From positions 1 to 53,257 of the IMG/VR virus record IMGVR_UViG_3300019887_000002: a DNA stretch of 53,257 nucleotides. The stretch is one strand, 5' to 3'. Positions 1 to 53,257 of the stretch are shown here, piece by piece. The notes under the pieces are model-generated. The model saw only the letters and a program-made list of their open reading frames with translations, made no database searches and was not told the DNA's origin. The position numbers and the translations under genes were made by a program. Origin of the DNA: a virus. How positions within the stretch are numbered: the first letter of the stretch is position 1; each line of letters opens with the position of its first letter.

Positions 1-42
1 CTGCAGGCTCGCGAAGCACAGAAAGAACTGCAGACAGCGTAA
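1..42 (+). CDS. 3' end of a truncated gene
   Basis: The window opens inside an open frame that ends in TAA at 40-42 and gives a Gln/Glu/Ala-rich tail (LQAREAQKELQTA). Nothing can be said about function. If the two window ends were joined, the frame would meet a TAA two codons upstream, so the ends do not simply close into a circle within an intact gene here. Confidence 0.4.
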   Translation: MQAREAQKELQTA

Positions 43-124
43 CAAGCGATCTAACGTTCTCGTAGACCTTGATGACTTAAGTACAGTAGTTAACGTAGTA
101 ATTAGGAATCAGAGAGGAGACAGC

Positions 125-298
125 ATGCCGCAAGACAAAGAAGTCTCAGTCACTTTCAAAACAAGTGACCTCGAGATACTTCAGGCCCTTCTCAAGGACC
201 TGCTAGACACTGAGTATCACAACTCAGTGAGGGACGAAGACATCGAAGTTGGCGGAGACATTCGACGCCTGCACAACATCATCACAAACGCCCTCTAG
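125..298 (+). CDS. Hypothetical 57-aa protein
   Basis: Starts at ATG behind a good GAGAGGAGA ribosome site. The product is small and acidic, with a beta-like N-terminus (MPQDKEVSVTFKTSDLEIL) followed by a predicted helix and a C-terminal RRLHNIITNAL helix. No Cys, signal peptide or membrane segment. I do not recognise a family. It is followed at once by a double hairpin, so it is likely the last gene of a transcript that begins left of the window. Confidence 0.65.
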   Translation: MPQDKEVSVTFKTSDLEILQALLKDLLDTEYHNSVRDEDIEVGGDIRRLHNIITNAL

Positions 299-310
299 AG
301 TTTGAAGATG

Positions 311-358
311 GAGGCCTCTCTAAATCAGAGGCCTTCGTCTCCAGAAGCCAGAGACGAA
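311..358 (+). terminator. Tandem hairpins, likely terminator
   Basis: Two adjacent perfect inverted repeats: AGGCCTCT (312-319) with AGAGGCCT (327-334), then TTCGTCTC (334-341) with GAGACGAA (351-358). No U-tract follows, which is usual for many actinobacterial terminators. They separate the 125 gene from the secreted-protein gene at 470. Confidence 0.55.
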
Positions 359-469
359 AGGAGGCGGGCTAGGTACAAAGGATAGCGGAGGACTAGAACA
401 AAACTCCAAGGCCGGAGTCTGCTTTGAGGTATGGGCCATCCGTCCCTAAAAACGAGGAGGAACACAAAC

Positions 470-673
470 ATGCGATTCAATTGGAAGCGGGCCGCATTCG
501 CTGCGGGCCTAGCGATCACAAGCTTCGCGCTGGGCCAGTCGTACACTCATGGGGAGCCAGTGTGCCGAACGGCCCACTACATCGAGAGCACGCCGAATAC
601 GCCATCGACACTGAAGGCCGGGTACGTGTACAAGGTGCAAGGAGATGCGGTCCAAACGTACACCTGCAACTAG
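470..673 (+). CDS. Small secreted protein
   Basis: ATG follows GAGGAGG at an ideal distance; the upstream in-frame ATG at 431 lacks such a site. The 67-aa product has a textbook signal peptide (basic MRFNWKR, then AAFAAGLAITSFALG, cleavage probably near Ser/Tyr 22-24). The short mature part has two cysteines (CRTAHY and the near-terminal YTCN) that could form one disulfide. No family recognised. Phage-encoded exported peptides of this type often act at the cell surface, for example on superinfection; that is inference. A hairpin follows. Confidence 0.7.
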   Translation: MRFNWKRAAFAAGLAITSFALGQSYTHGEPVCRTAHYIESTPNTPSTLKAGYVYKVQGDAVQTYTCN

Positions 674-690
674 CCATCCCGCTAGACCAT

Positions 691-720
691 GAGACCACAG
701 GCAGAAGTGTTTGTGGTCTC
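691..720 (+). terminator. Hairpin terminator candidate
   Basis: Perfect 9-bp stem GAGACCACA / TGTGGTCTC with a 12-nt loop, placed 17 nt after the stop of the secreted-protein gene. No U-run follows. Confidence 0.5.
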
Positions 721-1072
721 CGTGGTGTAGCAAGGAAGGTAACATCCGTACCCACGATGACAGATTCGTTAGAAACAGTGCGTCTAAATCACCATGGTTA
801 CCCTGCTGAAGTGGGTTCTCGTCTCGAGTTTCTCGATTTTCTCAGTGAGGTAAGTTTCTAAATCGATGCTGCACGTTACGTAGTAACACACAAGAGACAG
901 GATCGGAAGGGTTTCGTAAAGGTATTTATAAGGTTATATAATTACCTAAATATCATAATACCTAAACGCTAAGAACGAGAAGAGTGTTTTGACTGTTCAC
1001 TTTGACTCCATGCTCTTAAGGACGGTTTAAACAGTCTTTTCCACCTCTAGACACTCGTAGATAAGTATCCCG

Positions 1073-1102
1073 TTGAAAAGGTACTCTCGGATATACTATA
1101 AT
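1073..1102 (+). promoter_or_regulatory. Promoter, TTGAAA-18-TATAAT
   Basis: TTGAAA (1073-1078) and TATAAT (1097-1102) with an 18-bp spacer. CCCG precedes and AAGG follows the -35, a weak form of the GC clamp seen at the other early promoters. The start point would fall near 1109, about 26 nt before the next ATG. Confidence 0.7.
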
Positions 1103-1134
1103 AAGGAGAAGAGAAGAAAACAGAGAGGAGCCCG

Positions 1135-1512
1135 ATGTACACGATACCAACAAAGAAGTGTCCGTACTGTCCTGAAGGAGAGCACCCCATTACCGAGTTT
1201 TACGGTAACGGTTGGTGTAAAACGAGGAATGCTGACTACCAACGCAAGCGTGCATCTCGTCTCAAAGAAGAGAAACGTAGAGCACAGGTTCTCTCAGGTC
1301 AAGTGTCTCCTGCGGCGATGACGGACGAAGAGTTCCAGTTGTGGATTAAGTACCGCCGTGAACAAGCAGATCAGGTAGAGCGGGAGCGGGAGCGGGATCG
1401 AGGTACGGAAGGCACTACTGAAGGATCAGGGTCACTCTACAAGGAGGTAAAACAGATCCCAGGGTTCCACATGAGTGACGAGGAAATCCGTTCTCTACAA
1501 GAGGAGGACTAA
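1135..1512 (+). CDS. Zinc-finger-like protein, charged tail
   Basis: 125 aa from ATG after AGAGAGGAG. The N-terminus has CPYCPEGEHPITEFY and a third Cys (GWCKTRNADYQRKR), resembling the short zinc knuckle with a following Y-Q-x-K-R helix found in some phage endonuclease VII-like and HNH-like proteins. No HNH or endo VII catalytic core follows. The middle is a long, highly charged helix (EQADQVERERERDRGTE), and the C-terminus is acidic. A nucleic-acid-binding role is plausible. It is the first gene of its transcript, with the 1516 gene 3 nt downstream. Confidence 0.7.
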   Translation: MYTIPTKKCPYCPEGEHPITEFYGNGWCKTRNADYQRKRASRLKEEKRRAQVLSGQVSPAAMTDEEFQLWIKYRREQADQVERERERDRGTEGTTEGSGSLYKEVKQIPGFHMSDEEIRSLQEED

Positions 1513-1515
1513 CGA

Positions 1516-1677
1516 ATGGCAACGTGGGTTGCGAAGATCAACGATAAGTGGTACCCAGTAGGACAGGTAGCTCGGATCCTGAAAGAAAAGGGCCAGCTAC
1601 CCAACGACCTGAACATGAAGGACCTCGATATGGCCAGTATCCTCATGAAGCTGGGGTTCGAGGTACAGGAGGCATAG
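1516..1677 (+). CDS. Hypothetical 53-aa protein
   Basis: ATG 3 nt after the preceding stop, with GAGGAGGAC as ribosome site. The peptide (MATWVAKINDKWYPVGQVAR...) looks like a compact helix-turn-helix-sized domain: a two-strand start, then helices over GQVARILKEK and DLDMASILMKLGF. The pattern could be a minimal DNA-binding fold, but no family is recognised. Confidence 0.6.
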   Translation: MATWVAKINDKWYPVGQVARILKEKGQLPNDLNMKDLDMASILMKLGFEVQEA

Positions 1678-1689
1678 TAGTCAAAAGGT

Positions 1690-1754
1690 CCAAATCAAGA
1701 CAAAAAATACACCGAAGTACCCGCTTGATTTGGGCCTCTTGATTGCTATATAAT
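1690..1754 (+). promoter_or_regulatory. Promoter with -35 in a long dyad
   Basis: TTGATT (1725-1730) and TATAAT (1749-1754) are 18 bp apart. The -35 is embedded in a perfect 10-bp inverted repeat, CCAAATCAAG (1690-1699) and CTTGATTTGG (1724-1733), and also carries the local CCC...GGG clamp. The long dyad could be an operator or a terminator for the 1516 gene. Confidence 0.75.
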
Positions 1755-1790
1755 TGAGTTAGAAACAAAAACAAAACAACATAAGCTGAA

Positions 1791-1809
1791 GTTACTGAAA
1801 AACAGTAAC
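1791..1809 (+). promoter_or_regulatory. 5' UTR hairpin
   Basis: GTTACTG-AAAAA-CAGTAAC, a perfect 7-bp stem in the ~100-nt leader between the promoter and the 1865 gene. ACAGTAAC is repeated once more immediately downstream (1811-1818). It may stabilise the message or bind a regulator. Confidence 0.45.
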
Positions 1810-1864
1810 TACAGTAACAAAAGTAGTGGCATAAGTCTCGGTCTCATTACAGAAAGGGGAACGG

Positions 1865-2302
1865 ATGGACAACACAGAGGTGCAGAAGGCACAGGAGGTC
1901 ATGAAGGGCCTCATGGAACGTATCAACGATGCACTTCGGAAACAACACGACCTCATCGAATCAGGGGTCGTAGGGCCCGAGGAGTACGGATACGCATTGA
2001 ACGACGACGACACGCACGACATGATGTACGTCGAGGAGGTCCTCGATAAGGTCGTGCAGGAAGCAACACAGGATGAGGAACTGCAGGAGGAATCGTGTGT
2101 GATTCCTGATTCCGCAAGTGTCAAGGGCTTCAAGGATCGTATCAAGCGGGCGCTCATCATGTACATCGCGGACTGTGAGAACACTGAATCGATTCCGATG
2201 GTGTACGGTTTCGACGGTTTCATCAAGTACTTGGAACTCCTACAGAATGGCTCAGTAGACCTCATGCACGCACTGTACAAGGAGAACGAGTTCAAGCTGT
2301 AA
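1865..2302 (+). CDS. Hypothetical acidic 145-aa protein
   Basis: ATG with AGAAAGGGG as ribosome site. Strongly acidic and mostly helical. Residues 1-35 form an amphipathic helix (EVQKAQEVMKGLMERI), residues 45-80 are Asp/Glu-rich, and 85-145 form a second helical unit. No Cys pairs for metal, no membrane segment. It is the first gene after a strong promoter and a long structured leader, so it is expected early. Small acidic early phage proteins sometimes mimic DNA or bind host polymerase, but nothing in the sequence proves that here. Confidence 0.75.
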   Translation: MDNTEVQKAQEVMKGLMERINDALRKQHDLIESGVVGPEEYGYALNDDDTHDMMYVEEVLDKVVQEATQDEELQEESCVIPDSASVKGFKDRIKRALIMYIADCENTESIPMVYGFDGFIKYLELLQNGSVDLMHALYKENEFKL

Positions 2303-2318
2303 GGCCTGAAGGTTGTAC

Positions 2319-2341
2319 CTCAGAGACTGTTGTCTCTGGGG
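2319..2341 (+). terminator. Hairpin terminator candidate
   Basis: CAGAGAC-TGTT-GTCTCTG (2321-2338), a perfect 7-bp stem with a UGUU loop, 18 nt after the stop of the 1865 gene; outer C and G bases extend it around a mismatch. Confidence 0.55.
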
Positions 2342-2382
2342 TAGAGCTATTAGGCAGTTCCTATACGAAAGGAAAGAGACAT

Positions 2383-2643
2383 ATGTCAATACCTCCTGAT
2401 GGGTTCGAACGTGAACCTGCAATTCCTGTACCTCTTCAGGTACTGGAGTTTGTCGATGAGCACCCGATCACAAAGGAACTGATTGCAGTGTACGCAATCG
2501 ACCTTTGGACCGCAGGGGACTTCAAGCACACGATCGAGTTCAGTGAGAACCCTGATGCAACGCAAGCGTTCATCAACAAGTACCTGCCACGAATTGAGAG
2601 GTTAGCAGAGAACCTAGTCGAGATTCTCGCAGCACAAGCGTAA
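2383..2643 (+). CDS. Hypothetical 86-aa protein
   Basis: ATG after GAAAGGAAAGAG. Acidic product with a hydrophobic mid-section (KELIAVYAIDLWTAGDF) and a C-terminal amphipathic helix (YLPRIERLAENLVEIL). No recognised family. It is followed by a similar-sized gene 16 nt downstream, so both are probably co-transcribed. Confidence 0.7.
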   Translation: MSIPPDGFEREPAIPVPLQVLEFVDEHPITKELIAVYAIDLWTAGDFKHTIEFSENPDATQAFINKYLPRIERLAENLVEILAAQA

Positions 2644-2659
2644 CAAGAAAGGAGTACGT

Positions 2660-2902
2660 ATGGACGAGGTGCTCATCACTGTTGTTAGCCAAGAAACACA
2701 GGAAGGTTTCACATACCCTGTGACATCGGTGTACCGAATCGAGTTCGAGGCAGGTACTGCACAGGAGTTCGTGGGAATGCTCGAGCATGACCTCGATTGT
2801 CACAGCAAGGTGGTCAGCTTCGAGAGGTTGTACGCAAGACCGCAACACATCGCACAAGAGGAATTGGCACGTATCAAGAACGCGGAGTCAGACGGTCTGT
2901 AA
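2660..2902 (+). CDS. Hypothetical 80-aa protein
   Basis: ATG after AAGAAAGGAG. Starts with a beta strand (MDEVLITVVSQ), then PVTSVYRIEF, and ends in a helix. Two histidines and one cysteine (EHDLDCHSK) lie together but are too few for a clear zinc site. No recognised family. The next element is a hairpin overlapping a promoter. Confidence 0.65.
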   Translation: MDEVLITVVSQETQEGFTYPVTSVYRIEFEAGTAQEFVGMLEHDLDCHSKVVSFERLYARPQHIAQEELARIKNAESDGL

Positions 2903-2912
2903 ACCAACATAG

Positions 2913-2967
2913 TTGTATGGTATCCGATTGGACCCTCTTGCAAAGGTCCTTTCGAATGCTATATAAT
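2913..2967 (+). promoter_or_regulatory. Terminator-promoter composite
   Basis: TTGCAA (2938-2943) and TATAAT (2962-2967), 18-bp spacer. The -35 lies in the loop of GGACC (2930-2934) / GGTCC (2945-2949), which is followed by CTTTCG and so could also end the upstream message. TTGTATGGTATCCGATTGG directly upstream recurs almost unchanged at the 5032 promoter. Confidence 0.75.
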
Positions 2968-3006
2968 TAGTCAATCAACAAAATCACACATAACAAAAGG
3001 AGACAT

Positions 3007-3246
3007 ATGGCAGCACACAAAAAGCGGAACGGTGAGCTCCTGATGTGCTTCTCCTGTAAGAAGGACCCTCCTGAACATCAACATTGTGTAGGTGATGGTC
3101 CTCTTTCGGAGTGGTTCTACTGTCACTGTTCCTGTCAACCAACTTGTACGCGTCCTGAATGCAACACAAAAGCGGGACGAGTCAAGAGGAATTGGAAGCC
3201 TATAGCATGTGACAAGTGTCATCTCATCCCTTGTTGTTGCGACTAG
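3007..3246 (+). CDS. Cys-rich zinc-binding protein
   Basis: 79 aa from ATG after AAAAGGAGAC. Fourteen cysteines and several histidines occur in four clusters: CFSC, a mid-section with CHCSCQPTCTRPEC, then CDKC and a terminal CCCD. At least two zinc sites are likely. The rest is basic. It is the first gene of its transcript. The role may be nucleic-acid or protein binding; no named family is recognised. Confidence 0.75.
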   Translation: MAAHKKRNGELLMCFSCKKDPPEHQHCVGDGPLSEWFYCHCSCQPTCTRPECNTKAGRVKRNWKPIACDKCHLIPCCCD

Positions 3247-3255
3247 GAGGAGTGC

Positions 3256-3447
3256 ATGTATGACATAGATGAGTACAGGAATTGCAGGTTCGCGGCTGCC
3301 TTGTACTACAAAGTCATAGAGGCTCAGTGCCAGGTGTACGGCTTCAGCGAACTGGACTACCCGGGCACATACGACGCAGTCGCTCTTGAAGTTGTGCAGA
3401 GGCACTTCAGCATTGTTGTAACCAGAGAGGAGTACACATGTCACTAG
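3256..3447 (+). CDS. Hypothetical 63-aa protein
   Basis: ATG 9 nt after the preceding stop, behind AGGAGGAG. Rich in Tyr and helical (EYRNCRFAAALYYKVIEAQ), ending in a beta-like VVQRHFSIVV. Its last codons overlap the ATG of the next gene (ACATGTCACTAG), an arrangement typical of translational coupling. No family recognised. Confidence 0.65.
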   Translation: MYDIDEYRNCRFAAALYYKVIEAQCQVYGFSELDYPGTYDAVALEVVQRHFSIVVTREEYTCH

Positions 3448-3689
3448 ACCTTGCAGAAGGTGTCGAAGACCTCGTAGCTGAGGTGGCTGAGAAGCTGCTT
3501 CGACAGGAGGATCCTGGGAAGGCTCGTCGGTACGACGCAGCAATGACGGTACCGGACCAAGAGTACCTCGATGCGGCACAGAACATCTGGAACAGATTGG
3601 TCATGAAGCGGGGCATCAAGTTGTTGAAGGACATCACTGAAGCACAAGTGTCCGCGTACCGCGACGAGTACGGAGAGGAGCCAGTATGA
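3438..3689 (+). CDS. Hypothetical helical 83-aa protein
   Basis: ATG overlaps the end of the previous gene; GAGAGGAG is the ribosome site. All-helical prediction: an acidic N-terminal helix (LAEGVEDLVAEVAEKLLRQ), then DQEYLDAAQNIWNRLVMKR and a C-terminal helix. No metal ligands or membrane segment. The TGA overlaps the ATG of the next gene (ATGA). Confidence 0.65.
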   Translation: MSLDLAEGVEDLVAEVAEKLLRQEDPGKARRYDAAMTVPDQEYLDAAQNIWNRLVMKRGIKLLKDITEAQVSAYRDEYGEEPV

Positions 3690-3835
3690 CACCGGCACAA
3701 CAGAAGCGTACCAGCAAGAAGGAGAACAAGAAGGCTGGTTCGGCGTTCGCACCGACACCGAAGCAGGTCAAGACGGACGGACAGCACGAAGGTATGAAGA
3801 ATCGGCACCTTCGAGGAGTACAGTCTCCCATCTGA
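3686..3835 (+). CDS. Basic disordered 49-aa protein
   Basis: ATGA overlap with the preceding gene. The product is Lys/Gln/Thr-rich (KRTSKKENKKAGSAF), low in hydrophobic residues and probably unstructured. It may bind nucleic acid or an acidic partner; function unknown. A hairpin follows the stop. Confidence 0.6.
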   Translation: MTPAQQKRTSKKENKKAGSAFAPTPKQVKTDGQHEGMKNRHLRGVQSPI

Positions 3836-3844
3836 CAGGTTCGC

Positions 3845-3870
3845 CTGACACATTCGAGAGAGTGTGTCGG
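3845..3870 (+). terminator. Hairpin terminator candidate
   Basis: CCTGACACA and TGTGTCGG-type arms (3845-3852 and 3863-3870) pair over 6-8 bp with a 10-nt loop, 10 nt after the stop of the 3686 gene. Confidence 0.45.
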
Positions 3871-3908
3871 ACAAACAGGTCAAGGTGGCTTGTTGAAAGG
3901 AGTTCAAT

Positions 3909-4412
3909 ATGGCTTCAGAAAGATTTCAATACCTCGGGCGAGGTGACCTACCTGTACCGGGAGCAATAGGACGTACCATCAATGAGATGGTGGAGTCTGG
4001 TGAAATCATCGAAGAGTTCGACGATCACGGTGACACCGTGTACCATTTGGCGCCTGCTGCAGAAGTCAACGGGGTCAGCATCTTCGACCCTAGTAGAGCT
4101 CTGGACCGAGCGATCGTCATGCTCCAAGGTGTCATTGACGACATCAGTGAGGACCCAACACCTGAGTTGGATGACCTCAAGAAGATCATGTACGCCCTGA
4201 AGCAGGAACTGGAGAATCGAGAGGCTGTAGCACAAGCTCTCGCAGGAGCACTTGATCGAGTAGGGATGGACCCGATCGACGCAATGACGAAGGCCATCGC
4301 ACTCCTGGAGGAACTGAAACGACCGGACCAGTTGACCGCAACAGACATACTAGGCAGGGCAGCACTGGCAACGCTCACTGCAGCACAGTCGTACATCCGC
4401 GATAAGTGGTAA
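3909..4412 (+). CDS. Hypothetical 167-aa helical protein
   Basis: ATG after GAAAGGAG. N-terminal ~50 residues look like a winged-helix unit: AIGRTINEMVESGEIIEEFDD followed by DTVYHLAP as a wing. Residues 60-165 are acidic amphipathic helices (DRAIVMLQGVIDDI, KIMYALKQELENREAVAQA, DAMTKAIALLEELK). A DNA-binding regulator with a helical oligomerisation region is plausible but not proven. Confidence 0.7.
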   Translation: MASERFQYLGRGDLPVPGAIGRTINEMVESGEIIEEFDDHGDTVYHLAPAAEVNGVSIFDPSRALDRAIVMLQGVIDDISEDPTPELDDLKKIMYALKQELENREAVAQALAGALDRVGMDPIDAMTKAIALLEELKRPDQLTATDILGRAALATLTAAQSYIRDKW

Positions 4413-4432
4413 GAAAGAGAGGGGAGACAGCA

Positions 4433-4636
4433 GTGATCAAGTTCGTAGCATCACAGGAGGACATCAAGGATGGGTCCGTTGGTCTCGAGTTCTACGTCCC
4501 GAAGGATGTGCACGCTTACGTTGTTGAGCCTGAGATGCACGAGGAGCACCAGACTACAGTTACACTCATGTTCTCCAAGGAACAGTGGGAAGCGTTCTTC
4601 GACTTCGCTATGGGCCTGAAGAACCCTCGCCACTGA
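4433..4636 (+). CDS. Hypothetical 67-aa protein
   Basis: GTG chosen because GAGGGGAGA lies just upstream; an in-frame GTG at 4406 has no ribosome site and overlaps the previous gene. Acidic, beta-rich start (VIKFVASQEDI...VGLEFYVPKDVHAYVV), His/Glu patch (EMHEEHQTTVT) and an aromatic C-terminal helix (WEAFFDFAMGL). No family recognised. Confidence 0.6.
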   Translation: MIKFVASQEDIKDGSVGLEFYVPKDVHAYVVEPEMHEEHQTTVTLMFSKEQWEAFFDFAMGLKNPRH

Positions 4637-4700
4637 TAGTTGCACTTCAGGTCCTGAAACCTAACAGTAATAATCCAATCCTAGACTAAAGGAGGGCTAC

Positions 4701-5000
4701 ATGAGGGTAAGGTCAGTAGTCGTCGCAGGTGCCATCGTTGCATCTAGCATCTTCGTTCCTGTTGTTGCTCAAGCGGACACGAGGATCTGTGGCAACCCAG
4801 TTTACGCTGGAATGGCAGTAAGTACGTGTTCCGGACAAGAGAAGCAGACACACTGGTACCCGAGCTTCTTCGGGTTCGGATGGGTTGGCAAGTACATCGC
4901 AAGGTCGTACCACAACTCGTACCTACCTGACCTCGCGAAGGTGCTGAACAGCGACACAGGACAGCAGATACGAGACAGTTTCAACAAGATGTTCCCGTAG
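4701..5000 (+). CDS. Small secreted protein
   Basis: ATG after AAAGGAGGG. Clear Sec signal peptide: MRVRS, a hydrophobic VVVAGAIVASSIFVPVV core, and an AQA-D cleavage site near residue 25. The mature ~74 residues carry two cysteines (RICGNP, STCSG) and an aromatic stretch (WYPSFFGFGWVGKYIA). Second of the secreted proteins in the early arm. It may alter the cell envelope or exclude other phages; this is inference. Confidence 0.75.
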   Translation: MRVRSVVVAGAIVASSIFVPVVAQADTRICGNPVYAGMAVSTCSGQEKQTHWYPSFFGFGWVGKYIARSYHNSYLPDLAKVLNSDTGQQIRDSFNKMFP

Positions 5001-5005
5001 TACCT

Positions 5006-5061
5006 GTTGTATGGTATACGATTGGCCACTCTTGAAAGTGGCCTTTCGTAGGCTATATAAT
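5006..5061 (+). promoter_or_regulatory. Terminator-promoter composite
   Basis: TTGAAA (5032-5037), 18-bp spacer, TATAAT (5056-5061). Perfect 7-bp inverted repeat GGCCACT (5024-5030) / AGTGGCC (5037-5043) encloses the -35 and is followed by TTTCG. TTGTATGGTATACGATTGG upstream matches the 2938 promoter at all but one base, so the whole ~55-bp cassette is duplicated. Confidence 0.8.
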
Positions 5062-5095
5062 AAGGATAGAAGCAAAAACGAGAGAGGGAACAGTT

Positions 5096-5188
5096 ATGAC
5101 TCCTACCGAGGTTTCACTCATGACCATGGGCTGTACTGTTATGGGTATCATCGTCGGGTGGGTTTCTTGCTGGCTCCTCAATCGATAA
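5096..5188 (+). CDS. Single-helix membrane micro-protein
   Basis: 30 aa from ATG after GAGAGAGGGAA, about 30 nt from the expected transcript start. MTPTEVSL is followed by a hydrophobic segment rich in Met, Gly, Val and Trp, and ends LLNR. It is too short for the usual ORF cut-off but well placed as first gene after a strong promoter. Possibly an early membrane effector; function unknown. Confidence 0.6.
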   Translation: MTPTEVSLMTMGCTVMGIIVGWVSCWLLNR

Positions 5189-5202
5189 GGAAAGGAGAAC
5201 GG

Positions 5203-5529
5203 ATGAGAGGACCAAAGAAGACCTGTAGACGATGCGGAACACACCACTGGCAGCAAGGTGACTACTGCAAACAGTGTCAGGCGTCCCTGGGCAAAGGTGA
5301 GTGGGCAGAGATACTGTCCGAGGATATGGAGAAGGAACGTCAGCGGATCCTAGCAGCTCCAAAAGCGCCTACCTCAGTGTCCAAGTTGATCACGTACCCA
5401 TTCCCGATGTCAGATGGGACGATGGCGTACCTGAACTTGCCAGAGACCATCTTAACGATAGATGTACAGCGACTTCAGAGAATGTTGGACACGTTGCCTT
5501 ACCAATCTGGTGACGGAGAGGAGGTGTAG
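5203..5529 (+). CDS. Zinc-ribbon protein, 108 aa
   Basis: ATG chosen for AAAGGAGAACGG just upstream. The N-terminus carries one four-Cys zinc ribbon (CRRCGTHHWQQGDYCKQC). An acidic helix (WAEILSEDMEKERQRILAA) follows, then a beta-rich C-terminal half (LITYPFPMSDGTMAYLNLPE). It may be a zinc-ribbon adaptor for nucleic acid or polymerase; no named family recognised. Confidence 0.75.
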   Translation: MRGPKKTCRRCGTHHWQQGDYCKQCQASLGKGEWAEILSEDMEKERQRILAAPKAPTSVSKLITYPFPMSDGTMAYLNLPETILTIDVQRLQRMLDTLPYQSGDGEEV

Positions 5530-5531
5530 AC

Positions 5532-5636
5532 TTGGTTCAGATGTTTGTCGGTGCAGGCCTCTTTGCCGCTGGAGCGACGTTCACTCTTGCGGTGCAGTGG
5601 GTCTCACACAAGATCGAGATCGGAGGAAGGGCGTGA
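5532..5636 (+). CDS. Single-helix membrane micro-protein
   Basis: TTG start, supported by GAGGAGGTG at the end of the previous gene. 34 aa: a hydrophobic Gly/Ala helix (MFVGAGLFAAGATFTLAVQW) and a short basic tail. Its stop overlaps the GTG of the next gene (GTGA), which implies coupling. Function unknown. Confidence 0.55.
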   Translation: MVQMFVGAGLFAAGATFTLAVQWVSHKIEIGGRA

Positions 5637-5821
5637 CGCATGAGAAGGTTCACTTTCGACTCATTAACATGCCGTGTTGCGGTACGCTATACTGTCGAGT
5701 GAACCCGAGGTTGCCGAACTACTGTCCTGAGTGCGGCAACCCAGTCTTTGCTGCAATCCGAATGGACCCGACAAAAGTTCTAATTTCGGATGACAATGCA
5801 GAACTTCGGTTCCATGCCTGA
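5633..5821 (+). CDS. Zinc-ribbon protein, 62 aa
   Basis: GTG overlaps the previous stop; GGAGGAAGG is the ribosome site. Two Cys pairs, PCCGTLYC and YCPECG, spaced as in a rubredoxin-like zinc ribbon, occupy the first half; the C-terminus is a short beta/helix segment. It lies among several other zinc-ribbon peptides. Likely a small nucleic-acid or protein binder. Confidence 0.65.
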   Translation: MTHEKVHFRLINMPCCGTLYCRVNPRLPNYCPECGNPVFAAIRMDPTKVLISDDNAELRFHA

Positions 5822-6155
5822 AGGCGAGGGCATCTGGTTGTCCGATGAGATGCTGGACCAACTGACACAAGCAGCTCGTAACCAGGTGCTCAACGTATCA
5901 AAGGGCCTACCGGCACGCCGTCCTAAAGGACAGGAACCACAGAAGCAGGAAGTCAAGCTCAAACGGAGGTGGTTCAGAGGGTTGTTTCTTCTGTTCCTAT
6001 CCTTCGTAGCAGACATACCACTAGTAGTTGCAGGATTGGTGTGCCTGATAACCATAGTCGGAGCCCCTGTGGGCTTAGGGTTGTTAGGCACGTCAGGGTT
6101 GTTGATGTCCGGAGCAGTCATGTACCTTGGTAAAAAGGTACCGAGAAGGAGGTAA
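5790..6155 (+). CDS. Membrane protein with two helices
   Basis: The start is uncertain: ATGs at 5790, 5796 and 5814 are all in frame and none has a strong ribosome site. The N-terminal ~55 residues are soluble and basic toward the membrane (KRRWFR). Two hydrophobic segments follow (FLLFLSFVADIPLVVAGLVC and APVGLGLLGTSGLLMSGAV), then a basic KKVPRRR end. The topology suggests both ends inside. No family recognised. Confidence 0.65.
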   Translation: MTMQNFGSMPEGEGIWLSDEMLDQLTQAARNQVLNVSKGLPARRPKGQEPQKQEVKLKRRWFRGLFLLFLSFVADIPLVVAGLVCLITIVGAPVGLGLLGTSGLLMSGAVMYLGKKVPRRR

Positions 6156-6157
6156 GT

Positions 6158-6421
6158 ATGGCATACAAGCTTACGGATGTGATCACTGAGGATACGGGCC
6201 AAGAGTTCGATCCTGCTCTGGTCAAGAAGGTCAACAGATTCATCAAGATGGGGTTGCGCAATGCCTTCATGGCAGGCTTCGAGGCGAGTGCTGAGGGGTT
6301 CAACGGTGAGTTGAATCCGTTTGTCAGCGATGACAACAAGTACAAGGAGCTTAAGCCAGGGTTCGAGAAGTGGTACCGTACAGTTGTCGCTGAGACTGCA
6401 CGGTACGTAGGTCTGTTCTAG
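6158..6421 (+). CDS. Hypothetical 87-aa protein
   Basis: ATG two bases after the membrane-protein stop, behind AGAAGGAGG. Helical and mixed-charge: VKKVNRFIKMGLRNAFMAGFEA forms a basic amphipathic helix, and the C-terminus ends in WYRTVVAETARYVGLF. No recognised family. A large hairpin and a promoter follow. Confidence 0.65.
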   Translation: MAYKLTDVITEDTGQEFDPALVKKVNRFIKMGLRNAFMAGFEASAEGFNGELNPFVSDDNKYKELKPGFEKWYRTVVAETARYVGLF

Positions 6422-6433
6422 CGGAGCTGAACT

Positions 6434-6506
6434 AGAGGGTTACAGAAAAATTCCAAAAAATTCTTTCTGAACCCTCTTGCTTGGTGCCGCTTGTCCGATA
6501 TATAAT
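6434..6506 (+). promoter_or_regulatory. Terminator plus strong promoter
   Basis: AGAGGGTTACAGAAA (6434-6448) pairs with TTTCTGAACCCTCT (6464-6477) with a single unpaired base, a strong terminator-type stem. Its right foot runs into the -35 TTGCTT (6477-6482); TATAAT is at 6501-6506, 18 bp away. CCC before and GG after the -35 keep the family clamp. It feeds the GC-rich gene at 6584. Confidence 0.75.
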
Positions 6507-6583
6507 TTGTATATTGAAGAGCAACAAACATTGAGTGTTTCACAATAGAGTGGACACCGATGTCGAGTAGTGAAAGGAAGTGA

Positions 6584-7072
6584 ATGGATATGCCCAAGGT
6601 CACCAAGGACGCTCCGTCCGAGACGGAAGTTCTGACCGATGCCGAGGCCCCCCAGGGAGCCGAGGGAAGCACCGAGGCGGGCGCCGCAGACGCGGCTCCC
6701 AAGAGCACCACGTCCAAGAAGGACGCTCGTCCGACCGGCTCGAACCGGAAGCTCCCGGATGGGTTCATCACGCCTGTCGAGGCCGCCAAGGTCGCGAGCC
6801 AGATCAAGGGTGACACCGTGCCCCCGCAGCACATCTACGGGAGCATTCGCAACAGCAAGGCGTTCAACGCGGCCTGCGTCGTCATGAGCGACGAGAAGGA
6901 CGACGCGAACCCCAACGGTCGCCCGATCATCAACAAGGCGAAGTTCGTCGAGTGGTACACCAACAAGGTGCAGGCCAAGACGGCTACTCCTGCAACTGCG
7001 ACGCCTGCTTCGACCGACGTCGCTGCGGCTACTCCCGCAGAAGTCGTGGAGCCCACCACCGTCAACGCCTGA
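6584..7072 (+). CDS. GC-rich, likely abundant early protein
   Basis: ATG after GAAAGGAAG (a second ATG lies two codons in). 162 aa: an Ala/Glu/Thr-rich disordered head (1-45), a compact central domain (LPDGFITPVEAAKVASQIKG ... PIINKAKFVEWYTNK, about 50-130), and an Ala-Thr-Pro-Val-rich flexible tail. Codon use is far more GC-rich at third positions than in the neighbours, as for highly translated genes in a high-GC host. It has its own strong promoter, a ~70-nt leader and a tiny upstream ORF (6560-6583) ending at its ATG. No family recognised. The central domain could bind DNA. Confidence 0.8.
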   Translation: MDMPKVTKDAPSETEVLTDAEAPQGAEGSTEAGAADAAPKSTTSKKDARPTGSNRKLPDGFITPVEAAKVASQIKGDTVPPQHIYGSIRNSKAFNAACVVMSDEKDDANPNGRPIINKAKFVEWYTNKVQAKTATPATATPASTDVAAATPAEVVEPTTVNA

Positions 7073-7086
7073 CGCGTCCCTCTACG

Positions 7087-7112
7087 GAGGCATACCGTCA
7101 GAACGTTGCCTC
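7087..7112 (+). terminator. Hairpin terminator candidate
   Basis: GAGGCA (7087-7092) pairs with TGCCTC (7107-7112), 14 nt after the stop of the GC-rich gene. It would insulate that strongly expressed unit. Confidence 0.5.
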
Positions 7113-7191
7113 TGAGGACCCTATAGTACCAGGGGAACCTGCTACTCTAGGGCCTCGGGGGGAGCGTTTCAACGAACGAAAGGATTGGTAC

Positions 7192-7311
7192 ATGCGGTAC
7201 TTTCACACGTGGTCGCACCAGTTCTCACTAGAGGCACTACGTGCTTTGAGTACGAGCTACTGGCACAACTTCATGTCTCTCTACCATCACTTTGCAGGTC
7301 CAGGAGCATGA
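7192..7311 (+). CDS. Hypothetical 39-aa peptide
   Basis: ATG after CGAAAGGAT. Rich in aromatic residues and histidine (MRYFHTWSHQFSLEALRALS...WHNFMSLYHHF). An amphipathic rather than purely hydrophobic helix is predicted. It lies directly before a secreted-protein gene. Support is mainly position and ribosome site; function unknown. Confidence 0.5.
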   Translation: MRYFHTWSHQFSLEALRALSTSYWHNFMSLYHHFAGPGA

Positions 7312-7326
7312 TCGAAAGGAGATCGA

Positions 7327-7788
7327 TTGGGACGAATAAGACGAGGTGTCTACCTCGTTGCGGTGGTTGGGATGCTAGGCATGATGGCTCCAAAGGCTTT
7401 TGCTGTTCCTACACCTTCACCTGCCTCAGCAGCGTCGGAGTGTACCCCGAATACCAATGTGTGCTTCAACCAGTACGCGTCGGGATGGGACAGCAAGACG
7501 CACGAATATGTGATCAGAGCCAACGTCAGCGAGATCAGCTTGACCTTCGGGAAGATTTCCGCTCGTCGGGCGATCATGATCTTCACCCACCGCTACGACC
7601 CAGACGCCAAGAAGTACGTGCAGTACCTTGTCGCACAGGCACCTTTCTGTTGGCAAGCAGACTGCTACGTAGAGTGGCGAACTACCAACGCCAGCGAGGC
7701 GCAGCTAGCCTTCTGGTGGGGGTCGACGTACAATGACAAGAACCAATCAGTGATTTCCAAGGCCGGCTTCCCTAGCGGCTCGGAGTAG
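7327..7788 (+). CDS. Secreted protein, 153 aa
   Basis: TTG start, chosen because AAAGGAG sits 5 nt upstream and the signal peptide begins there. Signal peptide MGRIRRGVYLVAVVGMLGMM with an AFA-V cleavage site near residue 26. The mature domain is Trp- and Tyr-rich with four cysteines (SECTPN, NVCFNQ, PFCWQA, DCYVEW), which suggests two disulfides in a small beta-sandwich. Followed by a long hairpin. Probably acts outside the membrane, for example on the host surface; no family recognised. Confidence 0.75.
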   Translation: MGRIRRGVYLVAVVGMLGMMAPKAFAVPTPSPASAASECTPNTNVCFNQYASGWDSKTHEYVIRANVSEISLTFGKISARRAIMIFTHRYDPDAKKYVQYLVAQAPFCWQADCYVEWRTTNASEAQLAFWWGSTYNDKNQSVISKAGFPSGSE

Positions 7789-7814
7789 AGCTGGCGACAC
7801 GGACATGGCGCTTG

Positions 7815-7847
7815 CCCCTTGGGCCGACTTCCTTGCGGCCCTTGGGG
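7815..7847 (+). terminator. Long hairpin terminator candidate
   Basis: GGGCCG (7821-7826) pairs with CGGCCC (7836-7841), and outer CCCC (7815-7818) pairs with GGGG (7844-7847) across a TT/TT bulge. It lies 27 nt after the secreted-protein stop. Confidence 0.6.
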
Positions 7848-7871
7848 GAAGTTCTAAGTTAGGAGAGGACA

Positions 7872-7994
7872 ATGCACGAGGTAGCAGTGCTCATAGCAAT
7901 TGGACTGTTGGGGTACTTCATCTTCAGTCCAACGCCGAAGGGTAGCTGCCACAACAAGAACTGTGACTGTCCAGAGTGCTCGCGGAACCGGTAG
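7872..7994 (+). CDS. Membrane-anchored Cys peptide
   Basis: 40 aa from ATG after AGGAGAGGA. One N-terminal transmembrane helix (VAVLIAIGLLGYFIF), then a short tail with four cysteines (SCHNKNCDCPEC) able to hold one zinc. This membrane anchor plus metal knuckle in 40 residues is unusual. It is next to other micro-proteins of the early arm. Confidence 0.6.
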   Translation: MHEVAVLIAIGLLGYFIFSPTPKGSCHNKNCDCPECSRNR

Positions 7995-8149
7995 TGGCGG
8001 TGGCTTGGGAGCAAGTAATGACGGAGGAACACCGTCGGCGCTACACTCCCGAGCCTCCAGCGCTCCCGGTACAAACCGTACACACTTCAGAAGACCCGAC
8101 AGCTTGTTGGCGGCGACTTAGGTGCGACGTAGTCGTACGCATAGTCTGA
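7994..8149 (+). CDS. Possible 51-aa protein
   Basis: A GTG overlaps the last base of the preceding stop; an internal ATG at 8018 would give 43 aa. Basic and proline-containing (EEHRRRYTPEPPALPV), one Cys pair region near the end (ACWRRLRC). The ribosome site is weak, so this is a moderate-to-low call. Confidence 0.35.
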   Translation: MAVAWEQVMTEEHRRRYTPEPPALPVQTVHTSEDPTACWRRLRCDVVVRIV

Positions 8150-8241
8150 AGACAACTAAGCCGGTCGAATACGACTGAGAGGCGACGGTAGTGCCGGGAG
8201 CGCTTCAATTTATCCAAACGTACCTAGGAGGGAGGTGATAC

Positions 8242-8310
8242 ATGTCAAACCTTGTAGTTGATGTGTCCACTCTCCTAGGAGGAGCCCATTGCGAGGTGCC
8301 CGATGTATGA
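8242..8310 (+). CDS. 22-aa peptide, LVVDVS motif
   Basis: Strong ribosome site (AGGAGGGAGGTGATAC) before the ATG. Product MSNLVVDVSTLLGGAHCEV and three more residues. Its start resembles the starts of the 15670 and 15851 products (RLVVDLS). Its stop overlaps the start of the 8303 gene, so it may be a leader peptide for that gene. Confidence 0.45.
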   Translation: MSNLVVDVSTLLGGAHCEVPDV

Positions 8311-8641
8311 TCGTAACCCTTATGACGACGTGCGTGCTGCTGCCTACCGTACCCTTCTCGAAGCAGGCATCATCTCATGGACTGAGCTCGCAGCGTTCCA
8401 AGAACGTCAGGGAAACTGGACTCCTAACAGTACTGAACAACATACTAACTCAAGTCCTGCTGATACAATCCCCATCGATACCTACCCATCCGACGGTATC
8501 GTTGTCTCAGTCAAGCGTGCAGACGTCATCTCCGCTAGAGACACGACGTCAAACCATCTTGCTTTGTATTCGGGGACCGTGGAAGGGCCAACCTCAGGAG
8601 TCGAACGGGATATGGAACAACACGTTGAGGAAGGACACTAG
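8303..8641 (+). CDS. Hypothetical 112-aa protein
   Basis: ATG overlaps the end of the preceding peptide; GAGGTGCCCG is a usable ribosome site. N-terminal helical unit (DVRAAAYRTLLEAGIISWTELAAF) then a Thr/Ser/Pro-rich, probably flexible, acidic part (IPIDTYPSDGIVVSV). No family recognised. Confidence 0.6.
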   Translation: MYDRNPYDDVRAAAYRTLLEAGIISWTELAAFQERQGNWTPNSTEQHTNSSPADTIPIDTYPSDGIVVSVKRADVISARDTTSNHLALYSGTVEGPTSGVERDMEQHVEEGH

Positions 8642-8828
8642 AGGTGCCTATCAGTTCGAATGGCGAACCTGGGACGAGACGGCAAAGGAAACGGGTAGGA
8701 CTTGGCTTATCGGGGTCGACCCTGCTTTTGCATCGCCTCAGGATCAGAGTGATCAAGCATGGTCACTGTTCACGCTACATGGTATCGGCCGCTGGCCAAG
8801 GAGGGGACAATGTCGGAACGCAGCGTAG
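8625..8828 (+). CDS. Possible 67-aa protein, TTG start
   Basis: The 8641-8810 gap is covered by an open frame with protein-like content (FEWRTWDETAKETGRTWLIG, then DPAFASPQDQSDQAW). It would begin at a TTG inside the previous gene and end 19 nt into the next one. No strong ribosome site. A better start may have been missed, and the frame assignment is tentative. Confidence 0.35.
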   Translation: MRKDTRGAYQFEWRTWDETAKETGRTWLIGVDPAFASPQDQSDQAWSLFTLHGIGRWPRRGQCRNAA

Positions 8829-9043
8829 TCCTGACGATCAAGGTTGACACTTCAGGGTTTGTGAAAGCGATTGATGATGCATTGCCTGTTGCACGCGGAG
8901 GAATTCGGTACACGAAGCAGTCGTCGTGTTGGTATATCGAGTGTCAAGGTCAACCGATCTGTGACATGGAAGCTCACATAAATTGGCACGCACAACGTTC
9001 GGTCATCGAGCAGTACGAACGTGAAAGGTTGGGTAGGGAGTAA
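8810..9043 (+). CDS. Hypothetical 77-aa protein
   Basis: ATG at 8810 is preferred over 8759 because AAGGAGGGG lies just before it. Beta strand start (RSVVLTIKVDTSGFVKAI), a short C-Y-C type pair (SSCWYIECQG) with a further Cys and two His (CDMEAHINWHAQ), which could coordinate a metal, and a basic C-terminal helix. Stop and next ATG overlap (TAATG). Confidence 0.6.
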   Translation: MSERSVVLTIKVDTSGFVKAIDDALPVARGGIRYTKQSSCWYIECQGQPICDMEAHINWHAQRSVIEQYERERLGRE

Positions 9044-9261
9044 TGGACTTTGACCACGAGTACTATGTGACACCAGGCATCAACGAAGCTGCATGCATCC
9101 GAGAGGCTCAGATGTATGCTCTCCAAGGTGAGACGTCGAAGGTGCACTATCATGGCAAGTACACAGCAGACGGCCAGAGGTTGCAAGGATGTCAAGAGGG
9201 TGGACAGTTCGGTTGTCGTGTGTACAAGTCCAGTATCCAGGACCAGATCAATGTGGGATGA
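9043..9261 (+). CDS. Hypothetical 72-aa protein
   Basis: ATG overlaps the previous stop. Tyr/His-rich with three Cys (AACIREAQMYALQG, GCQEGGQFGC). No membrane segment, no recognised family. Its 3' end overlaps the start of a membrane peptide gene. Confidence 0.6.
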   Translation: MDFDHEYYVTPGINEAACIREAQMYALQGETSKVHYHGKYTADGQRLQGCQEGGQFGCRVYKSSIQDQINVG

Positions 9262-9376
9262 CCAGAGTTGGTTCTTCATCCCTCGAGACAGTGACCATCC
9301 GATCTTTTGGATCATCGCCAACCTCGTAGTTGGGTACGTCATCGTCTGTTTCCTACTTCTAGTGGTGGCCAAATGA
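9251..9376 (+). CDS. Single-helix membrane protein, 41 aa
   Basis: ATG at 9251 lies within the end of the previous gene. The N-terminal 17 residues are acidic and aromatic (MWDDQSWFFIPRDSDH), then comes a 22-residue hydrophobic helix (FWIIANLVVGYVIVCFLLL) and a lysine end. Its ATGA overlap with the next gene supports the stop. Function unknown. Confidence 0.6.
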   Translation: MWDDQSWFFIPRDSDHPIFWIIANLVVGYVIVCFLLLVVAK

Positions 9377-9765
9377 AGACCAACGCTGAGTACGCTGCAT
9401 GGTTGATCGACAACCGCCTTCGACGGAGGGTACAAACACGTGACATCTGTAGATGTCCTAGTAAGAGAGGACATACGGAACCTTCATGGACGATGCTCTT
9501 AGCAGCTGCGGAACTCGCACCCGAGGCAATTGCGATACATGTTCACGACAAGTGTCTGAAGCCGAACACGATCAACTGGCTCCACTCCGTCAAAGAATGC
9601 TCCCACTGTGGTGATTTGTTTGCGAGCCCGTGGGAGATGTGGTGCGAGACGTGTACGATCATTGCAGGCGAAGAGTGGCTTGGGTGGAAACAGGCACGTG
9701 AGAAGGAACTCGAGTTCCGAGCCAATCTTTTGGGTTACAAAAATCCCCCGTTGCTTGGGGCCTAA
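9373..9765 (+). CDS. Zinc-ribbon protein, 130 aa
   Basis: ATG overlaps the previous stop (ATGA). N-terminal basic helix (WLIDNRLRRRVQTRDICRC), a helical middle (LLAAAELAPEAIAIHVHDKC), then a CSHCGDLFASPWEMWCETC zinc ribbon and a charged C-terminal helix. Likely a nucleic-acid-associated protein; no named family recognised. A promoter overlaps its last codons. Confidence 0.65.
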   Translation: MKTNAEYAAWLIDNRLRRRVQTRDICRCPSKRGHTEPSWTMLLAAAELAPEAIAIHVHDKCLKPNTINWLHSVKECSHCGDLFASPWEMWCETCTIIAGEEWLGWKQAREKELEFRANLLGYKNPPLLGA

Positions 9766-9780
9766 GTTCAAGCGTATAAT
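9746..9780 (+). promoter_or_regulatory. Promoter with CCCC/GGGG clamp
   Basis: TTGCTT (9751-9756), 18 bp, TATAAT (9775-9780). CCCC (9746-9749) and GGGG (9757-9760) pair around the -35. The predicted start falls about 4 nt before the ATG at 9791, so the message is nearly leaderless. Confidence 0.75.
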
Positions 9781-9790
9781 AAGGGTAATC

Positions 9791-10171
9791 ATGACAGACA
9801 GTGTAGCTCCGACGAGTGCGTTACTGGGACACTGCATCAGTGTCTATCAAGCAATGTACGATAACTCCGTCCCGTACCTGGACACTCCTTATAGGATATG
9901 GGACGGATTCAGTACTCACCTCGTGAAGCGGCTCAACCTGTCAGTACCTTACTACACCAAGTGCTTCACGGCCCTCAAGGTCATGGACTGCGTGCGACAG
10001 ATCAGGAGGGGCGGATCCACCACTACCTCTCAGTGGCTGCTCCTCCGCCCTCCTGATGTGTCGTTGTTTGAAGCTCACGTACCAGCAACAAAGCAAGACA
10101 TGCAGGGACAGCAACTCAGGGACCTGCGTAAGCGTGTGCAGGAACTTGAAGACTTCATCAAGGGAGCTTGA
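9791..10171 (+). CDS. Winged-helix-like protein, coiled-coil tail
   Basis: ATG only ~10 nt after the TATAAT box, with no canonical ribosome site, which suggests leaderless or near-leaderless translation. 126 aa. Residues 35-90 look like a winged helix: HLVKRLNLSVPYYTKCFTAL as the helix pair and RQIRRGGSTTTSQWLLL as the wing. The C-terminus (DMQGQQLRDLRKRVQELEDF) is a short coiled coil for dimerisation. A phage transcription regulator is the likeliest role. Confidence 0.65.
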   Translation: MTDSVAPTSALLGHCISVYQAMYDNSVPYLDTPYRIWDGFSTHLVKRLNLSVPYYTKCFTALKVMDCVRQIRRGGSTTTSQWLLLRPPDVSLFEAHVPATKQDMQGQQLRDLRKRVQELEDFIKGA

Positions 10172-10172
10172 T

Positions 10173-10484
10173 ATGCCAACGATGGAAAAGGCGAAGCTCT
10201 GTCCGAGATGCGGACACCCTGGTACTCCTACTGGTATCCAACCAGGAGAGGACCGATCGAAGGTACACACGTTTCGGTGTGACAACGAGCGTTGTCAATG
10301 GAACGGTACAGGCTTCATCGTACAGGTGTTGTCTGATGGAACGATTCCAGAGCGCCAACCAGGACCCAAGCAGTTCGATCTGATGCAGGTGCCTGGAGTG
10401 GCTCAGATGGGTCGTGACATCCTTCGTCGCACAGTAGCTGAGGACCCTGAGCTCGCAGCGTTCCTAGAGGACAAGGGGCTATGA
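10173..10484 (+). CDS. Zinc-ribbon protein, 103 aa
   Basis: ATG one base after the previous stop. Four-Cys ribbon CPRCGHPG ... FRCDNERCQW within the first 45 residues, resembling the zinc beta ribbons of transcription factors. The C-terminal half is helical and acidic (GRDILRRTVAEDPELAAFLE). It probably pairs with the winged-helix protein encoded just upstream in the same transcript. ATGA overlap with the next gene. Confidence 0.65.
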   Translation: MPTMEKAKLCPRCGHPGTPTGIQPGEDRSKVHTFRCDNERCQWNGTGFIVQVLSDGTIPERQPGPKQFDLMQVPGVAQMGRDILRRTVAEDPELAAFLEDKGL

Positions 10485-10765
10485 AACCTATCCCATTGCC
10501 ATCTGACGTCGAGCTCTCTATAGATCAAGTACGAAGGGTCATTGCAGCGCCAAACGGCTCTCTCATCGATGACAACATTCGTCCTGTGGAAGCTGTAGTG
10601 GAACCAGTGAACTTGGGTACGGAAGAGCAACAGGTGCTTGCTATCCAGCTGACAGTGTGTATCGGTCTGGAGGACGATGACATTTTCAAGCTGTTAGAAG
10701 CAGGCCACTTCTACCTCAGTTTCATTGGCCACGTCGTGCCCTTCAACCTTCGAATGGTGCTCTAA
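10481..10765 (+). CDS. Hypothetical 94-aa protein
   Basis: ATG overlaps the previous stop. Acidic, with helix SIDQVRRVIAAP, a beta pair (AVVEPVNLGTEEQQVLAIQLTVCIG), and a hydrophobic C-terminal strand (HFYLSFIGHVVPFNLRM). No metal site and no family recognised. Its stop lies at the left foot of the next promoter dyad. Confidence 0.6.
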   Translation: MKPIPLPSDVELSIDQVRRVIAAPNGSLIDDNIRPVEAVVEPVNLGTEEQQVLAIQLTVCIGLEDDDIFKLLEAGHFYLSFIGHVVPFNLRMVL

Positions 10766-10804
10766 AGTCCCCTCTTGATTTGGGACTTGAGACCGATATA
10801 TAAT
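10765..10804 (+). promoter_or_regulatory. Promoter with perfect dyad
   Basis: AAGTCCC (10765-10771) / GGGACTT (10782-10788) enclose the -35 TTGATT (10775-10780). TATAAT is at 10799-10804, 18 bp away. The start point is predicted at or next to the A of the ATG at 10811. Confidence 0.8.
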
Positions 10805-10810
10805 TAAGAC

Positions 10811-11035
10811 ATGAGAGAGCGACTGAAAGTCAATCTTCGGGTCATTCCTGAACTTGAAGGACCTGTCATGAAGTTCCGTGCTCCAAGCCGGACTCGTGTC
10901 GGCAAGCAATTCGATCACATCACACTCTTACATCCTGATGGTCACGTAGAGTGTTGTTGTGAAGCAGGAAAGATGGGTAACGAATGTTGGGCTATGACGG
11001 ACGTCAGGGAGGGAAGGTACGTTGGAGAGCTCTGA
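10811..11035 (+). CDS. Leaderless-gene candidate, 74 aa
   Basis: ATG is 7 nt past the last base of TATAAT, so transcription should begin at the start codon itself; no ribosome site exists upstream. Basic N-terminus (MRERLKVNLRVIP), a charged loop, then a Cys cluster (VECCCEAGKMGNECW) that could bind metal. No recognised family. Confidence 0.6.
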   Translation: MRERLKVNLRVIPELEGPVMKFRAPSRTRVGKQFDHITLLHPDGHVECCCEAGKMGNECWAMTDVREGRYVGEL

Positions 11036-11261
11036 GTGGCGTCCTGACCACCTAGTCTTGAAAGCGAACGAGATTGATGAGGAGCACATCGCTGAGTACA
11101 TACGGCACATTCGTCAATGCTTGTACGCCTTGGAGATGAGTCACACTCTCCAGGAGTTTGCCGTCGAGTTCGAGTGTATTGCTACCAACACAATTGGCTA
11201 CCGAAACGGGTTACAAGTAGAGATGCAAAACCGTGTTGCAGGCGTAGCTATGAACAACTGA
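11022..11261 (+). CDS. Hypothetical 79-aa helical protein
   Basis: TTG start inside the previous gene, with GAGGGAAGG at a good distance. Helical: EIDEEHIAEYIRHIRQCLYALEMSHTL and a second helix with two Cys. Acidic overall. No recognised family. Confidence 0.55.
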   Translation: MESSEWRPDHLVLKANEIDEEHIAEYIRHIRQCLYALEMSHTLQEFAVEFECIATNTIGYRNGLQVEMQNRVAGVAMNN

Positions 11262-11276
11262 GTGGAGGTGAAAAGT

Positions 11277-11411
11277 GTGTACGGTGATGCTATAGCTGAA
11301 GGCGACGTACCTGAAGAGGACCTTGCTTCTGACGATGATAAGGTTGTCACAGGTGTCAGCCCGCCCGAGGGACGTGAGGAGGAAGATTGGGAACCAAAGC
11401 CGACCTCATAG
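11277..11411 (+). CDS. Acidic 44-aa peptide
   Basis: GTG after TGGAGGTG. Very acidic and proline-containing (EGDVPEEDLASDDDK, EGREEEDWEPK), probably unstructured. It overlaps the first 25 nt of the endolysin gene and may couple its translation. Confidence 0.5.
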   Translation: MYGDAIAEGDVPEEDLASDDDKVVTGVSPPEGREEEDWEPKPTS

Positions 11412-12166
11412 GGGTCCTACAGAGTTTCGTCGGTATCAAAGAGGCTCCTGACGGATCGAACATGACACCAATTGGTGCTGAGTTCGGTTGGAACGGAGTC
11501 GCTTGGTGTTGCGAAACTGTCTCGGTTGCTCTGAAGCGTGCAGGCGTTCCAGGGTTTTGGACTGCGGGAGTACTGGACGCTCGTGAACGTGCCAAGCGAG
11601 GAGAAAATGGAATGCAGTTTGTTCCATTCGCAGGAGCACCTCAGCCTGGAGATGCAATCCTCTTCGACTGGACTGGGGGCAGAGGCACAGGGTCTCCTGA
11701 CAGCTTCCACATCGGTACGATCATCGAGGTTGTAGGCGACACGTTCCATACCATCGAAGGCAACACGTCGAGTGGATGTGCTTGGGTTTGGAGAGATCGT
11801 GCCTTCGTGCAAGGCTTCATCCGCTTCCCATTCGACGCTCCCGTTCCAACACCTACACCACAGGAGGGTGATTTGGGCTGGCCAAGCTTTACTGACCCCA
11901 AGAACGGTAACAAAGTCATCGCGTCTCCAAAGGGTGACTTCTACAACTACAACTCGAAGGGTGCTCCTGGAGGCAACCAGTGGCTTGGTAACCTAAGTCA
12001 GTTCAACGCTGGTGAAGGAACTCCAAATGGACCACTCGTCGCAATCGAGCCGTGGGATGATGGTGGTTCGTTCTCGGGTATCATCGCGTTCTGTGTCGAC
12101 GCGGTCGGCAAGGTACATCCGTACGCTCTTCCGAGCAACGGTGTCTACGGGTACGGGAAGAAGTAA
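11387..12166 (+). CDS. CHAP-domain endolysin
   Basis: Peptidoglycan hydrolase that releases progeny by cutting peptide or amide bonds in the host wall. TTG start, with GAGGAGG upstream in the preceding gene. CHAP fold over about residues 8-145: catalytic Cys41 (AWCCETVSVAL), PGDAILFDW, His108 (SFHIGTI) and the polar third residue in HTIEGN (124-126). A Pro/Thr linker (VPTPTPQEGD) leads to a ~95-residue C-terminal domain with aromatic/Gly motifs (SPKGDFYNYNSKGAPGG), probably wall binding. No signal peptide, so a holin must let it out. The holin candidate lies 40 kb away in the late block. Confidence 0.85.
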   Translation: MGTKADLIGVLQSFVGIKEAPDGSNMTPIGAEFGWNGVAWCCETVSVALKRAGVPGFWTAGVLDARERAKRGENGMQFVPFAGAPQPGDAILFDWTGGRGTGSPDSFHIGTIIEVVGDTFHTIEGNTSSGCAWVWRDRAFVQGFIRFPFDAPVPTPTPQEGDLGWPSFTDPKNGNKVIASPKGDFYNYNSKGAPGGNQWLGNLSQFNAGEGTPNGPLVAIEPWDDGGSFSGIIAFCVDAVGKVHPYALPSNGVYGYGKK

Positions 12167-12351
12167 TGGACTGTCAATGTGGTCAGCCTGACGCTGATCA
12201 AGGTGGCAAACTTCACCAGTGCGATGCGCCGGGCTATTACGCCGATCATCTCTGTGTGTGGTGTCGATTATTCCACCGTATAGGTCCTTGGAGAGCTCCG
12301 TATCTGAGGTACCCTTCGTGTAGAGACAACCCAGTACCTGCTAGGCAGTAG
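12166..12351 (+). CDS. Cys-rich 61-aa protein
   Basis: ATG overlaps the endolysin stop (TAATG). Six to seven Cys and several His (MDCQCGQPDADQ, HQCDAPGYYADHLCVWC), spaced like a treble-clef or cross-brace zinc site; basic, Pro-rich tail. Function unknown; co-translation with the endolysin is likely. Confidence 0.55.
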   Translation: MDCQCGQPDADQGGKLHQCDAPGYYADHLCVWCRLFHRIGPWRAPYLRYPSCRDNPVPARQ

Positions 12352-12359
12352 GTCAGCAA

Positions 12360-12457
12360 AGTCAACGCGCTGAGTCGAATCGAGGGTAGATATCTACGTA
12401 GCTAGTGGATAACTCTCGATCGACTCGCGTTGACTATAGTCAAAATTGAATTCAACG
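12360..12457. promoter_or_regulatory. Dyad element A
   Basis: Intergenic inverted repeat. The left arm AGTCAACGC-GCT-GAGTCGA-A-TCGAG (12360-12384) pairs with the right arm 12415-12435 apart from the extra GCT and one A. AGTCAA recurs outside the arms and the element ends in TGAATTCAACG. Element B at 28660 repeats this layout in the opposite orientation. Possible origin, recombination site or operator. Confidence 0.65.
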
Positions 12458-12483
12458 TATCGATGACGAAAGGAAAAAGCTCA

Positions 12484-12666
12484 ATGACGATGACCGTAGG
12501 GCAGTTGATTGAGAAGCTCACGAAGAAGGACCCAAACGCTCAGGTGATGCTGAACATCTATGAGCCTGGAGAAGAAGGGTTTGATTACGTACCTGATGCA
12601 GTGGGGAATTCACCAGAAGGTGTTGTTCAGATCACCGCACTGTTGAACCCTATTGAGGAGGACTAA
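12484..12666 (+). CDS. Hypothetical 60-aa protein
   Basis: ATG at 12484 is preferred for the AAAGGAAAAAG site before it; TTG 12430 and ATG 12463 are also in frame, but 12430 falls within the dyad element. Helix MTVGQLIEKLTKKDPNAQVML then an acidic beta part (DYVPDAVGNSPEGVVQITAL). The pattern resembles short phage proteins of unknown function with a TVGELIEKLS-type start. Directly followed by the next gene. Confidence 0.65.
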   Translation: MTMTVGQLIEKLTKKDPNAQVMLNIYEPGEEGFDYVPDAVGNSPEGVVQITALLNPIEED

Positions 12667-12864
12667 ATGTACACAGTGGAAGAAGTTGTCAAGATGCTCC
12701 GTGAGGGTAACCTGTCACGGATCGAAGGTGAAATGGCTATTGACGGTTACATGTTTAAGTGTACAGCTTACAACGTTGGTGACCAGATGATCAGGATTGA
12801 TCTGAAGGCTTCTCGTTCCCAAAGGTTGATGGATGAAGTTGAAGGAGGTAAGCTCGTTCCATGA
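12667..12864 (+). CDS. Hypothetical 65-aa protein
   Basis: ATG immediately after the previous stop, with GAGGAGGAC. N-terminal helix (TVEEVVKMLREGNLSRIEG) resembling the start of its neighbour, then beta strands (GYMFKCTAYNVGDQMIRIDL). ATGA overlap with the next gene. Not recognised. Confidence 0.6.
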   Translation: MYTVEEVVKMLREGNLSRIEGEMAIDGYMFKCTAYNVGDQMIRIDLKASRSQRLMDEVEGGKLVP

Positions 12865-13067
12865 CTACCAAACGACAGTACCAAGGATCGTTGATATTCG
12901 ATGCGAACGTTCTACGGTCAGCAGTAGTAATCCTCCAGAAGAGGTCCTCCAAGCCTGATGGCTTCTGGATGAAAACACTCTGTCGCGTCATACTTAACTG
13001 TGCCGACAAGATGACTGACGAAGCTGCGGTACTCATAGCAGATGCATTTGGGACTGAAGATGATTGA
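12861..13067 (+). CDS. Hypothetical 68-aa protein
   Basis: ATG overlaps the previous stop; GAAGGAGG is 8-15 nt upstream. Basic N-terminus, helical core (ANVLRSAVVILQKRS, MKTLCRVILNCADKMTDEAAVLIADAF). It ends inside the start of the helicase gene, which suggests coupled translation and perhaps a helper role. Confidence 0.6.
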   Translation: MTTKRQYQGSLIFDANVLRSAVVILQKRSSKPDGFWMKTLCRVILNCADKMTDEAAVLIADAFGTEDD

Positions 13068-14514
13068 CGAACGTCAGTTGACGGTTGTAGACAAACTCTA
13101 CCCATTTCAGTTAGAGGATGTTAGGAAGCTCGAAGATCAGACTGGTGTCCTCATTGCCAACGATATGGGGACAGGTAAGACGCCAGAAGCACTAGCTCGT
13201 GACTTCCTTCTTCGACAGAGACACCCAGGAGCGTTCAAGACTCTGATCGTCGCACCAATGACAGTGCTCCCTGCATGGGAGTTGCACCTCGACCAGTTCT
13301 GTCCAAGTTTGTACTACGTGACAGTCAACCCAAAAGACCGGGAAGGTTCGTGGCGACTCTTTCGAAGGACAGGGTCGGATGTACTCCTAACACACTGGGA
13401 TGCCCTTCGACTCATGCCGTGGCTACAGAGTATCATTTGGGACCATGTAATCGGTGACGAAATTCACCGAGCGAAGAACCGGAAGGCTCAACAGACAAGG
13501 TACTTCAAAGCCATCAAGGCAAAGTACAAGACAGGCCTCTCAGGTACGCCAGCTACGAATCAACCTCAAGATCTGTGGTCGATCCTTAACTGGCTTTACC
13601 CTCAGGATAAGTACTTCAAGAGTTACTGGAGGTTCTACAACACTCACGTCGACTTCAAGATCAAGTACCCGGAGGGCTACCACCAGATCGTAGGACCGAA
13701 GGACGAAGACATACTCCTGAATAAGATCCGGCCTTTCTACGCACGACGGAGGAAAAAGGACGTGCTGCCTGACCTACCTGACAAGTACTACACGCAGATC
13801 CCAGTGATCCTCGGACAACAGCAGCGCAAGCCTTATGATGACATGCGTCGAGAAATGCTTGCGTGGGTTGGAGAACATCAGGATCAACCACTCGAAGCCC
13901 CTGTGGTCATTGCAAGGATGATCCGGTTGCAGCAGCTTGCTGATGCGTACGCTTCACTCAGTGAGAAGCTGGTCAACAAGAAGGACAAGGAGACTGGAGA
14001 GGTAACCCAGGTGATGAAGACGATCGTCACCTTAACAGAGCCGTCAGCTAAGTTGGATGCCTGGCAGGAGAAGGTAGAAGAGGCACCGGACAAGTCGTTG
14101 GTCGTCTTCACTACTTTCAAAGGTATGGTTCACTTGGTATGTCAGCGACTAGACAAGATGGGTATCTCGTACGTGACACTGACAGGAGACACGCCGAATG
14201 ACGAGCGCGGTCAAGCAGTTGCAAGCTTTCAGGATGGGACCGCGCGAGTATTCGTTGGGACCATTCAAGCTGGAGGTATCGGCATCACACTTACCCGAGC
14301 TGATACGGCAGACTTCCTTGACCGTACATGGAGTCCAGCTCTCAATCAACAGGCTGAGGATCGGCTGCATCGTATTGGTCAAAAGAACGCGGTTGAGATC
14401 AGAGACTATGTGGCGCGTGATACGGTGGATCTCGGTAGACTCCAGCGTCTAGAGATGAAGTGGGATTGGATCAAACGTCTTCTCGGGGGATCCTTCTTAG
14501 TTGGAAACAAATAA
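13060..14514 (+). CDS. SNF2-family DNA helicase/translocase
   Basis: 484 aa. ATP-driven double-stranded-DNA translocase of the SWI2/SNF2 superfamily 2 type, in a minimal form common in phages. N-terminal lobe: YPFQLEDVRKL (Q-motif region), Walker A DMGTGKT (35-41), motif II DEIH (133-136), motif III SGTPATN. C-terminal lobe: VFTTFKGM, GTIQAGGIGITL, and arginine-finger motif QQAEDRLHRIGQ. No nuclease domain is attached. ATG 13060 is used; ATG 13042 is in frame but lies in the previous gene. It probably acts in replication start-up, fork restart or protein removal from DNA. Confidence 0.9.
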   Translation: MIDERQLTVVDKLYPFQLEDVRKLEDQTGVLIANDMGTGKTPEALARDFLLRQRHPGAFKTLIVAPMTVLPAWELHLDQFCPSLYYVTVNPKDREGSWRLFRRTGSDVLLTHWDALRLMPWLQSIIWDHVIGDEIHRAKNRKAQQTRYFKAIKAKYKTGLSGTPATNQPQDLWSILNWLYPQDKYFKSYWRFYNTHVDFKIKYPEGYHQIVGPKDEDILLNKIRPFYARRRKKDVLPDLPDKYYTQIPVILGQQQRKPYDDMRREMLAWVGEHQDQPLEAPVVIARMIRLQQLADAYASLSEKLVNKKDKETGEVTQVMKTIVTLTEPSAKLDAWQEKVEEAPDKSLVVFTTFKGMVHLVCQRLDKMGISYVTLTGDTPNDERGQAVASFQDGTARVFVGTIQAGGIGITLTRADTADFLDRTWSPALNQQAEDRLHRIGQKNAVEIRDYVARDTVDLGRLQRLEMKWDWIKRLLGGSFLVGNK

Positions 14515-14525
14515 TTCATCGTTTT

Positions 14526-14560
14526 CCCTCTAGATTGGGGACAATTAATTCATATATAAT
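14526..14560 (+). promoter_or_regulatory. Promoter, TAGATT-18-TATAAT
   Basis: TAGATT (14531-14536) and TATAAT (14555-14560), 18 bp apart. CCC (14526-14528) and GGGG clamp the -35. The -35 has a TAG variant, otherwise as in the family. Confidence 0.7.
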
Positions 14561-14602
14561 ATGATTATTAGGAAAACCAACTAGAGGAAAGGTGGAAAGC
14601 AA

Positions 14603-14998
14603 ATGGTTCAGTTTGTAGAAGTTGCTCCTGAGGACATTCCTAACTTACGGGAGACGCACCGGGGACGCGTGAGCTACCCAATCATCAAGGGCTTCATGGA
14701 GACGGGTCTAGCTTGTGTCAAGCTTGACAGGACGGGCATGCAGCAGAACATCCAGTACCTCACGTCGGTGCTCGGTGCCTACATCAGGAATCACAACCTG
14801 CCGATCAAGACGTTCGTTCGACAAGGTGAGATGTACCTGCTCCGGAAAGACCTCAACGCTGATGGTTCGGAGAACCCGAATTGGAAGGAAGAGGAGCAGA
14901 GCAAGAGTGGTGAGATACCTGTTGGAGTAGCTACTCCGATCAACGCTGAGACGGTAACCGAACGGTTCGAAGCTGAGCAGAACCTCACCACGAAGTGA
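14603..14998 (+). CDS. Hypothetical 131-aa protein
   Basis: ATG after AGAGGAAAGGTGG, ~40 nt leader. Residues 1-80 form a mixed alpha/beta unit with a likely DNA-contacting helix (QQNIQYLTSVLGAYIRNHNL, then PIKTFVRQGEMYLLRKDL). The C-terminal third is acidic and flexible. Third-position GC is somewhat higher than in its neighbours, hinting at good expression. No family recognised; the stop overlaps the DJ-1 gene start. Confidence 0.7.
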   Translation: MVQFVEVAPEDIPNLRETHRGRVSYPIIKGFMETGLACVKLDRTGMQQNIQYLTSVLGAYIRNHNLPIKTFVRQGEMYLLRKDLNADGSENPNWKEEEQSKSGEIPVGVATPINAETVTERFEAEQNLTTK

Positions 14999-15645
14999 AG
15001 AAGGTACTCATTGTTGTAGCCCGACGTTACAATGGCCATGAACTCTGGACCAGTTTAGGAGTCCTCCAGAAGTCAGGTGTCGGGTTCGAAGTGATCTCAT
15101 CAGACAAGTTGATCTGGGATGAGGTGACTGGACAAGCAAACACGATCGAACGGACCATTGATGATGTTGACAACCTCCCTGATGATGTTGACGGGTTGAT
15201 GGTCGTCTCAGGTAACATGAAGGACACGGAAGCGTACTGGACTAACGAACGGGTGCTTCGGTACGTGAGCGAAGCTTACGCAGCTGACCTGCCTATCGCG
15301 GCAATCTGTTGTTCGGTACCGACGATCAGGTCAGCTGCGTACAAGCGTCGAGTGTCCTTCTTCCCTCTGGTCCGCTCACGGATGCTACTAGGTGACGCAG
15401 GAGCGATCCTATCGAACCTGTCGATGGAAGTAGACGGAAGGTTGGTCACAGCTGAGAACCAGATGATGAGCCAGATGTGGGCAACCAACTACGTCGCAGT
15501 CCTTCGTGGTGAGGAGCCAGCACTCACATTGAGAGAGTCAGGGTTCGTTGCAGGACGTGGACGAGAACGCAAGCCCATTCCAGAGGTCGAACGTCTGAAG
15601 GCGTCAAGAAAAACCATCGTTGTCCCACTTGATGAGGGCCTCTAG
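14995..15645 (+). CDS. DJ-1/PfpI superfamily protein
   Basis: 216 aa, GTG overlapping the previous stop. Class I glutamine-amidotransferase-like flavodoxin fold. Glu16 in GHELW and the nucleophile elbow AAICCSVPTIRSA (Cys105 or Cys106) match the Glu and Cys of DJ-1/PfpI proteins. Family members are glyoxalase III/deglycase enzymes, chaperones, or peptidase-like hydrolases; the exact reaction cannot be read from sequence. C-terminal ~40 residues (AGRGRERKPIPEVERLKASRK) are basic and extra to the fold. Unusual in a phage; close to a deazaguanine pathway, but no direct link is shown. Confidence 0.75.
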   Translation: MKKVLIVVARRYNGHELWTSLGVLQKSGVGFEVISSDKLIWDEVTGQANTIERTIDDVDNLPDDVDGLMVVSGNMKDTEAYWTNERVLRYVSEAYAADLPIAAICCSVPTIRSAAYKRRVSFFPLVRSRMLLGDAGAILSNLSMEVDGRLVTAENQMMSQMWATNYVAVLRGEEPALTLRESGFVAGRGRERKPIPEVERLKASRKTIVVPLDEGL

Positions 15646-15658
15646 ACCGATATATAAT
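15624..15658 (+). promoter_or_regulatory. Promoter, TTGATG-18-TATAAT
   Basis: TTGATG (15629-15634) and TATAAT (15653-15658), 18 bp. CCC (15624-15626) and GGG flank the -35. It overlaps the 3' end of the DJ-1 gene and lies 11 nt before the next ATG. Confidence 0.75.
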
Positions 15659-15669
15659 AAAGGAAGACA

Positions 15670-15861
15670 ATGAATGAGCGACTAGTAGTTGACCTATCAT
15701 CAGTTCGGATCGTAGTAGACCTGTCTGACAGTCCACCTAGAACTTGGGAGGACAAGTTACTTGAAGGTAGCAAGTACCTGAAGTCAAGGTCGCTTCCTAT
15801 GAGCGACATCAGGGACATGACACCAGAAGAGCTTAGGGAGCACCTGTACCTTGACTACTAA
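15670..15861 (+). CDS. LVVDLS-motif protein, 63 aa
   Basis: ATG after AAAGGAAGAC, very short leader. MNERLVVDLSSVRIVVDLSD carries the VVDLS motif twice; the rest is charged and helical (RDMTPEELREHLYLDY). The 15851 product and the 8242 peptide begin alike, so these may be related paralogues or share a common docking peptide. Overlaps the next gene. Confidence 0.6.
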   Translation: MNERLVVDLSSVRIVVDLSDSPPRTWEDKLLEGSKYLKSRSLPMSDIRDMTPEELREHLYLDY

Positions 15862-16099
15862 CCGATTGGTAGTTGACCTCAGTGACTGTCGAGTTGCTGA
15901 CGAAGCGTACCGTTTAGCTCTTGAACTAATAAACGGTATCGGTGGCATCTTCAGTCCTCTCTGTCCTGACGATATTGCGGATGAACTACTTGATGAGTGG
16001 GAGGAAGACCTAGATCGGGATCCATTTTGGACAGGCGATCTAGCTGCACTAGTTACTGTCAACTCAATCTCATTCGTACATGACCGAGTTGTGTTGTGA
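15851..16099 (+). CDS. LVVDLS-motif protein, 82 aa
   Basis: TTG start within the previous gene; another TTG lies five codons in. Begins NRLVVDLSDCRVADEAYR, then an acidic helical body (DDIADELLDEWEEDLDRDPFW) and a hydrophobic C-terminal strand. The shared N-terminal motif with its neighbour suggests tandem duplication and divergence. Stop overlaps the next GTG. Confidence 0.55.
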   Translation: MTTNRLVVDLSDCRVADEAYRLALELINGIGGIFSPLCPDDIADELLDEWEEDLDRDPFWTGDLAALVTVNSISFVHDRVVL

Positions 16100-16263
16100 C
16101 TGACGACCGACCGTGTCCGTACTGTTGGCACCCAACGTCAGATGAGAAGCGTTTGCTCGAGGAAGAGGGTGTTCTAGTTGAACCAGAAGGAGGGTTTGCA
16201 CCGATACATCCACTATGCCAAGAGGCCTTAGACAGTTACCTCGAGGAGCACACAGGTGACTGA
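16096..16263 (+). CDS. Small CPYC protein, 55 aa
   Basis: GTG overlaps the previous stop. Contains CPYCWHPTSDEK and a later His/Cys pair (IHPLCQEALDSYLEEH), spaced to bind one zinc; the rest is acidic. Overlaps the start of the nuclease gene by 8 nt. Possibly an accessory of that enzyme. Confidence 0.55.
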   Translation: MTDDRPCPYCWHPTSDEKRLLEEEGVLVEPEGGFAPIHPLCQEALDSYLEEHTGD

Positions 16264-17311
16264 TCGGTACATCATCAGGACGTCTGAACGTCTCGCGTTC
16301 AAGAGATGTCGACGTCAATGGGACTACTCATCTGACAACCGTCAAGGATTGGAACCGATCAGGAATGCAGTAGCTCTCAACTTCGGGACGGCAGTCCATG
16401 CAGCGATGGCTGTCTACTACGATCCCAAGACTTGGGGTGACGACGTTCGAGTCGAGACGATTACTGCCTTTGACCTTTCAATCCTAAGCATGAAGGGTGA
16501 TGTACCTGACGACAAGTACCAGGAACTGAAGGACCTCGGTCGTGGAATGTTGAAGTACTACTTCATGTGGGCTCCTAGGTACGATCGAGGACAACCTATA
16601 TTAGTGGAGCAGGAGTTCGAAGTACCTATTCCAGATCCTTATGGTCTGAGCGACCAATTGTACTGGGAAGGCATTCCTGTTTTCTATCAGGGACGATTCG
16701 ACAAGCTGGAAGTTGATGACGGAGAGTACTGGCTTGACGACTACAAGACTTGTGTCTCATTCTGTGATCCAGAGATACTTGAACTGGATGAGCAGTGCAA
16801 GTCATATGCGTGGGCTGCACAGCTTCAACTAGGCATCCCGATTGTCGGTATCAAGTACACTGAACTGAGAAAGTCAGTACCTCATCCGCCCAAAGAGTTG
16901 GTACGTGGAGGGCTATCAGTTGCAAAGAATCAACTCACCACGTTCGAACTGTTTGTAGCGACAGCAAGGAGACTTGGATACCCACTCGAACCGTACCTTG
17001 ACTACTTGGACTTTCTCAAAGAGAGTCCCAAACAGTTCGTTCGTAGGTCTCGAAACCACTACAGTCAGAAGGAGTTAGAGAACCAAGGCATCCAGATTGG
17101 GTTGGAAGCCATCGACATGTTGAACGATCCATCAATCTACCCGTCACCAAATAGGATGGAGTGTCAACGATGTGCCTTCCGTACCCCTTGTCTTGCAGAG
17201 AACGATGGGAGTGATGTTGAGTGGATCCTTAATGACTCGTACCAGAAGAGGAAGGAACCACGCAATCTCATTCTCGTGGATGACGATGACTTCGAGTACG
17301 ACTCTCTGTGA
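16256..17311 (+). CDS. Cas4/RecB-like Fe-S nuclease
   Basis: 351 aa, GTG start. PD-(D/E)XK exonuclease: FGTAVH (His48), Asp149 in GRFDK, and the DDYKT motif (Asp162, Lys164). One N-terminal Cys (Cys18, FKRCRRQW) and three near the C-terminus (Cys303, Cys306, Cys312; CQRCAFRTPC) form the Fe-S clasp typical of Cas4 and AddB-type nucleases. Acts on DNA ends, most likely 5'-to-3' resection for recombination. It precedes a Sak4-like recombinase and a DUF669 ssDNA-binding protein, so the three form a recombination module. Acidic C-terminal tail (VDDDDFEYDSL). Confidence 0.85.
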   Translation: MTDRYIIRTSERLAFKRCRRQWDYSSDNRQGLEPIRNAVALNFGTAVHAAMAVYYDPKTWGDDVRVETITAFDLSILSMKGDVPDDKYQELKDLGRGMLKYYFMWAPRYDRGQPILVEQEFEVPIPDPYGLSDQLYWEGIPVFYQGRFDKLEVDDGEYWLDDYKTCVSFCDPEILELDEQCKSYAWAAQLQLGIPIVGIKYTELRKSVPHPPKELVRGGLSVAKNQLTTFELFVATARRLGYPLEPYLDYLDFLKESPKQFVRRSRNHYSQKELENQGIQIGLEAIDMLNDPSIYPSPNRMECQRCAFRTPCLAENDGSDVEWILNDSYQKRKEPRNLILVDDDDFEYDSL

Positions 17312-17325
17312 GAGGGGGTGAATAA

Positions 17326-18207
17326 TTGGCACTATCAAAAGAAGAACTTGCATCACTAATGGACAACACTCCTGAAGAGGCAGAGGAGACTCCGAAACCT
17401 GAACCTGTTGCCGAAGTTGCACAGGAAGAGGATGACGAAGAGTTCGAAGCTCCTGTCCAACTGACTCCAGACAACGTCAAGTCTATTGGTGGCCTTCCGA
17501 TTCAGCGTGTTGGAGACATGCCTCACAGGTACATTAAGTTCCTCATCTTCGCGGACCCTGGTGCAGGGAAGACGTGGCTTACTGGCTCAGCATCAGTGGT
17601 CGAAGAGATGTCGCCTGTATTGCTACTCGACATTGATGGGGGAGACCTTACTCTATTCAGGACTTTCCCAGACGTTGAGGTTGTTAGGGTCAAGGACTGG
17701 AAGTCGATGCAGTCTTTGTACAAGGACCTCCGTAAAGGTGACTTCGAGTACAAGACGTTCGGAGTCGACAGTTTGACTGAGCTCCAGAAGTTCAACATGG
17801 ACCAACTCATGTTCGAAGCGTGGAAGGCAGATCACGATAAGGATAGAGATAAGCCAGGATGGGACGAGTTCAACAAGAACGGTAACCAGACACGAAGGGT
17901 TGTCCGTCTCTTCAGAGACCTTCCTGTCAACGTCATCTTCACCTGTCACGTGATGTACAAGCAGAATAAGGAGGGACAGATCATCGGGAGGATGCCCGAT
18001 CTAACTGGTAAGTTGTCGCGACAAGTTCCAGGGTTCATTGATACGGTCGGGTATTTGTACCCAAAGGTTATAGATGGAGAAGTTGTCCGTCTCATGCAGA
18101 CATTTAGCGACGGCAAGACGATCGCTAAGGACCGCTCAGGACGGCTACCCAAGATCGTTCGTAACCCAGACATGCAAATGATTTACAACGCCTACTTTGG
18201 AAAGTAG
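17326..18207 (+). CDS. Sak4-like RecA-family ATPase
   Basis: 293 aa, TTG start with GAGGGGG upstream. Single-strand annealing/RecA-like recombinase core (AAA_24 type): Walker A ADPGAGKTW (76-84), Walker B LLLDIDGG, FGVDSLTEL and the sensor-type VIFTCH. The first ~45 residues are an acidic disordered extension (EEAEETPKPEP, QEEDDEEFE) absent from the core family. Works on the DNA ends made by the upstream nuclease, together with the ssDNA-binding protein just downstream. Confidence 0.8.
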   Translation: MALSKEELASLMDNTPEEAEETPKPEPVAEVAQEEDDEEFEAPVQLTPDNVKSIGGLPIQRVGDMPHRYIKFLIFADPGAGKTWLTGSASVVEEMSPVLLLDIDGGDLTLFRTFPDVEVVRVKDWKSMQSLYKDLRKGDFEYKTFGVDSLTELQKFNMDQLMFEAWKADHDKDRDKPGWDEFNKNGNQTRRVVRLFRDLPVNVIFTCHVMYKQNKEGQIIGRMPDLTGKLSRQVPGFIDTVGYLYPKVIDGEVVRLMQTFSDGKTIAKDRSGRLPKIVRNPDMQMIYNAYFGK

Positions 18208-18225
18208 GAGAAAGGTACCAAGAAC

Positions 18226-18696
18226 ATGAGTGACGTTGATACCGAGCAGTGGGACCTTCGCGTCAACCTGAGTGGAGTTGCAGTTGGCTTCGAAGCACTT
18301 CCTGCGGGCACGTACAACATGACCGTCGAAGAGTGGGAGATGACCGAGACAGGTCCGAAGTCCAAGACCCCCGGAGCTCCCATGGTCAAGTGGACCTTCG
18401 CTGTCGACGGCGGAGAGTTCGAAGGCCGGAAGATCTTCTCCAACAACACCTTCTCGAAGGGCGCACTCCCGTTCTTCAAGGAGTTGCTCGTCGCAACCGG
18501 ACGGTTCAAGTCCGAGCAGCTGAACGGTGAGATCGACGTTGAGGAGGCTTGCAACGAGATCCTCGACGCACACATTCGAGTCACCGTCAAGGTGCGAGAC
18601 TACGAGGGTGATGACACCAATCAGATCAAGCGCATCCGTCCTGTCGGAGACGGCAAGGATGGCTCGGCAGACTCCATCGACGACCTGCTCCCGTAG
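18226..18696 (+). CDS. DUF669-like ssDNA-binding protein
   Basis: 156 aa, ATG after GTAGGAGAAAGG. OB-like beta domain: LPAGTYNMTVEEWEMTETG, MVKWTFAVDGGEFEGRKIFSN, FFKELLVATGRFK and HIRVTVKVRDYEG fit DUF669 phage proteins that act as SSBs. The C-terminal acidic tip (DSIDDLLP) is like the partner-binding tail of bacterial SSB. GC-rich codon use unlike its neighbours fits a protein needed in bulk. Lies between the recombinase and primase genes. Confidence 0.75.
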   Translation: MSDVDTEQWDLRVNLSGVAVGFEALPAGTYNMTVEEWEMTETGPKSKTPGAPMVKWTFAVDGGEFEGRKIFSNNTFSKGALPFFKELLVATGRFKSEQLNGEIDVEEACNEILDAHIRVTVKVRDYEGDDTNQIKRIRPVGDGKDGSADSIDDLLP

Positions 18697-18699
18697 AGG

Positions 18700-20877
18700 G
18701 TGCTGGTACCAAAAGTCGGGCTGTTCTTGAAGTTCGTTCTGGGAGACGCACAGGGAGTCCTGTGCGTCTCCCGACGTCCTGCAGGAACGAAACAGTTTGA
18801 AGAGGAATACTTCAACTACCCGGGAGAGATCAAGGCTACTCTTGAGTGGCTAGCCGCCTCGGAAAGAGGTTACGATCTATACTTCTGCCCAAATTTACTC
18901 GCTGGCAACAAGCGTGACAAGGCTAGTGTCCTTTCATGCGGATGTGCTTGGGCGGATCTCGATTCGTGTAAGCCAGAGAACATGCTAATTCCTCCTACCA
19001 TTGTCGTTGAAACTTCTCCCCAGAGATACCAAGGGTACTGGGTGTTCGATGAAGCTGTCGAACCTGCAGTAGCAGAGGACATCTCCAGACGCATTGCTTA
19101 CTACCATGCAGAACAGGGAGCAGACAAGAGTGGTTGGGATCTATCACAACTGCTTCGGATCCCATACTCGTACAACTACAAGTACGGTAACAACCCAGCA
19201 GCCATTCAGATTAGGAAGGCAACCAACGAGCATTACACTCCCGACTCCTTCTCAGTCTATCCACAGGCCGAGGGGTTTGAGTACACGGAGATTCCGTTTC
19301 CAACTGAATGGCCTCAGGAAGATGCAGATGCAACTCTGCAGAAACATCGTACACACTTTCATCCACGAGTCTGGGACCTATACAATACGGTGCCTGACGA
19401 GCACAAGTGGTCGACAGCACTCTGGCAACTAGAGATGTTGTTGTTCGAAGGTGGAATGGTTCGTGAGGAAGTGTTCATAGTTGCCAAGGCTGCAAAGTGT
19501 AACAAGTACGAACGGGATGGCAGATCAGACAAGCTCCTGTGGAAAGATGTATGTAGGGCGTGGGCAAGGGCAGTTGAGAAGACAAAAGCTATTGCCTTCG
19601 GTCAGTATGATCCGCCTCACGAACAAATGTTAACGGACGGAGAACGAGAATGGGTAACTTCGAACCTGAGCATCGTGGAACGTTACATATCGTGGGCTCG
19701 CCAACTTGGCGACGCTGCATGGCAGTATCATCAGGCAGGTGCTTTCATTACATTGTCCTCGCTATTAGCAGGTTCAGTTCGACTTCCTACATCCTATGGG
19801 ATGATGGTACCGAATTTGTGGTTTATGATTTTAGCGGATACAACTCTCACGCGGAAGACTACGGCGATGGACATCTCCGTCGATTTGTTGACAGAGATCG
19901 ACCCAGATATAGTGCTGGCGACGGATGGGAGTATCGAGGGCTTGATGACGTCATTGTCTATGCGTCCGGGTCAACCATCTTTGTTCTTACGGGATGAGTT
20001 CTCCGGCTTACTATCTGCTATGGAGCACAAGGACTACATGTCAGGTATGGCTGAGATGTTCACTAAGTTGTACGACGGTAAGTTCCAAAAGCGGGTACTC
20101 CGGAAGGAGATCATCGAGGTACGCGACCCCAGATTGATCCTGTTCGCAGGAGGTATCAAGACTCGCGTACAAGACATCTTGACGTACGAACAGGTTGCAT
20201 CCGGGTTCATTCCAAGATTCATCATTGTCAGTGCAGAAGCTGACATCGCTGCACTGAAGCCTCTAGGACCCCCAAGTGAACGATCGAACCTTGAACGTGC
20301 GAAGCTACTCTTTGAACTAACTAAGATCAAGAATCACTACTGCCAGACGACCGAAGTCAAAGTTGGTATGAAGGTCTTCCGTCAACCGAAGCAGTGGGAC
20401 GCACGGCTCACCGAAGAAGCGTGGGCGTTGTACAACAAGTACGAAACAACTACACTTGCAATAGCAAACAGAGCAGGACGTAAAGATGTCTTGACACCTA
20501 CAATGGACAGACTCTGCAAGAGTGGTCTGAAGTGTGCAGTCATCTTGGCTGCTGTCAGACATCTTGGTGACCAGATTGTTGTAGAGGAGCAAGACCTTGT
20601 ACGTGCATTCTACTACGTCGAACAGTGGAGAGGTTTCGCTACTGATTTGATTCAGAACATCGGTAAGTCGATCCAGGAGAGAGGATTGGAACAGATTGAG
20701 AGAGCTATAGTCAGATCACCCGGTGTAATGCGTAGTACATTGATGCAGTACTTCCATCTGACGGCAAGAGATACTGACATGGTACTCCAGACCCTAGAGC
20801 AACGTGGAACTATTTCTCGTGTCAAGAATGGTAGGTCAGAGACTTTGTGGCCAAGCAAACTACAGGAGGTCAAGTGA
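18700..20877 (+). CDS. Primase-helicase (AEP + DUF3987-like)
   Basis: 725 aa, GTG start four bases after the SSB stop. N-terminal archaeo-eukaryotic/RepB-type primase: GYDLYFCPNLLAGNKRDKAS and catalytic ADLD (85-88), then VVETSPQRYQGYWVFDEAV. Middle: DUF3987-like helicase ATPase with a degenerate P-loop ADTTLTRKTT (379-388; Lys and Thr kept, both glycines lost), LFLRDEFSG as Walker B, and a GASGFI-like VASGFIPRFI. C-terminal winged helix (RSPGVMRSTLMQYFHL, GTISRVKNGRSETLW). It should unwind the fork and lay primers for the polymerase at 24946. Confidence 0.85.
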   Translation: MLVPKVGLFLKFVLGDAQGVLCVSRRPAGTKQFEEEYFNYPGEIKATLEWLAASERGYDLYFCPNLLAGNKRDKASVLSCGCAWADLDSCKPENMLIPPTIVVETSPQRYQGYWVFDEAVEPAVAEDISRRIAYYHAEQGADKSGWDLSQLLRIPYSYNYKYGNNPAAIQIRKATNEHYTPDSFSVYPQAEGFEYTEIPFPTEWPQEDADATLQKHRTHFHPRVWDLYNTVPDEHKWSTALWQLEMLLFEGGMVREEVFIVAKAAKCNKYERDGRSDKLLWKDVCRAWARAVEKTKAIAFGQYDPPHEQMLTDGEREWVTSNLSIVERYISWARQLGDAAWQYHQAGAFITLSSLLAGSVRLPTSYGMMVPNLWFMILADTTLTRKTTAMDISVDLLTEIDPDIVLATDGSIEGLMTSLSMRPGQPSLFLRDEFSGLLSAMEHKDYMSGMAEMFTKLYDGKFQKRVLRKEIIEVRDPRLILFAGGIKTRVQDILTYEQVASGFIPRFIIVSAEADIAALKPLGPPSERSNLERAKLLFELTKIKNHYCQTTEVKVGMKVFRQPKQWDARLTEEAWALYNKYETTTLAIANRAGRKDVLTPTMDRLCKSGLKCAVILAAVRHLGDQIVVEEQDLVRAFYYVEQWRGFATDLIQNIGKSIQERGLEQIERAIVRSPGVMRSTLMQYFHLTARDTDMVLQTLEQRGTISRVKNGRSETLWPSKLQEVK

Positions 20878-21635
20878 CACAGACCCAGCGGACGTTCGCT
20901 CACCCTTCCGATCCTAAAGCAGTCGTCCTCCTCAGTGGAGGACTCGACAGTACCGTCCTCGCATACATGATGTCGGAGAAGTACAACTGTCACTTCCTCT
21001 CGTTCAACTACGGACAGCGACACAGCAAGGAAATCCTATACGCTGGGCAGACGGCTCGTCGGTTGGGCTCTCCTCACAACGTCATTGACTTGACGTCGCT
21101 AGGCCTCCTGTTGAAAGGCTCTGCACTGTCTGACCCCAACGTGGCTGTTCCAGAAGGCCACTACTCAGCAGACAACATGGCGATCACGGTTGTGCCCAAC
21201 CGCAATGCAACTATGCTCTCGTGTGCCACTGCTGTTGCCGTTGCAGAGAAAGCTTCCGTCGTCGCTTTCGCACCTCACTTTGGTGACTACCAGCAGTACC
21301 CTGATTGCAGGACTCGATTCGTTGACCGCCTCCAAGAGGCTCTGACGATCGGCAACGAGGGATTCATGCTTGGAGGTTTCCGTATCGAGGCACCCTTCAT
21401 TGCTATGTCAAAGGCGGACATCGTCACAATTGGTGAGAACCTTAAGGTTCCCTTCGCAAGTACCTGGAGTTGCTACAAAGGCGGAAGCGTTCACTGCGGT
21501 CGGTGTGGAACTTGTGTGGAGAGAGCAGAAGCATTCTGGGAAGCGCAAGTTGCAGATCCGACAACGTACGCCGACAACGAGTACTGGAGTCAAGTGACAG
21601 GTAAGTGGCCGATCATTCTTGGAGGATCCAAATGA
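20874..21635 (+). CDS. queC: 7-cyano-7-deazaguanine synthase QueC
   Basis: Converts CDG to preQ0 with ATP and ammonia. GTG 20874 is chosen over 20847 because ACAGGAGG sits just before it and it overlaps the primase stop. 253 aa, normal length. PP-loop SGGLDST (21-27), FNYGQRHSKEI, VPNRNA, and the zinc site Cys200, Cys208, Cys211, Cys214 (SCYKGGSVHCGRCGTC). First of four precursor-pathway genes. No amidotransferase domain is fused, unlike Gat-QueC of archaeosine-making phages. Confidence 0.95.
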   Translation: MTQTQRTFAHPSDPKAVVLLSGGLDSTVLAYMMSEKYNCHFLSFNYGQRHSKEILYAGQTARRLGSPHNVIDLTSLGLLLKGSALSDPNVAVPEGHYSADNMAITVVPNRNATMLSCATAVAVAEKASVVAFAPHFGDYQQYPDCRTRFVDRLQEALTIGNEGFMLGGFRIEAPFIAMSKADIVTIGENLKVPFASTWSCYKGGSVHCGRCGTCVERAEAFWEAQVADPTTYADNEYWSQVTGKWPIILGGSK

Positions 21636-22075
21636 CGATTGAAGTCGGTTCCATTCGTGTAATGCATAACGTGGAGATGGCTCACCGTCTCACGAAGACA
21701 CCTGGTAGGTGCCAGAACATCCATGGCCACAGTTGGAAGGTGATCCTCACACTAACTGGGGAGATCGACGAGAAGGGTGTACTAGTCGAGTTCGGTTACC
21801 TCAAGATGGCGTTCCGTGACTTCCTCAACACGAACTTCGATCACCACCTCCTACTCAACTGGACTGATCCAATGTTCAGGAATGTAATGCTAGAAGGTGC
21901 TCTCCTACCAGGTGCCACTCAAATGGAAGGAGAACCTACAACCGAGAACTTCGCCAAGCTCATCTACGACTGGGCTGTACAAGAGTTGATCGGCAAGATC
22001 GGGAACGTATATAGTGCACGAGTTGAAGTCTGGGAGACTGCAACAAACTGTGCTGTGTACCCTGCGGAGGGATGA
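21632..22075 (+). CDS. queD: 6-carboxytetrahydropterin synthase QueD
   Basis: Turns dihydroneopterin triphosphate into CPH4. ATG overlaps the queC stop (ATGA) after GGAGGATCC. 147 aa. Zinc ligands His18, His31 and His33 (AHRL, HGHSW), catalytic Cys27 (PGRCQNIHGH), FDHHLLL with Asp70/His71, and the C-terminal VEVWET glutamate. The substrate is the FolE product made by the enzyme encoded 1.2 kb downstream. Confidence 0.95.
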   Translation: MTIEVGSIRVMHNVEMAHRLTKTPGRCQNIHGHSWKVILTLTGEIDEKGVLVEFGYLKMAFRDFLNTNFDHHLLLNWTDPMFRNVMLEGALLPGATQMEGEPTTENFAKLIYDWAVQELIGKIGNVYSARVEVWETATNCAVYPAEG

Positions 22076-22076
22076 C

Positions 22077-22313
22077 ATGGCTAGAGTGTACGAGTTGATA
22101 CCAGGAGACAGAGTGAAGGTAGTGAGTATGTCAGGTACCTTCATAGCATCGTGTGACCACCCTCTCTTCGATGGTTTCATGTTGGTCATCTGGAGAATGG
22201 AAGATGGTACGTGGAGTCACGATGCTCTCCTCGCAACACAAGAGGTTGGTGAAGTTGTTCCAAACGAGGATCGGGTTGCAAACCTTCAACAGGCACTACT
22301 GAGGAGAGTTTGA
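22077..22313 (+). CDS. Hypothetical 78-aa protein in que operon
   Basis: ATG one base after queD, with CGGAGGGATG. Beta-rich, SH3-like pattern: RVYELIPGDRVKVVSMSGTFI, FMLVIWRMEDGTWSHDALL. No catalytic motif. Its place between queD and queE suggests a pathway accessory or a simple insertion; I do not recognise it. Confidence 0.65.
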   Translation: MARVYELIPGDRVKVVSMSGTFIASCDHPLFDGFMLVIWRMEDGTWSHDALLATQEVGEVVPNEDRVANLQQALLRRV

Positions 22314-23087
22314 ATGGAAGGCAATCGAGCATTCAAGAGAGGACACCTTCGTGTAAGTGGAGATGGCATCTTCTACACACTTCAAGGGGAAGGGATCACA
22401 CAAGGTATTCCAGCTATCTTCCTCCGTCTACACGAGTGCAACCTGAAGTGCAAGTGGGGCGAAACGATTTGTGACGCCTCGTACACGTGGGACAAGTCTG
22501 ACAACAGGTACTGGCAGGAGTCTCTAGACGTTCCTATGGAGTCTCTTACCCAAGACTTGTGGAAAGCAATGCAAGGTCACAACTGCTACAGAATCGTGAT
22601 CACAGGTGGCGAACCAATGATGCAGCGAGGAGCACTGGACACTCTGCTTCAAAATCTCTTCAGCCGGTTACCGACACCCTTTGGGAAGATTTGGGTAGAG
22701 TTTGAAACCAACGGGACGATTGCTCCCACCAAATTCATGGTAGAGAGCGCTAACAGGTACTTGGTTCAATTCAACGTCTCTCCAAAGTTGGCAACGTCAG
22801 GTAACGGTTCCTGGCGGGCACTCAAACCTGAAGTGTTGAAGGAGTACGCAGAAACAAACTCCTGGTTCAAGTTCGTGGTGGACGATGTCTTCGACGAGGA
22901 TGAGATCGTGGACATCGTGGAACAGGTACACTTGAATCCTATGCGTGTCATCCTCATGCCTCAGGGCGTTGATCCGATGACTCTGTGGAAGAACCAGCAG
23001 TTGTGTGCAGAGATCGCTATGAAGCGTGGATGGCGAATGACAACTCGTCTACAGATCGCTCTCTGGGGGAATACTCGTGGCACCTAA
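22314..23087 (+). CDS. queE: 7-carboxy-7-deazaguanine synthase QueE
   Basis: Radical-SAM enzyme that rearranges CPH4 to CDG. 257 aa, ATG directly after the previous stop. Substrate-binding TLQGEG, glycine-rich TGGEPM, EFETNGT and FNVSPK motifs are all present, as is the CDxxYTWD segment. The cluster motif reads C-N-L-K-C-KWGETI-C (CX3CX6C), with four residues more than the canonical CX3CX2C between second and third Cys. Other family motifs are intact, so it is probably active with an altered cluster loop. Confidence 0.9.
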   Translation: MEGNRAFKRGHLRVSGDGIFYTLQGEGITQGIPAIFLRLHECNLKCKWGETICDASYTWDKSDNRYWQESLDVPMESLTQDLWKAMQGHNCYRIVITGGEPMMQRGALDTLLQNLFSRLPTPFGKIWVEFETNGTIAPTKFMVESANRYLVQFNVSPKLATSGNGSWRALKPEVLKEYAETNSWFKFVVDDVFDEDEIVDIVEQVHLNPMRVILMPQGVDPMTLWKNQQLCAEIAMKRGWRMTTRLQIALWGNTRGT

Positions 23088-23253
23088 CCTTGGGCTAGCA
23101 ACAACTCGCGAACTCCTAACAGAACTTGCTGTGCGTATGGAAGTTACGCAGAACAGTACTAACGGTCGAGCTCTCGGACGACTGTGCCGAAATGCTCTGG
23201 AGCATCTCGCAAAAAACGTACTGGACTATCGGACAGTTAGTTCGGAGGGTTAG
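23077..23253 (+). CDS. Hypothetical 58-aa helical protein
   Basis: GTG inside the last codons of queE, after GGGGGAA; stop is followed at once by the folE ATG. All-helical (TRELLTELAVRMEVTQN, ALGRLCRNALEHLAKNVLDY). The tight overlap on both sides supports a real gene. Function unknown. Confidence 0.6.
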   Translation: MAPNLGLATTRELLTELAVRMEVTQNSTNGRALGRLCRNALEHLAKNVLDYRTVSSEG

Positions 23254-23823
23254 ATGGCAGAGTCATACCAACGTAGATTGACAGTACCTATGGCCGCAGA
23301 ACTCCTCAGGCGCTTATTGCCTGATGAGAACTGGGAAGACGAACATCTAAGGAGGACACCAGAACGCTTCGTGCAGATGTTGCATGAGCTTACAGACAGG
23401 ACACCGCATGAGTTCGACTTCACGATCTTCCCGAACGACGGGATTGACGAGATGGTCGTCGTTCAAGACATACCGTTCCGCTCACTATGTGCCCATCACT
23501 TGTTGCCATTCATCGGTGTGGCCCACATCGCATACATCCCAGACAAGAAGGTCGCGGGCCTGTCGAAGCTCCCACGCACTGTGCAGTACTGGTCGGCTGG
23601 GTTGTGGAGCCAAGAACGGCTGACAGAGAAGATCACCAGGTACCTAGAGGAGATGTTGGAACCGGTAGGCGTCGCGGTCGTCATGAAAGCGGAACACATG
23701 TGTATGTCACTCAGGGGTGCACAGGCACATGGCACTAAGACAACGACATCTAAAATGCTTGGAGTGTTCCTCGATCCATCTCGAGGTGCTCGACAGGAGT
23801 TCCTCAATCTGATTTCACATTAG
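23254..23823 (+). CDS. folE: GTP cyclohydrolase I
   Basis: First step of the deazaguanine route: GTP to dihydroneopterin triphosphate. 189 aa, ATG immediately after the upstream stop. Zinc ligands Cys79, His82 and Cys150 (CAHHLLPF and HMCMSLRG), plus IPDKKVAGLSKL and the TRTKTTTS-like HGTKTTTS end. Normal length for the type IA family. It makes the phage independent of host folate flux for DNA modification. Confidence 0.95.
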   Translation: MAESYQRRLTVPMAAELLRRLLPDENWEDEHLRRTPERFVQMLHELTDRTPHEFDFTIFPNDGIDEMVVVQDIPFRSLCAHHLLPFIGVAHIAYIPDKKVAGLSKLPRTVQYWSAGLWSQERLTEKITRYLEEMLEPVGVAVVMKAEHMCMSLRGAQAHGTKTTTSKMLGVFLDPSRGARQEFLNLISH

Positions 23824-23825
23824 GA

Positions 23826-23860
23826 CCCTCTTGATTTGGGACTAACTCCAGATATATAAT
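23826..23860 (+). promoter_or_regulatory. Promoter, TTGATT-18-TATAAT
   Basis: TTGATT (23831-23836), TATAAT (23855-23860), 18 bp. CCC-TC-TTGATT-T-GGG is the exact consensus of the clamp family. It lies right after folE and drives the dpdA-polymerase unit. Confidence 0.8.
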
Positions 23861-23880
23861 TAGAACATAGGAGGGAAGCT

Positions 23881-24216
23881 GTGAGGAAAGCGTTGACAAT
23901 GTTGCAAGATGACACTGAGTGGAATGACAGTTTCATTCAGGAGATGGCTAACCGTATGGCTGTCGGCCGTCATAGGTACGGAAGTATCTACGGTCCTGAG
24001 CACGTAGGTCGTGACATGATCCGAGCTATGCGCAGCCGGATTACTCACTACGAGGAAACAGGCAACACAGAAGTGCTCCGGGATATTGCTAACTTCGCGA
24101 TGATCGAAGCATCAGTTCCTCATCATCCGAAAGCACACTTCAAACCACTCGAGCATGAAGATACGCCCCCTGTGTATCGTGACGGCAAGCCCTGGACTTT
24201 GGAGAGCGAACGATGA
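23881..24216 (+). CDS. Hypothetical 111-aa helical protein
   Basis: GTG after TAGGAGGGAAG, 20 nt past the promoter. Helical: FIQEMANRMAVGRHRYGSIY, RDMIRAMRSRITHYEETGNTEVLRDIANFAMIEA. The paired helices with a DxxN-like end recall MazG-type nucleotide pyrophosphohydrolases, but the metal-binding ExxE pair is not clear, so this is weak. Between folE and dpdA; a nucleotide-pool role would fit. ATGA overlap with dpdA. Confidence 0.6.
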   Translation: MRKALTMLQDDTEWNDSFIQEMANRMAVGRHRYGSIYGPEHVGRDMIRAMRSRITHYEETGNTEVLRDIANFAMIEASVPHHPKAHFKPLEHEDTPPVYRDGKPWTLESER

Positions 24217-24959
24217 AGCTCGCAATCATCAGTCCTAACAGTCTGCTGGACAGGTATAGTCAGACGGACTACCACCTGATCCTTCCTGACATGCTCAAGG
24301 ACCCGGAGTACTACAGGTTCTACCACTCAGTTGCTAGGGGTTGGAAGGTACTAGACAACGGTGCACACGAAGAAGGAACGCGTTCACCTAACGAACTGTT
24401 CAGGATCGCTGAGATACTCCAAGTGGATGAGATCGTTGTACCTGATGTCATCGGTGACAGAGGTACCACTCTTGATATGGCAGCTAGCTTTGAGCCGCAT
24501 GCTTACGAGGCAAATCCACGGTATCAATACATGGGAGTCGTTCAAGGTTCATCTGCTGGTGAGGCGTGGGAGTGTCTCAGAGAGCTGACGGACTACTTCC
24601 CATGGATTAAGTCCATTGGTATTCCCCAACACCTCTGTAGGTTCGACCAACACATCCGTGTCGAGATGGCTGAAACAATCGATCAGTGGATGGGGCATCA
24701 GGTACACCTACTCGGCAACAATAGTAGGTGGCCTAGAGAGGTTAAGCACTTGTCGGATCTCAAATGCGTCGTTGGACATGACACGACGTACCCTGTCAAG
24801 ATGGGTCTGAGAGGCTACTACATCAGTGATAGGGAAGTACCAAACGTCCCAAGAGACCCCGACTACTTCGAGTTCTACCGAGATGTTGTTGAATTGCAAG
24901 ACTACGTCATCAAGGAGAACATTCGTGTCTACAAGTCCTGGTGCGATGGAACAACGTAG
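24213..24959 (+). CDS. dpdA: DNA 7-deazaguanine transglycosylase DpdA
   Basis: TGT-like base-exchange enzyme of the phage DpdA type; it swaps guanine in DNA for preQ0 or a derivative. 248 aa, ATG overlaps the previous stop. TGT-fold signatures: LDNGAHEEG (47-55), catalytic-Asp region VVPDVIGD (75-82), YMGVVQG (106-112) and SIGIPQHL. No zinc-binding domain of tRNA TGTs, which fits a DNA enzyme. With queC/D/E and folE it completes a dPreQ0 pathway. No QueF-like or amidotransferase step was seen. Confidence 0.85.
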   Translation: MKLAIISPNSLLDRYSQTDYHLILPDMLKDPEYYRFYHSVARGWKVLDNGAHEEGTRSPNELFRIAEILQVDEIVVPDVIGDRGTTLDMAASFEPHAYEANPRYQYMGVVQGSSAGEAWECLRELTDYFPWIKSIGIPQHLCRFDQHIRVEMAETIDQWMGHQVHLLGNNSRWPREVKHLSDLKCVVGHDTTYPVKMGLRGYYISDREVPNVPRDPDYFEFYRDVVELQDYVIKENIRVYKSWCDGTT

Positions 24960-27267
24960 ACATCCGCTCGCACTATGTGAGTCCTGTCCACTCAACACGG
25001 AGGAGTCTGTTTATGTCCCTTCAGACGGGCCCGACAGAGCCGAACTCGTCATCATCGGAGAAGCTCCCGGACGAGATGAAGCAAGGAGAGGACGACCCTT
25101 CACTGGACAGTCGGGCAAACTCCTTGATACAGTTCTTGCGCACAACAAACTGGAACGTTCCAGAATATTTGTCACGAATACGGTTCTCTGCAGAGACAAA
25201 GAGAATCGTACTCCAACAGCCACGGAGATCGGATGCTGCCTTCCCCGACTCATCGCCGAGGTCAAGAGCAGAAGCCCAAGCACTATACTTGCACTTGGTA
25301 ACTCAGCTGCGAAGACGATCCTCCGAACCACTGACGGAGTTACCAAGCTCCGAGTTGGACAAGGACACGAGTCCCCACTCTTTCCCGGAGTAAAGGTCAT
25401 AGCAACATTCCACCCAGCAGCAACAATGCGTCAGCCCGGAGCCTTCCCATCGATGGTAACTGACTTCGCGAAGGTCAGAGTCAAGGGAGACGTACGATGG
25501 ATCGATCCTGAGATCAGCATCGTGAACAATCCTGACAACGCCAATGTAGTACTTGACGCACTAGCAACCAAGCCCCGTATCACTATCGATATCGAAACAG
25601 GCAAAGAGAAGGACGAGGACTTCGACAGACCTGAGAACCTTCTCTGTGTCGGTTTCAGTTATCGTCCAGGGGCTGTAGTTGTCATCGGAGAGAGAGCCTT
25701 ACAGCATCCAGGAGTGAAGCAGCATCTAGTTGACATGCTCAACAGGCATCCTCACATTGGAGCACAGAATGGTAAGTCAGACCTCGGATGGCTTCGAGCA
25801 GGTACTCTTGCCTTCGACACAATGCTTGCATCGTATGCATGTGATGAGAGGAAGGGTATTCATAGCCTGGAATATCAAGGTACAGAACACCTCGGTGCTC
25901 CGAATTGGAAGGCAGAGTTCAAACGGAAACTTCGTACCAAGACCGACTACGGCAGTTGTTCTCGAGACGATCTCTACATCTACAACGGACAGGATTGTGT
26001 TGGAACTTGGTTGCTCGAAGACTATTGGGAGGCCCGACTTAGAGCTGAGGGTCTTACAGGACTTCATGAACACCTGGTGAATGTAAGCAACACACTCATG
26101 CCTGTGGAGCAAGAAGGTGTGAAGCTCGATCTGGCGTACAACCTTAGGTTACAGGCTGAGTACGATGAACTACTTGCCAGACTGATGATGAGCCTTAACA
26201 GGTGGATCGACAACCCAAGGTCGTGGCAACAGATCAAGAGAGCCCTCCTGGAACTACACGTACAGGTAGACAACACTCAAGCGGAAGAGATCCAAGCAGC
26301 CCTCGAGATGGCTATAGGACCTGAAGGTAACCAACTCGATCCTGTCGACAGAGCACAAGTCATCGAACTATGTACAGACCTACTAGAGTACAAGAAACAA
26401 TTCAAACAGGAGTCGACATATGTCAGAGGAATCCGGGAACGACTCGATCGCAACGGACGCATCTACGCCTCCTTCCTCATCCACGGCACAACCCATGGAC
26501 GACTTTCTTCTCGCAATCCGAACCTTCAGAACATTACTCGAGGGGACCGCATTCGAGGTCAGTTCGTCCCTGAAGAGGGTAACCTTTTCGTTCAGGCTGA
26601 CTATCGGACCATCGAGCTCCGAACACTAGCAGTTGAGTCAGGAGATGCTTATCTGTTCAGTGTACTGTCGGACCTTGAACGAGACATTCACAATGAGACA
26701 GGTGCTAGGTTCTATCACGACTTCTGGGATGTCACACCAGCAGCACGGAAGGAACGTCGCATCAGAGCCAAGGCTGTTGTGTTCGGACTCCCATACGGAC
26801 GTACTGCGTTCAGTGTAGCAGAAGAGTACGGACTAGCACCTCAAGTTGCAGAAGCTTACTACCGAGAGTTCTTCGGACTTATCCCTGGAGTAGTTGAATT
26901 CCAAAAGAGAGTCAAGCTCGACGTGTTGAGTGGCAAGGATCTCATAACACCTTTCGGAAGGCATCATCGGGTTCCTCTCATCACACCACAGAACCGCAAG
27001 GATGTAATCAAAGAGGCGTACTCGTTCTACCCTCAAAGCATTGCGAACGACATCAACCTGCATGCCATGATCAGATTGGTCAATGCAGGTGTGCACGTTC
27101 GCATTCCAGTACACGACTCATTGCTGGCAGAGTTCAGAGCAGAGGACGCTAAAGAAGGTGCACAGTTTATGAAGGAGACAATGGAACAGACAGCAGCAGA
27201 CGTGTACAACAAAGAGATGCCATTTCCTGTAGATGTAGAAATTGGTCCGAACTGGGGTGCAGTATGA
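24946..27267 (+). CDS. UDG-DNA polymerase A fusion
   Basis: 773 aa from the ATG inside the end of dpdA. Residues 1-180: family 4-type Fe-S uracil-DNA glycosylase with Cys11, Cys14, Cys82 and Cys97/98, motif GEAPG (38-42) and HPAA (156-159). Residues ~210-360: 3'-5' exonuclease with DIET (215-218), NGKSD (275-279) and YNGQD (346-350). Residues ~380-773: family A polymerase, motif A ADYRTIEL (551-558), motif B RAKAVVFGLPYG, motif C VHDS (722-725; usual HDE has Ser for Glu). No 5' nuclease. Replicative polymerase with uracil-removal arm; acting in cis on dU in template or pool is inference. Confidence 0.9.
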   Translation: MEQRRHPLALCESCPLNTEESVYVPSDGPDRAELVIIGEAPGRDEARRGRPFTGQSGKLLDTVLAHNKLERSRIFVTNTVLCRDKENRTPTATEIGCCLPRLIAEVKSRSPSTILALGNSAAKTILRTTDGVTKLRVGQGHESPLFPGVKVIATFHPAATMRQPGAFPSMVTDFAKVRVKGDVRWIDPEISIVNNPDNANVVLDALATKPRITIDIETGKEKDEDFDRPENLLCVGFSYRPGAVVVIGERALQHPGVKQHLVDMLNRHPHIGAQNGKSDLGWLRAGTLAFDTMLASYACDERKGIHSLEYQGTEHLGAPNWKAEFKRKLRTKTDYGSCSRDDLYIYNGQDCVGTWLLEDYWEARLRAEGLTGLHEHLVNVSNTLMPVEQEGVKLDLAYNLRLQAEYDELLARLMMSLNRWIDNPRSWQQIKRALLELHVQVDNTQAEEIQAALEMAIGPEGNQLDPVDRAQVIELCTDLLEYKKQFKQESTYVRGIRERLDRNGRIYASFLIHGTTHGRLSSRNPNLQNITRGDRIRGQFVPEEGNLFVQADYRTIELRTLAVESGDAYLFSVLSDLERDIHNETGARFYHDFWDVTPAARKERRIRAKAVVFGLPYGRTAFSVAEEYGLAPQVAEAYYREFFGLIPGVVEFQKRVKLDVLSGKDLITPFGRHHRVPLITPQNRKDVIKEAYSFYPQSIANDINLHAMIRLVNAGVHVRIPVHDSLLAEFRAEDAKEGAQFMKETMEQTAADVYNKEMPFPVDVEIGPNWGAV

Positions 27268-27422
27268 AAGATCCGAAGATCGTATGGACAGTCAAAGTTT
27301 CAACACCTCAGGAAGTGTACGGCGAGGTGTACAAACACAAGTGGATTGCACTAGTGGTATCTGCAATCCTCCTGAAGAAAAATGACATCGTAGTAGTCAG
27401 GAGGGAGTGGATCGATCCATGA
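27264..27422 (+). CDS. Hypothetical 52-aa protein
   Basis: ATG overlaps the polymerase stop (ATGA). Beta-rich short protein (KIVWTVKVSTPQEVYGEVYKHK) with a mildly hydrophobic WIALVVSAILL and a basic end. May be a small accessory protein; unrecognised. Confidence 0.6.
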   Translation: MKDPKIVWTVKVSTPQEVYGEVYKHKWIALVVSAILLKKNDIVVVRREWIDP

Positions 27423-27640
27423 AGTGTTCGAAGTGTAACAACCAGGCACGACGAAACAGCGAGTTCTGTTTCGATTGTGGACCGAAGAAGATAGCAACCA
27501 AGAGACACCGTAACCCGAGAAGGTACAGGCCTATTGAACAGGATAGGAGGCGGGCACCAGAGACACCTGTACCTATGATCGATCCACTTGTACCAAAGAT
27601 CATCGACAAACAGTTCCTACTAGGAAAGAGGCCGATATGA
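27419..27640 (+). CDS. Zinc-ribbon protein, 73 aa
   Basis: ATG overlaps the previous stop; a GTG four codons upstream is too close to the ribosome site. CSKCNNQARRNSEFCFDCG is a complete four-Cys ribbon at the N-terminus; the rest is basic and Pro-rich (KRHRNPRRYRPIEQDRRR). Nucleic-acid binding is likely. ATGA overlap with the next gene. Confidence 0.65.
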   Translation: MKCSKCNNQARRNSEFCFDCGPKKIATKRHRNPRRYRPIEQDRRRAPETPVPMIDPLVPKIIDKQFLLGKRPI

Positions 27641-28194
27641 GAATACTCAGGACACTTGTAGCTGGCACGATCATACTTGTTGGAGTTGCTACTGTTTCAA
27701 CATTAAAGATGGGCATCGATACATCACGCAACGTACCACCATCAGCCATTGCAATGATAGGTCCTGTTGCTCCTGGACCAACCGACAACCGAATCACACA
27801 AGCAAACATCCACGAGACCATCTGTACAAGTGGATGGACCAAAAAGGTTCGTCCAAACTCTATGTACACAGGTTTCGTCAAGAAACTAGAAATGGGCAAC
27901 GGAGGCGATGTTCCGTCTCCTGCAGCAGCCGGACGGATGTACCACGTAGTTGGCACTCATCTCAACCAACCTCTGAGCCTGTACGAACTGGATCACAACG
28001 TTCCACTCGAGTTGGGAGGTAACCCTGAGGACCCGATCAATCTCAAGCTCCAGATTTGGGATGGCCCTGATGGTGCTCACCTAAAGGACCATGCAGAGAA
28101 CAAAGTGCACGCTCTCGTGTGTAGCGGAGCAATGAGACTTGTAGATGGTCAGCAAGTGTTCCTGTCAGATAATTGGAAGCCGTACGCGAACTAA
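27637..28194 (+). CDS. Exported or membrane-tethered HNH-like protein
   Basis: 185 aa. N-terminal hydrophobic segment (LVAGTIILVGVATVSTL) acts as signal or anchor. The domain resembles secreted bacterial HNH proteins: ITQANIHETICTSGWTKKVR, YELDHNVPLELGG (Asp119-His120) and DPINL, with VENALH-like AENKVHALVCSG. Two Cys could pair. The catalytic His and the Asn of HNH are visible. A nuclease sited outside the membrane could attack incoming DNA or act on released host DNA; this is inference. Confidence 0.75.
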   Translation: MRILRTLVAGTIILVGVATVSTLKMGIDTSRNVPPSAIAMIGPVAPGPTDNRITQANIHETICTSGWTKKVRPNSMYTGFVKKLEMGNGGDVPSPAAAGRMYHVVGTHLNQPLSLYELDHNVPLELGGNPEDPINLKLQIWDGPDGAHLKDHAENKVHALVCSGAMRLVDGQQVFLSDNWKPYAN

Positions 28195-28204
28195 GGAGGA
28201 AGTA

Positions 28205-28324
28205 GTGGCGCCAGTACTCGAAATTGGTCACACAGCTATCAAGTTCGGATGGGGATTCCTAGTCATTCTAGGTTGGCTCACTTTCATGATCATCGGACTA
28301 TCACAAAGCAAAAAGGAGGACTAG
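28205..28324 (+). CDS. Single-helix membrane micro-protein
   Basis: 39 aa, GTG after AAGGAGGAAGTA. VAPVLEIGHTAIKFG then an aromatic hydrophobic helix (WGFLVILGWLTFMIIGL) and a charged KKED end. Its stop overlaps the next GTG. Function unknown. Confidence 0.6.
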   Translation: MAPVLEIGHTAIKFGWGFLVILGWLTFMIIGLSQSKKED

Positions 28325-28659
28325 TGGCAAGTAAGCAGATGCCTGTTGGCACAAAGAAACAGAACCCTAACGGGTACTGGAGGATCAAGTGCGAGGATGG
28401 CTCGTGGCGATTCCTGCATCACGTCAACATCGAGAAGGCTCTAGGTCGTTCTCTAGGTGCTGGTGAACGAGTTACCTTCAAAGATGGTGACAGAGGTAAC
28501 TGCAACCCTGACAACCTCGTGGTGCGAATCGTTGGCAATACATCTCCAGGTAAGAGACGTGCACATCTCGAAGCCAAGCTCCAGGAGATCGTTGCAGAAC
28601 TGGAGCACCTAGGAGTGACTGTCGAGTACACGTTGCTCGAAGAATCTAAAGCTTCGTAA
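28324..28659 (+). CDS. HNH-type homing-like endonuclease
   Basis: 111 aa, GTG overlapping the previous stop, AAAGGAGG upstream. GYWRIKCEDGSWRFLHHVNIE, LGAGERVTFKDGDRGNCNPDNL matches the small HNH proteins of phages (HH, then D..N..PDNL). C-terminal coiled helix (RRAHLEAKLQEIVAELEHL). It sits beside dyad element B; such enzymes nick or cut specific sites, but a link to the element is untested. Confidence 0.75.
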   Translation: MASKQMPVGTKKQNPNGYWRIKCEDGSWRFLHHVNIEKALGRSLGAGERVTFKDGDRGNCNPDNLVVRIVGNTSPGKRRAHLEAKLQEIVAELEHLGVTVEYTLLEESKAS

Positions 28660-28760
28660 CGTTGAATTCACGTTGACTCATATTCAAAGCGAGTCAAACG
28701 CGATTGGTCCAAGAGCTTACGCATTAGTAACGCTAGTTTGACTCAGCGCTTTGAATCACG
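28660..28760. promoter_or_regulatory. Dyad element B
   Basis: ATTCAAAGC-GAGTCAAAC (28682-28699) pairs perfectly with GTTTGACTC-(AGC)-GCTTTGAAT (28736-28756) apart from the AGC bulge. The outer block CGTTGAATTCA is at 28660-28670. Read on the minus strand it matches element A in layout, in bulge (GCT), in the distance between core blocks (44 versus 45) and in the outer block. Lies before the resolvase gene. Confidence 0.65.
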
Positions 28761-28792
28761 ATGTCCGAACAGTTTGAGAGGAGGATTGACAG

Positions 28793-29287
28793 ATGCAAGT
28801 TGTAGTCGCCTTTGACCCAGGAGGCACAACCGGAATGACAGTTGCTCGGAAGAAAGATCCAGGACGTAGGGTCTCTGGAGAATGGACTTGGGAGTTCTAC
28901 GAACTAGGTCCATCACAGCATCACGCAATACTCTGGCGTGATCTCAACCATCTCAACGTTCTGATCCCAAAGAGCGTCGACCTAACAGTAGTGTGTGAGT
29001 CCTTCGACCATAGAGCCAACGAAGCAGCTGAACTGATCTCGTGCGAGTACATCGGCATCATCGTCCTGTGGTGTACTGTTAAGGAAGTGCGCCTAGTAAT
29101 GCAGACACCTTCCGAGGCAAAGAACTTCTGGACAGATAACAAACTCAAGCACCTGGGTCTCTACCACCCAACTAAAGGCGACCACTCGAACGATGCTACC
29201 AGACATGCACTCCGCTTTATCACACAGTGGAGAGACAAGACGTTCATCTACCAACTGAAAGGAATCAACGGTGCCTCGGCTGTTTGA
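28793..29287 (+). CDS. RuvC-like Holliday junction resolvase
   Basis: 164 aa, ATG after GAGAGGAGG. RNase H-fold nuclease: Asp8 in AFDPGGTTG, Glu69 in VVCESF, and Asp131/Asp135 in GDHSNDATRHAL give the acidic metal site. Cuts branched DNA made by replication or recombination so that it can be packaged. Overlaps the terminase-like gene by 17 nt, which implies joint production. Confidence 0.75.
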   Translation: MQVVVAFDPGGTTGMTVARKKDPGRRVSGEWTWEFYELGPSQHHAILWRDLNHLNVLIPKSVDLTVVCESFDHRANEAAELISCEYIGIIVLWCTVKEVRLVMQTPSEAKNFWTDNKLKHLGLYHPTKGDHSNDATRHALRFITQWRDKTFIYQLKGINGASAV

Positions 29288-30752
29288 AACAGGTGTCGGA
29301 CTAACTACCCCTCTCGATCAACTACAGGATGCAGCTCACAAGGCAGCACGCATCTGGAGGAACAACGCACGAGTTGACCAACGGATGCCTCCTGGAGACT
29401 GGAGAGTTTGGCTCATCGTCGGTGACAGAGGTTCTGGGAAGACATATGCTGAGACACTAGCAGCCTTGGCCGCTCTTGACGGGCCTAAGAGGAACATTGG
29501 TTTCGTCGCTCCATCCTTGAGTGCTGCCAAGATGGTTAACTTGGACGGAGAGTCAGGCATCTTGGCAGCAGTCGGTGGTGAAGAGAACGTTGGTAAGGTC
29601 ATCAGAGGACAGAATGATGTCTACTGCATCTTCAACAATGGCAGTCAGATTGAGTTCCGCTCCTCTGCCAGTCCTGAGAGCATACGAGGTAGGAACTGGG
29701 ACCTCTGTATCTGGGATGAAGTCATTGCAGCGAAGCACCCACTTGCAACCTGGCAACAGATCCAAGCTGCTACACGCAAAGGTCGCGCCCGTGTGGTGAT
29801 TGGTACTTCATGGGACGCTGATCACCCAGACAAAGGCAAGCCTCGGTACGAGGAAGCCAAAGCAGTTCTCTCCAGCATCCTGAAGCGAGAAGGTAGTGGA
29901 GTTATTGTCACGTTCATGAAGTCGTCCGACAACACTGCACTCTCCAAGGAGTGGCTAAAGGAGAACATTGGACACACGGACCTCGACAACCTTCTCAACG
30001 TCGACCCAAGCGCCGGCTTCTTCCGCTCCCCTATGTTTCAATACCACAGGGCGATGGAGGATAGGATTGAACTTGGAGACAAGAAGGTTAGGTACGGAAG
30101 GCTCTATCGCTTCGTTGTCGTACATCCTGTGATGCAGGACGACTCTCCGTGTATCCTCCTACATATCGGGACGTTCAAGAGTCACGGGAAGAGGTACATA
30201 GTCATCTTGGATGAGATCCGAGAATACATGCCTGCTGCGATGGCAGTCGAACGTGGACGAGAGGTTATGAAGACCCTCAAAGCCAACTACGTCCTGTACG
30301 ATGCAGCACACTACTTCGGACCTCCAGAGACGGATCCACGCTTCAGGTTGATCAAGGTACCACCTCCCCCTCATACAGCCTTCCCGGTACAGAAGGCCCT
30401 AGCCGAAGGTAGGTTGTGGTTACAACCAGAGATGAAAGAGGACCTGCTCGCATACGTACCTGAAGGTATAGAGTCTAAGAGGGCTGACAGAGTGATCGCC
30501 TTGTCTCTTGCAACAACTGAGGTTGACGCACTCGACTATAGGAAGACACCTCCAAGAGTACGGCCCGTGTGGTTCAGGATCTTGAAGTGGCTAGGGGTAG
30601 CGTACTTGACTTACAACTTCTTCATCTTCTCGTTCATCCTGATGCTCCTCCTACTACCGTTCGACTTCATTGCAATACTCCTACTCATTAGGATGAGGAA
30701 GAGGAAGAAGGCAGAAGTTGAGAAGCGGATGAAGACGATGGGATTGATCTAA
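29271..30752 (+). CDS. Terminase-like ATPase with membrane tail
   Basis: 493 aa, GTG start. Terminase-type motor domain: Walker A GDRGSGKT (51-58), GFVAPSLSAAKMV, IEFRSSASPESIRG and Walker B LCIWDE (145-150), then the coupling-like VIGTSWD. The RNase H-like part is degenerate: the usual first Asp motif reads VVVHPVM, though YVLYDAAH and RADRVIALSLAT are kept. Residues ~440-473 form a hydrophobic hairpin (FFIFSFILMLLLLPF, then FIAILLLI) followed by a basic tail (RMRKRKK). A second, late-strand TerL exists, so this one may be a membrane-bound DNA motor. Confidence 0.75.
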   Translation: MPRLFETGVGLTTPLDQLQDAAHKAARIWRNNARVDQRMPPGDWRVWLIVGDRGSGKTYAETLAALAALDGPKRNIGFVAPSLSAAKMVNLDGESGILAAVGGEENVGKVIRGQNDVYCIFNNGSQIEFRSSASPESIRGRNWDLCIWDEVIAAKHPLATWQQIQAATRKGRARVVIGTSWDADHPDKGKPRYEEAKAVLSSILKREGSGVIVTFMKSSDNTALSKEWLKENIGHTDLDNLLNVDPSAGFFRSPMFQYHRAMEDRIELGDKKVRYGRLYRFVVVHPVMQDDSPCILLHIGTFKSHGKRYIVILDEIREYMPAAMAVERGREVMKTLKANYVLYDAAHYFGPPETDPRFRLIKVPPPPHTAFPVQKALAEGRLWLQPEMKEDLLAYVPEGIESKRADRVIALSLATTEVDALDYRKTPPRVRPVWFRILKWLGVAYLTYNFFIFSFILMLLLLPFDFIAILLLIRMRKRKKAEVEKRMKTMGLI

Positions 30753-31378
30753 CGCTTACGTGGACGGCCTCTCCCACGACTGGAACTACGTCGTCTAACC
30801 CTATGATGCGTTGCGTAGTACCTCTTAAGGCTAGCTTTGATCTTTGCTTTGGTCACTGCTGAGAGATGCCTACCTTTAAGGGCCGCACTAATCTTTGCTC
30901 GTGTCGTCGTACTAACTGTACGACCCTTTAGTGCGGCACTAATCTTGGCCCGCGTAGCTGCAGACACTTGACGGCCTTTCAAGGCAGCACTGATCTTTGC
31001 TCGTGTGGCTGCTGACTCGATCCTGCCCTTAAGAGCTGCACTGATCTTAGCTCTGGAGGCTGCAGAAATAGTACGACCCTTGAGTGCTGCAGATATCTTT
31101 GCACGAGCTGCCGGACTTAAAGTCCGTCCCTTGTTAGCTGCTGCAATCTTTGCTCGTGTAGCTGCAGAGACTACCCTGCCTTTGTTTGCAGCAGATATCT
31201 TTGCTCTCGTTGCCGCAGACATTGGGTGGCCTGGATGGTGTCTACCTTTGAGAGCAGCACTAATTTTGGCTCGTGCTGCAGGAGATAGAGGTCGGTGCTT
31301 CCTGCCTTTGTTAGCGGCACTGATCCTTGCCTTAGTGACTGCTGAGAGGTGTCGTCCAGTCTTGTGAATGTAGGGCAC
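30749..31378 (-). CDS. NUMOD3 repeat array with AT-hook
   Basis: 209 aa, GTG directly after the previous stop, AAAAGG upstream. Ten copies of a 16-18-residue unit of the form SAATRAKISAALKGR, the NUMOD3 DNA-binding motif normally fused in ones to threes to GIY-YIG or HNH nucleases. No nuclease domain is present. The tail (RVRRRSSSRGRGRPRKR) contains an AT-hook core GRPRK. Highly basic throughout. Last gene of the late operon; its stop overlaps the convergent plus-strand stop by 4 nt. Most likely condenses or coats DNA. Confidence 0.8.
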   Translation of the reverse strand: MPYIHKTGRHLSAVTKARISAANKGRKHRPLSPAARAKISAALKGRHHPGHPMSAATRAKISAANKGRVVSAATRAKIAAANKGRTLSPAARAKISAALKGRTISAASRAKISAALKGRIESAATRAKISAALKGRQVSAATRAKISAALKGRTVSTTTRAKISAALKGRHLSAVTKAKIKASLKRYYATHHRVRRRSSSRGRGRPRKR

Positions 31379-32137
31379 CTAGAACCTTTTGGCAAGGTAG
31401 TTCAACCTGGCACCTAGAAACCACATTACATTCGTTGATGTATCCGCTGCTATAGTGCCATTACGATCTAAGACCATTGTAATTAAACCACCAGCAGTAA
31501 TTGGTGCATTAATATTGAAGAGTGCTGGTATGACTGCATATCCGTTATAAGAAGGCACGGTTACACTTCCTGTTGCAGCCCCCGAGTCAGCGACAGTTCC
31601 TCCTGGAGTACCCGACGCGATAGCCTTACCTTGTCCGTCGCATCGAAAGTCACCAGTACCTCCACCCTGATAGTGGATATCTACTTGAATCACTCCACTA
31701 GTATAGTCCCAAGGCACCTCCGTAGTACCTACAACACCGTCAGCAAATCCATGACGCAGACCCCAAGCGAACGCCATATTTGCCCAACCTCCGAAGGAGG
31801 TGTAACTAGGACCACCTAGTCCAGCATCGAACTGTTTAGCAGGTATCCAACGACTGTTCAGGTACGTACCACTCTGAGCACCTATCACTAACAAGTCGCC
31901 ATTATCGTCAAGTACCCAAACTGTATCTAGTGCTTGCAGTGTAACGAGTGTAGTGATATTGAAGGCATTGGCAGTTGCAGCTCCTTTTAGTCGCAGGTCA
32001 ACTGTCCCGTTGGCATGAACGGTGTCTACAACAGCCTGGTGCCTATCAATAGGATGCCCAGGACGTCCTCCAGGACCTCTGATAGGACGCTTAAACAAAC
32101 CCGCCATTGGGTACAGAGGGTTCTGGTTAGGATCCAT
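31379..32137 (-). CDS. Tail tip/spike protein, OB-fold start
   Basis: 252 aa. N-terminal ~100 residues fit an OB-type spike domain (HQAVVDTVHANGTVDLRLKG, DTVWVLDDNGDLLVIG). The C-terminal part is a Gly/Ser-rich beta domain with aromatic strands, similar in feel to receptor-binding jelly rolls (GVIQVDIHYQGGGTGDF, YAVIPALFNINAP). Last structural gene at the tail end, so probably part of the tip or fibre that touches the host. Confidence 0.7.
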   Translation of the reverse strand: MDPNQNPLYPMAGLFKRPIRGPGGRPGHPIDRHQAVVDTVHANGTVDLRLKGAATANAFNITTLVTLQALDTVWVLDDNGDLLVIGAQSGTYLNSRWIPAKQFDAGLGGPSYTSFGGWANMAFAWGLRHGFADGVVGTTEVPWDYTSGVIQVDIHYQGGGTGDFRCDGQGKAIASGTPGGTVADSGAATGSVTVPSYNGYAVIPALFNINAPITAGGLITMVLDRNGTIAADTSTNVMWFLGARLNYLAKRF

Positions 32138-33264
32138 TACGCAGCGATCCTCCTAGCAACACATTGCATAGGAGCAACATCGTCCAGAGGCATTGTGACT
32201 GTGTCCAAAACGAACTTCTGGTTGACACCTGACTTCGCTCTCTGAACGTATATACAGTCCCATGCCTCCAGCATCGGCACAACAACAGACGAGAATCTGA
32301 ACCCAACGATTTGACCTTTAGACAGAGTGAGCAGTGAATTCGCAACCGCCAATGCTTGGTCTGCTGTTGTAATCATCGGACTCTTGTATGCAGGAGCTAC
32401 AGAGCCACCAAAGGCAATGTTGTTACTTGCTGGATCAGTAGGATCGATGTTCTGTGCTACAGCACGAACAGGTACGGAGTTACCTGTACTCTCTCCAGTC
32501 ACAAGCTGGTAGTTGTAAACCTTGTCTTCGTTCCAGTCCGTCGACAAGTCCAGGATGACATTTCGCGGTCCCTCTACGAACGTCCACAGGGGCTGTGCAT
32601 TATCGACGTTGGGGATCTCATCGATCACGATCTGACCTTGCCAGTCGAAGTACACTTGCTTCGCGGAGTCAGTTCCCAACTTGACACTGACGTCCCAAGG
32701 GTTGTCACTAGTTTGATATGTTGCTCCTGCTAAAGCGTACCCAGGACTCGAACCCATACGAAACGTATAGCCTGGTGTCCCTGAATTGATGATCTGTTGT
32801 ATTGCCGTGTACACATCTAGGCCTGCTGCTAGTGAGTACACGTCAACGAATCCTGATCGCTGTACCTTCTTCGCGCGGTCGTACCCCATGATCGTAATAG
32901 TCAGCCCCTGGCCAGAATCCTCTACTTGTGTCTGGTCAATACGGAACACACCGAGCGGAACGAATTCAGGAGGAGTAGCATCTTGGAAGTCTACTCCACG
33001 ATACAGCCATAGTTCGTTTCCAGTAGTTGGAGCAAGTAAGTCAGCAGTAGTACGAGGACTCAACGACCCTGTGGGGTCAGTCAGTTCGACTCGACACGAT
33101 CGGCGGATAGAGTTGGTTGAAGAGATAGTAATGTACCCGCTAGTAATTGCTAGTGTCTTCAACCAACTTGGTTGTATCTGCGAACCTGTCCAAACTTCTG
33201 CTTTGGTCACAACCTTGTGGCCCGTCATCAGGGCTGCTTGTAACTTGAGGGAGGCAGGAATCAT
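32137..33264 (-). CDS. Minor tail protein, DUF5047-like
   Basis: 375 aa when started at ATG 33264 (MIPASLKLQAAL), which overlaps the upstream stop; the longer frame runs back through the neighbour's sequence. VVTKAEVWTGSQ, NSIRRSCRVELTDPTG, VPLGVFRIDQTQVED and GLTITIMGYDRAKKVQR fit the DUF5047 baseplate-hub-like tail proteins of actinophages. Probably part of the tail hub below the distal tail protein. Confidence 0.8.
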   Translation of the reverse strand: MIPASLKLQAALMTGHKVVTKAEVWTGSQIQPSWLKTLAITSGYITISSTNSIRRSCRVELTDPTGSLSPRTTADLLAPTTGNELWLYRGVDFQDATPPEFVPLGVFRIDQTQVEDSGQGLTITIMGYDRAKKVQRSGFVDVYSLAAGLDVYTAIQQIINSGTPGYTFRMGSSPGYALAGATYQTSDNPWDVSVKLGTDSAKQVYFDWQGQIVIDEIPNVDNAQPLWTFVEGPRNVILDLSTDWNEDKVYNYQLVTGESTGNSVPVRAVAQNIDPTDPASNNIAFGGSVAPAYKSPMITTADQALAVANSLLTLSKGQIVGFRFSSVVVPMLEAWDCIYVQRAKSGVNQKFVLDTVTMPLDDVAPMQCVARRIAA

Positions 33265-35276
33265 GGGATGTCTACCTCTTCTGCAGTGAGTTCGATGTGC
33301 CACCAAATTGGATTGAAACTCATCATCCAGTCGACTGCGATGTCGGGTTGAATACGAAGGTACCACTGGTCACCTGTTGGTGCTTGAAGTAGTACTGTTT
33401 GCTGGTTATTTCTGATCGCTACAAGTTGACCGTACACCGACTGTGACGTGATCTCTAGGATGACAGATAGTACTTGACCCAGGATCGTATCGTACACAGG
33501 TACCCTTCTAGTTCTACCTAACGGTGAGAACATGCCAAGCGACTCGTGACTAGTAATCGGTAGTGCAGGGCCGACCTTGCCTTGAGTCTGTGCCATAGCA
33601 TTAGGCAGAGACATGTTCAACGAAGGCTTTTGCGGTACCTTCAGTTGCCACTCGGAGATGGTTACTGTTGCTGTAACTGTCGAGGTGTACTGACTCCCGA
33701 CGTACACGCCAGCAGCTTGTGTTCCCAGGATCTTGGCTCGATAAGTCCTAACTATACCGCTCCTAGCTTCATAGTCGTATAGTGTCACCGACTGGTTCGA
33801 ACCGATTGCTGTACCGGTCAAACGATGGGAGATCCAGGTAGTTCCTCCGTCATCACTGTAGTCGATCACCCATACAGCTGCACCAGTACCATTCACCCAA
33901 GCCTGGGAGGCTCCAAGGATGATGCCCATCATATCAACGAAGTGCTTCTCGGACAAGGCACAACCTTGAGCCTCCATGATGATACGTGCATAAGCAGAAC
34001 TCGCTGGTGCTGTAGCATTGAAGGTGATAGGTGTCCACCCTGTAGTAACATCTGCAGTGGTTCCTGAAAAGGATGTGCTAAGAGATGTGCCACTAATGTC
34101 GAACCACTCTATACCTACTCGACACAACCGCCCTGTGGAGTTAGCTCGGAAGGACGCCATGACAGAGTATGTTGCTCCGACATTTACTGGTACTCCTCCT
34201 GTACCTCCCGTAGATCCATCTTGCATAGTACCAGCAGCAACTGCTGACATCTGTAGACAGCTAGCTCCGTGAGCTCCGAAAACCCCAGACTTCCCAGCAT
34301 TACAATTCAGGATTCCTACTTGGATACCAGCTCCATTGACCTCAACATCTGCTTGTTCGCGAGTCAGTAGGTTCAGTACAGTTCCAAGTGCTAACGCTAC
34401 ACGAGCATTAGGGTTGTCTGCAGTAGCTGTAAACGTTGGGACCGCTGGAGCATCTATGATGGAGGTAAAGACTGTGTTAGACTGCCAGGGACCCCATCTC
34501 AAGTTTGATCCCACGTCAGACAATTTGATGTATGCTGAGTAGTTGGTAGCTGGAGCCATATCGTAACCGACTTGAATGGAGTTACTCGGAGTCAGTAGTT
34601 GTCCAGAGTCCCATAGTTGAATGCCTCCTCCGAAGTCAGGGCTGCCTCCTACTGGAGGATTGGCGAAGTCGTACAGTTTCAACCAAGCAGCAGCCTGTTG
34701 GTCACCCTCGTCATCACTGAGAGTGTAGGAGATATTGACACGCGTACGATCAATTGGGTTGCCAGCTACAATAGCTGCAGCCTTAGGCGCGCGATTGTAC
34801 TCTACAACTAACCACACTTCGAAGATGTAGTAGCCTGCCGCGTTCGCTTGTGTAGCTAAATTAACGATAAGATTGTTGACTGATGCAGGTGTCCACGCTA
34901 CGTTGTTAGGGTCTAATAGCCAAGCTTGAGTATCACTGCTACCTGCAGCGATACCAATCCCGGGGACGACAACGCTACCGGACCACGATACGCCATTAGA
35001 TAAAGATGCAAGAAGGTTGAATGGGGAGCCTGAATAGCGTGCTCTCACTCTAACACGTACAGATCGAATTTGAATCTCCGATAACACTACACCACCAAAG
35101 GCCGAACTACTCATCTGTTCTTGTAGAACACAGTTAGGTGGCGAACTAGCTAGCGTTACATAGGTGGTGTCTACACCATCCGATAGCGCTTGCCAAGCTG
35201 TGCCTCCCGTACTAACAGTCCAGCCAGAGTTCTGTACATCTAAGATTGGTGTAAGTAGTGCTATCTGGTTAGCCAC
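33261..35276 (-). CDS. Large minor tail protein
   Basis: 671 aa. Beta-rich throughout, with a carbohydrate-binding-like N-terminal domain (YVTLASSPPNCVLQEQ, VRVRVRARYSGSPF), a Fn3-like section (RAPKAAAIVAGNPIDRTRV, TNYSAYIKLSDV), and a C-terminal domain close to distal tail proteins (LGMFSPLGRTRRVPVYDTIL, GDQWYLRIQP). Follows the tape measure gene, as distal tail/adsorption proteins do. Likely joins tube to hub and contributes to receptor contact. Confidence 0.75.
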   Translation of the reverse strand: MANQIALLTPILDVQNSGWTVSTGGTAWQALSDGVDTTYVTLASSPPNCVLQEQMSSSAFGGVVLSEIQIRSVRVRVRARYSGSPFNLLASLSNGVSWSGSVVVPGIGIAAGSSDTQAWLLDPNNVAWTPASVNNLIVNLATQANAAGYYIFEVWLVVEYNRAPKAAAIVAGNPIDRTRVNISYTLSDDEGDQQAAAWLKLYDFANPPVGGSPDFGGGIQLWDSGQLLTPSNSIQVGYDMAPATNYSAYIKLSDVGSNLRWGPWQSNTVFTSIIDAPAVPTFTATADNPNARVALALGTVLNLLTREQADVEVNGAGIQVGILNCNAGKSGVFGAHGASCLQMSAVAAGTMQDGSTGGTGGVPVNVGATYSVMASFRANSTGRLCRVGIEWFDISGTSLSTSFSGTTADVTTGWTPITFNATAPASSAYARIIMEAQGCALSEKHFVDMMGIILGASQAWVNGTGAAVWVIDYSDDGGTTWISHRLTGTAIGSNQSVTLYDYEARSGIVRTYRAKILGTQAAGVYVGSQYTSTVTATVTISEWQLKVPQKPSLNMSLPNAMAQTQGKVGPALPITSHESLGMFSPLGRTRRVPVYDTILGQVLSVILEITSQSVYGQLVAIRNNQQTVLLQAPTGDQWYLRIQPDIAVDWMMSFNPIWWHIELTAEEVDIP

Positions 35277-37699
35277 TAGCGGGAGTTCACCTCCTGTACC
35301 AATCGTGATATCGCCTGGTTAAGAAGTTGCTGGAGTCCTGGCAGAGCTTCCTGGGTGATACTTGCGTTGCTAAAGTCAATAGCTCCCGGAGCTACGTACA
35401 CTATTTTACTTCCTACTCCAAGTCCTCCTAGACCAGGAAGACCAGGCATAGCACTGTTCATTGCACCTTGCACCATTGAAGCAGAACCCGTGATTCCTTG
35501 AACCAAACCCTGCATGATATTCTTCCCATACTCAGCCATAAGCTTGGAAGGTGAACTAAGTCCAAATAAGCTACGAAGAGGTCCTGGGATGATATCTTTC
35601 AGGAAGCGTTCGAACTGGTGAGTAAACCAATCCTTGATCGACAGGAACCCTTGCCAAAGACCTCCAACAACATCTCTTCCGGCCTGCCAAAGTATGCCTG
35701 CCAAACCTGCGACAGCATTGACGAGTATTTCTCCGGCACCCTTAACAATGCCTTGTATAGCATCCCAGATACCGTGCCAGATGCCTTTCAGGTCTTCACC
35801 AAGTTTACTCCACTTGCCTGTGATCAAATCAAGAAACAAACTGATGATGGAAACGACAATTTCAATCGCACCCTTAACAACACCAAAGATGATGTCCCAT
35901 GCACCACGTAGGATACCGATCACATGGTTAAGACCGTGATCCCAGAGCCAGGCTATGATGTCGATTGCTGTTGTAATGATTGCTAGTATGACCTTGACAA
36001 CGAAGTCGACAATCATACTGATCTCTGACCACCAACGACGTGTGTGATCAGCAATGAACTTCCAGGTACTTTGTAGTTGATCGCCTACATGAGCAACAAA
36101 TGCTTGGAGTTTGTCCAAATCTTTCTGGAACACATCCCAGAGGTTCTCAGCAGCGTTAACAACCCAGTGAATGTCTGACTCCACTGTGTGCCAAGCACTG
36201 CTTCCTACAGTAACTAAGTGATCCCAGAGTCTAGTTATGTCGTCAACAGCCTGCTTCACATCTAAGCGCACGGCTGACCAGACTTCAGAGGACACCCGTT
36301 TGATATCATTCCAATTCTTGATGACACCAAACCCGATAAGAGGTAGCAGGATCAAAGCAGCCATTAGTCCTGCCACTACAGCTACTGCTGCTCCTATACC
36401 TCCGACAAGTGGTGCTAGCGCGGCAATCAGTATCAGCACACCTCCTGCTACAGCTATTACGATACCGCCGATTAGTAGGAAGACAGAGAGGAAAGCAGCA
36501 CCATAAATGATTGCATCACGGAGGTGTGGGTTGAGACCTTGGAACCACTGCAATACCTGAGCACCATATCCTATCAACTTGGCGACTACAGGAATGAACA
36601 AGTCACCTATCTCTGTTCGGAGAATCTCCCAGTTGTTCTTCAGGAGTTGCAATTGTGCTGCAGGTTGCTTCGCCATAATGTCATAGGCAGCAGCTTGAGC
36701 ACCCGCAGAGTTACGAACTGCATTTGTCATCTCACCGAACAAATTGGTATTGTCGTGCACAGCTAAGTTCAGGAACCTCATTGCCTGGATAGTACCTCCA
36801 GCACCATACGTGAGGTCCTTGAGTGCAGCTGAAATATCTACATCAGACATACCTTGGAAGTGCTTCCTGAGGTCAGCGACAACATCCACCATCGGACGGA
36901 ACTTGCCGGAAGCATCAGCAACAGCAATACCAATACCTTCTAGGTTAGTCTTCCAAACAGGATTGGAAAACAAGTCCATCGCACGTGCAGCTGACGTAGA
37001 TGCCATTGCGGCGCTCAAGCCATTCCTAGTTAGGAAGGCGAGCATGCCACCTAAGTCTTCTACAGTCTGACCAGCACGAACTGCAGACGGGATTGCTCTA
37101 CCAATAGTAGAAGCCAACTCCGCATAAGTTAAAACACCCTTCTTAACAGTTTCAAATTGCACATCCATTACACGGTTGACATCTTCTACAGGTATCTTAA
37201 ACGCGTTCATAATCGATATGGATGCACGAGCAGCTGCCTGAACATCTACCTGTCCTGCTACTGCACCTTTTGAAAACGCTGACAGCAATTTCTCAGCACC
37301 CTGTACGTTGACATCCATCGATGAGAAGATGTCATATAGAGACGTCTGCATCTGATCGAATGGTGCAGCAATACTAGAGGCTACTTCCCTACCGACTCGT
37401 TTGATGTCCTCTAGCTTCACACCCATCTGATCAACCTGCGTCAGAGTGAGCGCAGAAACATTACTGTACTCGATGGCAGCTTTTGTTGCTGAACCAAAGA
37501 AGACTACTCCAGCCCCACCGATGGCAGCCATACCAAGACCGACACCGACCATAGCAGAGCCAATATTCTTAAGTTGCCCTGCTGTCAGACTGCCTGTAGC
37601 TCCTAGACCAGCAACACTACCGGCAACCTGATCTAGGACCCGCGACGCTTGGTCACGAGCCCTAATGAGAAGGAGGACGTCACGAATACCTAATGGCAT
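35276..37699 (-). CDS. Tape measure protein
   Basis: 807 aa, the longest gene. Sets tail length and enters the host membrane during injection. N-terminal helical part with PhageMin-type MQTSLYDIFSSMDVNVQGAE, hydrophobic segments near residues 395-460 (AAFLSVFLLIGGIVIAVAGG, VLILIAALAPLVGGIGAAVA) and further membrane-active stretches at 560-640, then a Gly-rich end (LFGLSSPSKLMAEYGKNI). Preceded by frameshifted chaperones, the standard siphovirus order. Confidence 0.9.
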   Translation of the reverse strand: MPLGIRDVLLLIRARDQASRVLDQVAGSVAGLGATGSLTAGQLKNIGSAMVGVGLGMAAIGGAGVVFFGSATKAAIEYSNVSALTLTQVDQMGVKLEDIKRVGREVASSIAAPFDQMQTSLYDIFSSMDVNVQGAEKLLSAFSKGAVAGQVDVQAAARASISIMNAFKIPVEDVNRVMDVQFETVKKGVLTYAELASTIGRAIPSAVRAGQTVEDLGGMLAFLTRNGLSAAMASTSAARAMDLFSNPVWKTNLEGIGIAVADASGKFRPMVDVVADLRKHFQGMSDVDISAALKDLTYGAGGTIQAMRFLNLAVHDNTNLFGEMTNAVRNSAGAQAAAYDIMAKQPAAQLQLLKNNWEILRTEIGDLFIPVVAKLIGYGAQVLQWFQGLNPHLRDAIIYGAAFLSVFLLIGGIVIAVAGGVLILIAALAPLVGGIGAAVAVVAGLMAALILLPLIGFGVIKNWNDIKRVSSEVWSAVRLDVKQAVDDITRLWDHLVTVGSSAWHTVESDIHWVVNAAENLWDVFQKDLDKLQAFVAHVGDQLQSTWKFIADHTRRWWSEISMIVDFVVKVILAIITTAIDIIAWLWDHGLNHVIGILRGAWDIIFGVVKGAIEIVVSIISLFLDLITGKWSKLGEDLKGIWHGIWDAIQGIVKGAGEILVNAVAGLAGILWQAGRDVVGGLWQGFLSIKDWFTHQFERFLKDIIPGPLRSLFGLSSPSKLMAEYGKNIMQGLVQGITGSASMVQGAMNSAMPGLPGLGGLGVGSKIVYVAPGAIDFSNASITQEALPGLQQLLNQAISRLVQEVNSR

Positions 37700-37705
37700 A
37701 CTCTC

Positions 37706-38271
37706 CTACTGTCTAGGCATGTCTCGCTGACGCTTCTTCTCGAAGGCTTCCAGTACCATCAAGCCTCCAATTACATAAAAACTATCCTCCCTCAATACCA
37801 CCGAAGGAGGACAGTTCCAAATCTGCGATAGCTCTATTACGTGTATGAGTCGTTCGACGTCTGGTTCAGGCCTCCGACTCATGAGGATGGAGGCCTCTAT
37901 CCGTTTGGGAGTGTTTCATCCTGTACGAACTCATGGAGGCTGTCAATCAGCTCGGCAATCTCTTGTCCGATACGAGGGTCAAGCTTCGTGAACGAGAGTG
38001 GCTTATTGAAGTCGATTGGCTGATCATTCTCATCAGTCAAGTTGTGGTTGACAACACACAGCCCGAACTCATATAGGGTTGTCTTCTTGTTGGCCATCTG
38101 CAACTCGCCTAACAGTTCCTTCGCCTTCCCTCCAACCGTCATCTTGCCAGCCATGTCTACACGTTGTAGCCACTGGTCGTATGACATGCGACGAAGTTCC
38201 ACGAACCCGTCAGGAGGAGCTGTCTTGAGATCGCACCTCTTTACAGATGCATCGACTGTTGCTCTTGGCAT
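37706..38271 (-). CDS. Tail assembly chaperone, -1 frameshift fusion
   Basis: Extended product made when ribosomes slip back one base at CCCAAAC near the end of the short chaperone. The -1 frame is open for ~65 more codons (RIEASILMSRRPEPDVERLI ... EAFEKKRQRDMPRQ) and stops 7 nt before the tape measure start. The total is about 188 aa. The long form is the equivalent of lambda gpGT and loads tape measure with tube protein. Confidence 0.85.
37897..38271 (-). CDS. Tail assembly chaperone, short form
   Basis: 124 aa. MPRATVDASVKRCDLKTAPP then an alpha-helical body (YDQWLQRVDMAGKMTVGGKA, ELLGELQMANKKTTLYEFGL) and an acidic C-terminus (IAELIDSLHEFVQDETLPNG). Equivalent of lambda gpG by position, size and frameshift. 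Lies between tail tube and tape measure genes. Confidence 0.85.
   Translation of the reverse strand: MPRATVDASVKRCDLKTAPPDGFVELRRMSYDQWLQRVDMAGKMTVGGKAKELLGELQMANKKTTLYEFGLCVVNHNLTDENDQPIDFNKPLSFTKLDPRIGQEIAELIDSLHEFVQDETLPNG
37903..37909 (-). promoter_or_regulatory. -1 frameshift slippery site
   Basis: On the coding strand the heptamer is C-CCA-AAC, matching X-XXY-YYZ, four codons before the zero-frame TAG. GC-rich sequence follows (GGCCTCCATCC ... GGAGGCC), which can fold back as GGCCTCC/GGAGGCC and act as the stimulatory stem. Confidence 0.85.
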
Positions 38272-39209
38272 TACACGCTCTCCAGTGTTGTAACGACAAT
38301 CTCGTAGGCCTTGCCAGTACCTGCGTCCAAGTTACCTTGCCGTGTCTGTGTTGCTCTGATGATGTCACCCTCTCCTGTCAAACCAGTAATCTGATACGTA
38401 GTCTTGACAGCTGCAGCACATGTGACCTGAACGATGTTGTTGGTATCAAGAGTTGCGATGACTCGTGTGCTCTCAACCGTACCTGCTTTGAAAGCATCCA
38501 ACTCAGCACGACTCTGCCAGTCACGCTCACACGTGAAAGTGACATCACGTTGCTTGAAGCCAACGAACCTAGGCTTACGATCGGTGTACTGACGGAACTC
38601 AGGCGCTGCGTTGTCCTTCACATCAAGGGAGAAGGTATCGACATCAGCAACTTGAGTTCCAGTGGGCAACTGGACGTTGTACGAACCTGAGCCCATCGGA
38701 GAAGTTGTTGGAAATACAGGCGACCCTGGAACTGACTGAGTCGCTTCATCCATACCGATGATGTCACACTGGAACATGCCAATACCATCAGTACCGACTG
38801 TGATCTTGAAGTTCGAAACGGTACATCCAACCCATCCCTGAGCGATACCGTCACGAACTGTCGTGATCGACAACGTCTTGTTGGGAGGAGTGAATGACGA
38901 AGAGGGCGTGTAAGTGTAGACCGCAGGAGGACCTACAACCTTGGCAACAGTGTTCCGACTAGCGTGTAGGAAGTACACCAAGGCTTCAGTAAGCAACTCC
39001 ATGTCGATCGGACCGCCAATGTGAGTGTTACCAACAACCGTTCCAATCGCGTCGACAGACTGACGAATCGTCCGTCGTTGTACCTGGGCCTCCATGAACT
39101 CCATCTTCTCAGATTTGATCGGGAAGAACTTAGTGGGTGCTACATAGGTACCCATCGTCACTTCAAAAGCGACACCCAAGAATCCTCCACCACCAATACC
39201 GACTGTCAT
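38271..39209 (-). CDS. Major tail tube protein
   Basis: 312 aa. Beta-sandwich tube protein: FFPIKSEKMEFMEAQVQRRT, HIGGPIDMELLTEALVYFLH, YTYTPSSSF, LSITTVRDGIAQGWVGCTVS, FQCDIIG; all are hallmarks of the TIGR02126/phage-tail-tube type in actinophages. C-terminal part (QVTCAAAVKTTYQITGLTGE) could be an exposed Ig-like ornament. Lies just before the tail chaperones. Confidence 0.85.
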   Translation of the reverse strand: MTVGIGGGGFLGVAFEVTMGTYVAPTKFFPIKSEKMEFMEAQVQRRTIRQSVDAIGTVVGNTHIGGPIDMELLTEALVYFLHASRNTVAKVVGPPAVYTYTPSSSFTPPNKTLSITTVRDGIAQGWVGCTVSNFKITVGTDGIGMFQCDIIGMDEATQSVPGSPVFPTTSPMGSGSYNVQLPTGTQVADVDTFSLDVKDNAAPEFRQYTDRKPRFVGFKQRDVTFTCERDWQSRAELDAFKAGTVESTRVIATLDTNNIVQVTCAAAVKTTYQITGLTGEGDIIRATQTRQGNLDAGTGKAYEIVVTTLESV

Positions 39210-39493
39210 TTCGTCTCACCTCCTGTGGTCACTTGAGGCTGAGGATCGACAGGAGTAGGAGTCGAGTCAGGCTTTCTGTCCCAAAAAGGATCGTCCGTAC
39301 CCTTAGTAGGACCTTCTGGAGGAGCCTCAAAGCCCAACTTACCATCTGGAGGGAGAGTAAAACCGTTCGCCTTCGCAGCCGCCACCTCCTCGTCGGTGAC
39401 ATCATATCCTTTCCCGTTCTCGAGATCACCGAAACCTGGAATGCTGATCATATGACCAGGAGGCAAGTTCGGGAAGTTGAGTTCTATATGCAC
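39206..39493 (-). CDS. Small proline-rich virion-region protein
   Basis: 95 aa, GTG after AGGAGGTGTG. Short beta/turn part (PGHMISIPGFGDLENGKGYD) with a DVTDEEVAAAKANGF helix, then a Pro/Asp/Thr-rich flexible tail. The N-terminal pattern (G...YDVTDEEVAAA) resembles the small domain found between head-tail joining and tube genes in actinophages. Overlaps the tube gene by 4 nt. Confidence 0.6.
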   Translation of the reverse strand: MHIELNFPNLPPGHMISIPGFGDLENGKGYDVTDEEVAAAKANGFTLPPDGKLGFEAPPEGPTKGTDDPFWDRKPDSTPTPVDPQPQVTTGGETK

Positions 39494-39966
39494 TACACAC
39501 CTCCTAGCATGAGTTTGTTCTTACCATCCCAAGTTAGTCGTGCAGCTCGAATCAGTGCAGCTGTTGCTCCTGTTGTCCTTCGTACAGTGTATCCGTACTC
39601 AATGGAAGAAACGAATCCATGTATGACAAGTCCTCCCAAGGTTCGATCAGTATGCAACTTGGATCTGACTGAGTAAGCAAGTTGGTCAGCCTCTTTGCGT
39701 GTAGTCTCGCCTGGCTGGACTTTAGAAGCATACACAATAAGTATGATACGGATGTCATTGTCAGTTCGATAAGGAGCACCACTGAGTATGCTAGTGATCC
39801 CACTCGACTCCACCGTGACTGTTGGGAAGCGTGGTATAAGCGCCTCGTCGCCGTACCAAACATCTTGTAGAGGAGTCGTAAGCAAACCCCCCAAACTCGG
39901 ATCAGCAGACAACATATCCACGATGTACTGCGTGAGAACGGATACATCGGCGATCGCATCAGCCAC
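39493..39966 (-). CDS. Tail terminator-like protein
   Basis: 157 aa when begun at GTG 39966, which overlaps the upstream stop; longer frames are out-of-frame reading of the neighbour. DVSVLTQYIVDMLSADPSLG, PRFPTVTVESSGITS, DNDIRIILIVYASKV and HGFVSSIEYGYTVRRT fit tail-terminator/head-tail completion proteins. Directly before the small protein and tail tube. Confidence 0.7.
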   Translation of the reverse strand: MADAIADVSVLTQYIVDMLSADPSLGGLLTTPLQDVWYGDEALIPRFPTVTVESSGITSILSGAPYRTDNDIRIILIVYASKVQPGETTRKEADQLAYSVRSKLHTDRTLGGLVIHGFVSSIEYGYTVRRTTGATAALIRAARLTWDGKNKLMLGGV

Positions 39967-40450
39967 CAAGGTCCTCTGTCTCTGAGGAGACAAACCCCAA
40001 CTCGACCAACTTCTCTTCGAACCACAGGGCGAAGATGTCGTCGATTGCAACGAGGTCTTCCTCCTGTAGCTCCGCCCAAGGGCGTGCAGGCATCTTCCAA
40101 GTACCTGCCTGGTGAAAGGTTCCGTACCCAACATTCTCTGGAAGACCTTCGATGGCTGCTTGGTCTCCACCTATTGTCCAAGCGTCTAGTGACCCTGCGA
40201 ACCGTTGAAGCTCGCCTGTTTCTATGAGAATCTCACCACCAACCTTTTGTGCAGTAGTTCCCTCAGCTAGAGGTTCCCAGGCAGGACGCCCTCCCACATC
40301 AAAGTTCTGAGACAATGAAGGTGCCGCAACCTTTTCGACTGCTCGTGTGAGAGGTTCACGAAACGTTGTGATTTGAGTACTGAACCCTAAGATGGCACCA
40401 ACAATAACCTCAGCAGGAGGTGTGATCTCAACGTAGAGGTCTACGGACAC
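39959..40450 (-). CDS. Tail completion protein, Mu gpG-like
   Basis: 163 aa. QNFDVGGRPAWEPLAEGTTA, GGEILIETGELQRFAGS and VGYGTFHQAG match the phage virion morphogenesis family (Mu gpG/HK97 gp10-like). The FHQ motif and the 'ARPW' segment are typical. Works at the head-tail joint. Confidence 0.8.
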   Translation of the reverse strand: MSVDLYVEITPPAEVIVGAILGFSTQITTFREPLTRAVEKVAAPSLSQNFDVGGRPAWEPLAEGTTAQKVGGEILIETGELQRFAGSLDAWTIGGDQAAIEGLPENVGYGTFHQAGTWKMPARPWAELQEEDLVAIDDIFALWFEEKLVELGFVSSETEDLGG

Positions 40451-40920
40451 TAAAACCGCCTAGCCATGGTGAACTTGATGTCCTCATCTCCAGGCTCTCC
40501 AATAGGATTGCCTAGTTGATCAAACTGTTGAGTTAGTGCCGTTGAGTCGTTCGGCTCGAAGAGTGGAGCGTACAAAGGTTCGTCCAGAGGGTCGACACTT
40601 GGAATAGTCATAGTCCCTTCCATAAGGGACTGGACAATCTGCATGGCAGAGTCTTCCAGGCTTCTTGAGTATGCACTACCCTCTGGACTGACCTCTGAGT
40701 ACTGTCGTTCATAGGTCCAGCATGACACCAACATTGCTAGGACCTTACGGATCAACGGTGGGGTAGAAGTCGCATCCGTCCACCCCACCGTTGCATACCG
40801 TCTGTCTAATTGCCCGAACACCAGCTGAGCTGCCGTGTCCTCAAACTCGGCATCAATTTGAGTGATCTGAAGTTTAGCTTGCTCCAGCCACTGTTGAACT
40901 TCAGCCAGTGAAACGTGCAT
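40450..40920 (-). CDS. Head-tail connector protein
   Basis: 156 aa. N-terminal helices (SLAEVQQWLEQAKLQITQID, FEDTAAQLVFGQLDRRY) and LIRKVLAMLVSCWTYERQYS fit HK97 gp6-like connectors. Placed between capsid and tail-completion genes, as expected. Confidence 0.65.
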   Translation of the reverse strand: MHVSLAEVQQWLEQAKLQITQIDAEFEDTAAQLVFGQLDRRYATVGWTDATSTPPLIRKVLAMLVSCWTYERQYSEVSPEGSAYSRSLEDSAMQIVQSLMEGTMTIPSVDPLDEPLYAPLFEPNDSTALTQQFDQLGNPIGEPGDEDIKFTMARRF

Positions 40921-41285
40921 TACTTACCTTTCGGAGTTGGTGTGTCCTGAACGGATGCCGGAGGAGGGACAGGTTCAGCCGGTTGCTGTTGGGTAGCTGC
41001 GATGAGGATCTGATCCCTTCTGACAGTCAAGTCGTCGGGGTTACCAGTACCTACTGGCATGAGTGCGAGCTGAGTAGACAAGGCAGCAACCTGAGCTTCC
41101 ATCTCTGCCCGCGTCATCCCAGGAGGGACCGTGACAGCCCGAGTGACGTTAACTGCAGAACCTCCTTCGATCAGTTCCTTCATGATGGCATCAGGTATCC
41201 CGGAGAGCTCTTCTCCTGGTTGATACTCCGTAACCTTGCCGTCTGGATCTCCGTGGCGAACTCTGGTTATTGCGTATATTGGCAT
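40920..41285 (-). CDS. Hypothetical 121-aa head-region protein
   Basis: ATG after AAGGGAGGAGG. Begins with a beta unit (MPIYAITRVRHGDPDGKVTE), then a KELIEGGSAV motif, as in small actinophage proteins after the capsid gene. C-terminal half is Ala/Pro/Gln-rich and probably disordered. Possible connector or capsid accessory. Confidence 0.6.
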   Translation of the reverse strand: MPIYAITRVRHGDPDGKVTEYQPGEELSGIPDAIMKELIEGGSAVNVTRAVTVPPGMTRAEMEAQVAALSTQLALMPVGTGNPDDLTVRRDQILIAATQQQPAEPVPPPASVQDTPTPKGK

Positions 41286-41298
41286 CCAACCTCCTCCC

Positions 41299-42342
41299 TT
41301 AAGCTACGGCAGCCTTGATAACGTACGCTGCGATGGACTTGTTGTTTGCGTCGAGTGCGGTCAGCTTGAGGTCGTATCTTCGACTGACACGAACGATGTC
41401 ACTCTTTCGCTTCTCTTCCCTCCACCGCTCAGTTACCATCTCCTGGCCACCTGCATAGCCCCAGTTGAACTCGTACCCGTAAGCAGGGATCTTGAGTCCT
41501 GGCCGGTCTGGCACGTAGGCTAGAAGGACATCCTTCCCCCAGAGGTACCCAAGTGCCGCAGTCTGTCCCGGGTTAGCAGAGTTGAAACCGACGCCAGGAA
41601 CGACCACGCTTGGGATGCCAAGGATAGCTGCGATGAGTTCAGCGGTCAAGACGCCTCGTTGCGAGTACTTGATCCGCTCGATGAAGTCTGGGTGATCCTC
41701 CAGGATTGACATGACCTGGTAAGGAATGATCCCAGTATTGGGTTCGATGAACATTGACGCGTGAACGGTCCTCATTGCTGTGCGCACGTCGAGGATCGGG
41801 TTGGAGTTGACGTAGTCGCTCCACTGAGTGGTTCCAGAGAGAGTGACGACGTTCCCTGCAGGATAGTTACCTGTAGTCATCACCATCGATTGCATGGCGA
41901 TCTCACGAGCCAGCAGAATCTTGCTGGTCACCAACTCCGTTCCGTCACGGTCTGGTGAAAGTGGGGAGTCTGCGTTCTGTCGCTCTTCATCTGTGACTGG
42001 AATCTGCAACGAGTGCTCTGAGGCAAAGTACTGGTCCTTTGCAGCCTTGAGACCAGGAATCTCATTGGCCTCGGTTCCTGGAGCTCGAATGTCTCCACCA
42101 GGATCGACAGCCCACGCCTCACGTCCGAAGATGTAGTACATGTTCGACTGCTTCTGTACCGTAACCATCGGGAAGAGTCTCTCACCAACAAACTGGTTGT
42201 TAGGCCAGGCGATCGAGATGTTGGTGAGGATGACATCGATGTGTACGTTATCGCCGCCTCGTGGATCGTAGACAGCAAACTGCTGACCTACTTCCGGATC
42301 ATCCAGAAGATTGACGTCCGATCTACGGTTCCTTCTACGCAT
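41299..42342 (-). CDS. Major capsid protein
   Basis: 347 aa. HK97-fold coat protein of the Mu/encapsulated type: GERLFPMVTVQKQSNMYYIF near the N-arm, a spine helix region (TELVTSKILLAREIAMQSMV), PNTGIIPYQVMSILEDHPDF in the P-domain, and the C-terminal KLTALDANNKSIAAYVIKAA strand. GC-richer codon use than most neighbours fits heavy expression. Follows protease and decoration genes. Confidence 0.9.
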   Translation of the reverse strand: MRRRNRRSDVNLLDDPEVGQQFAVYDPRGGDNVHIDVILTNISIAWPNNQFVGERLFPMVTVQKQSNMYYIFGREAWAVDPGGDIRAPGTEANEIPGLKAAKDQYFASEHSLQIPVTDEERQNADSPLSPDRDGTELVTSKILLAREIAMQSMVMTTGNYPAGNVVTLSGTTQWSDYVNSNPILDVRTAMRTVHASMFIEPNTGIIPYQVMSILEDHPDFIERIKYSQRGVLTAELIAAILGIPSVVVPGVGFNSANPGQTAALGYLWGKDVLLAYVPDRPGLKIPAYGYEFNWGYAGGQEMVTERWREEKRKSDIVRVSRRYDLKLTALDANNKSIAAYVIKAAVA

Positions 42343-42358
42343 GTGTCACCCCCTCCCC

Positions 42359-42763
42359 TTACGGTACGGTGTGCTTGGTGCCGATCATCAGCCAACAATC
42401 CACTTGATCGTTAGCAGCTGCCGACGCGTACATGAGTCGTCCTACGATGGTCTGGTTTGCTGTTGCTGCAGCAAGTGCAGTGACCCTACCGTCAGCTGCT
42501 GCTCGAACGTAGGTACCAAGAGCGTAAGCGGCATCGACAACCACCCTGCTGATACCCATCATTCGAACGTCGGCCTTCCGCTTGCCTGCAACAATTGCAG
42601 CGTCACCCGCAAGCAAGTTCTCCTGACAAATCCCAAGAGGATCTGCTCCAAGAGAACCAGCAACAGCAGCAGTCTCCTTACCTGTCTGCGTAACGACATA
42701 CCATGCAGGACAGGCAGCACTAAACCCGAACCCCTTGTCGAGTACGTAATTTGGTCCCGGCAA
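42359..42763 (-). CDS. Capsid decoration protein-like
   Basis: 134 aa, TTG start with GGAGGTGAG upstream. Small Gly/Ala-rich beta protein (AAVAGSLGADPLGICQENLL, AIVAGKRKADVRMMG, VVVDAAYALGTYVRAAADG) of the DUF2190/stabilisation type common just before the major capsid gene. Likely trims the capsid surface. Confidence 0.7.
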   Translation of the reverse strand: MPGPNYVLDKGFGFSAACPAWYVVTQTGKETAAVAGSLGADPLGICQENLLAGDAAIVAGKRKADVRMMGISRVVVDAAYALGTYVRAAADGRVTALAAATANQTIVGRLMYASAAANDQVDCWLMIGTKHTVP

Positions 42764-42768
42764 TTAAC

Positions 42769-43929
42769 TCACCTCCCCCGCTGGTCGAGTGGAACGGAGA
42801 AGGACTCGCGACGGTACTCCTCAAACAGTTGGGGTTCATCTGCTGACACTTGCTCCAACGCGTCAGCATACCCCATCTTTTCATCCTTCATCTTCTTTAG
42901 GACCATATTGTTGAACCGTTCACCAGAAGTACCGCTCTTGTTACCGGGGTCATCCTCTTCTGGACGCTTCCCACCTCTCTCACCAAGCTGGATGAGGCCC
43001 GTCTTGCTGAGGTCCGTGAAAACCTCTAACATCTTCTCGGACAACTGCATTGCATCGGTTGGTGGTGACTGAGCCAACTTACGAACCTTGTCTTTGATGG
43101 CTGGAGGAATTGCATACTTACCACCCTGCTCCATCTCTGACAGCTTCAAGTTGAACTCGGACATTCGGCGCGAAGTCTCCAACTCAACGATCTTCTTGCC
43201 CTGCTCGGCCATCTGAGTCGTGGCAAGAGTCAGAGCGTCGGCCATCTGCTTCAACACCGGGTTCTTCTTGAGGTCCTCTTCCGTGAACGTGAGAGTTGGA
43301 GCTGGAGGATCCTTTACGGGAGGTTCCCCCATCTTCTTGAGGGCTTCTTCGACCTCTTCATCTGTTGCATCCTCCTTCAGCTTCACGAGCTGTCGGATTT
43401 TCTTTGGGTCCAAACTTGCACCTCCCTTCGGTGGTCCTTCACTGAACATCTCGGACAGATTGACGGGTACCAAGTCTTTGAGGAAGGGCCTGTTCGTAAG
43501 CCCTCCTCCAAAGAGTACATCCTGATATGTAGTTTTCGTCTGAGGGTTCTCCCATACGTCCTTGAACTCTGGTGAGAAGTACCGCCACTCTCCTGCTTGG
43601 ATAGCCGTCCGGGCAGCATCGGTCCAACTTACACCTAACCACAGGCCGTCTGATTGTAACTTTGCGTCACGAACCCACCCGGCAGCCTTCTCACCCAGAG
43701 AAGGATCCTGCTTGTGAGCATAGTCGATATCCGGGTCGATGCCTCTGACCTTCTGCTGAATGTTCGCAGCCATCCGGGCCAGTCGCTCTGTGGTGATATC
43801 GATCTCACCGTACGCTGGGTGGGTGAACTTGCCTGGACGGAAGGCGTGGACCCAAGAAAGACCGGCCGCATCAGCCAACATCTGAGAGCCAGCAATGTCT
43901 ACAAGAAAGCCGAGGTGTTGTTCCATCAT
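42769..43929 (-). CDS. Capsid maturation protease/scaffold, Mu gpI-like
   Basis: 386 aa, two ATGs in tandem. Residues 1-165 resemble Mu gpI: VHAFRPGKFTHPAYGEIDI, DIDYAHKQDPSLGEKAAGWV (His/Asp active region) and WRYFSPEF. Residues 175-386 are charged and helical (LKEDATDEEVEEALKKMGEP, KKIVELETSRRMSEFNLKLS), as in scaffold domains that are removed after assembly. A promoter lies just upstream. Confidence 0.8.
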   Translation of the reverse strand: MMEQHLGFLVDIAGSQMLADAAGLSWVHAFRPGKFTHPAYGEIDITTERLARMAANIQQKVRGIDPDIDYAHKQDPSLGEKAAGWVRDAKLQSDGLWLGVSWTDAARTAIQAGEWRYFSPEFKDVWENPQTKTTYQDVLFGGGLTNRPFLKDLVPVNLSEMFSEGPPKGGASLDPKKIRQLVKLKEDATDEEVEEALKKMGEPPVKDPPAPTLTFTEEDLKKNPVLKQMADALTLATTQMAEQGKKIVELETSRRMSEFNLKLSEMEQGGKYAIPPAIKDKVRKLAQSPPTDAMQLSEKMLEVFTDLSKTGLIQLGERGGKRPEEDDPGNKSGTSGERFNNMVLKKMKDEKMGYADALEQVSADEPQLFEEYRRESFSVPLDQRGR

Positions 43930-43937
43930 TACTCCTG

Positions 43938-43967
43938 ATTATACAGGTGGTTCTCGAGTGAAAGCAA
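43938..43967 (-). promoter_or_regulatory. Minus-strand promoter candidate
   Basis: Coding strand TTGCTT (43962-43967), 18-bp spacer, TATAAT (43938-43943), then CAGGAGTA before the protease ATG. The -10 is only ~9 nt from the ATG. No CCC/GGG clamp. It would boost protease, decoration and capsid genes in the middle of the late operon. Confidence 0.55.
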
Positions 43968-43988
43968 GCATCCTTTATATCCTAGTAA

Positions 43989-44342
43989 CTAAGCCATTAC
44001 GATCTCGACTGGACCGTAAGCATATGTCAATCTCCTTCCACTAGTAATTATGTCCAATCTGTAGAACTTGTGTGTTGCAATGTCTCCATGACTCCAGTTA
44101 ACCACGACTTGTCCACTAGTTTCTGGCGGAGCAACGACTGATATCTGACCTGTACCTGTTGAGTACTTGATAACTCCTACGTCTGAGTTCATTTGTTCCT
44201 GTGAAGTTTTGATGTAAAGTTCAACGGTCGTTCCAGCAAGATTCGGGACGTCTACAACTGACGAGTTTGCACGTCTGGATGAAAGTGCGAAGACAGTTGT
44301 TGGATCGTCCTCACGTACTATCTTCAGAGGCAGTAGACTCAT
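43989..44342 (-). CDS. Hypothetical 117-aa virion-region protein
   Basis: ATGA overlap with the repeat-protein gene upstream. Beta-sandwich pattern: LPLKIVREDDPTTVFAL, TVELYIKTSQEQ, GQISVVAPPETSGQVVVNW, HKFYRLDIITSGRRLTYAYG. This resembles small Ig-like or BppU-N-type domains of structural proteins. Probably partners the long repeat protein. Confidence 0.6.
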   Translation of the reverse strand: MSLLPLKIVREDDPTTVFALSSRRANSSVVDVPNLAGTTVELYIKTSQEQMNSDVGVIKYSTGTGQISVVAPPETSGQVVVNWSHGDIATHKFYRLDIITSGRRLTYAYGPVEIVMA

Positions 44343-46297
44343 CGGGCACTATCCTCCTTCGCAAGTAGATCCAACCCAGTAACAGTTGCTACCTGATGTA
44401 GTCCATCTACAGTAGCCTCCAACTTAAGTCCTGTCACATAGGCGACTAGAATATCAAACTGTCTACCTAGTATTCCTGTTAGGAACGGCTGCGCAGGTTG
44501 TGCAATTTGCGTATCTACTATCTGGCCTACTCTGACTGAACGATAGTGTGTCGGAAGTAACGCGACTTCAACAGTACCGGCTATCCCAATAACTACAGAC
44601 TTCATAGGCACAACGATTGAAGCACCGTCAACAGTTTGAACTTGTCCTACATGAACTACCTTCAGAGGATGGACAGGTTGTGCACTATTCACATCTAGAG
44701 ACTGTCCAGCATGTACTGTCTTAGCAACAGTAACAGGTTGAGCAATCTCTACATTAGATGGTTGAACGGTTGAGTGTATACGTACTGGCCTAGCTGTCTG
44801 TGTTGTATCTACCTCTGTAACCTGTCCTACATTCCTAACCTTGAGATGAGTGGCTGTTTGTACGCTATCAACTTCAGTAGCTTGATTGATACTTCTGACC
44901 TTAAGATGAGTGACAGGTAGTGCAACGTCCGTTTCAACGGCTTGTACTACTGTAGCATTACCTACATGTACAACTGCTTGAGCACTGTCAGTTTCTAGTG
45001 ACTGGCCAACAGAAAGTTGCTTAGTAGTTGTTGGGTGAAGCGTTACGTCCGTCTCTGTAGACTGCCCAATTGAACGGGTTTTCACCTTACTCAGTATTAG
45101 TACTGAGTCAACCTCAGTACTCTGACCTACACCCTTAACTTTGCTATGTGTAACTACTTGTGCAATGTCAGTTGTCGTTGGTAGAGCTACAGACCTGACC
45201 CTAACTGCAGTGGTATGTTGAGCTAGATCTGTTTCAACAGGCTGGGAAACAGTCACAGCACGAGTATGCCCTACACTTGCTGTCGTGTCTACTTCGGCTG
45301 CTTGAGCTATAACATGTACCCGTACAGGTCTAACAACCTGAGCGAGTTCAACTTCTGTAGCTTGTCCTACTGTTCGAAGTTTGAGGTGTGTGACAGGCTG
45401 AGCTAGTTCTGTCTCTGTCGTCTGCCCAACACTTCGTACCTTGAGACGTACTGTAGCCTGAGCAAGATCAGTTTCAGTGGGTTGAGTGACTGTCTTTGAG
45501 TGAACTCGAGTGGCACCTAATACTGTATCTGTCTCTGTAGCTTGCCCAACACTTCTGGTCTTAAGGTGGGTAACCGGTTGAGCAAGTTCAGTTTCAGTTG
45601 TTTGGCCTACTGAGATAGTGTGGGTAGCAATGAACAGAGCACCGATAGTGTTTGACGTGGTTGCAGCACTCGTTTGGGTAGGTGCTACAGTACCCGATCC
45701 AACACTAAGATTGTAAATGTACGGATTACCATTAGCATCTGTAGCAGTGACCCAGCCCGAAGCAGGAGTACCTCCAGGAGCACCATAACCAGACCCAGAC
45801 GGTGCCCTAGCTTTGTAAACAGCAACCTCACTACCATGGAGAGCTGTCACAGATGGGTACGTAATAGTTGTGGACGAAGTGTTGTTTCTTGTGCCTGTTC
45901 CTGCTGCCGAGTCGTGTTTCCAAATAATTGCAGTGTTACCCCAATCAAAGGTCCTGTTACTTAAGTCCGTACCCAAACCTGTTAGGGAGCCTGATGAAGT
46001 CCAACTAATGGACTCCTTCTGCGTGGCATTAGCATTTGTTACAGTACCGTACCAAATCTCATGCCTATTGACAGTACTCCCATTGTCGTAGTAGGCAACC
46101 GCTAGAGCCCATGCACCTGGTGTACCTGAACCAGAAGCAGGACAGTTACCTCCTGAAACAGTCGCAACCGTTTGAGTAGCTGACGCCCACTTAAAATGGC
46201 AGATACGTATAGCACCTAGAGAGGCTGCTGCAGTAAGAGTCAGAGAAGTGAGGGCTGTTCCTGTAGCAGAGTCGAGGCTCCCTACAGCAGTAGTCAC
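44339..46297 (-). CDS. 20-residue-repeat head fibre candidate
   Basis: 652 aa. Residues 1-225: Gly/Thr/Ser-rich beta domain (LGAIRICHFKWASATQTVAT, PGAWALAVAYYDNGSTVNRH). Residues 228-612: about 19 tandem 20-residue units of the form SVGQATETDLAQPVTHLKVR, each with a turn (VGQ), an acidic TETD and a basic end. Residues 613-652: short capping end. No membrane segment. Lies between portal and protease genes, so a capsid-attached fibre or host-binding protein is likely. Repeat proteins with TETD units occur in other actinophages; their role is unproven. Confidence 0.7.
   Translation of the reverse strand: MTTAVGSLDSATGTALTSLTLTAAASLGAIRICHFKWASATQTVATVSGGNCPASGSGTPGAWALAVAYYDNGSTVNRHEIWYGTVTNANATQKESISWTSSGSLTGLGTDLSNRTFDWGNTAIIWKHDSAAGTGTRNNTSSTTITYPSVTALHGSEVAVYKARAPSGSGYGAPGGTPASGWVTATDANGNPYIYNLSVGSGTVAPTQTSAATTSNTIGALFIATHTISVGQTTETELAQPVTHLKTRSVGQATETDTVLGATRVHSKTVTQPTETDLAQATVRLKVRSVGQTTETELAQPVTHLKLRTVGQATEVELAQVVRPVRVHVIAQAAEVDTTASVGHTRAVTVSQPVETDLAQHTTAVRVRSVALPTTTDIAQVVTHSKVKGVGQSTEVDSVLILSKVKTRSIGQSTETDVTLHPTTTKQLSVGQSLETDSAQAVVHVGNATVVQAVETDVALPVTHLKVRSINQATEVDSVQTATHLKVRNVGQVTEVDTTQTARPVRIHSTVQPSNVEIAQPVTVAKTVHAGQSLDVNSAQPVHPLKVVHVGQVQTVDGASIVVPMKSVVIGIAGTVEVALLPTHYRSVRVGQIVDTQIAQPAQPFLTGILGRQFDILVAYVTGLKLEATVDGLHQVATVTGLDLLAKEDSAR
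44462..45616 (-). repeat. About 19 tandem ~60-bp coding repeats
   Basis: Each unit encodes about 20 residues on the VGQxTETDxAQxVxHxKxR pattern. Copies are diverged (roughly half the positions vary), so the array is old or under selection to avoid recombination. Gln, Glu and Asp-Ala-Gln positions are the best kept. Confidence 0.75.
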
Positions 46298-46503
46298 TAG
46301 TGCGGGTCAGTTAGTGTCAGAGCACTTATGATAGCGGACTTACAAGCTGACTGATCAACTTGTATAGCAGCACTTTTGGTGGACAACTGGTAGGTCATAG
46401 TACCTACTTTAGCTACGCACTTAGCAACGCAGGTTAGGGTGCGACCTTCTGAGCCGACATAGGTCAGATTGTAAGTCGTTCCGTTGACCATCGTCACAGG
46501 CAT
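46297..46503 (-). CDS. Hypothetical 68-aa protein
   Basis: Beta-rich, Thr/Val-rich (MVNGTTYNLTYVGSEGRTLT) with three Cys (TCVAKCVAKVG, SACKSA). ATG abuts the previous stop. Possibly a small virion protein that links the fibre; unrecognised. Confidence 0.55.
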   Translation of the reverse strand: MPVTMVNGTTYNLTYVGSEGRTLTCVAKCVAKVGTMTYQLSTKSAAIQVDQSACKSAIISALTLTDPH

Positions 46504-46937
46504 TAGCTCGCCCTATAGAATCCTGCAGCAGCGAACTGGACGGTTAGGTCACTCGCGTCTGTGGTAACAACGAAGTCATGAGCAGTAAGGGGAATTCGAG
46601 TGGTATCTGCTGCAGCCTCCTCATAGAACACGATCAGCTTCGCTGTTGTGTTGTTCGTTGCTCCTCCAGCAACCGTCCACGTCTGATTTGGTACAGACAC
46701 ATCAACGCGGTCGTTTGTATTGTCAACTGTCACGGTGCCAGTAAGACCTGTTTTCCGAGCATAGTTGGTGAAGTCCGCTTCAGTTGAACCCGACAGTACA
46801 GCAGTGAGTGTTGCACGATCACGCATGAGGGCATCAGACTCAACTGTCTTGAGGATCATCACCCCTAAGTTGGTAGCCGTGTCACGCACCTTCTCAGCTG
46901 ACGCACCCTTTGCAATGTTGAACACAAAATCTGCCAT
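46503..46937 (-). CDS. Hypothetical 144-aa virion-region protein
   Basis: ATG after GGAGGGATA. FVFNIAKGASAEKVRDTATN then two beta sections (LTGTVTVDNTNDRVDVSVPN, NTTAKLIVFYEEAAADTTRI). The pattern is that of small structural proteins seen after the portal in actinophages; a likely partner of the repeat fibre. Function unproven. Confidence 0.6.
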   Translation of the reverse strand: MADFVFNIAKGASAEKVRDTATNLGVMILKTVESDALMRDRATLTAVLSGSTEADFTNYARKTGLTGTVTVDNTNDRVDVSVPNQTWTVAGGATNNTTAKLIVFYEEAAADTTRIPLTAHDFVVTTDASDLTVQFAAAGFYRAS

Positions 46938-48439
46938 TATCCCTCCTGACTAGGATTCGACTTGCCCGAATTATCTGCACCAGCATTCTTACCAGGTAGA
47001 CCTTTGTTCATGTTGCCTGCCTGAGATTGTCTTGGCAACTCAGGAGCAGGAGCACCAGGCAACTGAGGAGCAGTGACCATCCGTTTGGTAGCAACGTCCT
47101 TACGAGGCAAGTCCATCTCTTCACGTGACCATGTCTCAAGAGGATCATCAGGCTCTATAATACCTGCACCGATCAAGTTCCTGAGTGCGAAACTGATCGT
47201 TCTCCAGTCGATAGTATCGCCAAGTCGGCGGCACTTCAGCTTCGGGAAGTCGATAATGTTCGCCCCAAAGTTGTACTGCACCAACTGAGGAATACCATAC
47301 GAGTTGAAAACATCAGCAACCTGATCAGCAACGAACCTAACTGACTTCAGGAAGAGTTCCTGATCTGCTGTAACAGCAGTTCCTCCTCGTGTCATGTCAA
47401 GGAAGGGAGCCAAGATGTTTTTGGCGATCTCCATGTCATGGTGTTCGATGGATCGCATGATGTCAACAGGTTGTCCCTCCATCTTCAACATGATGATATC
47501 CCAATTAGGAGGGAGAATGATATGGGCCTTCTCATTCGTACGAAGGTTACGGCCCATCTCATCAGCAAGTTTCCTGTCTGCTTCCGAGAAGTTCGGTGGA
47601 AGGTGGATAACAGGAATCCCAATGCCATGACGTTCCTTTTGGATAGCATCGATCTTGTACAAGTTATCCTTGTAGAACCAGTGCTTGTACGCCGTACGAA
47701 GGACAGACGTACCCTGAATGTTCCCTGACTCTTTCTCGAACGTGAACACCAACAACTTTGAGATGTCAATATCAACAGGTTGATACAGTTGTGGACCGTA
47801 AATCCACAACGTTTGTGGTCCTCCATGCAGATCGAAGTCCCACCTGTACACATCGAGAGGATGTCTCGGAGCCAACTTGCCCCAAACATACTTGCCGTCT
47901 CCAGCAGGACTGGGCACCCAGACCTTCTCGAACATGTAGTACCCGAAGTCCAACATGAGGAGAGCTTCCCGAAGTTGCTGTGGCCAAGAGACCGTCTGCC
48001 ACTTCGTCAGACAGTTCCAACAGAACTCTGCAATCTTCTTGTCACGAAGTTTGTCAGAAGCTGGGTCCATATACCAACGTGCAGCAACAACAGGAGTCTT
48101 GACAAGGTTTAGAGTACCCCGAATCTGCCCGTCACTCTTACGCATCTGCTCGTAGACACGCAGACCTCGGATACCACGAAGTTCAGGGTTGTAATCCTCT
48201 CGGATCAAACGGCTATAGGTCGTCGTACCAGAAACAGCAGCAGCTCCGATTTCACCTGTTGGTGGTTTCTCTACATACTTCTGAGTCACAATCAAAGCAC
48301 CGCCCGATACCCCAATCGGGTCGTAGTCTGCAAACAACTGTTGGAAGTCTGTCGTCTCCAGAGTCCGCACAGCCCCATTGCTCTCGACCACAGGCCCCGA
48401 TGATTCAGGTTCGTCGAACTCATTCCAAAGTTCTGGCAT
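46937..48439 (-). CDS. Portal protein, Mu-like DUF935
   Basis: 500 aa. Dodecameric ring at the capsid vertex. RGLRVYEQMRKSDGQIRGTL, LLMLDFGYYMFEKVW, QKERHGIGIPVIHLPPNFSE and MEIAKNILAPFLDMTRGGTA are DUF935 (Mu gp29-like) hallmarks. A Pro/Gln-rich tail (PQLPGAPAPELPRQSQAGNM) follows the core. Starts one base into the TerL stop. Confidence 0.9.
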   Translation of the reverse strand: MPELWNEFDEPESSGPVVESNGAVRTLETTDFQQLFADYDPIGVSGGALIVTQKYVEKPPTGEIGAAAVSGTTTYSRLIREDYNPELRGIRGLRVYEQMRKSDGQIRGTLNLVKTPVVAARWYMDPASDKLRDKKIAEFCWNCLTKWQTVSWPQQLREALLMLDFGYYMFEKVWVPSPAGDGKYVWGKLAPRHPLDVYRWDFDLHGGPQTLWIYGPQLYQPVDIDISKLLVFTFEKESGNIQGTSVLRTAYKHWFYKDNLYKIDAIQKERHGIGIPVIHLPPNFSEADRKLADEMGRNLRTNEKAHIILPPNWDIIMLKMEGQPVDIMRSIEHHDMEIAKNILAPFLDMTRGGTAVTADQELFLKSVRFVADQVADVFNSYGIPQLVQYNFGANIIDFPKLKCRRLGDTIDWRTISFALRNLIGAGIIEPDDPLETWSREEMDLPRKDVATKRMVTAPQLPGAPAPELPRQSQAGNMNKGLPGKNAGADNSGKSNPSQEG

Positions 48440-49860
48440 TAGAACATCTTTCCGGTAGTGAAGTAGCCTGCTTCGGGCAAAGACAACTCTGAACCGTCGT
48501 CAGCTTCTGGTGTCCAAACCTCATTAAGGTGATGCTGCGCTCCGAGTACGAACAAACTCATGAGTGCGTAGCGGAGGGCATCAAGTGCGTTGTCTTCTTG
48601 ACCCATCCGCTTAACGGGCCCTGCCGCGTTCGACTCTGGCTGATTCCTATCTTCATCCGGACCTTTGTAGTTGATGAACTCCCGAATCGTGTTAGGACAA
48701 CTCCAGTCGACAAACAACATAGGTAGGAGTTCAGGCGTCCCATATTCATCGACAGTTCTACCGGTGTCATACCTCTTCAGGAACCTCTTAAGATTGTCGA
48801 CACCTTGACGCCAATTCACCTTAGCATCAGGGTCAACGATGCATGGTGCGAGGTACTGAGACACTGTTGCAGCCGCTTCAGGGTCTGCAGCGTCACCAAA
48901 GCAGCAGTCGATCTTGTACCCTGGAGGCTGTTCTCGTGCTTTCATCTCATCGATGTGGTCTCGAAGTTGCTTGTACGACTTGTAGTGCTCTCTCCAGACG
49001 GTAATGTTGTCCCATGGATCTACTTGGAACTCAATTGCAGCTAGAGGATGTACGAAACCCCAATCGAAGGCGATGTAGTTGGGCCATGCGGGGTTGTATT
49101 TGCACGTCCTGATGTGTACATTCTCGTCAAACTCCGCGTAGATCCTGCCTACGAAGCTGGCGAAGTCTGCCGCGATCTCCTGTGAGAAGAGATCCTTATC
49201 CATAGCCATCTCGAGGGAAAGGATCTCTGGGTCCTGACGTCCTCCCGGGTAGATAGCACGGTTCTCCCAGGAAGGGAAGTGGAAGGAAGCGTACTCCTCA
49301 TTTTCCGGGTTCAGACCGAGTTTGTACAGATCGTAGAACCAGTTGTGGCCTTCAGGAGTTGAAGCGAAGTCAGCAACACCCCTCTTGTCAGAAAGGGCAG
49401 GACGTAGAAACCGTTGGAAAGTACTTGCTCTGTGCTTAGCTGCCTCTGCAACGATCACTGAGTCTAACCCTTCGCCGACGAGTGTGTCCGGATACTTCGC
49501 TGACTTCACTTCAAGCCTAGTTCCCCAAGGCATCTGAATGTACATCTCACCTTGACGAGTGTTGTACGACTTCTTAACGCGCTTGTCTTGACCTAATTTC
49601 TGTCCTACGATAAGATCGTTCCAGATGTACCTGAATTCCTTCTCGCCTTCGTCGTACTCTCGGCCTACGATCCAGTGCCAAGTATCGGGCTTGAAGAGCC
49701 TCATCTCCATGTCTCTCGCGACCATTGTAGTCTTGCCAAAACGGCGCCCGCACGCTGCGACGCGGAACCGTGCCGTGTTGTTGTGATACCTCCACTGCTG
49801 TGTGTGAGGATTGTATCCGATCTTCTCGAAGTACTTTGCCCTGTCGATTAGCAGTCCCAT
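48439..49860 (-). CDS. terL: Terminase large subunit
   Basis: 473 aa. DNA-packaging motor and nuclease. Walker A GRRFGKTT (38-45), Walker B SVIVAEA, RNase H-type nuclease with AFDWGF, CFGDAADPEAA and DNALDALRYAL. Placed directly before the portal gene. Complete motif set, unlike the membrane-tailed ATPase at 29271, so this is the packaging enzyme. Confidence 0.9.
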   Translation of the reverse strand: MGLLIDRAKYFEKIGYNPHTQQWRYHNNTARFRVAACGRRFGKTTMVARDMEMRLFKPDTWHWIVGREYDEGEKEFRYIWNDLIVGQKLGQDKRVKKSYNTRQGEMYIQMPWGTRLEVKSAKYPDTLVGEGLDSVIVAEAAKHRASTFQRFLRPALSDKRGVADFASTPEGHNWFYDLYKLGLNPENEEYASFHFPSWENRAIYPGGRQDPEILSLEMAMDKDLFSQEIAADFASFVGRIYAEFDENVHIRTCKYNPAWPNYIAFDWGFVHPLAAIEFQVDPWDNITVWREHYKSYKQLRDHIDEMKAREQPPGYKIDCCFGDAADPEAAATVSQYLAPCIVDPDAKVNWRQGVDNLKRFLKRYDTGRTVDEYGTPELLPMLFVDWSCPNTIREFINYKGPDEDRNQPESNAAGPVKRMGQEDNALDALRYALMSLFVLGAQHHLNEVWTPEADDGSELSLPEAGYFTTGKMF

Positions 49861-49870
49861 TATTCACCGT

Positions 49871-50527
49871 TCAGTTAGGAGGACAAATAATAGGACATTG
49901 AACGTTGAGTAAAGGTGTAGGAGACTGTGAAGGTTGTGGCGTCACAGTAGATGTCACAGTAGGTGTGACTGTTGGAGTGACTGAAGACGTAGGTATAGGT
50001 CTAGACCTGGGAGTAATTGTCACCGTTGGTCCTGGAACCGGGAATGGCGAAGGAATGATTACCAAGACACCGTCCTTACCATCTTTTCCGTTCGTCCCGT
50101 CCTTCCCATCTTTTCCATCTTTTCCGTCCTTCCCAGGTTTGCCCCCGGGTCCGGGGACTGTACTCGCAGCCCCAGCAGATCCAGTCTCACCTTTCAATCC
50201 TCGTGCAATACCTACAGCCCGGTGAAGTTCATTGAGAATACGAGGGCGGTCCTCTGGTGGGGCGTTCTCGAGTTGGCTTTCAAGTTGACTGATTCGAATA
50301 AGAGCGCTCTTGTACCGTTCTCCTTGCTGACCGTAACGGTACACCACGAAGACAAGGGCTACTGACAGCAGGACCATTATTATCGTACAGGCGTAGACCG
50401 GCCACCCTGAAGGGAACCTTCCCATCGGAGACATATGGGTAAGTTTTTCTTCCAGGCTCTTAGCCTCGGTCCTCAAGTCAGCCTGATGGTGCAGCACACT
50501 CTCCGGAGCTGTCGATGGAATACTCAT
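49871..50527 (-). CDS. Membrane protein with collagen-like stalk
   Basis: 218 aa. Cytoplasmic N-terminus with a helical start, transmembrane segment at 44-63 (YACTIIMVLLSVALVFVVYR), coiled-coil-like helix (ALIRISQLESQLENAP), G-X-Y repeats at 113-153 (GKDGKDGKDGKDGTNGKDGK), and a Pro/Thr-rich end with two Cys (VQCPIICPPN). The G-X-Y stretch may trimerise. In the lysis/membrane cluster between terS and terL. Wall-spanning stalk or lysis accessory are both possible. Confidence 0.65.
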   Translation of the reverse strand: MSIPSTAPESVLHHQADLRTEAKSLEEKLTHMSPMGRFPSGWPVYACTIIMVLLSVALVFVVYRYGQQGERYKSALIRISQLESQLENAPPEDRPRILNELHRAVGIARGLKGETGSAGAASTVPGPGGKPGKDGKDGKDGKDGTNGKDGKDGVLVIIPSPFPVPGPTVTITPRSRPIPTSSVTPTVTPTVTSTVTPQPSQSPTPLLNVQCPIICPPN

Positions 50528-50907
50528 GCCACCGCCTTCACCTGTTTTTCAAAGTCCTCACGTATCCCCCGCAACTTCGTTTCAAGTTCCTGCACTACTG
50601 CGTGCAATCGTGCGATCTCAGCACGGTCAATTTCCCCAGTAGCTAGAGCTACGATAAGATCCTGCTTAGCTTTGACGAGTTCCACCTCGCCTACTCGCAG
50701 AGCGTCAATCACTCCTTGCATCCGAAGCACCTCGGCATTAAGTCCGAAATTGAGATGCTCGAACAGACTTACTGCGTCGCTGACTACGGTCGTAGCCAAC
50801 TTGGCAGAGGTAGACCGGTGACTAACGAGCACGGCTTGTACGAGTCCAATCGCTGCTACTGAGATTGCAATAATCCCACCCACTAAGAGCGGAGTTGGAA
50901 TGTTCAT
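50524..50907 (-). CDS. Membrane-anchored coiled-coil protein
   Basis: 127 aa. One N-terminal transmembrane helix (LLVGGIIAISVAAIGLVQAV) then long helices (VVSDAVSLFEHLNFGLNAEV, LVKAKQDLIVALATGEIDRA, LHAVVQELETKLRGIREDFE). Fits the small membrane helper of phage lysis modules or a signal-anchor regulator. ATGA overlaps on both sides imply co-translation. Confidence 0.65.
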   Translation of the reverse strand: MNIPTPLLVGGIIAISVAAIGLVQAVLVSHRSTSAKLATTVVSDAVSLFEHLNFGLNAEVLRMQGVIDALRVGEVELVKAKQDLIVALATGEIDRAEIARLHAVVQELETKLRGIREDFEKQVKAVA

Positions 50908-51029
50908 TGCTTGGGGTGCTCACGGTCGTAGAGGTAGATTGTGGTCCAACAGATCATCAACACAATCAGGACAGCAGCAATCGCCCAGGGTACCTGAACG
51001 TTGCACCAACAACTGGCCGCTAGGATCAC
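50904..51029 (-). CDS. Single-helix membrane protein, 41 aa
   Basis: GTG overlaps the holin-candidate stop (GTGA). VILAASCWCNVQVPWAIAAV then LIVLMICWTTIYLYDREHP: one transmembrane helix with a short charged tail. Possibly a holin partner. The longer upstream frame is antisense-like, out of step with the neighbour, and not supported. Confidence 0.55.
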   Translation of the reverse strand: MILAASCWCNVQVPWAIAAVLIVLMICWTTIYLYDREHPKQ

Positions 51030-51307
51030 GCTGGAGGTTGTCCTGTGACCTGATCGATGAGACCTTGGAACGCAGCACTCGGACCACCCTTCTTCCACCC
51101 TGCTATGAATCCAATCACCACAGGAAGGAGGCCTGCTAGGATCGTCCAAACGTTCAGGTGACCAGTTGCTGCTGCAACTCCAATGATCCCACCACCAGCG
51201 ATGGTACTTGCTGTCGTCTGTGCTGCGACCTTTGGATGGATTGCAGTAGCAGGCAGATTCCCTTGTGCGTCAGGTACTGTCTTATTGCTAAGCCACTGGA
51301 ACTGCAT
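51026..51307 (-). CDS. Holin candidate
   Basis: 93 aa, ATG after AGGAGGAGAG. Two transmembrane helices (AQTTASTIAGGGIIGVAAAT and VWTILAGLLPVVIGFIAGW) and a Lys-rich loop end, as in class II-type actinophage holins. Forms the membrane lesion that lets the CHAP endolysin out. It sits among other membrane peptides and far from the endolysin gene. Confidence 0.7.
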   Translation of the reverse strand: MQFQWLSNKTVPDAQGNLPATAIHPKVAAQTTASTIAGGGIIGVAAATGHLNVWTILAGLLPVVIGFIAGWKKGGPSAAFQGLIDQVTGQPPA

Positions 51308-51316
51308 CTCTCCTCC

Positions 51317-51496
51317 TTAGCAGTTCGGGACGCCAACGAGGGCGATCTTAGCGGTGGGATCCGTTTCGAAGCCTGCGTTCGCTGAAGCATGGATCGCAAC
51401 AGGTGTGTGGACACACACTGAGCCGACATGACTGAAAGCAGCGAAAGCACTGGTCGCGAGTCCGATGAAAGCCAACGCTAACTGCAGGAAGTCCAT
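51317..51496 (-). CDS. Small membrane or secreted protein
   Basis: 59 aa, ATG chosen for AGGGGGAA upstream. Hydrophobic N-terminus (MDFLQLALAFIGLATSAFAA) reads as a signal or anchor, then a short part with two Cys (VCVHTP, VPNC). Lies just before the holin candidate. Function unknown. Confidence 0.55.
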   Translation of the reverse strand: MDFLQLALAFIGLATSAFAAFSHVGSVCVHTPVAIHASANAGFETDPTAKIALVGVPNC

Positions 51497-51509
51497 AGCT
51501 ACGTTCCCC

Positions 51510-51716
51510 CTATCTTGCCGTGTTGTCCCAACAGTTGACTTGGGCATCAGTAAGGCGCTTAGGACCAGTGTACGATGCCCCATCCGAAGCTTTCACCGTA
51601 CACGTGGTCCCAGCGCCTACTGAGGTGATCTTTGCTGCTATCCACTTCCCACTTGCTCGTCGCCAAGCGACAGTCCGGTTCACCTTTCGACGATCGGGGC
51701 TGTTTGCTCTTCCCAT
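51510..51716 (-). CDS. Basic 68-aa SH3-like protein
   Basis: ATG 51716 (MGRANSPDRRKVNRTVAWRR). Beta pattern SGKWIAAKITSVGAGTTCTV fits a small SH3/tudor-like fold. Highly basic. Likely virion-associated or DNA-binding; two Cys. Starts just after a short membrane peptide. Confidence 0.55.
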   Translation of the reverse strand: MGRANSPDRRKVNRTVAWRRASGKWIAAKITSVGAGTTCTVKASDGASYTGPKRLTDAQVNCWDNTAR

Positions 51717-51717
51717 G

Positions 51718-51792
51718 TTAGTTCGGGAACTTCCAGAGGTTGATCGCAAACATGACTACGCACAAGAACAGGATACCTCCGAGGATGATCAC
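51718..51792 (-). CDS. 24-aa membrane peptide
   Basis: GTG overlaps the upstream stop (GTGA), CTCGGAGG lies inside the peptide. VIILGGILFLCVVMFAINLW and a short KFPN end: one transmembrane helix. Support is overlap on both sides and composition. Confidence 0.45.
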   Translation of the reverse strand: MIILGGILFLCVVMFAINLWKFPN

Positions 51793-52013
51793 GGCCCCAC
51801 TCGGTTGAAGTAGACGTTTGTCTGAGTGCGTGCCGTACCTGCTGCAACGTTGTCGACGATCTTGCCCGTACCGATCCTCGAACCGAGGCGAAGCTTGGCT
51901 CCAGAAGAGGACCCAGGACCGAGGATCGTTGCGGCCAGCGTACGACCGTTGGCGCCTCGGTAGATAACGCCTGGGGCCTTATTCTTAGTCAGGACTGGCG
52001 TACGAAGAGGCAT
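51789..52013 (-). CDS. Hypothetical 74-aa basic protein
   Basis: ATG 52013 overlaps the upstream stop (ATGA). Beta-rich and basic: MPLRTPVLTKNKAPGVIYRG, TLAATILGPGSSSGAKLRLG, RTQTNVYFNRVG. Similar in layout to the 51510 product. May be a minor virion protein; GC-rich codons. Confidence 0.55.
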   Translation of the reverse strand: MPLRTPVLTKNKAPGVIYRGANGRTLAATILGPGSSSGAKLRLGSRIGTGKIVDNVAAGTARTQTNVYFNRVGP

Positions 52014-52225
52014 CAGACGTGAGGTTGGCCTGGACTCATGCCTCCGCCCGAAATCGGTTTCGATGTGTGCTTGTCCACCAGGTCCTTGAGATCGTGTGCG
52101 AGAGGCGAGAGATCGTGCCCAACTGTGGCTGCCTTGCTGGCCCAACCGAAGAGTTTGGCAATTGAGTCCAGGATGCTGTGCTTCGGGTGCTGTGCTGCAT
52201 CTGCCGTCGTTGGCTGTATCGCCAT
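52013..52225 (-). CDS. Hypothetical 70-aa protein
   Basis: ATG 52225 chosen for AGGAGGAAACC. Helical (SILDSIAKLFGWASKAATVG, LSPLAHDLKDLVDKHT) with a Gly/Pro tail. Looks like an amphipathic pair of helices. No family recognised. Confidence 0.55.
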   Translation of the reverse strand: MAIQPTTADAAQHPKHSILDSIAKLFGWASKAATVGHDLSPLAHDLKDLVDKHTSKPISGGGMSPGQPHV

Positions 52226-52282
52226 TGGTTTCCTCCTATACCACCCTGCGATCTCGGATTCGTGAATGTCGAATGTCATGCA

Positions 52283-52570
52283 CTAGCAGGCAGGCGAGCC
52301 TGCACCGCTCCCTCTTGGGGTTGAACCCTTGGCCATCTGGCTCGAGGAACGTTCGGACCCTGCGATGTCCCCAGTGTCGACTGCCTTGCGTGCAGCAGTA
52401 CTGGAACTCTTCACCGTGCTGGTCTGATTGGACCCTCCTGCTGACTTCGACGGACCACGACCACTCATGCCACCCTTACCTCCACTCTTCGCCATCTCGT
52501 TCTCCTTTCCTAGTAACAGATCAACTTCAATCACCAGCTGCTCTATATCTGGTACACGTAGGAGAGCCAT
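52283..52570 (-). CDS. Gly/Ser-rich basic protein, 95 aa
   Basis: ATG 52570 overlaps the upstream stop (TGATG) and gives MALLRVPDIEQLVIEVDLLL; a second in-frame ATG at 52495 has the stronger AAAGGAG site and would give a 70-aa disordered Gly/Ser/Lys protein. Both may be used. The tail is low-complexity (SGGKGGMSGRGPSKSAGGSN). Unknown role, perhaps virion-internal. Confidence 0.5.
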   Translation of the reverse strand: MALLRVPDIEQLVIEVDLLLGKENEMAKSGGKGGMSGRGPSKSAGGSNQTSTVKSSSTAARKAVDTGDIAGSERSSSQMAKGSTPRGSGAGSPAC

Positions 52571-52893
52571 CAGGCCCCCTTCAACGGAGGCTCTACAGCG
52601 ATGCCCTGCATCATTGCTTCGAGAGGGTCCATCGGCCTCGTAAGCGGGTTCGCTCCGGTGAGGGGTCCGAGGTTCCTGTCGATGACATAGCGCGCAGCAG
52701 TCATACGCTGCTTCTCATCCTGGCTCCAGAGGGCTGTGTGAATGACTGACTGGATTGCTGGGAGGAGTCCTTTCCTCAACTCCCGCTTTGCAGCCACTTC
52801 CAAGTCCTCGTGTTCAGGGTTCCATTCCTCAGCCAGTGACTGAAGAGTCTCGTCAAGCTGCCTTCGCTGATCTGGTGTCATCGGTTCGCTCAT
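52570..52893 (-). CDS. Small terminase subunit candidate
   Basis: 107 aa from ATG 52893 (another ATG four codons in). Helical: RRQLDETLQSLAEEWNPEHE, LRKGLLPAIQSVIHTALWSQ and DEKQRMTAARYVIDRNLGPL resemble actinophage small terminase or terminase-associated proteins. First gene of the late strand and TerL follows ~2.7 kb later. No clear N-terminal HTH, so this is tentative. Confidence 0.5.
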   Translation of the reverse strand: MSEPMTPDQRRQLDETLQSLAEEWNPEHEDLEVAAKRELRKGLLPAIQSVIHTALWSQDEKQRMTAARYVIDRNLGPLTGANPLTRPMDPLEAMMQGIAVEPPLKGA

Positions 52894-52904
52894 GCCTATA
52901 TAAT
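52875..52904 (+). promoter_or_regulatory. Plus-strand promoter candidate
   Basis: TATAAT (52899-52904) with GTGTCA (52875-52880, 4 of 6 to TTGACA) 18 bp upstream. No clamp. It overlaps the start of the minus-strand terminase gene and is 15 nt before the ATG of the small plus-strand gene. Confidence 0.5.
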
Positions 52905-52918
52905 AAAGGAGGAGTGCG

Positions 52919-53062
52919 ATGACACACAAGGGTACAAAGCGTGGTCAGGATATACTAGTAACACTTCCTCAAAGTACAAATCCTGGTGACCCTGTTTTTA
53001 GTCTCTTCCCGGCGAGGACCCCTCCGGGCGTTCACCCTCAATGTACCTCCCAGGTAATATAG
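52919..53062 (+). CDS. Hypothetical 47-aa protein
   Basis: ATG 5 nt after a near-perfect AAAGGAGG. Basic start (MTHKGTKRGQDILVTLPQST) and a Pro-rich middle. It reads away from the late operon and lies in that operon's leader, so each transcript is antisense to the other. A CCCGG...CCGGG hairpin lies within it. Confidence 0.55.
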   Translation: MTHKGTKRGQDILVTLPQSTNPGDPVFSLFPARTPPGVHPQCTSQVI

Positions 53063-53257
53063 TTCCTAATTGTAAGGCTCCAAATTACTTCGTTCCAAAC
53101 TAGTTTTACTTGTGAGATAGACATTATGACTATTACGACTATACATACATACTATTAGACAATCATGTAGTAGTAATGACATACATCAATCAAACATTGT
53201 AGTTGTCTCTCATACATGTATGATGTATGATGTTGTTAGTAAGAAAGAGTAATAAAG
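53063..53257. other. AT-rich intergenic end
   Basis: No gene seen. A+T-rich with repeated CATACAT/TATGATG words and one perfect palindrome CATACATGTATG near 53212. It contains the late promoter candidate. May also hold the start of the plus-strand early transcript if the genome ends join here. Confidence 0.4.
53069..53098 (-). promoter_or_regulatory. Late-operon promoter candidate
   Basis: Coding strand TTGGAA (53093-53098), 18-bp spacer, TACAAT (53069-53074). No clamp. Best candidate to start the minus-strand structural operon; gives a ~170-nt leader. Confidence 0.5.

Follow-up and report, generated by a model that had tools for sequence, protein, structure and literature searches.

Phased, usually stem-forming repeat arrays at two fixed places in an uncultured phage family: probable docking sites for replication or DNA-organising proteins

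We favor the view that two related elements in the genome of an uncultured phage, A and B, are iteron-type double-stranded DNA nucleoprotein sites of the phage replication system, origin-like in character, and we put the probability of this at about one half. Proteins encoded by the phage for replicating or organising its DNA probably dock at these elements, which are likely to be of the origin type. Their architecture, family-wide conservation and placement are observed; origin function and the identity of the binding protein are what we infer. The features discussed below lie in the window, by which we mean the whole 53,257-nucleotide stretch that was analysed (IMG/VR virus record IMGVR_UViG_3300019887_000002).

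985..1060, plus strand: possible, degenerate third site resembling station D of relatives, with TTGACTGTTCACTTTGACT at 989-1007 (0.06 expected)
9791..10168, plus strand: protein of 126 aa with a predicted winged helix and a C-terminal coiled coil, encoded upstream of A
12360..12459, plus strand: element A, an array of iterons that also forms a stem-loop, with 5-bp repeats inverted at 12361 (GTCAA), 12374 (GTCGA), 12439 (GTCAA) and 12451 (TTCAA), not inverted at 12420 (TCGAC) and 12430 (TTGAC)
13042..14514, plus strand: SNF2-type helicase, downstream of A and its conserved positional anchor
18700..20877, plus strand: primase-helicase with a RepB'-like archaeo-eukaryotic primase domain, an MCM-like AAA+ domain (DUF3987) and a predicted C-terminal winged helix
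28249..28659, plus strand: HNH_3 endonuclease, directly upstream of B
28659..28756, minus strand: element B, architecture as in A; repeats (plus coordinates) inverted at 28751-28755, 28738-28742, 28673-28677 and 28662-28666, forward at 28693-28697 and 28683-28687
28793..29287, plus strand: RuvC-like resolvase (phrog_1981), downstream of B and its conserved positional anchor

Element A contains the inverted repeat AGTCAACGC-GCT-GAGTCGA / TCGACTC-GCGTTGACT (12360-12435) and element B the inverted repeat ATTCAAAGC-GCT-GAGTCAAAC / GTTTGACTC-GCTTTGAAT (28682-28756). GAGTC and GACTCGC are separated by 45 nt in A and 44 nt in B, and a conserved tail, TGAATTCAACG, follows the stem on its 3' side at an equal offset in both. 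All of this agrees with a preliminary description of the two elements, as does their setting: A and B bracket genes of DNA metabolism (primase, PolA, exonuclease, a Sak4-like ATPase and an SSB-like protein), and B lies between the HNH_3 and phrog_1981 proteins. The latter was called RuvC-like in that description, and Yappy and Amigo, cultured but distant relatives, have a gene annotated RuvC at the equivalent position. The resemblance of A to B exceeds chance. The two lie 16 kb apart in opposite orientation, and when the phage's own record was searched they aligned over ~97 nt with 74% identity (E 3e-7). Among bulged inverted repeats they hold the top two ranks in the window: they have 16 and 18 perfect pairs, the runner-up 14.

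Scanning IMG/VR with the phage's primase yielded 75 loci from a family of uncultured phages of ~50 kb with a shared gene order. The elements recur there at two fixed places, A upstream of the SNF2 helicase gene and B between the HNH and RuvC genes; their absence from these places in related phages was what the preliminary description had named as refuting it. The repeat unit is TTGAC/GTCAA in the window and TTAGAC in most relatives; TTAGAC arrays occurred 21 times in zone B, 12 times in zone A and not once in the 980 kb of the fetched loci that lie outside these zones, and of the 24 loci with full coverage, 15 have exactly A and B as their two densest windows. Each array is a 5-6 bp repeat on a rigid grid of ~11.3 bp: inter-repeat distances form bands around 11.3 bp and its multiples (R 0.77 against a null of 0.23, 0/500), and the grid continues across the spacer, or loop, between the arms. 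TTAGAC arrays were not found in the more divergent family members or in Yappy and Amigo, which counts against the reading that we favor, nor in L091 (a UASB270 scaffold), the sole relative among bacterial and archaeal genomes. When IMG/VR was scanned for the exact A/B pattern, the only hit was a coincidence in a capsid gene, and neither Blast of A against cultured phages nor a search with the RuvC-like protein alone gave a match.

The family comparison also changes what should be regarded as the element. The 3-nt bulge that had been put forward as its hallmark arises because the repeats are spaced by 13 bp in one arm and by 10 bp in the other. It is not conserved and does not define the element: in one relative (L008) a 2x2 internal loop interrupts the stem of A, and elsewhere stems are perfect or differently bulged. 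The conserved unit is the repeat set with its spacing. As the repeat grid shows, a duplex protein-binding array can thus mimic a bulged RNA hairpin.

The distance from A to B is 16-20 kb, and the order and orientation of the genes between them are constant across the family. A and B are oppositely oriented in most genomes and have the same orientation in two (L085/G021 and L086/G022), an arrangement that a strict model of one priming site per strand does not predict. Related inverted sites 16 kb apart might suggest site-specific recombination or an invertible segment, which the preliminary description had listed, with resolution, after an origin pair. Its idea of a protein-binding DNA site is supported. 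Recombination and resolution are not: 21 records gave neither a tyrosine nor a serine recombinase. The constant gene arrangement from A to B also speaks against an invertible segment, and we regard recombination and inversion alike as extremely improbable.

Pairing between the arms exceeds that of shuffles that preserve the iterons (mean z 2.3 over 36 elements; with iterons held fixed, 4.7 for A and 4.2 for B of the window), and about half of the elements show selection for pairing outside the repeats. There are long stems whose sequences are unrelated, for instance a perfect one of 20 bp in L061, so the earlier claim that pairing is kept while the arms change is borne out. Nevertheless, several arrays (A of L040, L044, L061 and L075; A and B of L086) have no stem beyond chance. 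These observations bear on two explanations in which the hairpin, and not the duplex, is the functional form.

The first is that A and B are strand-specific stem-loops of the RSF1010 ssi type, targets of the primase, with A priming leftward and B rightward synthesis. Consistent with this idea are the long covarying stems, the opposite orientation in most genomes, the conserved 3' tail in the window and the primase model, whose best structural match is RepB'. On the other hand, (i) the expected strand-specific hairpin, one for each strand, is missing from the stemless arrays; (ii) in L085 and L086 A and B share an orientation; and (iii) the 11.3-bp grid crosses the loop. The strict form of this early idea was downgraded once the stemless and same-orientation arrays were seen, and we consider it quite unlikely. 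The second explanation is a structured RNA transcribed from A on the plus and B on the minus strand (an antisense RNA, an antitermination element or a processing site); the preliminary description had suggested one minus-strand RNA. The predicted folds are strong (z -6 for A, -3 for B), and on the gene strand G.T mismatches outnumber A.C mismatches (10:2 in A, 23:12 in B), a weak signal that is confounded by base composition and does not decide the folding strand. The minus-strand RNA is disfavoured by the stemless arrays at the same places, the regular grid across the spacer, the same-orientation relatives and the lack of any match with E<=1 to the covariance models of Rfam 15. Furthermore, A is sense and B antisense to the neighbouring genes, and reading the sequence revealed no obvious promoter for a B transcript. 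We therefore hold an RNA to be very unlikely.

The site set is larger than the pair first described, because several genomes carry two further arrays, C and D, while several others show A and B alone; the family range is two to five array sites per genome. Station C lies among leftward structural genes. The presence of three to five arrays in some genomes, one of them amid structural genes, fits a regulatory or segregation role too. The possible third site of the window is intergenic, lies 11.4 kb upstream of A where relatives have station D, and adjoins the most AT-rich block of the window.

With these further arrays in mind, the sites may be operators: the winged-helix protein would be a regulator acting on iteron arrays ahead of several operons, with the repeat groups looped together, A standing before the replication genes, B before RuvC onward, and C and D elsewhere. 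The protein weakly matches MarR/IscR-type regulator folds, A, B and several inspected C and D arrays lie largely within intergenic gaps, and there is precedent in the pSM19035 omega protein for arrays that can serve as both operators and centromeres (PMC5016525). However, recognisable sigma-70-type promoter repeats (family D3) occur elsewhere in the window and none at A or B, C sits between leftward structural genes, and element orientation does not track gene direction, so that we regard operators as possible but unlikely. Somewhat less probable still is that the arrays are dispersed centromere-like or genome-organising sites, two to five of which would be bridged by the coiled-coil winged-helix protein for segregation, compaction or concatemer handling. 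In G006, G012, G016 and G022 four arrays lie about 11-19 kb apart (with alternating orientation in G006 and G012), a winged-helix protein with a coiled coil could plausibly bridge them, and dispersed sites are known for N15, pSM19035, RK2 and pMF1 (PMC3235114, PMC5016525). Against this, no ParA-type ATPase was found in 21 records by a search that was confined to this type of motor, as distinct from ParM and TubZ, and whose controls were positive in 14 of 14 cases, no integrase and hence no sign of lysogeny by that route was found, and several genomes have A and B alone. Segregation of the ParA type was, like recombination, rejected because its cognate protein was not found in the 21 records.

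Two candidate proteins stand out for the iteron-type replication sites that we favor. The winged-helix/coiled-coil protein, present in 20 of 20 compared genomes, is, alongside the C-terminal winged helix of the primase-helicase, the most likely candidate iteron binder. The primase-helicase itself is the candidate initiator or primer enzyme. Its model matches RepB' best (3h20, E 4e-9; 3h25, E 6e-7) and MCM helicases next, a RepB_primase domain is matched at 2e-5, and the winged helix was called from model secondary structure and a conserved C-terminus. Divergence of the winged-helix protein or of the primase winged helix predicts array presence no better than that of control proteins, which counts against these candidates. 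The window, where the wing of the winged-helix protein reads GGS and the repeat TTGAC, is a single suggestive case of wing residues changing along with the repeat.

A plausible scenario is as follows. Each site would present about six repeats of 5-6 bp on the ~11-bp grid, in two groups about 45 bp apart which, being inverted, can also form a stem. One or both of the candidate binders would load on the repeats, melt or restructure the site and then recruit the primase-helicase, and leading-strand synthesis would begin outward from A and B. An occupied site might in addition hold up forks close to the RuvC gene and thereby help replication turn to concatemers, in the way suggested for SPP1 oriL/oriR. 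Speaking against an origin, no pronounced AT-rich unwinding element is present at A or B, nearby minimum-GC windows being only mildly low; GC skew gave no origin signal, its shift coinciding with the gene-strand switch and following gene direction. More tentatively, the stations, which number two to five, combine phased iterons with a stem-loop and in most genomes are opposite or alternate in orientation, may act with the previously undescribed winged-helix/coiled-coil protein and the fused enzyme as a system for multiple origins or fork control whose design would be new. This family gains cis-acting sites that can be tested and two candidates for the proteins that act on them in trans; should the sites be origins, those of phages across the family would become predictable from sequence.

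Several known systems resemble this arrangement in part. Bacillus phage SPP1 has two distant, non-identical origins, oriL and oriR, which are separated by 12-13 kb and contain repeats to which the initiator G38P binds, and it also encodes an SSB, an exonuclease, a recombinase and a Holliday-junction resolvase (PMC3485210, PMC6316719). Two distant repeat sites at fixed places are likewise found here, with more than two in some genomes. However, the SPP1 origins consist of direct repeats with an AT-rich unwinding element, whereas A and B are inverted and stem-forming; oriL lies within gene 38, and SPP1, unlike this phage, uses a DnaB-type helicase and host primase. The dispersed centromeres of N15, pSM19035 and pMF1 also comprise several iteron-type sites per replicon, but the ParA-type motor of ParABS systems had no counterpart in the 21 records. 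RSF1010 RepB' primes at two oppositely oriented stem-loops, ssiA and ssiB, one per strand (PMC4434180), and the primase catalytic domain here is RepB'-like; yet the ssi sites are 40 nt and recognised single-stranded, in contrast to arrays of ~100 bp that are sometimes stemless or same-oriented. Finally, the P4 alpha and pRN1 ORF904 initiators are each a single protein in which a primase and a hexameric-type helicase are joined to a C-terminal winged helix, as in the enzyme described here, and the cis site is a set of repeats in P4 and a large stem-loop in pRN1 (PMC4234260). Those sites have no homology to A and B, the putative binding sites here, and the P4 alpha primase is of the Toprim type; no SF3-type helicase domain was found here, the helicase part being DUF3987 with MCM AAA+ proteins as its best helicase matches. 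One system would join stem-loop recognition, as in RSF1010 and pRN1, with iteron recognition, as in P4 and SPP1, its MCM-like helicase and RepB'-like primase being parts of one fused enzyme.

The two dyad elements, A and B, that lie at opposite ends of the replication genes were borne out in the sequence of the window (53,257 bases, classed as linear in IMG/VR) as the preliminary description had them, and they ranked as the top two bulged inverted repeats when the whole window was searched. The features concerned are:

12360-12459, plus strand: element A
28659-28756, minus strand: element B
11387-12166: CHAP endolysin, before A
20847-23823: QueC-like, QueD-like, radical-SAM and GTP-cyclohydrolase-I genes
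24826-27267: family-A DNA polymerase with a fused uracil-DNA glycosylase domain
29271-30752: terminase-like protein
48439-49860: terminase-like protein adjoining the portal gene

A and B match each other at 74% and are built from a short repeated unit (TTGAC/TTGAA/TCGAC), with successive spacings of 13, 46, 10, 9 and 12 in A and 13, 45, 10, 10 and 11 in B. It follows from these measured spacings that the shared "3-nt bulge" seen earlier is a repeat spacing of 13 bp in one arm versus 10 bp in the other. As single strands, A and the minus strand of B fold better than shuffled sequences (z=-6 and z=-3, respectively), and a search of Rfam with the elements gave no family match; a reading in which the elements work as RNA is retained as a rival.

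Downstream of A there are small genes and then the SNF2 helicase gene, while B has the genes for HNH_3 and RuvC-like proteins on either side. Between them are encoded a PD-DEXK exonuclease, an AAA_24 ATPase (Sak4-like), a DUF669 SSB-like protein, the primase-helicase and the glycosylase-polymerase (UDG-PolA) fusion, together with the QueC/QueD-type, radical-SAM and GTP-cyclohydrolase genes; this last group suggests 7-deazaguanine modification of the phage DNA. The product of 48439-49860 is the better TerL match of the two terminase-like proteins. We also observed a 51-nt repeat array (30840-31345) within a leftward gene (30749-31378) and a 48-nt family, D3, of eight promoter-like repeats of the form CCCTCTTGATTTGGG-n-TATATAAT, all rightward (window positions 1720, 2933, 5027, 6472, 10770, 14526, 15624 and 23826). 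Four relatives' loci (L048, L050, L055 and L058) carry a repeat, ACTCTCCTTGATATTTCC-n-TATAGAAT, that is comparable to D3.

Cultured phages yielded distant homologues only. A primase search found three loci (L008-L010), and in L008, where the primase is 49% identical to that of the window, an inverted pair of its own stands at the same two positions, so the sites do recur at these places in relatives. The L008 pair shares GAGTC-N~48-GACTCGC, and the hairpin that follows is ATAGAC/GTCTAT in L008 where the window has TTGAC/GTCAA. Scanning by alignment yielded 75 loci whose genes run in the order SNF2-exo-primase-PolA-HNH-RuvC. The repeated unit in this family is TTAGAC, and if a cluster is defined as at least three repeats within 130 bp, the fetched loci hold 33, with 21 in zone B (between the HNH and RuvC genes), 12 in zone A (upstream of the SNF2 helicase gene) and none outside these zones in 980 kb. 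With a tolerant score, 15 of the 24 fully covered loci had their two top-scoring stretches precisely at A and B. The distances that separate repeats group into bands near 11, 22, 33, 45, 57, 68, 78 and 90 bp, and the grid has a period of 11.3 (R 0.77 versus 0.23 for the null), a statistic that overstates certainty because related sequences are not independent. A recurrent CCACAGGG(G) motif was seen in alignments a short distance from arrays or RuvC starts (L086 1619-1646 and 21145-21172; also near B in L037, L042 and L051).

We also asked how far pairing exceeds chance when the repeats are held fixed and the other bases alone are shuffled. The best stem was above expectation (mean z 2.3, 36 elements), and long stems of unrelated sequence occur in L061 B (20 bp, perfect), L037 B, L072 A, L042 A and B, and L040 B. 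No such stem beyond shuffles was found in arrays L040 A, L044 A, L061 A, L075 A and L086. Stem pairing is therefore under selection in many elements, though the repeats vary less than the stem does. Strict ssi sites are kept as a further rival.

We favor, at a probability of roughly 0.85, the reading that A/B-type sites are protein-binding iteron arrays; that they have an origin role is, in our judgment, an even bet. The most likely mechanism would be an iteron nucleoprotein site of the phage replication system.

A pattern search of whole records revealed more arrays beyond the fetched loci. Sites were mapped in 18 records as well as in G001, G002 and the window, with coordinates set so that the primase is on the plus strand, and most of these records carry A and B. 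In part of the family a further array, D, lies ~10-13 kb before A and another, C, ~9-15 kb after B. Four arrays each are present in G006, G012, G016 (where D is weak) and G022; the orientations in G006 and G012 are D-, A+, B-, C+, and in G021 and G022 A and B share one orientation. The larger genome L073/G018 (72.8 kb) has five TTAGAC arrays and the ~50-kb records have two to four. Judging from its sequence, window 985-1060, which an AT-rich block adjoins, is possibly a degenerate D. Centromere-like sites are still a rival account of these dispersed arrays; a search of 21 records turned up neither an integrase nor a serine recombinase nor ParA.

There are two candidate binders for the putative iterons:

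18700-20877: primase-helicase
9791-10168: winged-helix protein of 126 aa, with a helix at the C-terminus

The model of the primase-helicase (pLDDT 90.8) has RepB' of RSF1010 as its first match (3h20, E 4e-9) and MCM helicases next, and its C-terminus is a predicted winged helix; 3h25 is the complex of RepB' with initiator DNA. DUF3987 is a predicted helicase (PMC5862659). The smaller protein (model pLDDT 89.4) is found upstream of A in 20 of 20 genomes, and its weak PDB matches are to MarR/IscR-type regulators and to plasmid Rep initiators. Operator sites, where a regulator would bind, are also retained as a rival. On the iteron reading, oriL and oriR of SPP1 are comparable to the A/B sites in layout (PMC3485210, PMC6316719), and pRN1/P4 and RSF1010 are comparable to the window's system in protein design (PMC4234260, PMC4434180).

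Follow-up and report, generated by a model that had tools for sequence, protein, structure and literature searches.

Few phage proteins are as conserved as TerL, of which each genome is usually taken to have one. TerLs of the HK97/actinophage-like type (Terminase_6N, phrog_2), such as those of Bacteriophage sp. MW462191, Arthrobacter phage Tank and Microbacterium phage RubyRalph, consist of an ATPase followed by an RNase H/RuvC-like nuclease, and they carry Walker A and Walker B motifs, a Q..PP.GDW.W motif and the arginine of an LRG motif. Cleavage by the TerL of G20c depends strictly on each of its nuclease metal ligands, D294, D347 and D429 (PMC5389553), and in the TerL of D6E a C-terminal arm that comes after the nuclease domain has been proposed to mediate portal docking (PMC5727402). 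Extra TerL ATPases without a nuclease are already known in annotated phages: Microbacterium phages Cece (gp63, gp64) and Big4 (gp68, gp69) encode a complete TerL and two ATPase-only terminase genes ahead of a small membrane protein and the portal, and Caulobacter phage RW, with its extra ATPase gp97, has three TerL-like stretches; no study of such nuclease-less ATPases was found in the literature searched. In both Cece and Big4 the complete TerL is a single open frame that gave a two-piece profile match, and an intein-like insert follows its Walker A region. Phage PDS1 was rejected as a parallel because its "two large terminase genes" are split domains of one terminase. Membrane-tied ATPases that act on double-stranded DNA are also represented by the FtsK/HerA translocases. 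In FtsK, the membrane part lies at the N-terminus and crosses the membrane several times.

The window, which is the whole 53,257-nucleotide stretch of soil phage DNA that was analysed, encodes two TerL-type proteins, referred to below as the late TerL and the second TerL. The relevant features are:

28793..29287, + strand: RuvC-like resolvase, conserved in the clade, overlapping the second TerL gene by 17 nt
29258..29263, + strand: AAAGGA, a ribosome-binding-like site 7 nt 5' of the GTG, within the end of the RuvC-like gene (sequence)
29271..30752, + strand: second TerL-type protein, 493 aa, GTG start (ORF, profile matches, AlphaFold2 model)
30749..31378, - strand: NUMOD3-repeat protein, convergent, overlapping the end of the second TerL gene by 4 nt
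46937..48439: portal of the Mu/P23-45 type (profiles)
48439..49860, - strand: packaging TerL, intact, adjoining the portal (profiles, alignment with relatives)

By profile searches and an AlphaFold2 model, the product of 29271-30752 is a full two-domain TerL. Pfam Terminase_6N (3.8e-9) and phrog_2 (1.6e-13) matched it better than all other families, and an earlier note that had placed a second terminase-type ATPase here was correct in its coordinates, frame and start (GTG at 29271, stop codon at 30750-30752). The gene lies at the end of the replication block, approximately 16 kb from the portal and outside the packaging block, and its codon usage is normal across 493 open codons, those of the tail included. 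The AlphaFold2 model was built with 58 sequences and had a mean pLDDT of 80.8, with most of the ATPase core above 90. Its ATPase half matched the TerL of P74-26 (Z 17.5, 3.2 A over 198 residues), and its nuclease half (residues 247-419) matched the nuclease of the G20c TerL (Z 13.1, 2.9 A over 150 residues), indicating that an RNase H/RuvC-like fold is present in the model. The whole body (residues 31-423) matched the D6E TerL with a Z of 19.8 and a high rmsd, as is expected if the two domains differ in orientation.

Across the relatives that were fetched, the late TerL retains Walker A, the Glu of Walker B and each of the three nuclease ligands. At the position of the Walker B Asp, the late TerL and its relatives carry A, S or C (AEAA, SEAA, CEAA). 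Since the late TerL is complete, conserved and located beside the portal, it is likely the packaging motor, and the presence of this separate, intact TerL makes it very unlikely that the second TerL packages DNA. Both conclusions agree with the earlier note, which had recognized a complete TerL in the late block and had argued against a packaging role for the protein encoded at 29271-30752.

The catalytic residues of the second TerL were compared by alignment with 102 TerL relatives and with a second set of 141 relatives that overlaps the first; both sets are samples drawn from among the matches listed. The residues concerned are:

29421..29444, + strand: Walker A GDRGSGKT, residues 51-58, with R53, K57 and T58 retained (two alignments)
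29685..29687, + strand: R139, at the position of the LRG motif's conserved Arg, which is R in 138 of 141 relatives (two alignments)
29706..29720, + strand: Walker B CIWDE, residues 146-150, with D149 and E150 retained (two alignments)
30123..30125, + strand: H285 (CAT), replacing the Asp that is nuclease metal ligand 1 (alignments; ligand role from PMC5389553)
30300..30302, + strand: D344, replacing the family Glu at ligand position 2 and still acidic (two alignments)
30495..30497, + strand: I409 (ATC), replacing the Asp that is nuclease metal ligand 3 (alignments)

Both Walker motifs are intact, as had been noticed before, and the Q..PP.GDW.W motif and the LRG arginine are retained. The loss of the first nuclease ligand, read previously from the stretch VVVHPVM, was borne out by the alignments, in which 98 of the 99 relatives with a residue at position 285 have D (139 D, 1 E and 1 gap in the overlapping set). 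A second loss had been missed: position 409 is D in 98 of 98 relatives (136 D, 1 I and 4 gaps in the overlapping set), and the lone I belongs to a protein that terminates at that motif. Position 344 is E in 93 of 99 relatives (139 E and 2 gaps in the overlapping set), so that D344 is the sole acidic residue at the three ligand positions of the second TerL. The family stretches around the ligands, NxGGD and RGKxxRAEPV, are also lost. Because two of the three positions that correspond to the indispensable ligands of G20c are changed, cutting should be abolished, and the nuclease of the second TerL is predicted to be dead. Of 15 conserved nuclease positions, the second TerL keeps 4, whereas every other relative compared keeps at least 11. 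In the ATPase domain 26 of 45 conserved positions are kept, mostly before residue 141; the later half of this domain is eroded, as most conserved positions past residue 140 differ, among them T178 and T180 in the coupling motif, where TTT has become G-T-S. The contrast in retention between the ATPase and nuclease domains is suggestive and not significant (Fisher p 0.07). Taken together, the alignments and the model predict a folded yet catalytically broken nuclease domain joined to an intact site for ATP binding and hydrolysis.

The body of the second TerL stops at approximately residue 430, where other TerLs end, and is followed by a tail with these features:

30567..30737, + strand: C-terminal extension, residues 433-489, predicted to be a single long helix, after the complete TerL body (alignment, AlphaFold2)
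30588..30689, + strand: hydrophobic membrane-type stretch, residues 440-473, broken by P463-F-D465 (hydropathy)
30696..30710, + strand: RKRKK basic stretch, residues 476-480 (sequence)

The best 19-residue Kyte-Doolittle mean of the tail is 2.92, and a value of 2.9 was reached by 1 of 2000 shuffles of the second TerL. By hydropathy the stretch at 440-473 is long enough to cross a bilayer, and it is followed by RMRKRKK; a membrane-type C-terminus with a basic tail, as described in the earlier note, is supported. The proposal that two hydrophobic segments form a hairpin was not supported, as one strong segment (approximately 440-462) is followed by PFD and then by about 8 apolar residues (466-473), which are too few for a clear second crossing, and residues 433-489 were modelled as one helix (pLDDT approximately 82-90, without homologues for the tail part). 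The tail may insert in the membrane as a single pass, a re-entrant segment or a hairpin; both flanks of the hydrophobic segment are basic, so charge leaves the topology undecided. No homologue among the relatives listed covers the tail, and a membrane tail is absent from approximately 140 relatives among the matches listed, in which the top hydropathy is 1.88. A frameshift origin of the tail was rejected, since the TerL body is complete ahead of it, frame +1 is rich in stops and codon usage in frame +2 is poor. Fusion of the small membrane protein found after TerL in actinophages (Kithara, Cece, RubyRalph, Tank) was also considered, but those proteins carry CxxC-like motifs and have no evident likeness to the tail. 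Another candidate for fusion, a small membrane protein that one relative encodes behind RuvC, showed no convincing likeness by eye.

In a tree of 101 TerLs, the second TerL is placed next to TerLs of the HK97/actinophage type, its terminal branch is very long (4.03 changes per site), and the late TerL lies on a well separated branch. The second TerL is from a lineage foreign to the phage, and duplication of the late TerL within this genome was rejected because the tree places the two far apart. Through its major capsid protein the phage is linked to many other phage contigs. The RuvC-like gene is present in 20 of 24 larger related records; the second TerL is in none of the 24, where searches by protein sequence, Pfam family and profile returned the late TerL only, and as these records are possibly incomplete the absence is probable rather than proven. 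The order polA, HNH, RuvC-like gene and convergent tail genes recurs in most of 12 regions fetched from relatives, and in these regions the RuvC-like gene ends the rightward block, with no TerL behind it in any of the 12. These data suggest that the second TerL is probably an accessory gene gained by insertion at the junction of two blocks. The earlier note had also proposed coupling to the RuvC-like resolvase: the 17-nt overlap is real; however, functional coupling is weakened by the conservation of a block-ending RuvC-like gene without a TerL behind it. The overlap most likely came with the insertion, and the coupling is probably a by-product of gene position.

The second TerL gene was found as a single copy. 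Peptide patterns revealed no close homologue in viral_contigs, one ordinary TerL in genome_contigs and ordinary TerL-like stretches only in plasmids, and two alignment-based scans gave approximately 140 ordinary packaging TerLs among the matches listed, none with a membrane tail. The earlier note had held that homologues serving as the sole terminase of their genomes would count against a role other than packaging, and all homologues listed are indeed ordinary packaging TerLs; however, they are approximately 22-28% identical overall to the second TerL, keep the catalytic Asp and are tailless. They indicate that no orthologous membrane-TerL family was found, and they are not evidence that the second TerL packages DNA.

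Compared to the HK97/actinophage-like TerLs, with which it shares its motifs, domain order and fold, the second TerL lacks two ligands and the surrounding family stretches, has gained a membrane-type helix, lies away from the portal and is not the sole TerL in its genome. Like the extra ATPases of Cece, Big4 and RW, it is an additional TerL-type ATPase, predicted to be without nuclease function, alongside a complete TerL, and in Cece and Big4 a small membrane protein comes after the extra ATPase genes. However, in those phages the nuclease domain of the extra ATPases is wholly absent, their genes are located within or close to the packaging block and they have no membrane tail, and the neighbouring membrane protein of Cece and Big4 is of another type. 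What is new in the second TerL is a nuclease fold that is retained although predicted dead, a membrane tail and a location in the replication block. The literature searched contained no report of a membrane-tailed TerL, and nothing relevant to a role as an Avs decoy.

Our preferred reading, put forward tentatively, is that the second TerL may be a repurposed accessory motor that docks on the cytoplasmic membrane and handles double-stranded DNA with ATP, without cutting. A TerL-type gene of foreign lineage would have been gained as an accessory gene and then repurposed, its C-terminal end carrying a membrane segment in place of a portal-docking arm; docked at the inner side of the membrane, the motor would bind or move double-stranded DNA there. 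The main structural argument for membrane docking is that the tail starts approximately where a portal-docking arm of the D6E type would be. As relatives seem to manage without the second TerL, its benefit would probably be conditional and not an essential step, for example in dealing with a rival or entering genome, or in keeping the phage's own genome at the membrane. Early expression is something we infer from gene position only, and DNA movement at the membrane is likewise something we infer. FtsK/HerA serves by analogy only, being a different family to which no sequence relation is claimed. Repurposing is disfavoured by the single copy, the very long branch, the eroded later half of the ATPase domain and the statistically insignificant retention contrast, and the more specific version, in which a packaging motor became a membrane-docked, non-cutting DNA pump, with a membrane anchor replacing the portal-docking end, that moves or holds DNA during infection, is doubtful.

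The long branch also fits a decaying relic, that is, a horizontally acquired TerL gene that is functionless and drifting, with a tail that arose by chance or is a captured membrane segment; so do the loss of two metal ligands and most nuclease signatures, the erosion of the coupling motif and linker, and the absence of the gene from all 24 relatives. We nonetheless regard a relic as unlikely, as 493 codons, tail included, remain open with normal usage, the gene has a ribosome-binding-like site and overlaps its upstream neighbour, both domains are modelled with good confidence, and all ATP-site residues are kept. In a possible role against competitors, a decoy would need neither the kept ATPase residues nor a membrane tail. 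By this account, a cutting-dead, membrane-held TerL of HK97/actinophage type would mix into the packaging motor of rival phages of that type or titrate the partners of that motor, yet would differ too much from the phage's own motor to poison it. Phage satellites are known to interfere with packaging, the second TerL and the phage's own motor are on different TerL branches, the nuclease of the second TerL appears dead by sequence and the gene is an accessory one found in one phage only; however, identity of approximately 22-28% to the TerLs found is low for co-assembly, and we consider this role quite improbable.

A further alternative keeps the second TerL within packaging, as the auxiliary part of a split-function terminase that partners the late TerL or the RuvC-like nuclease. 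The overlap of the RuvC-like gene with the second TerL gene, and the extra ATPase-only TerL-like genes in the packaging block of Cece and Big4, are consistent with such a partnership. It is, however, very unlikely: relatives apparently package DNA without a second TerL, the RuvC-like gene is conserved without one, the second TerL gene is in the replication block and distant from the portal, and a portal-docked motor has no evident place for a membrane tail. If the preferred reading of a repurposed membrane-docked motor is correct, the second TerL, its nuclease dead and its C-terminus membrane-type, would clearly exemplify the recruitment of a packaging motor to another job. It would also be a reminder that TerL-based phage counts and trees can include non-packaging copies.

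The neighbouring genes were also inspected. The convergent product of 30749-31378 (-) consists mostly of NUMOD3 repeats (Pfam 2.4e-30), and no nuclease domain was recognised in it. Upstream, 27637-28194 (+) encodes a 185-aa protein with a hydrophobic N-terminal segment and an HNH-like-looking stretch, DHNVPLELGGNPEDPINL, which had no match in Pfam or PHROG, and 24826-27267 (+) encodes a uracil-DNA-glycosylase-superfamily domain followed by a family A DNA polymerase in one reading frame. The genes at 20847-24959 (+) encode QueC, a QueD-like protein (PTPS), a QueE-like radical SAM protein, GTP cyclohydrolase I and a protein that, from reading alone, is possibly DpdA-like; this region is likely a 7-deazaguanine DNA modification cassette.
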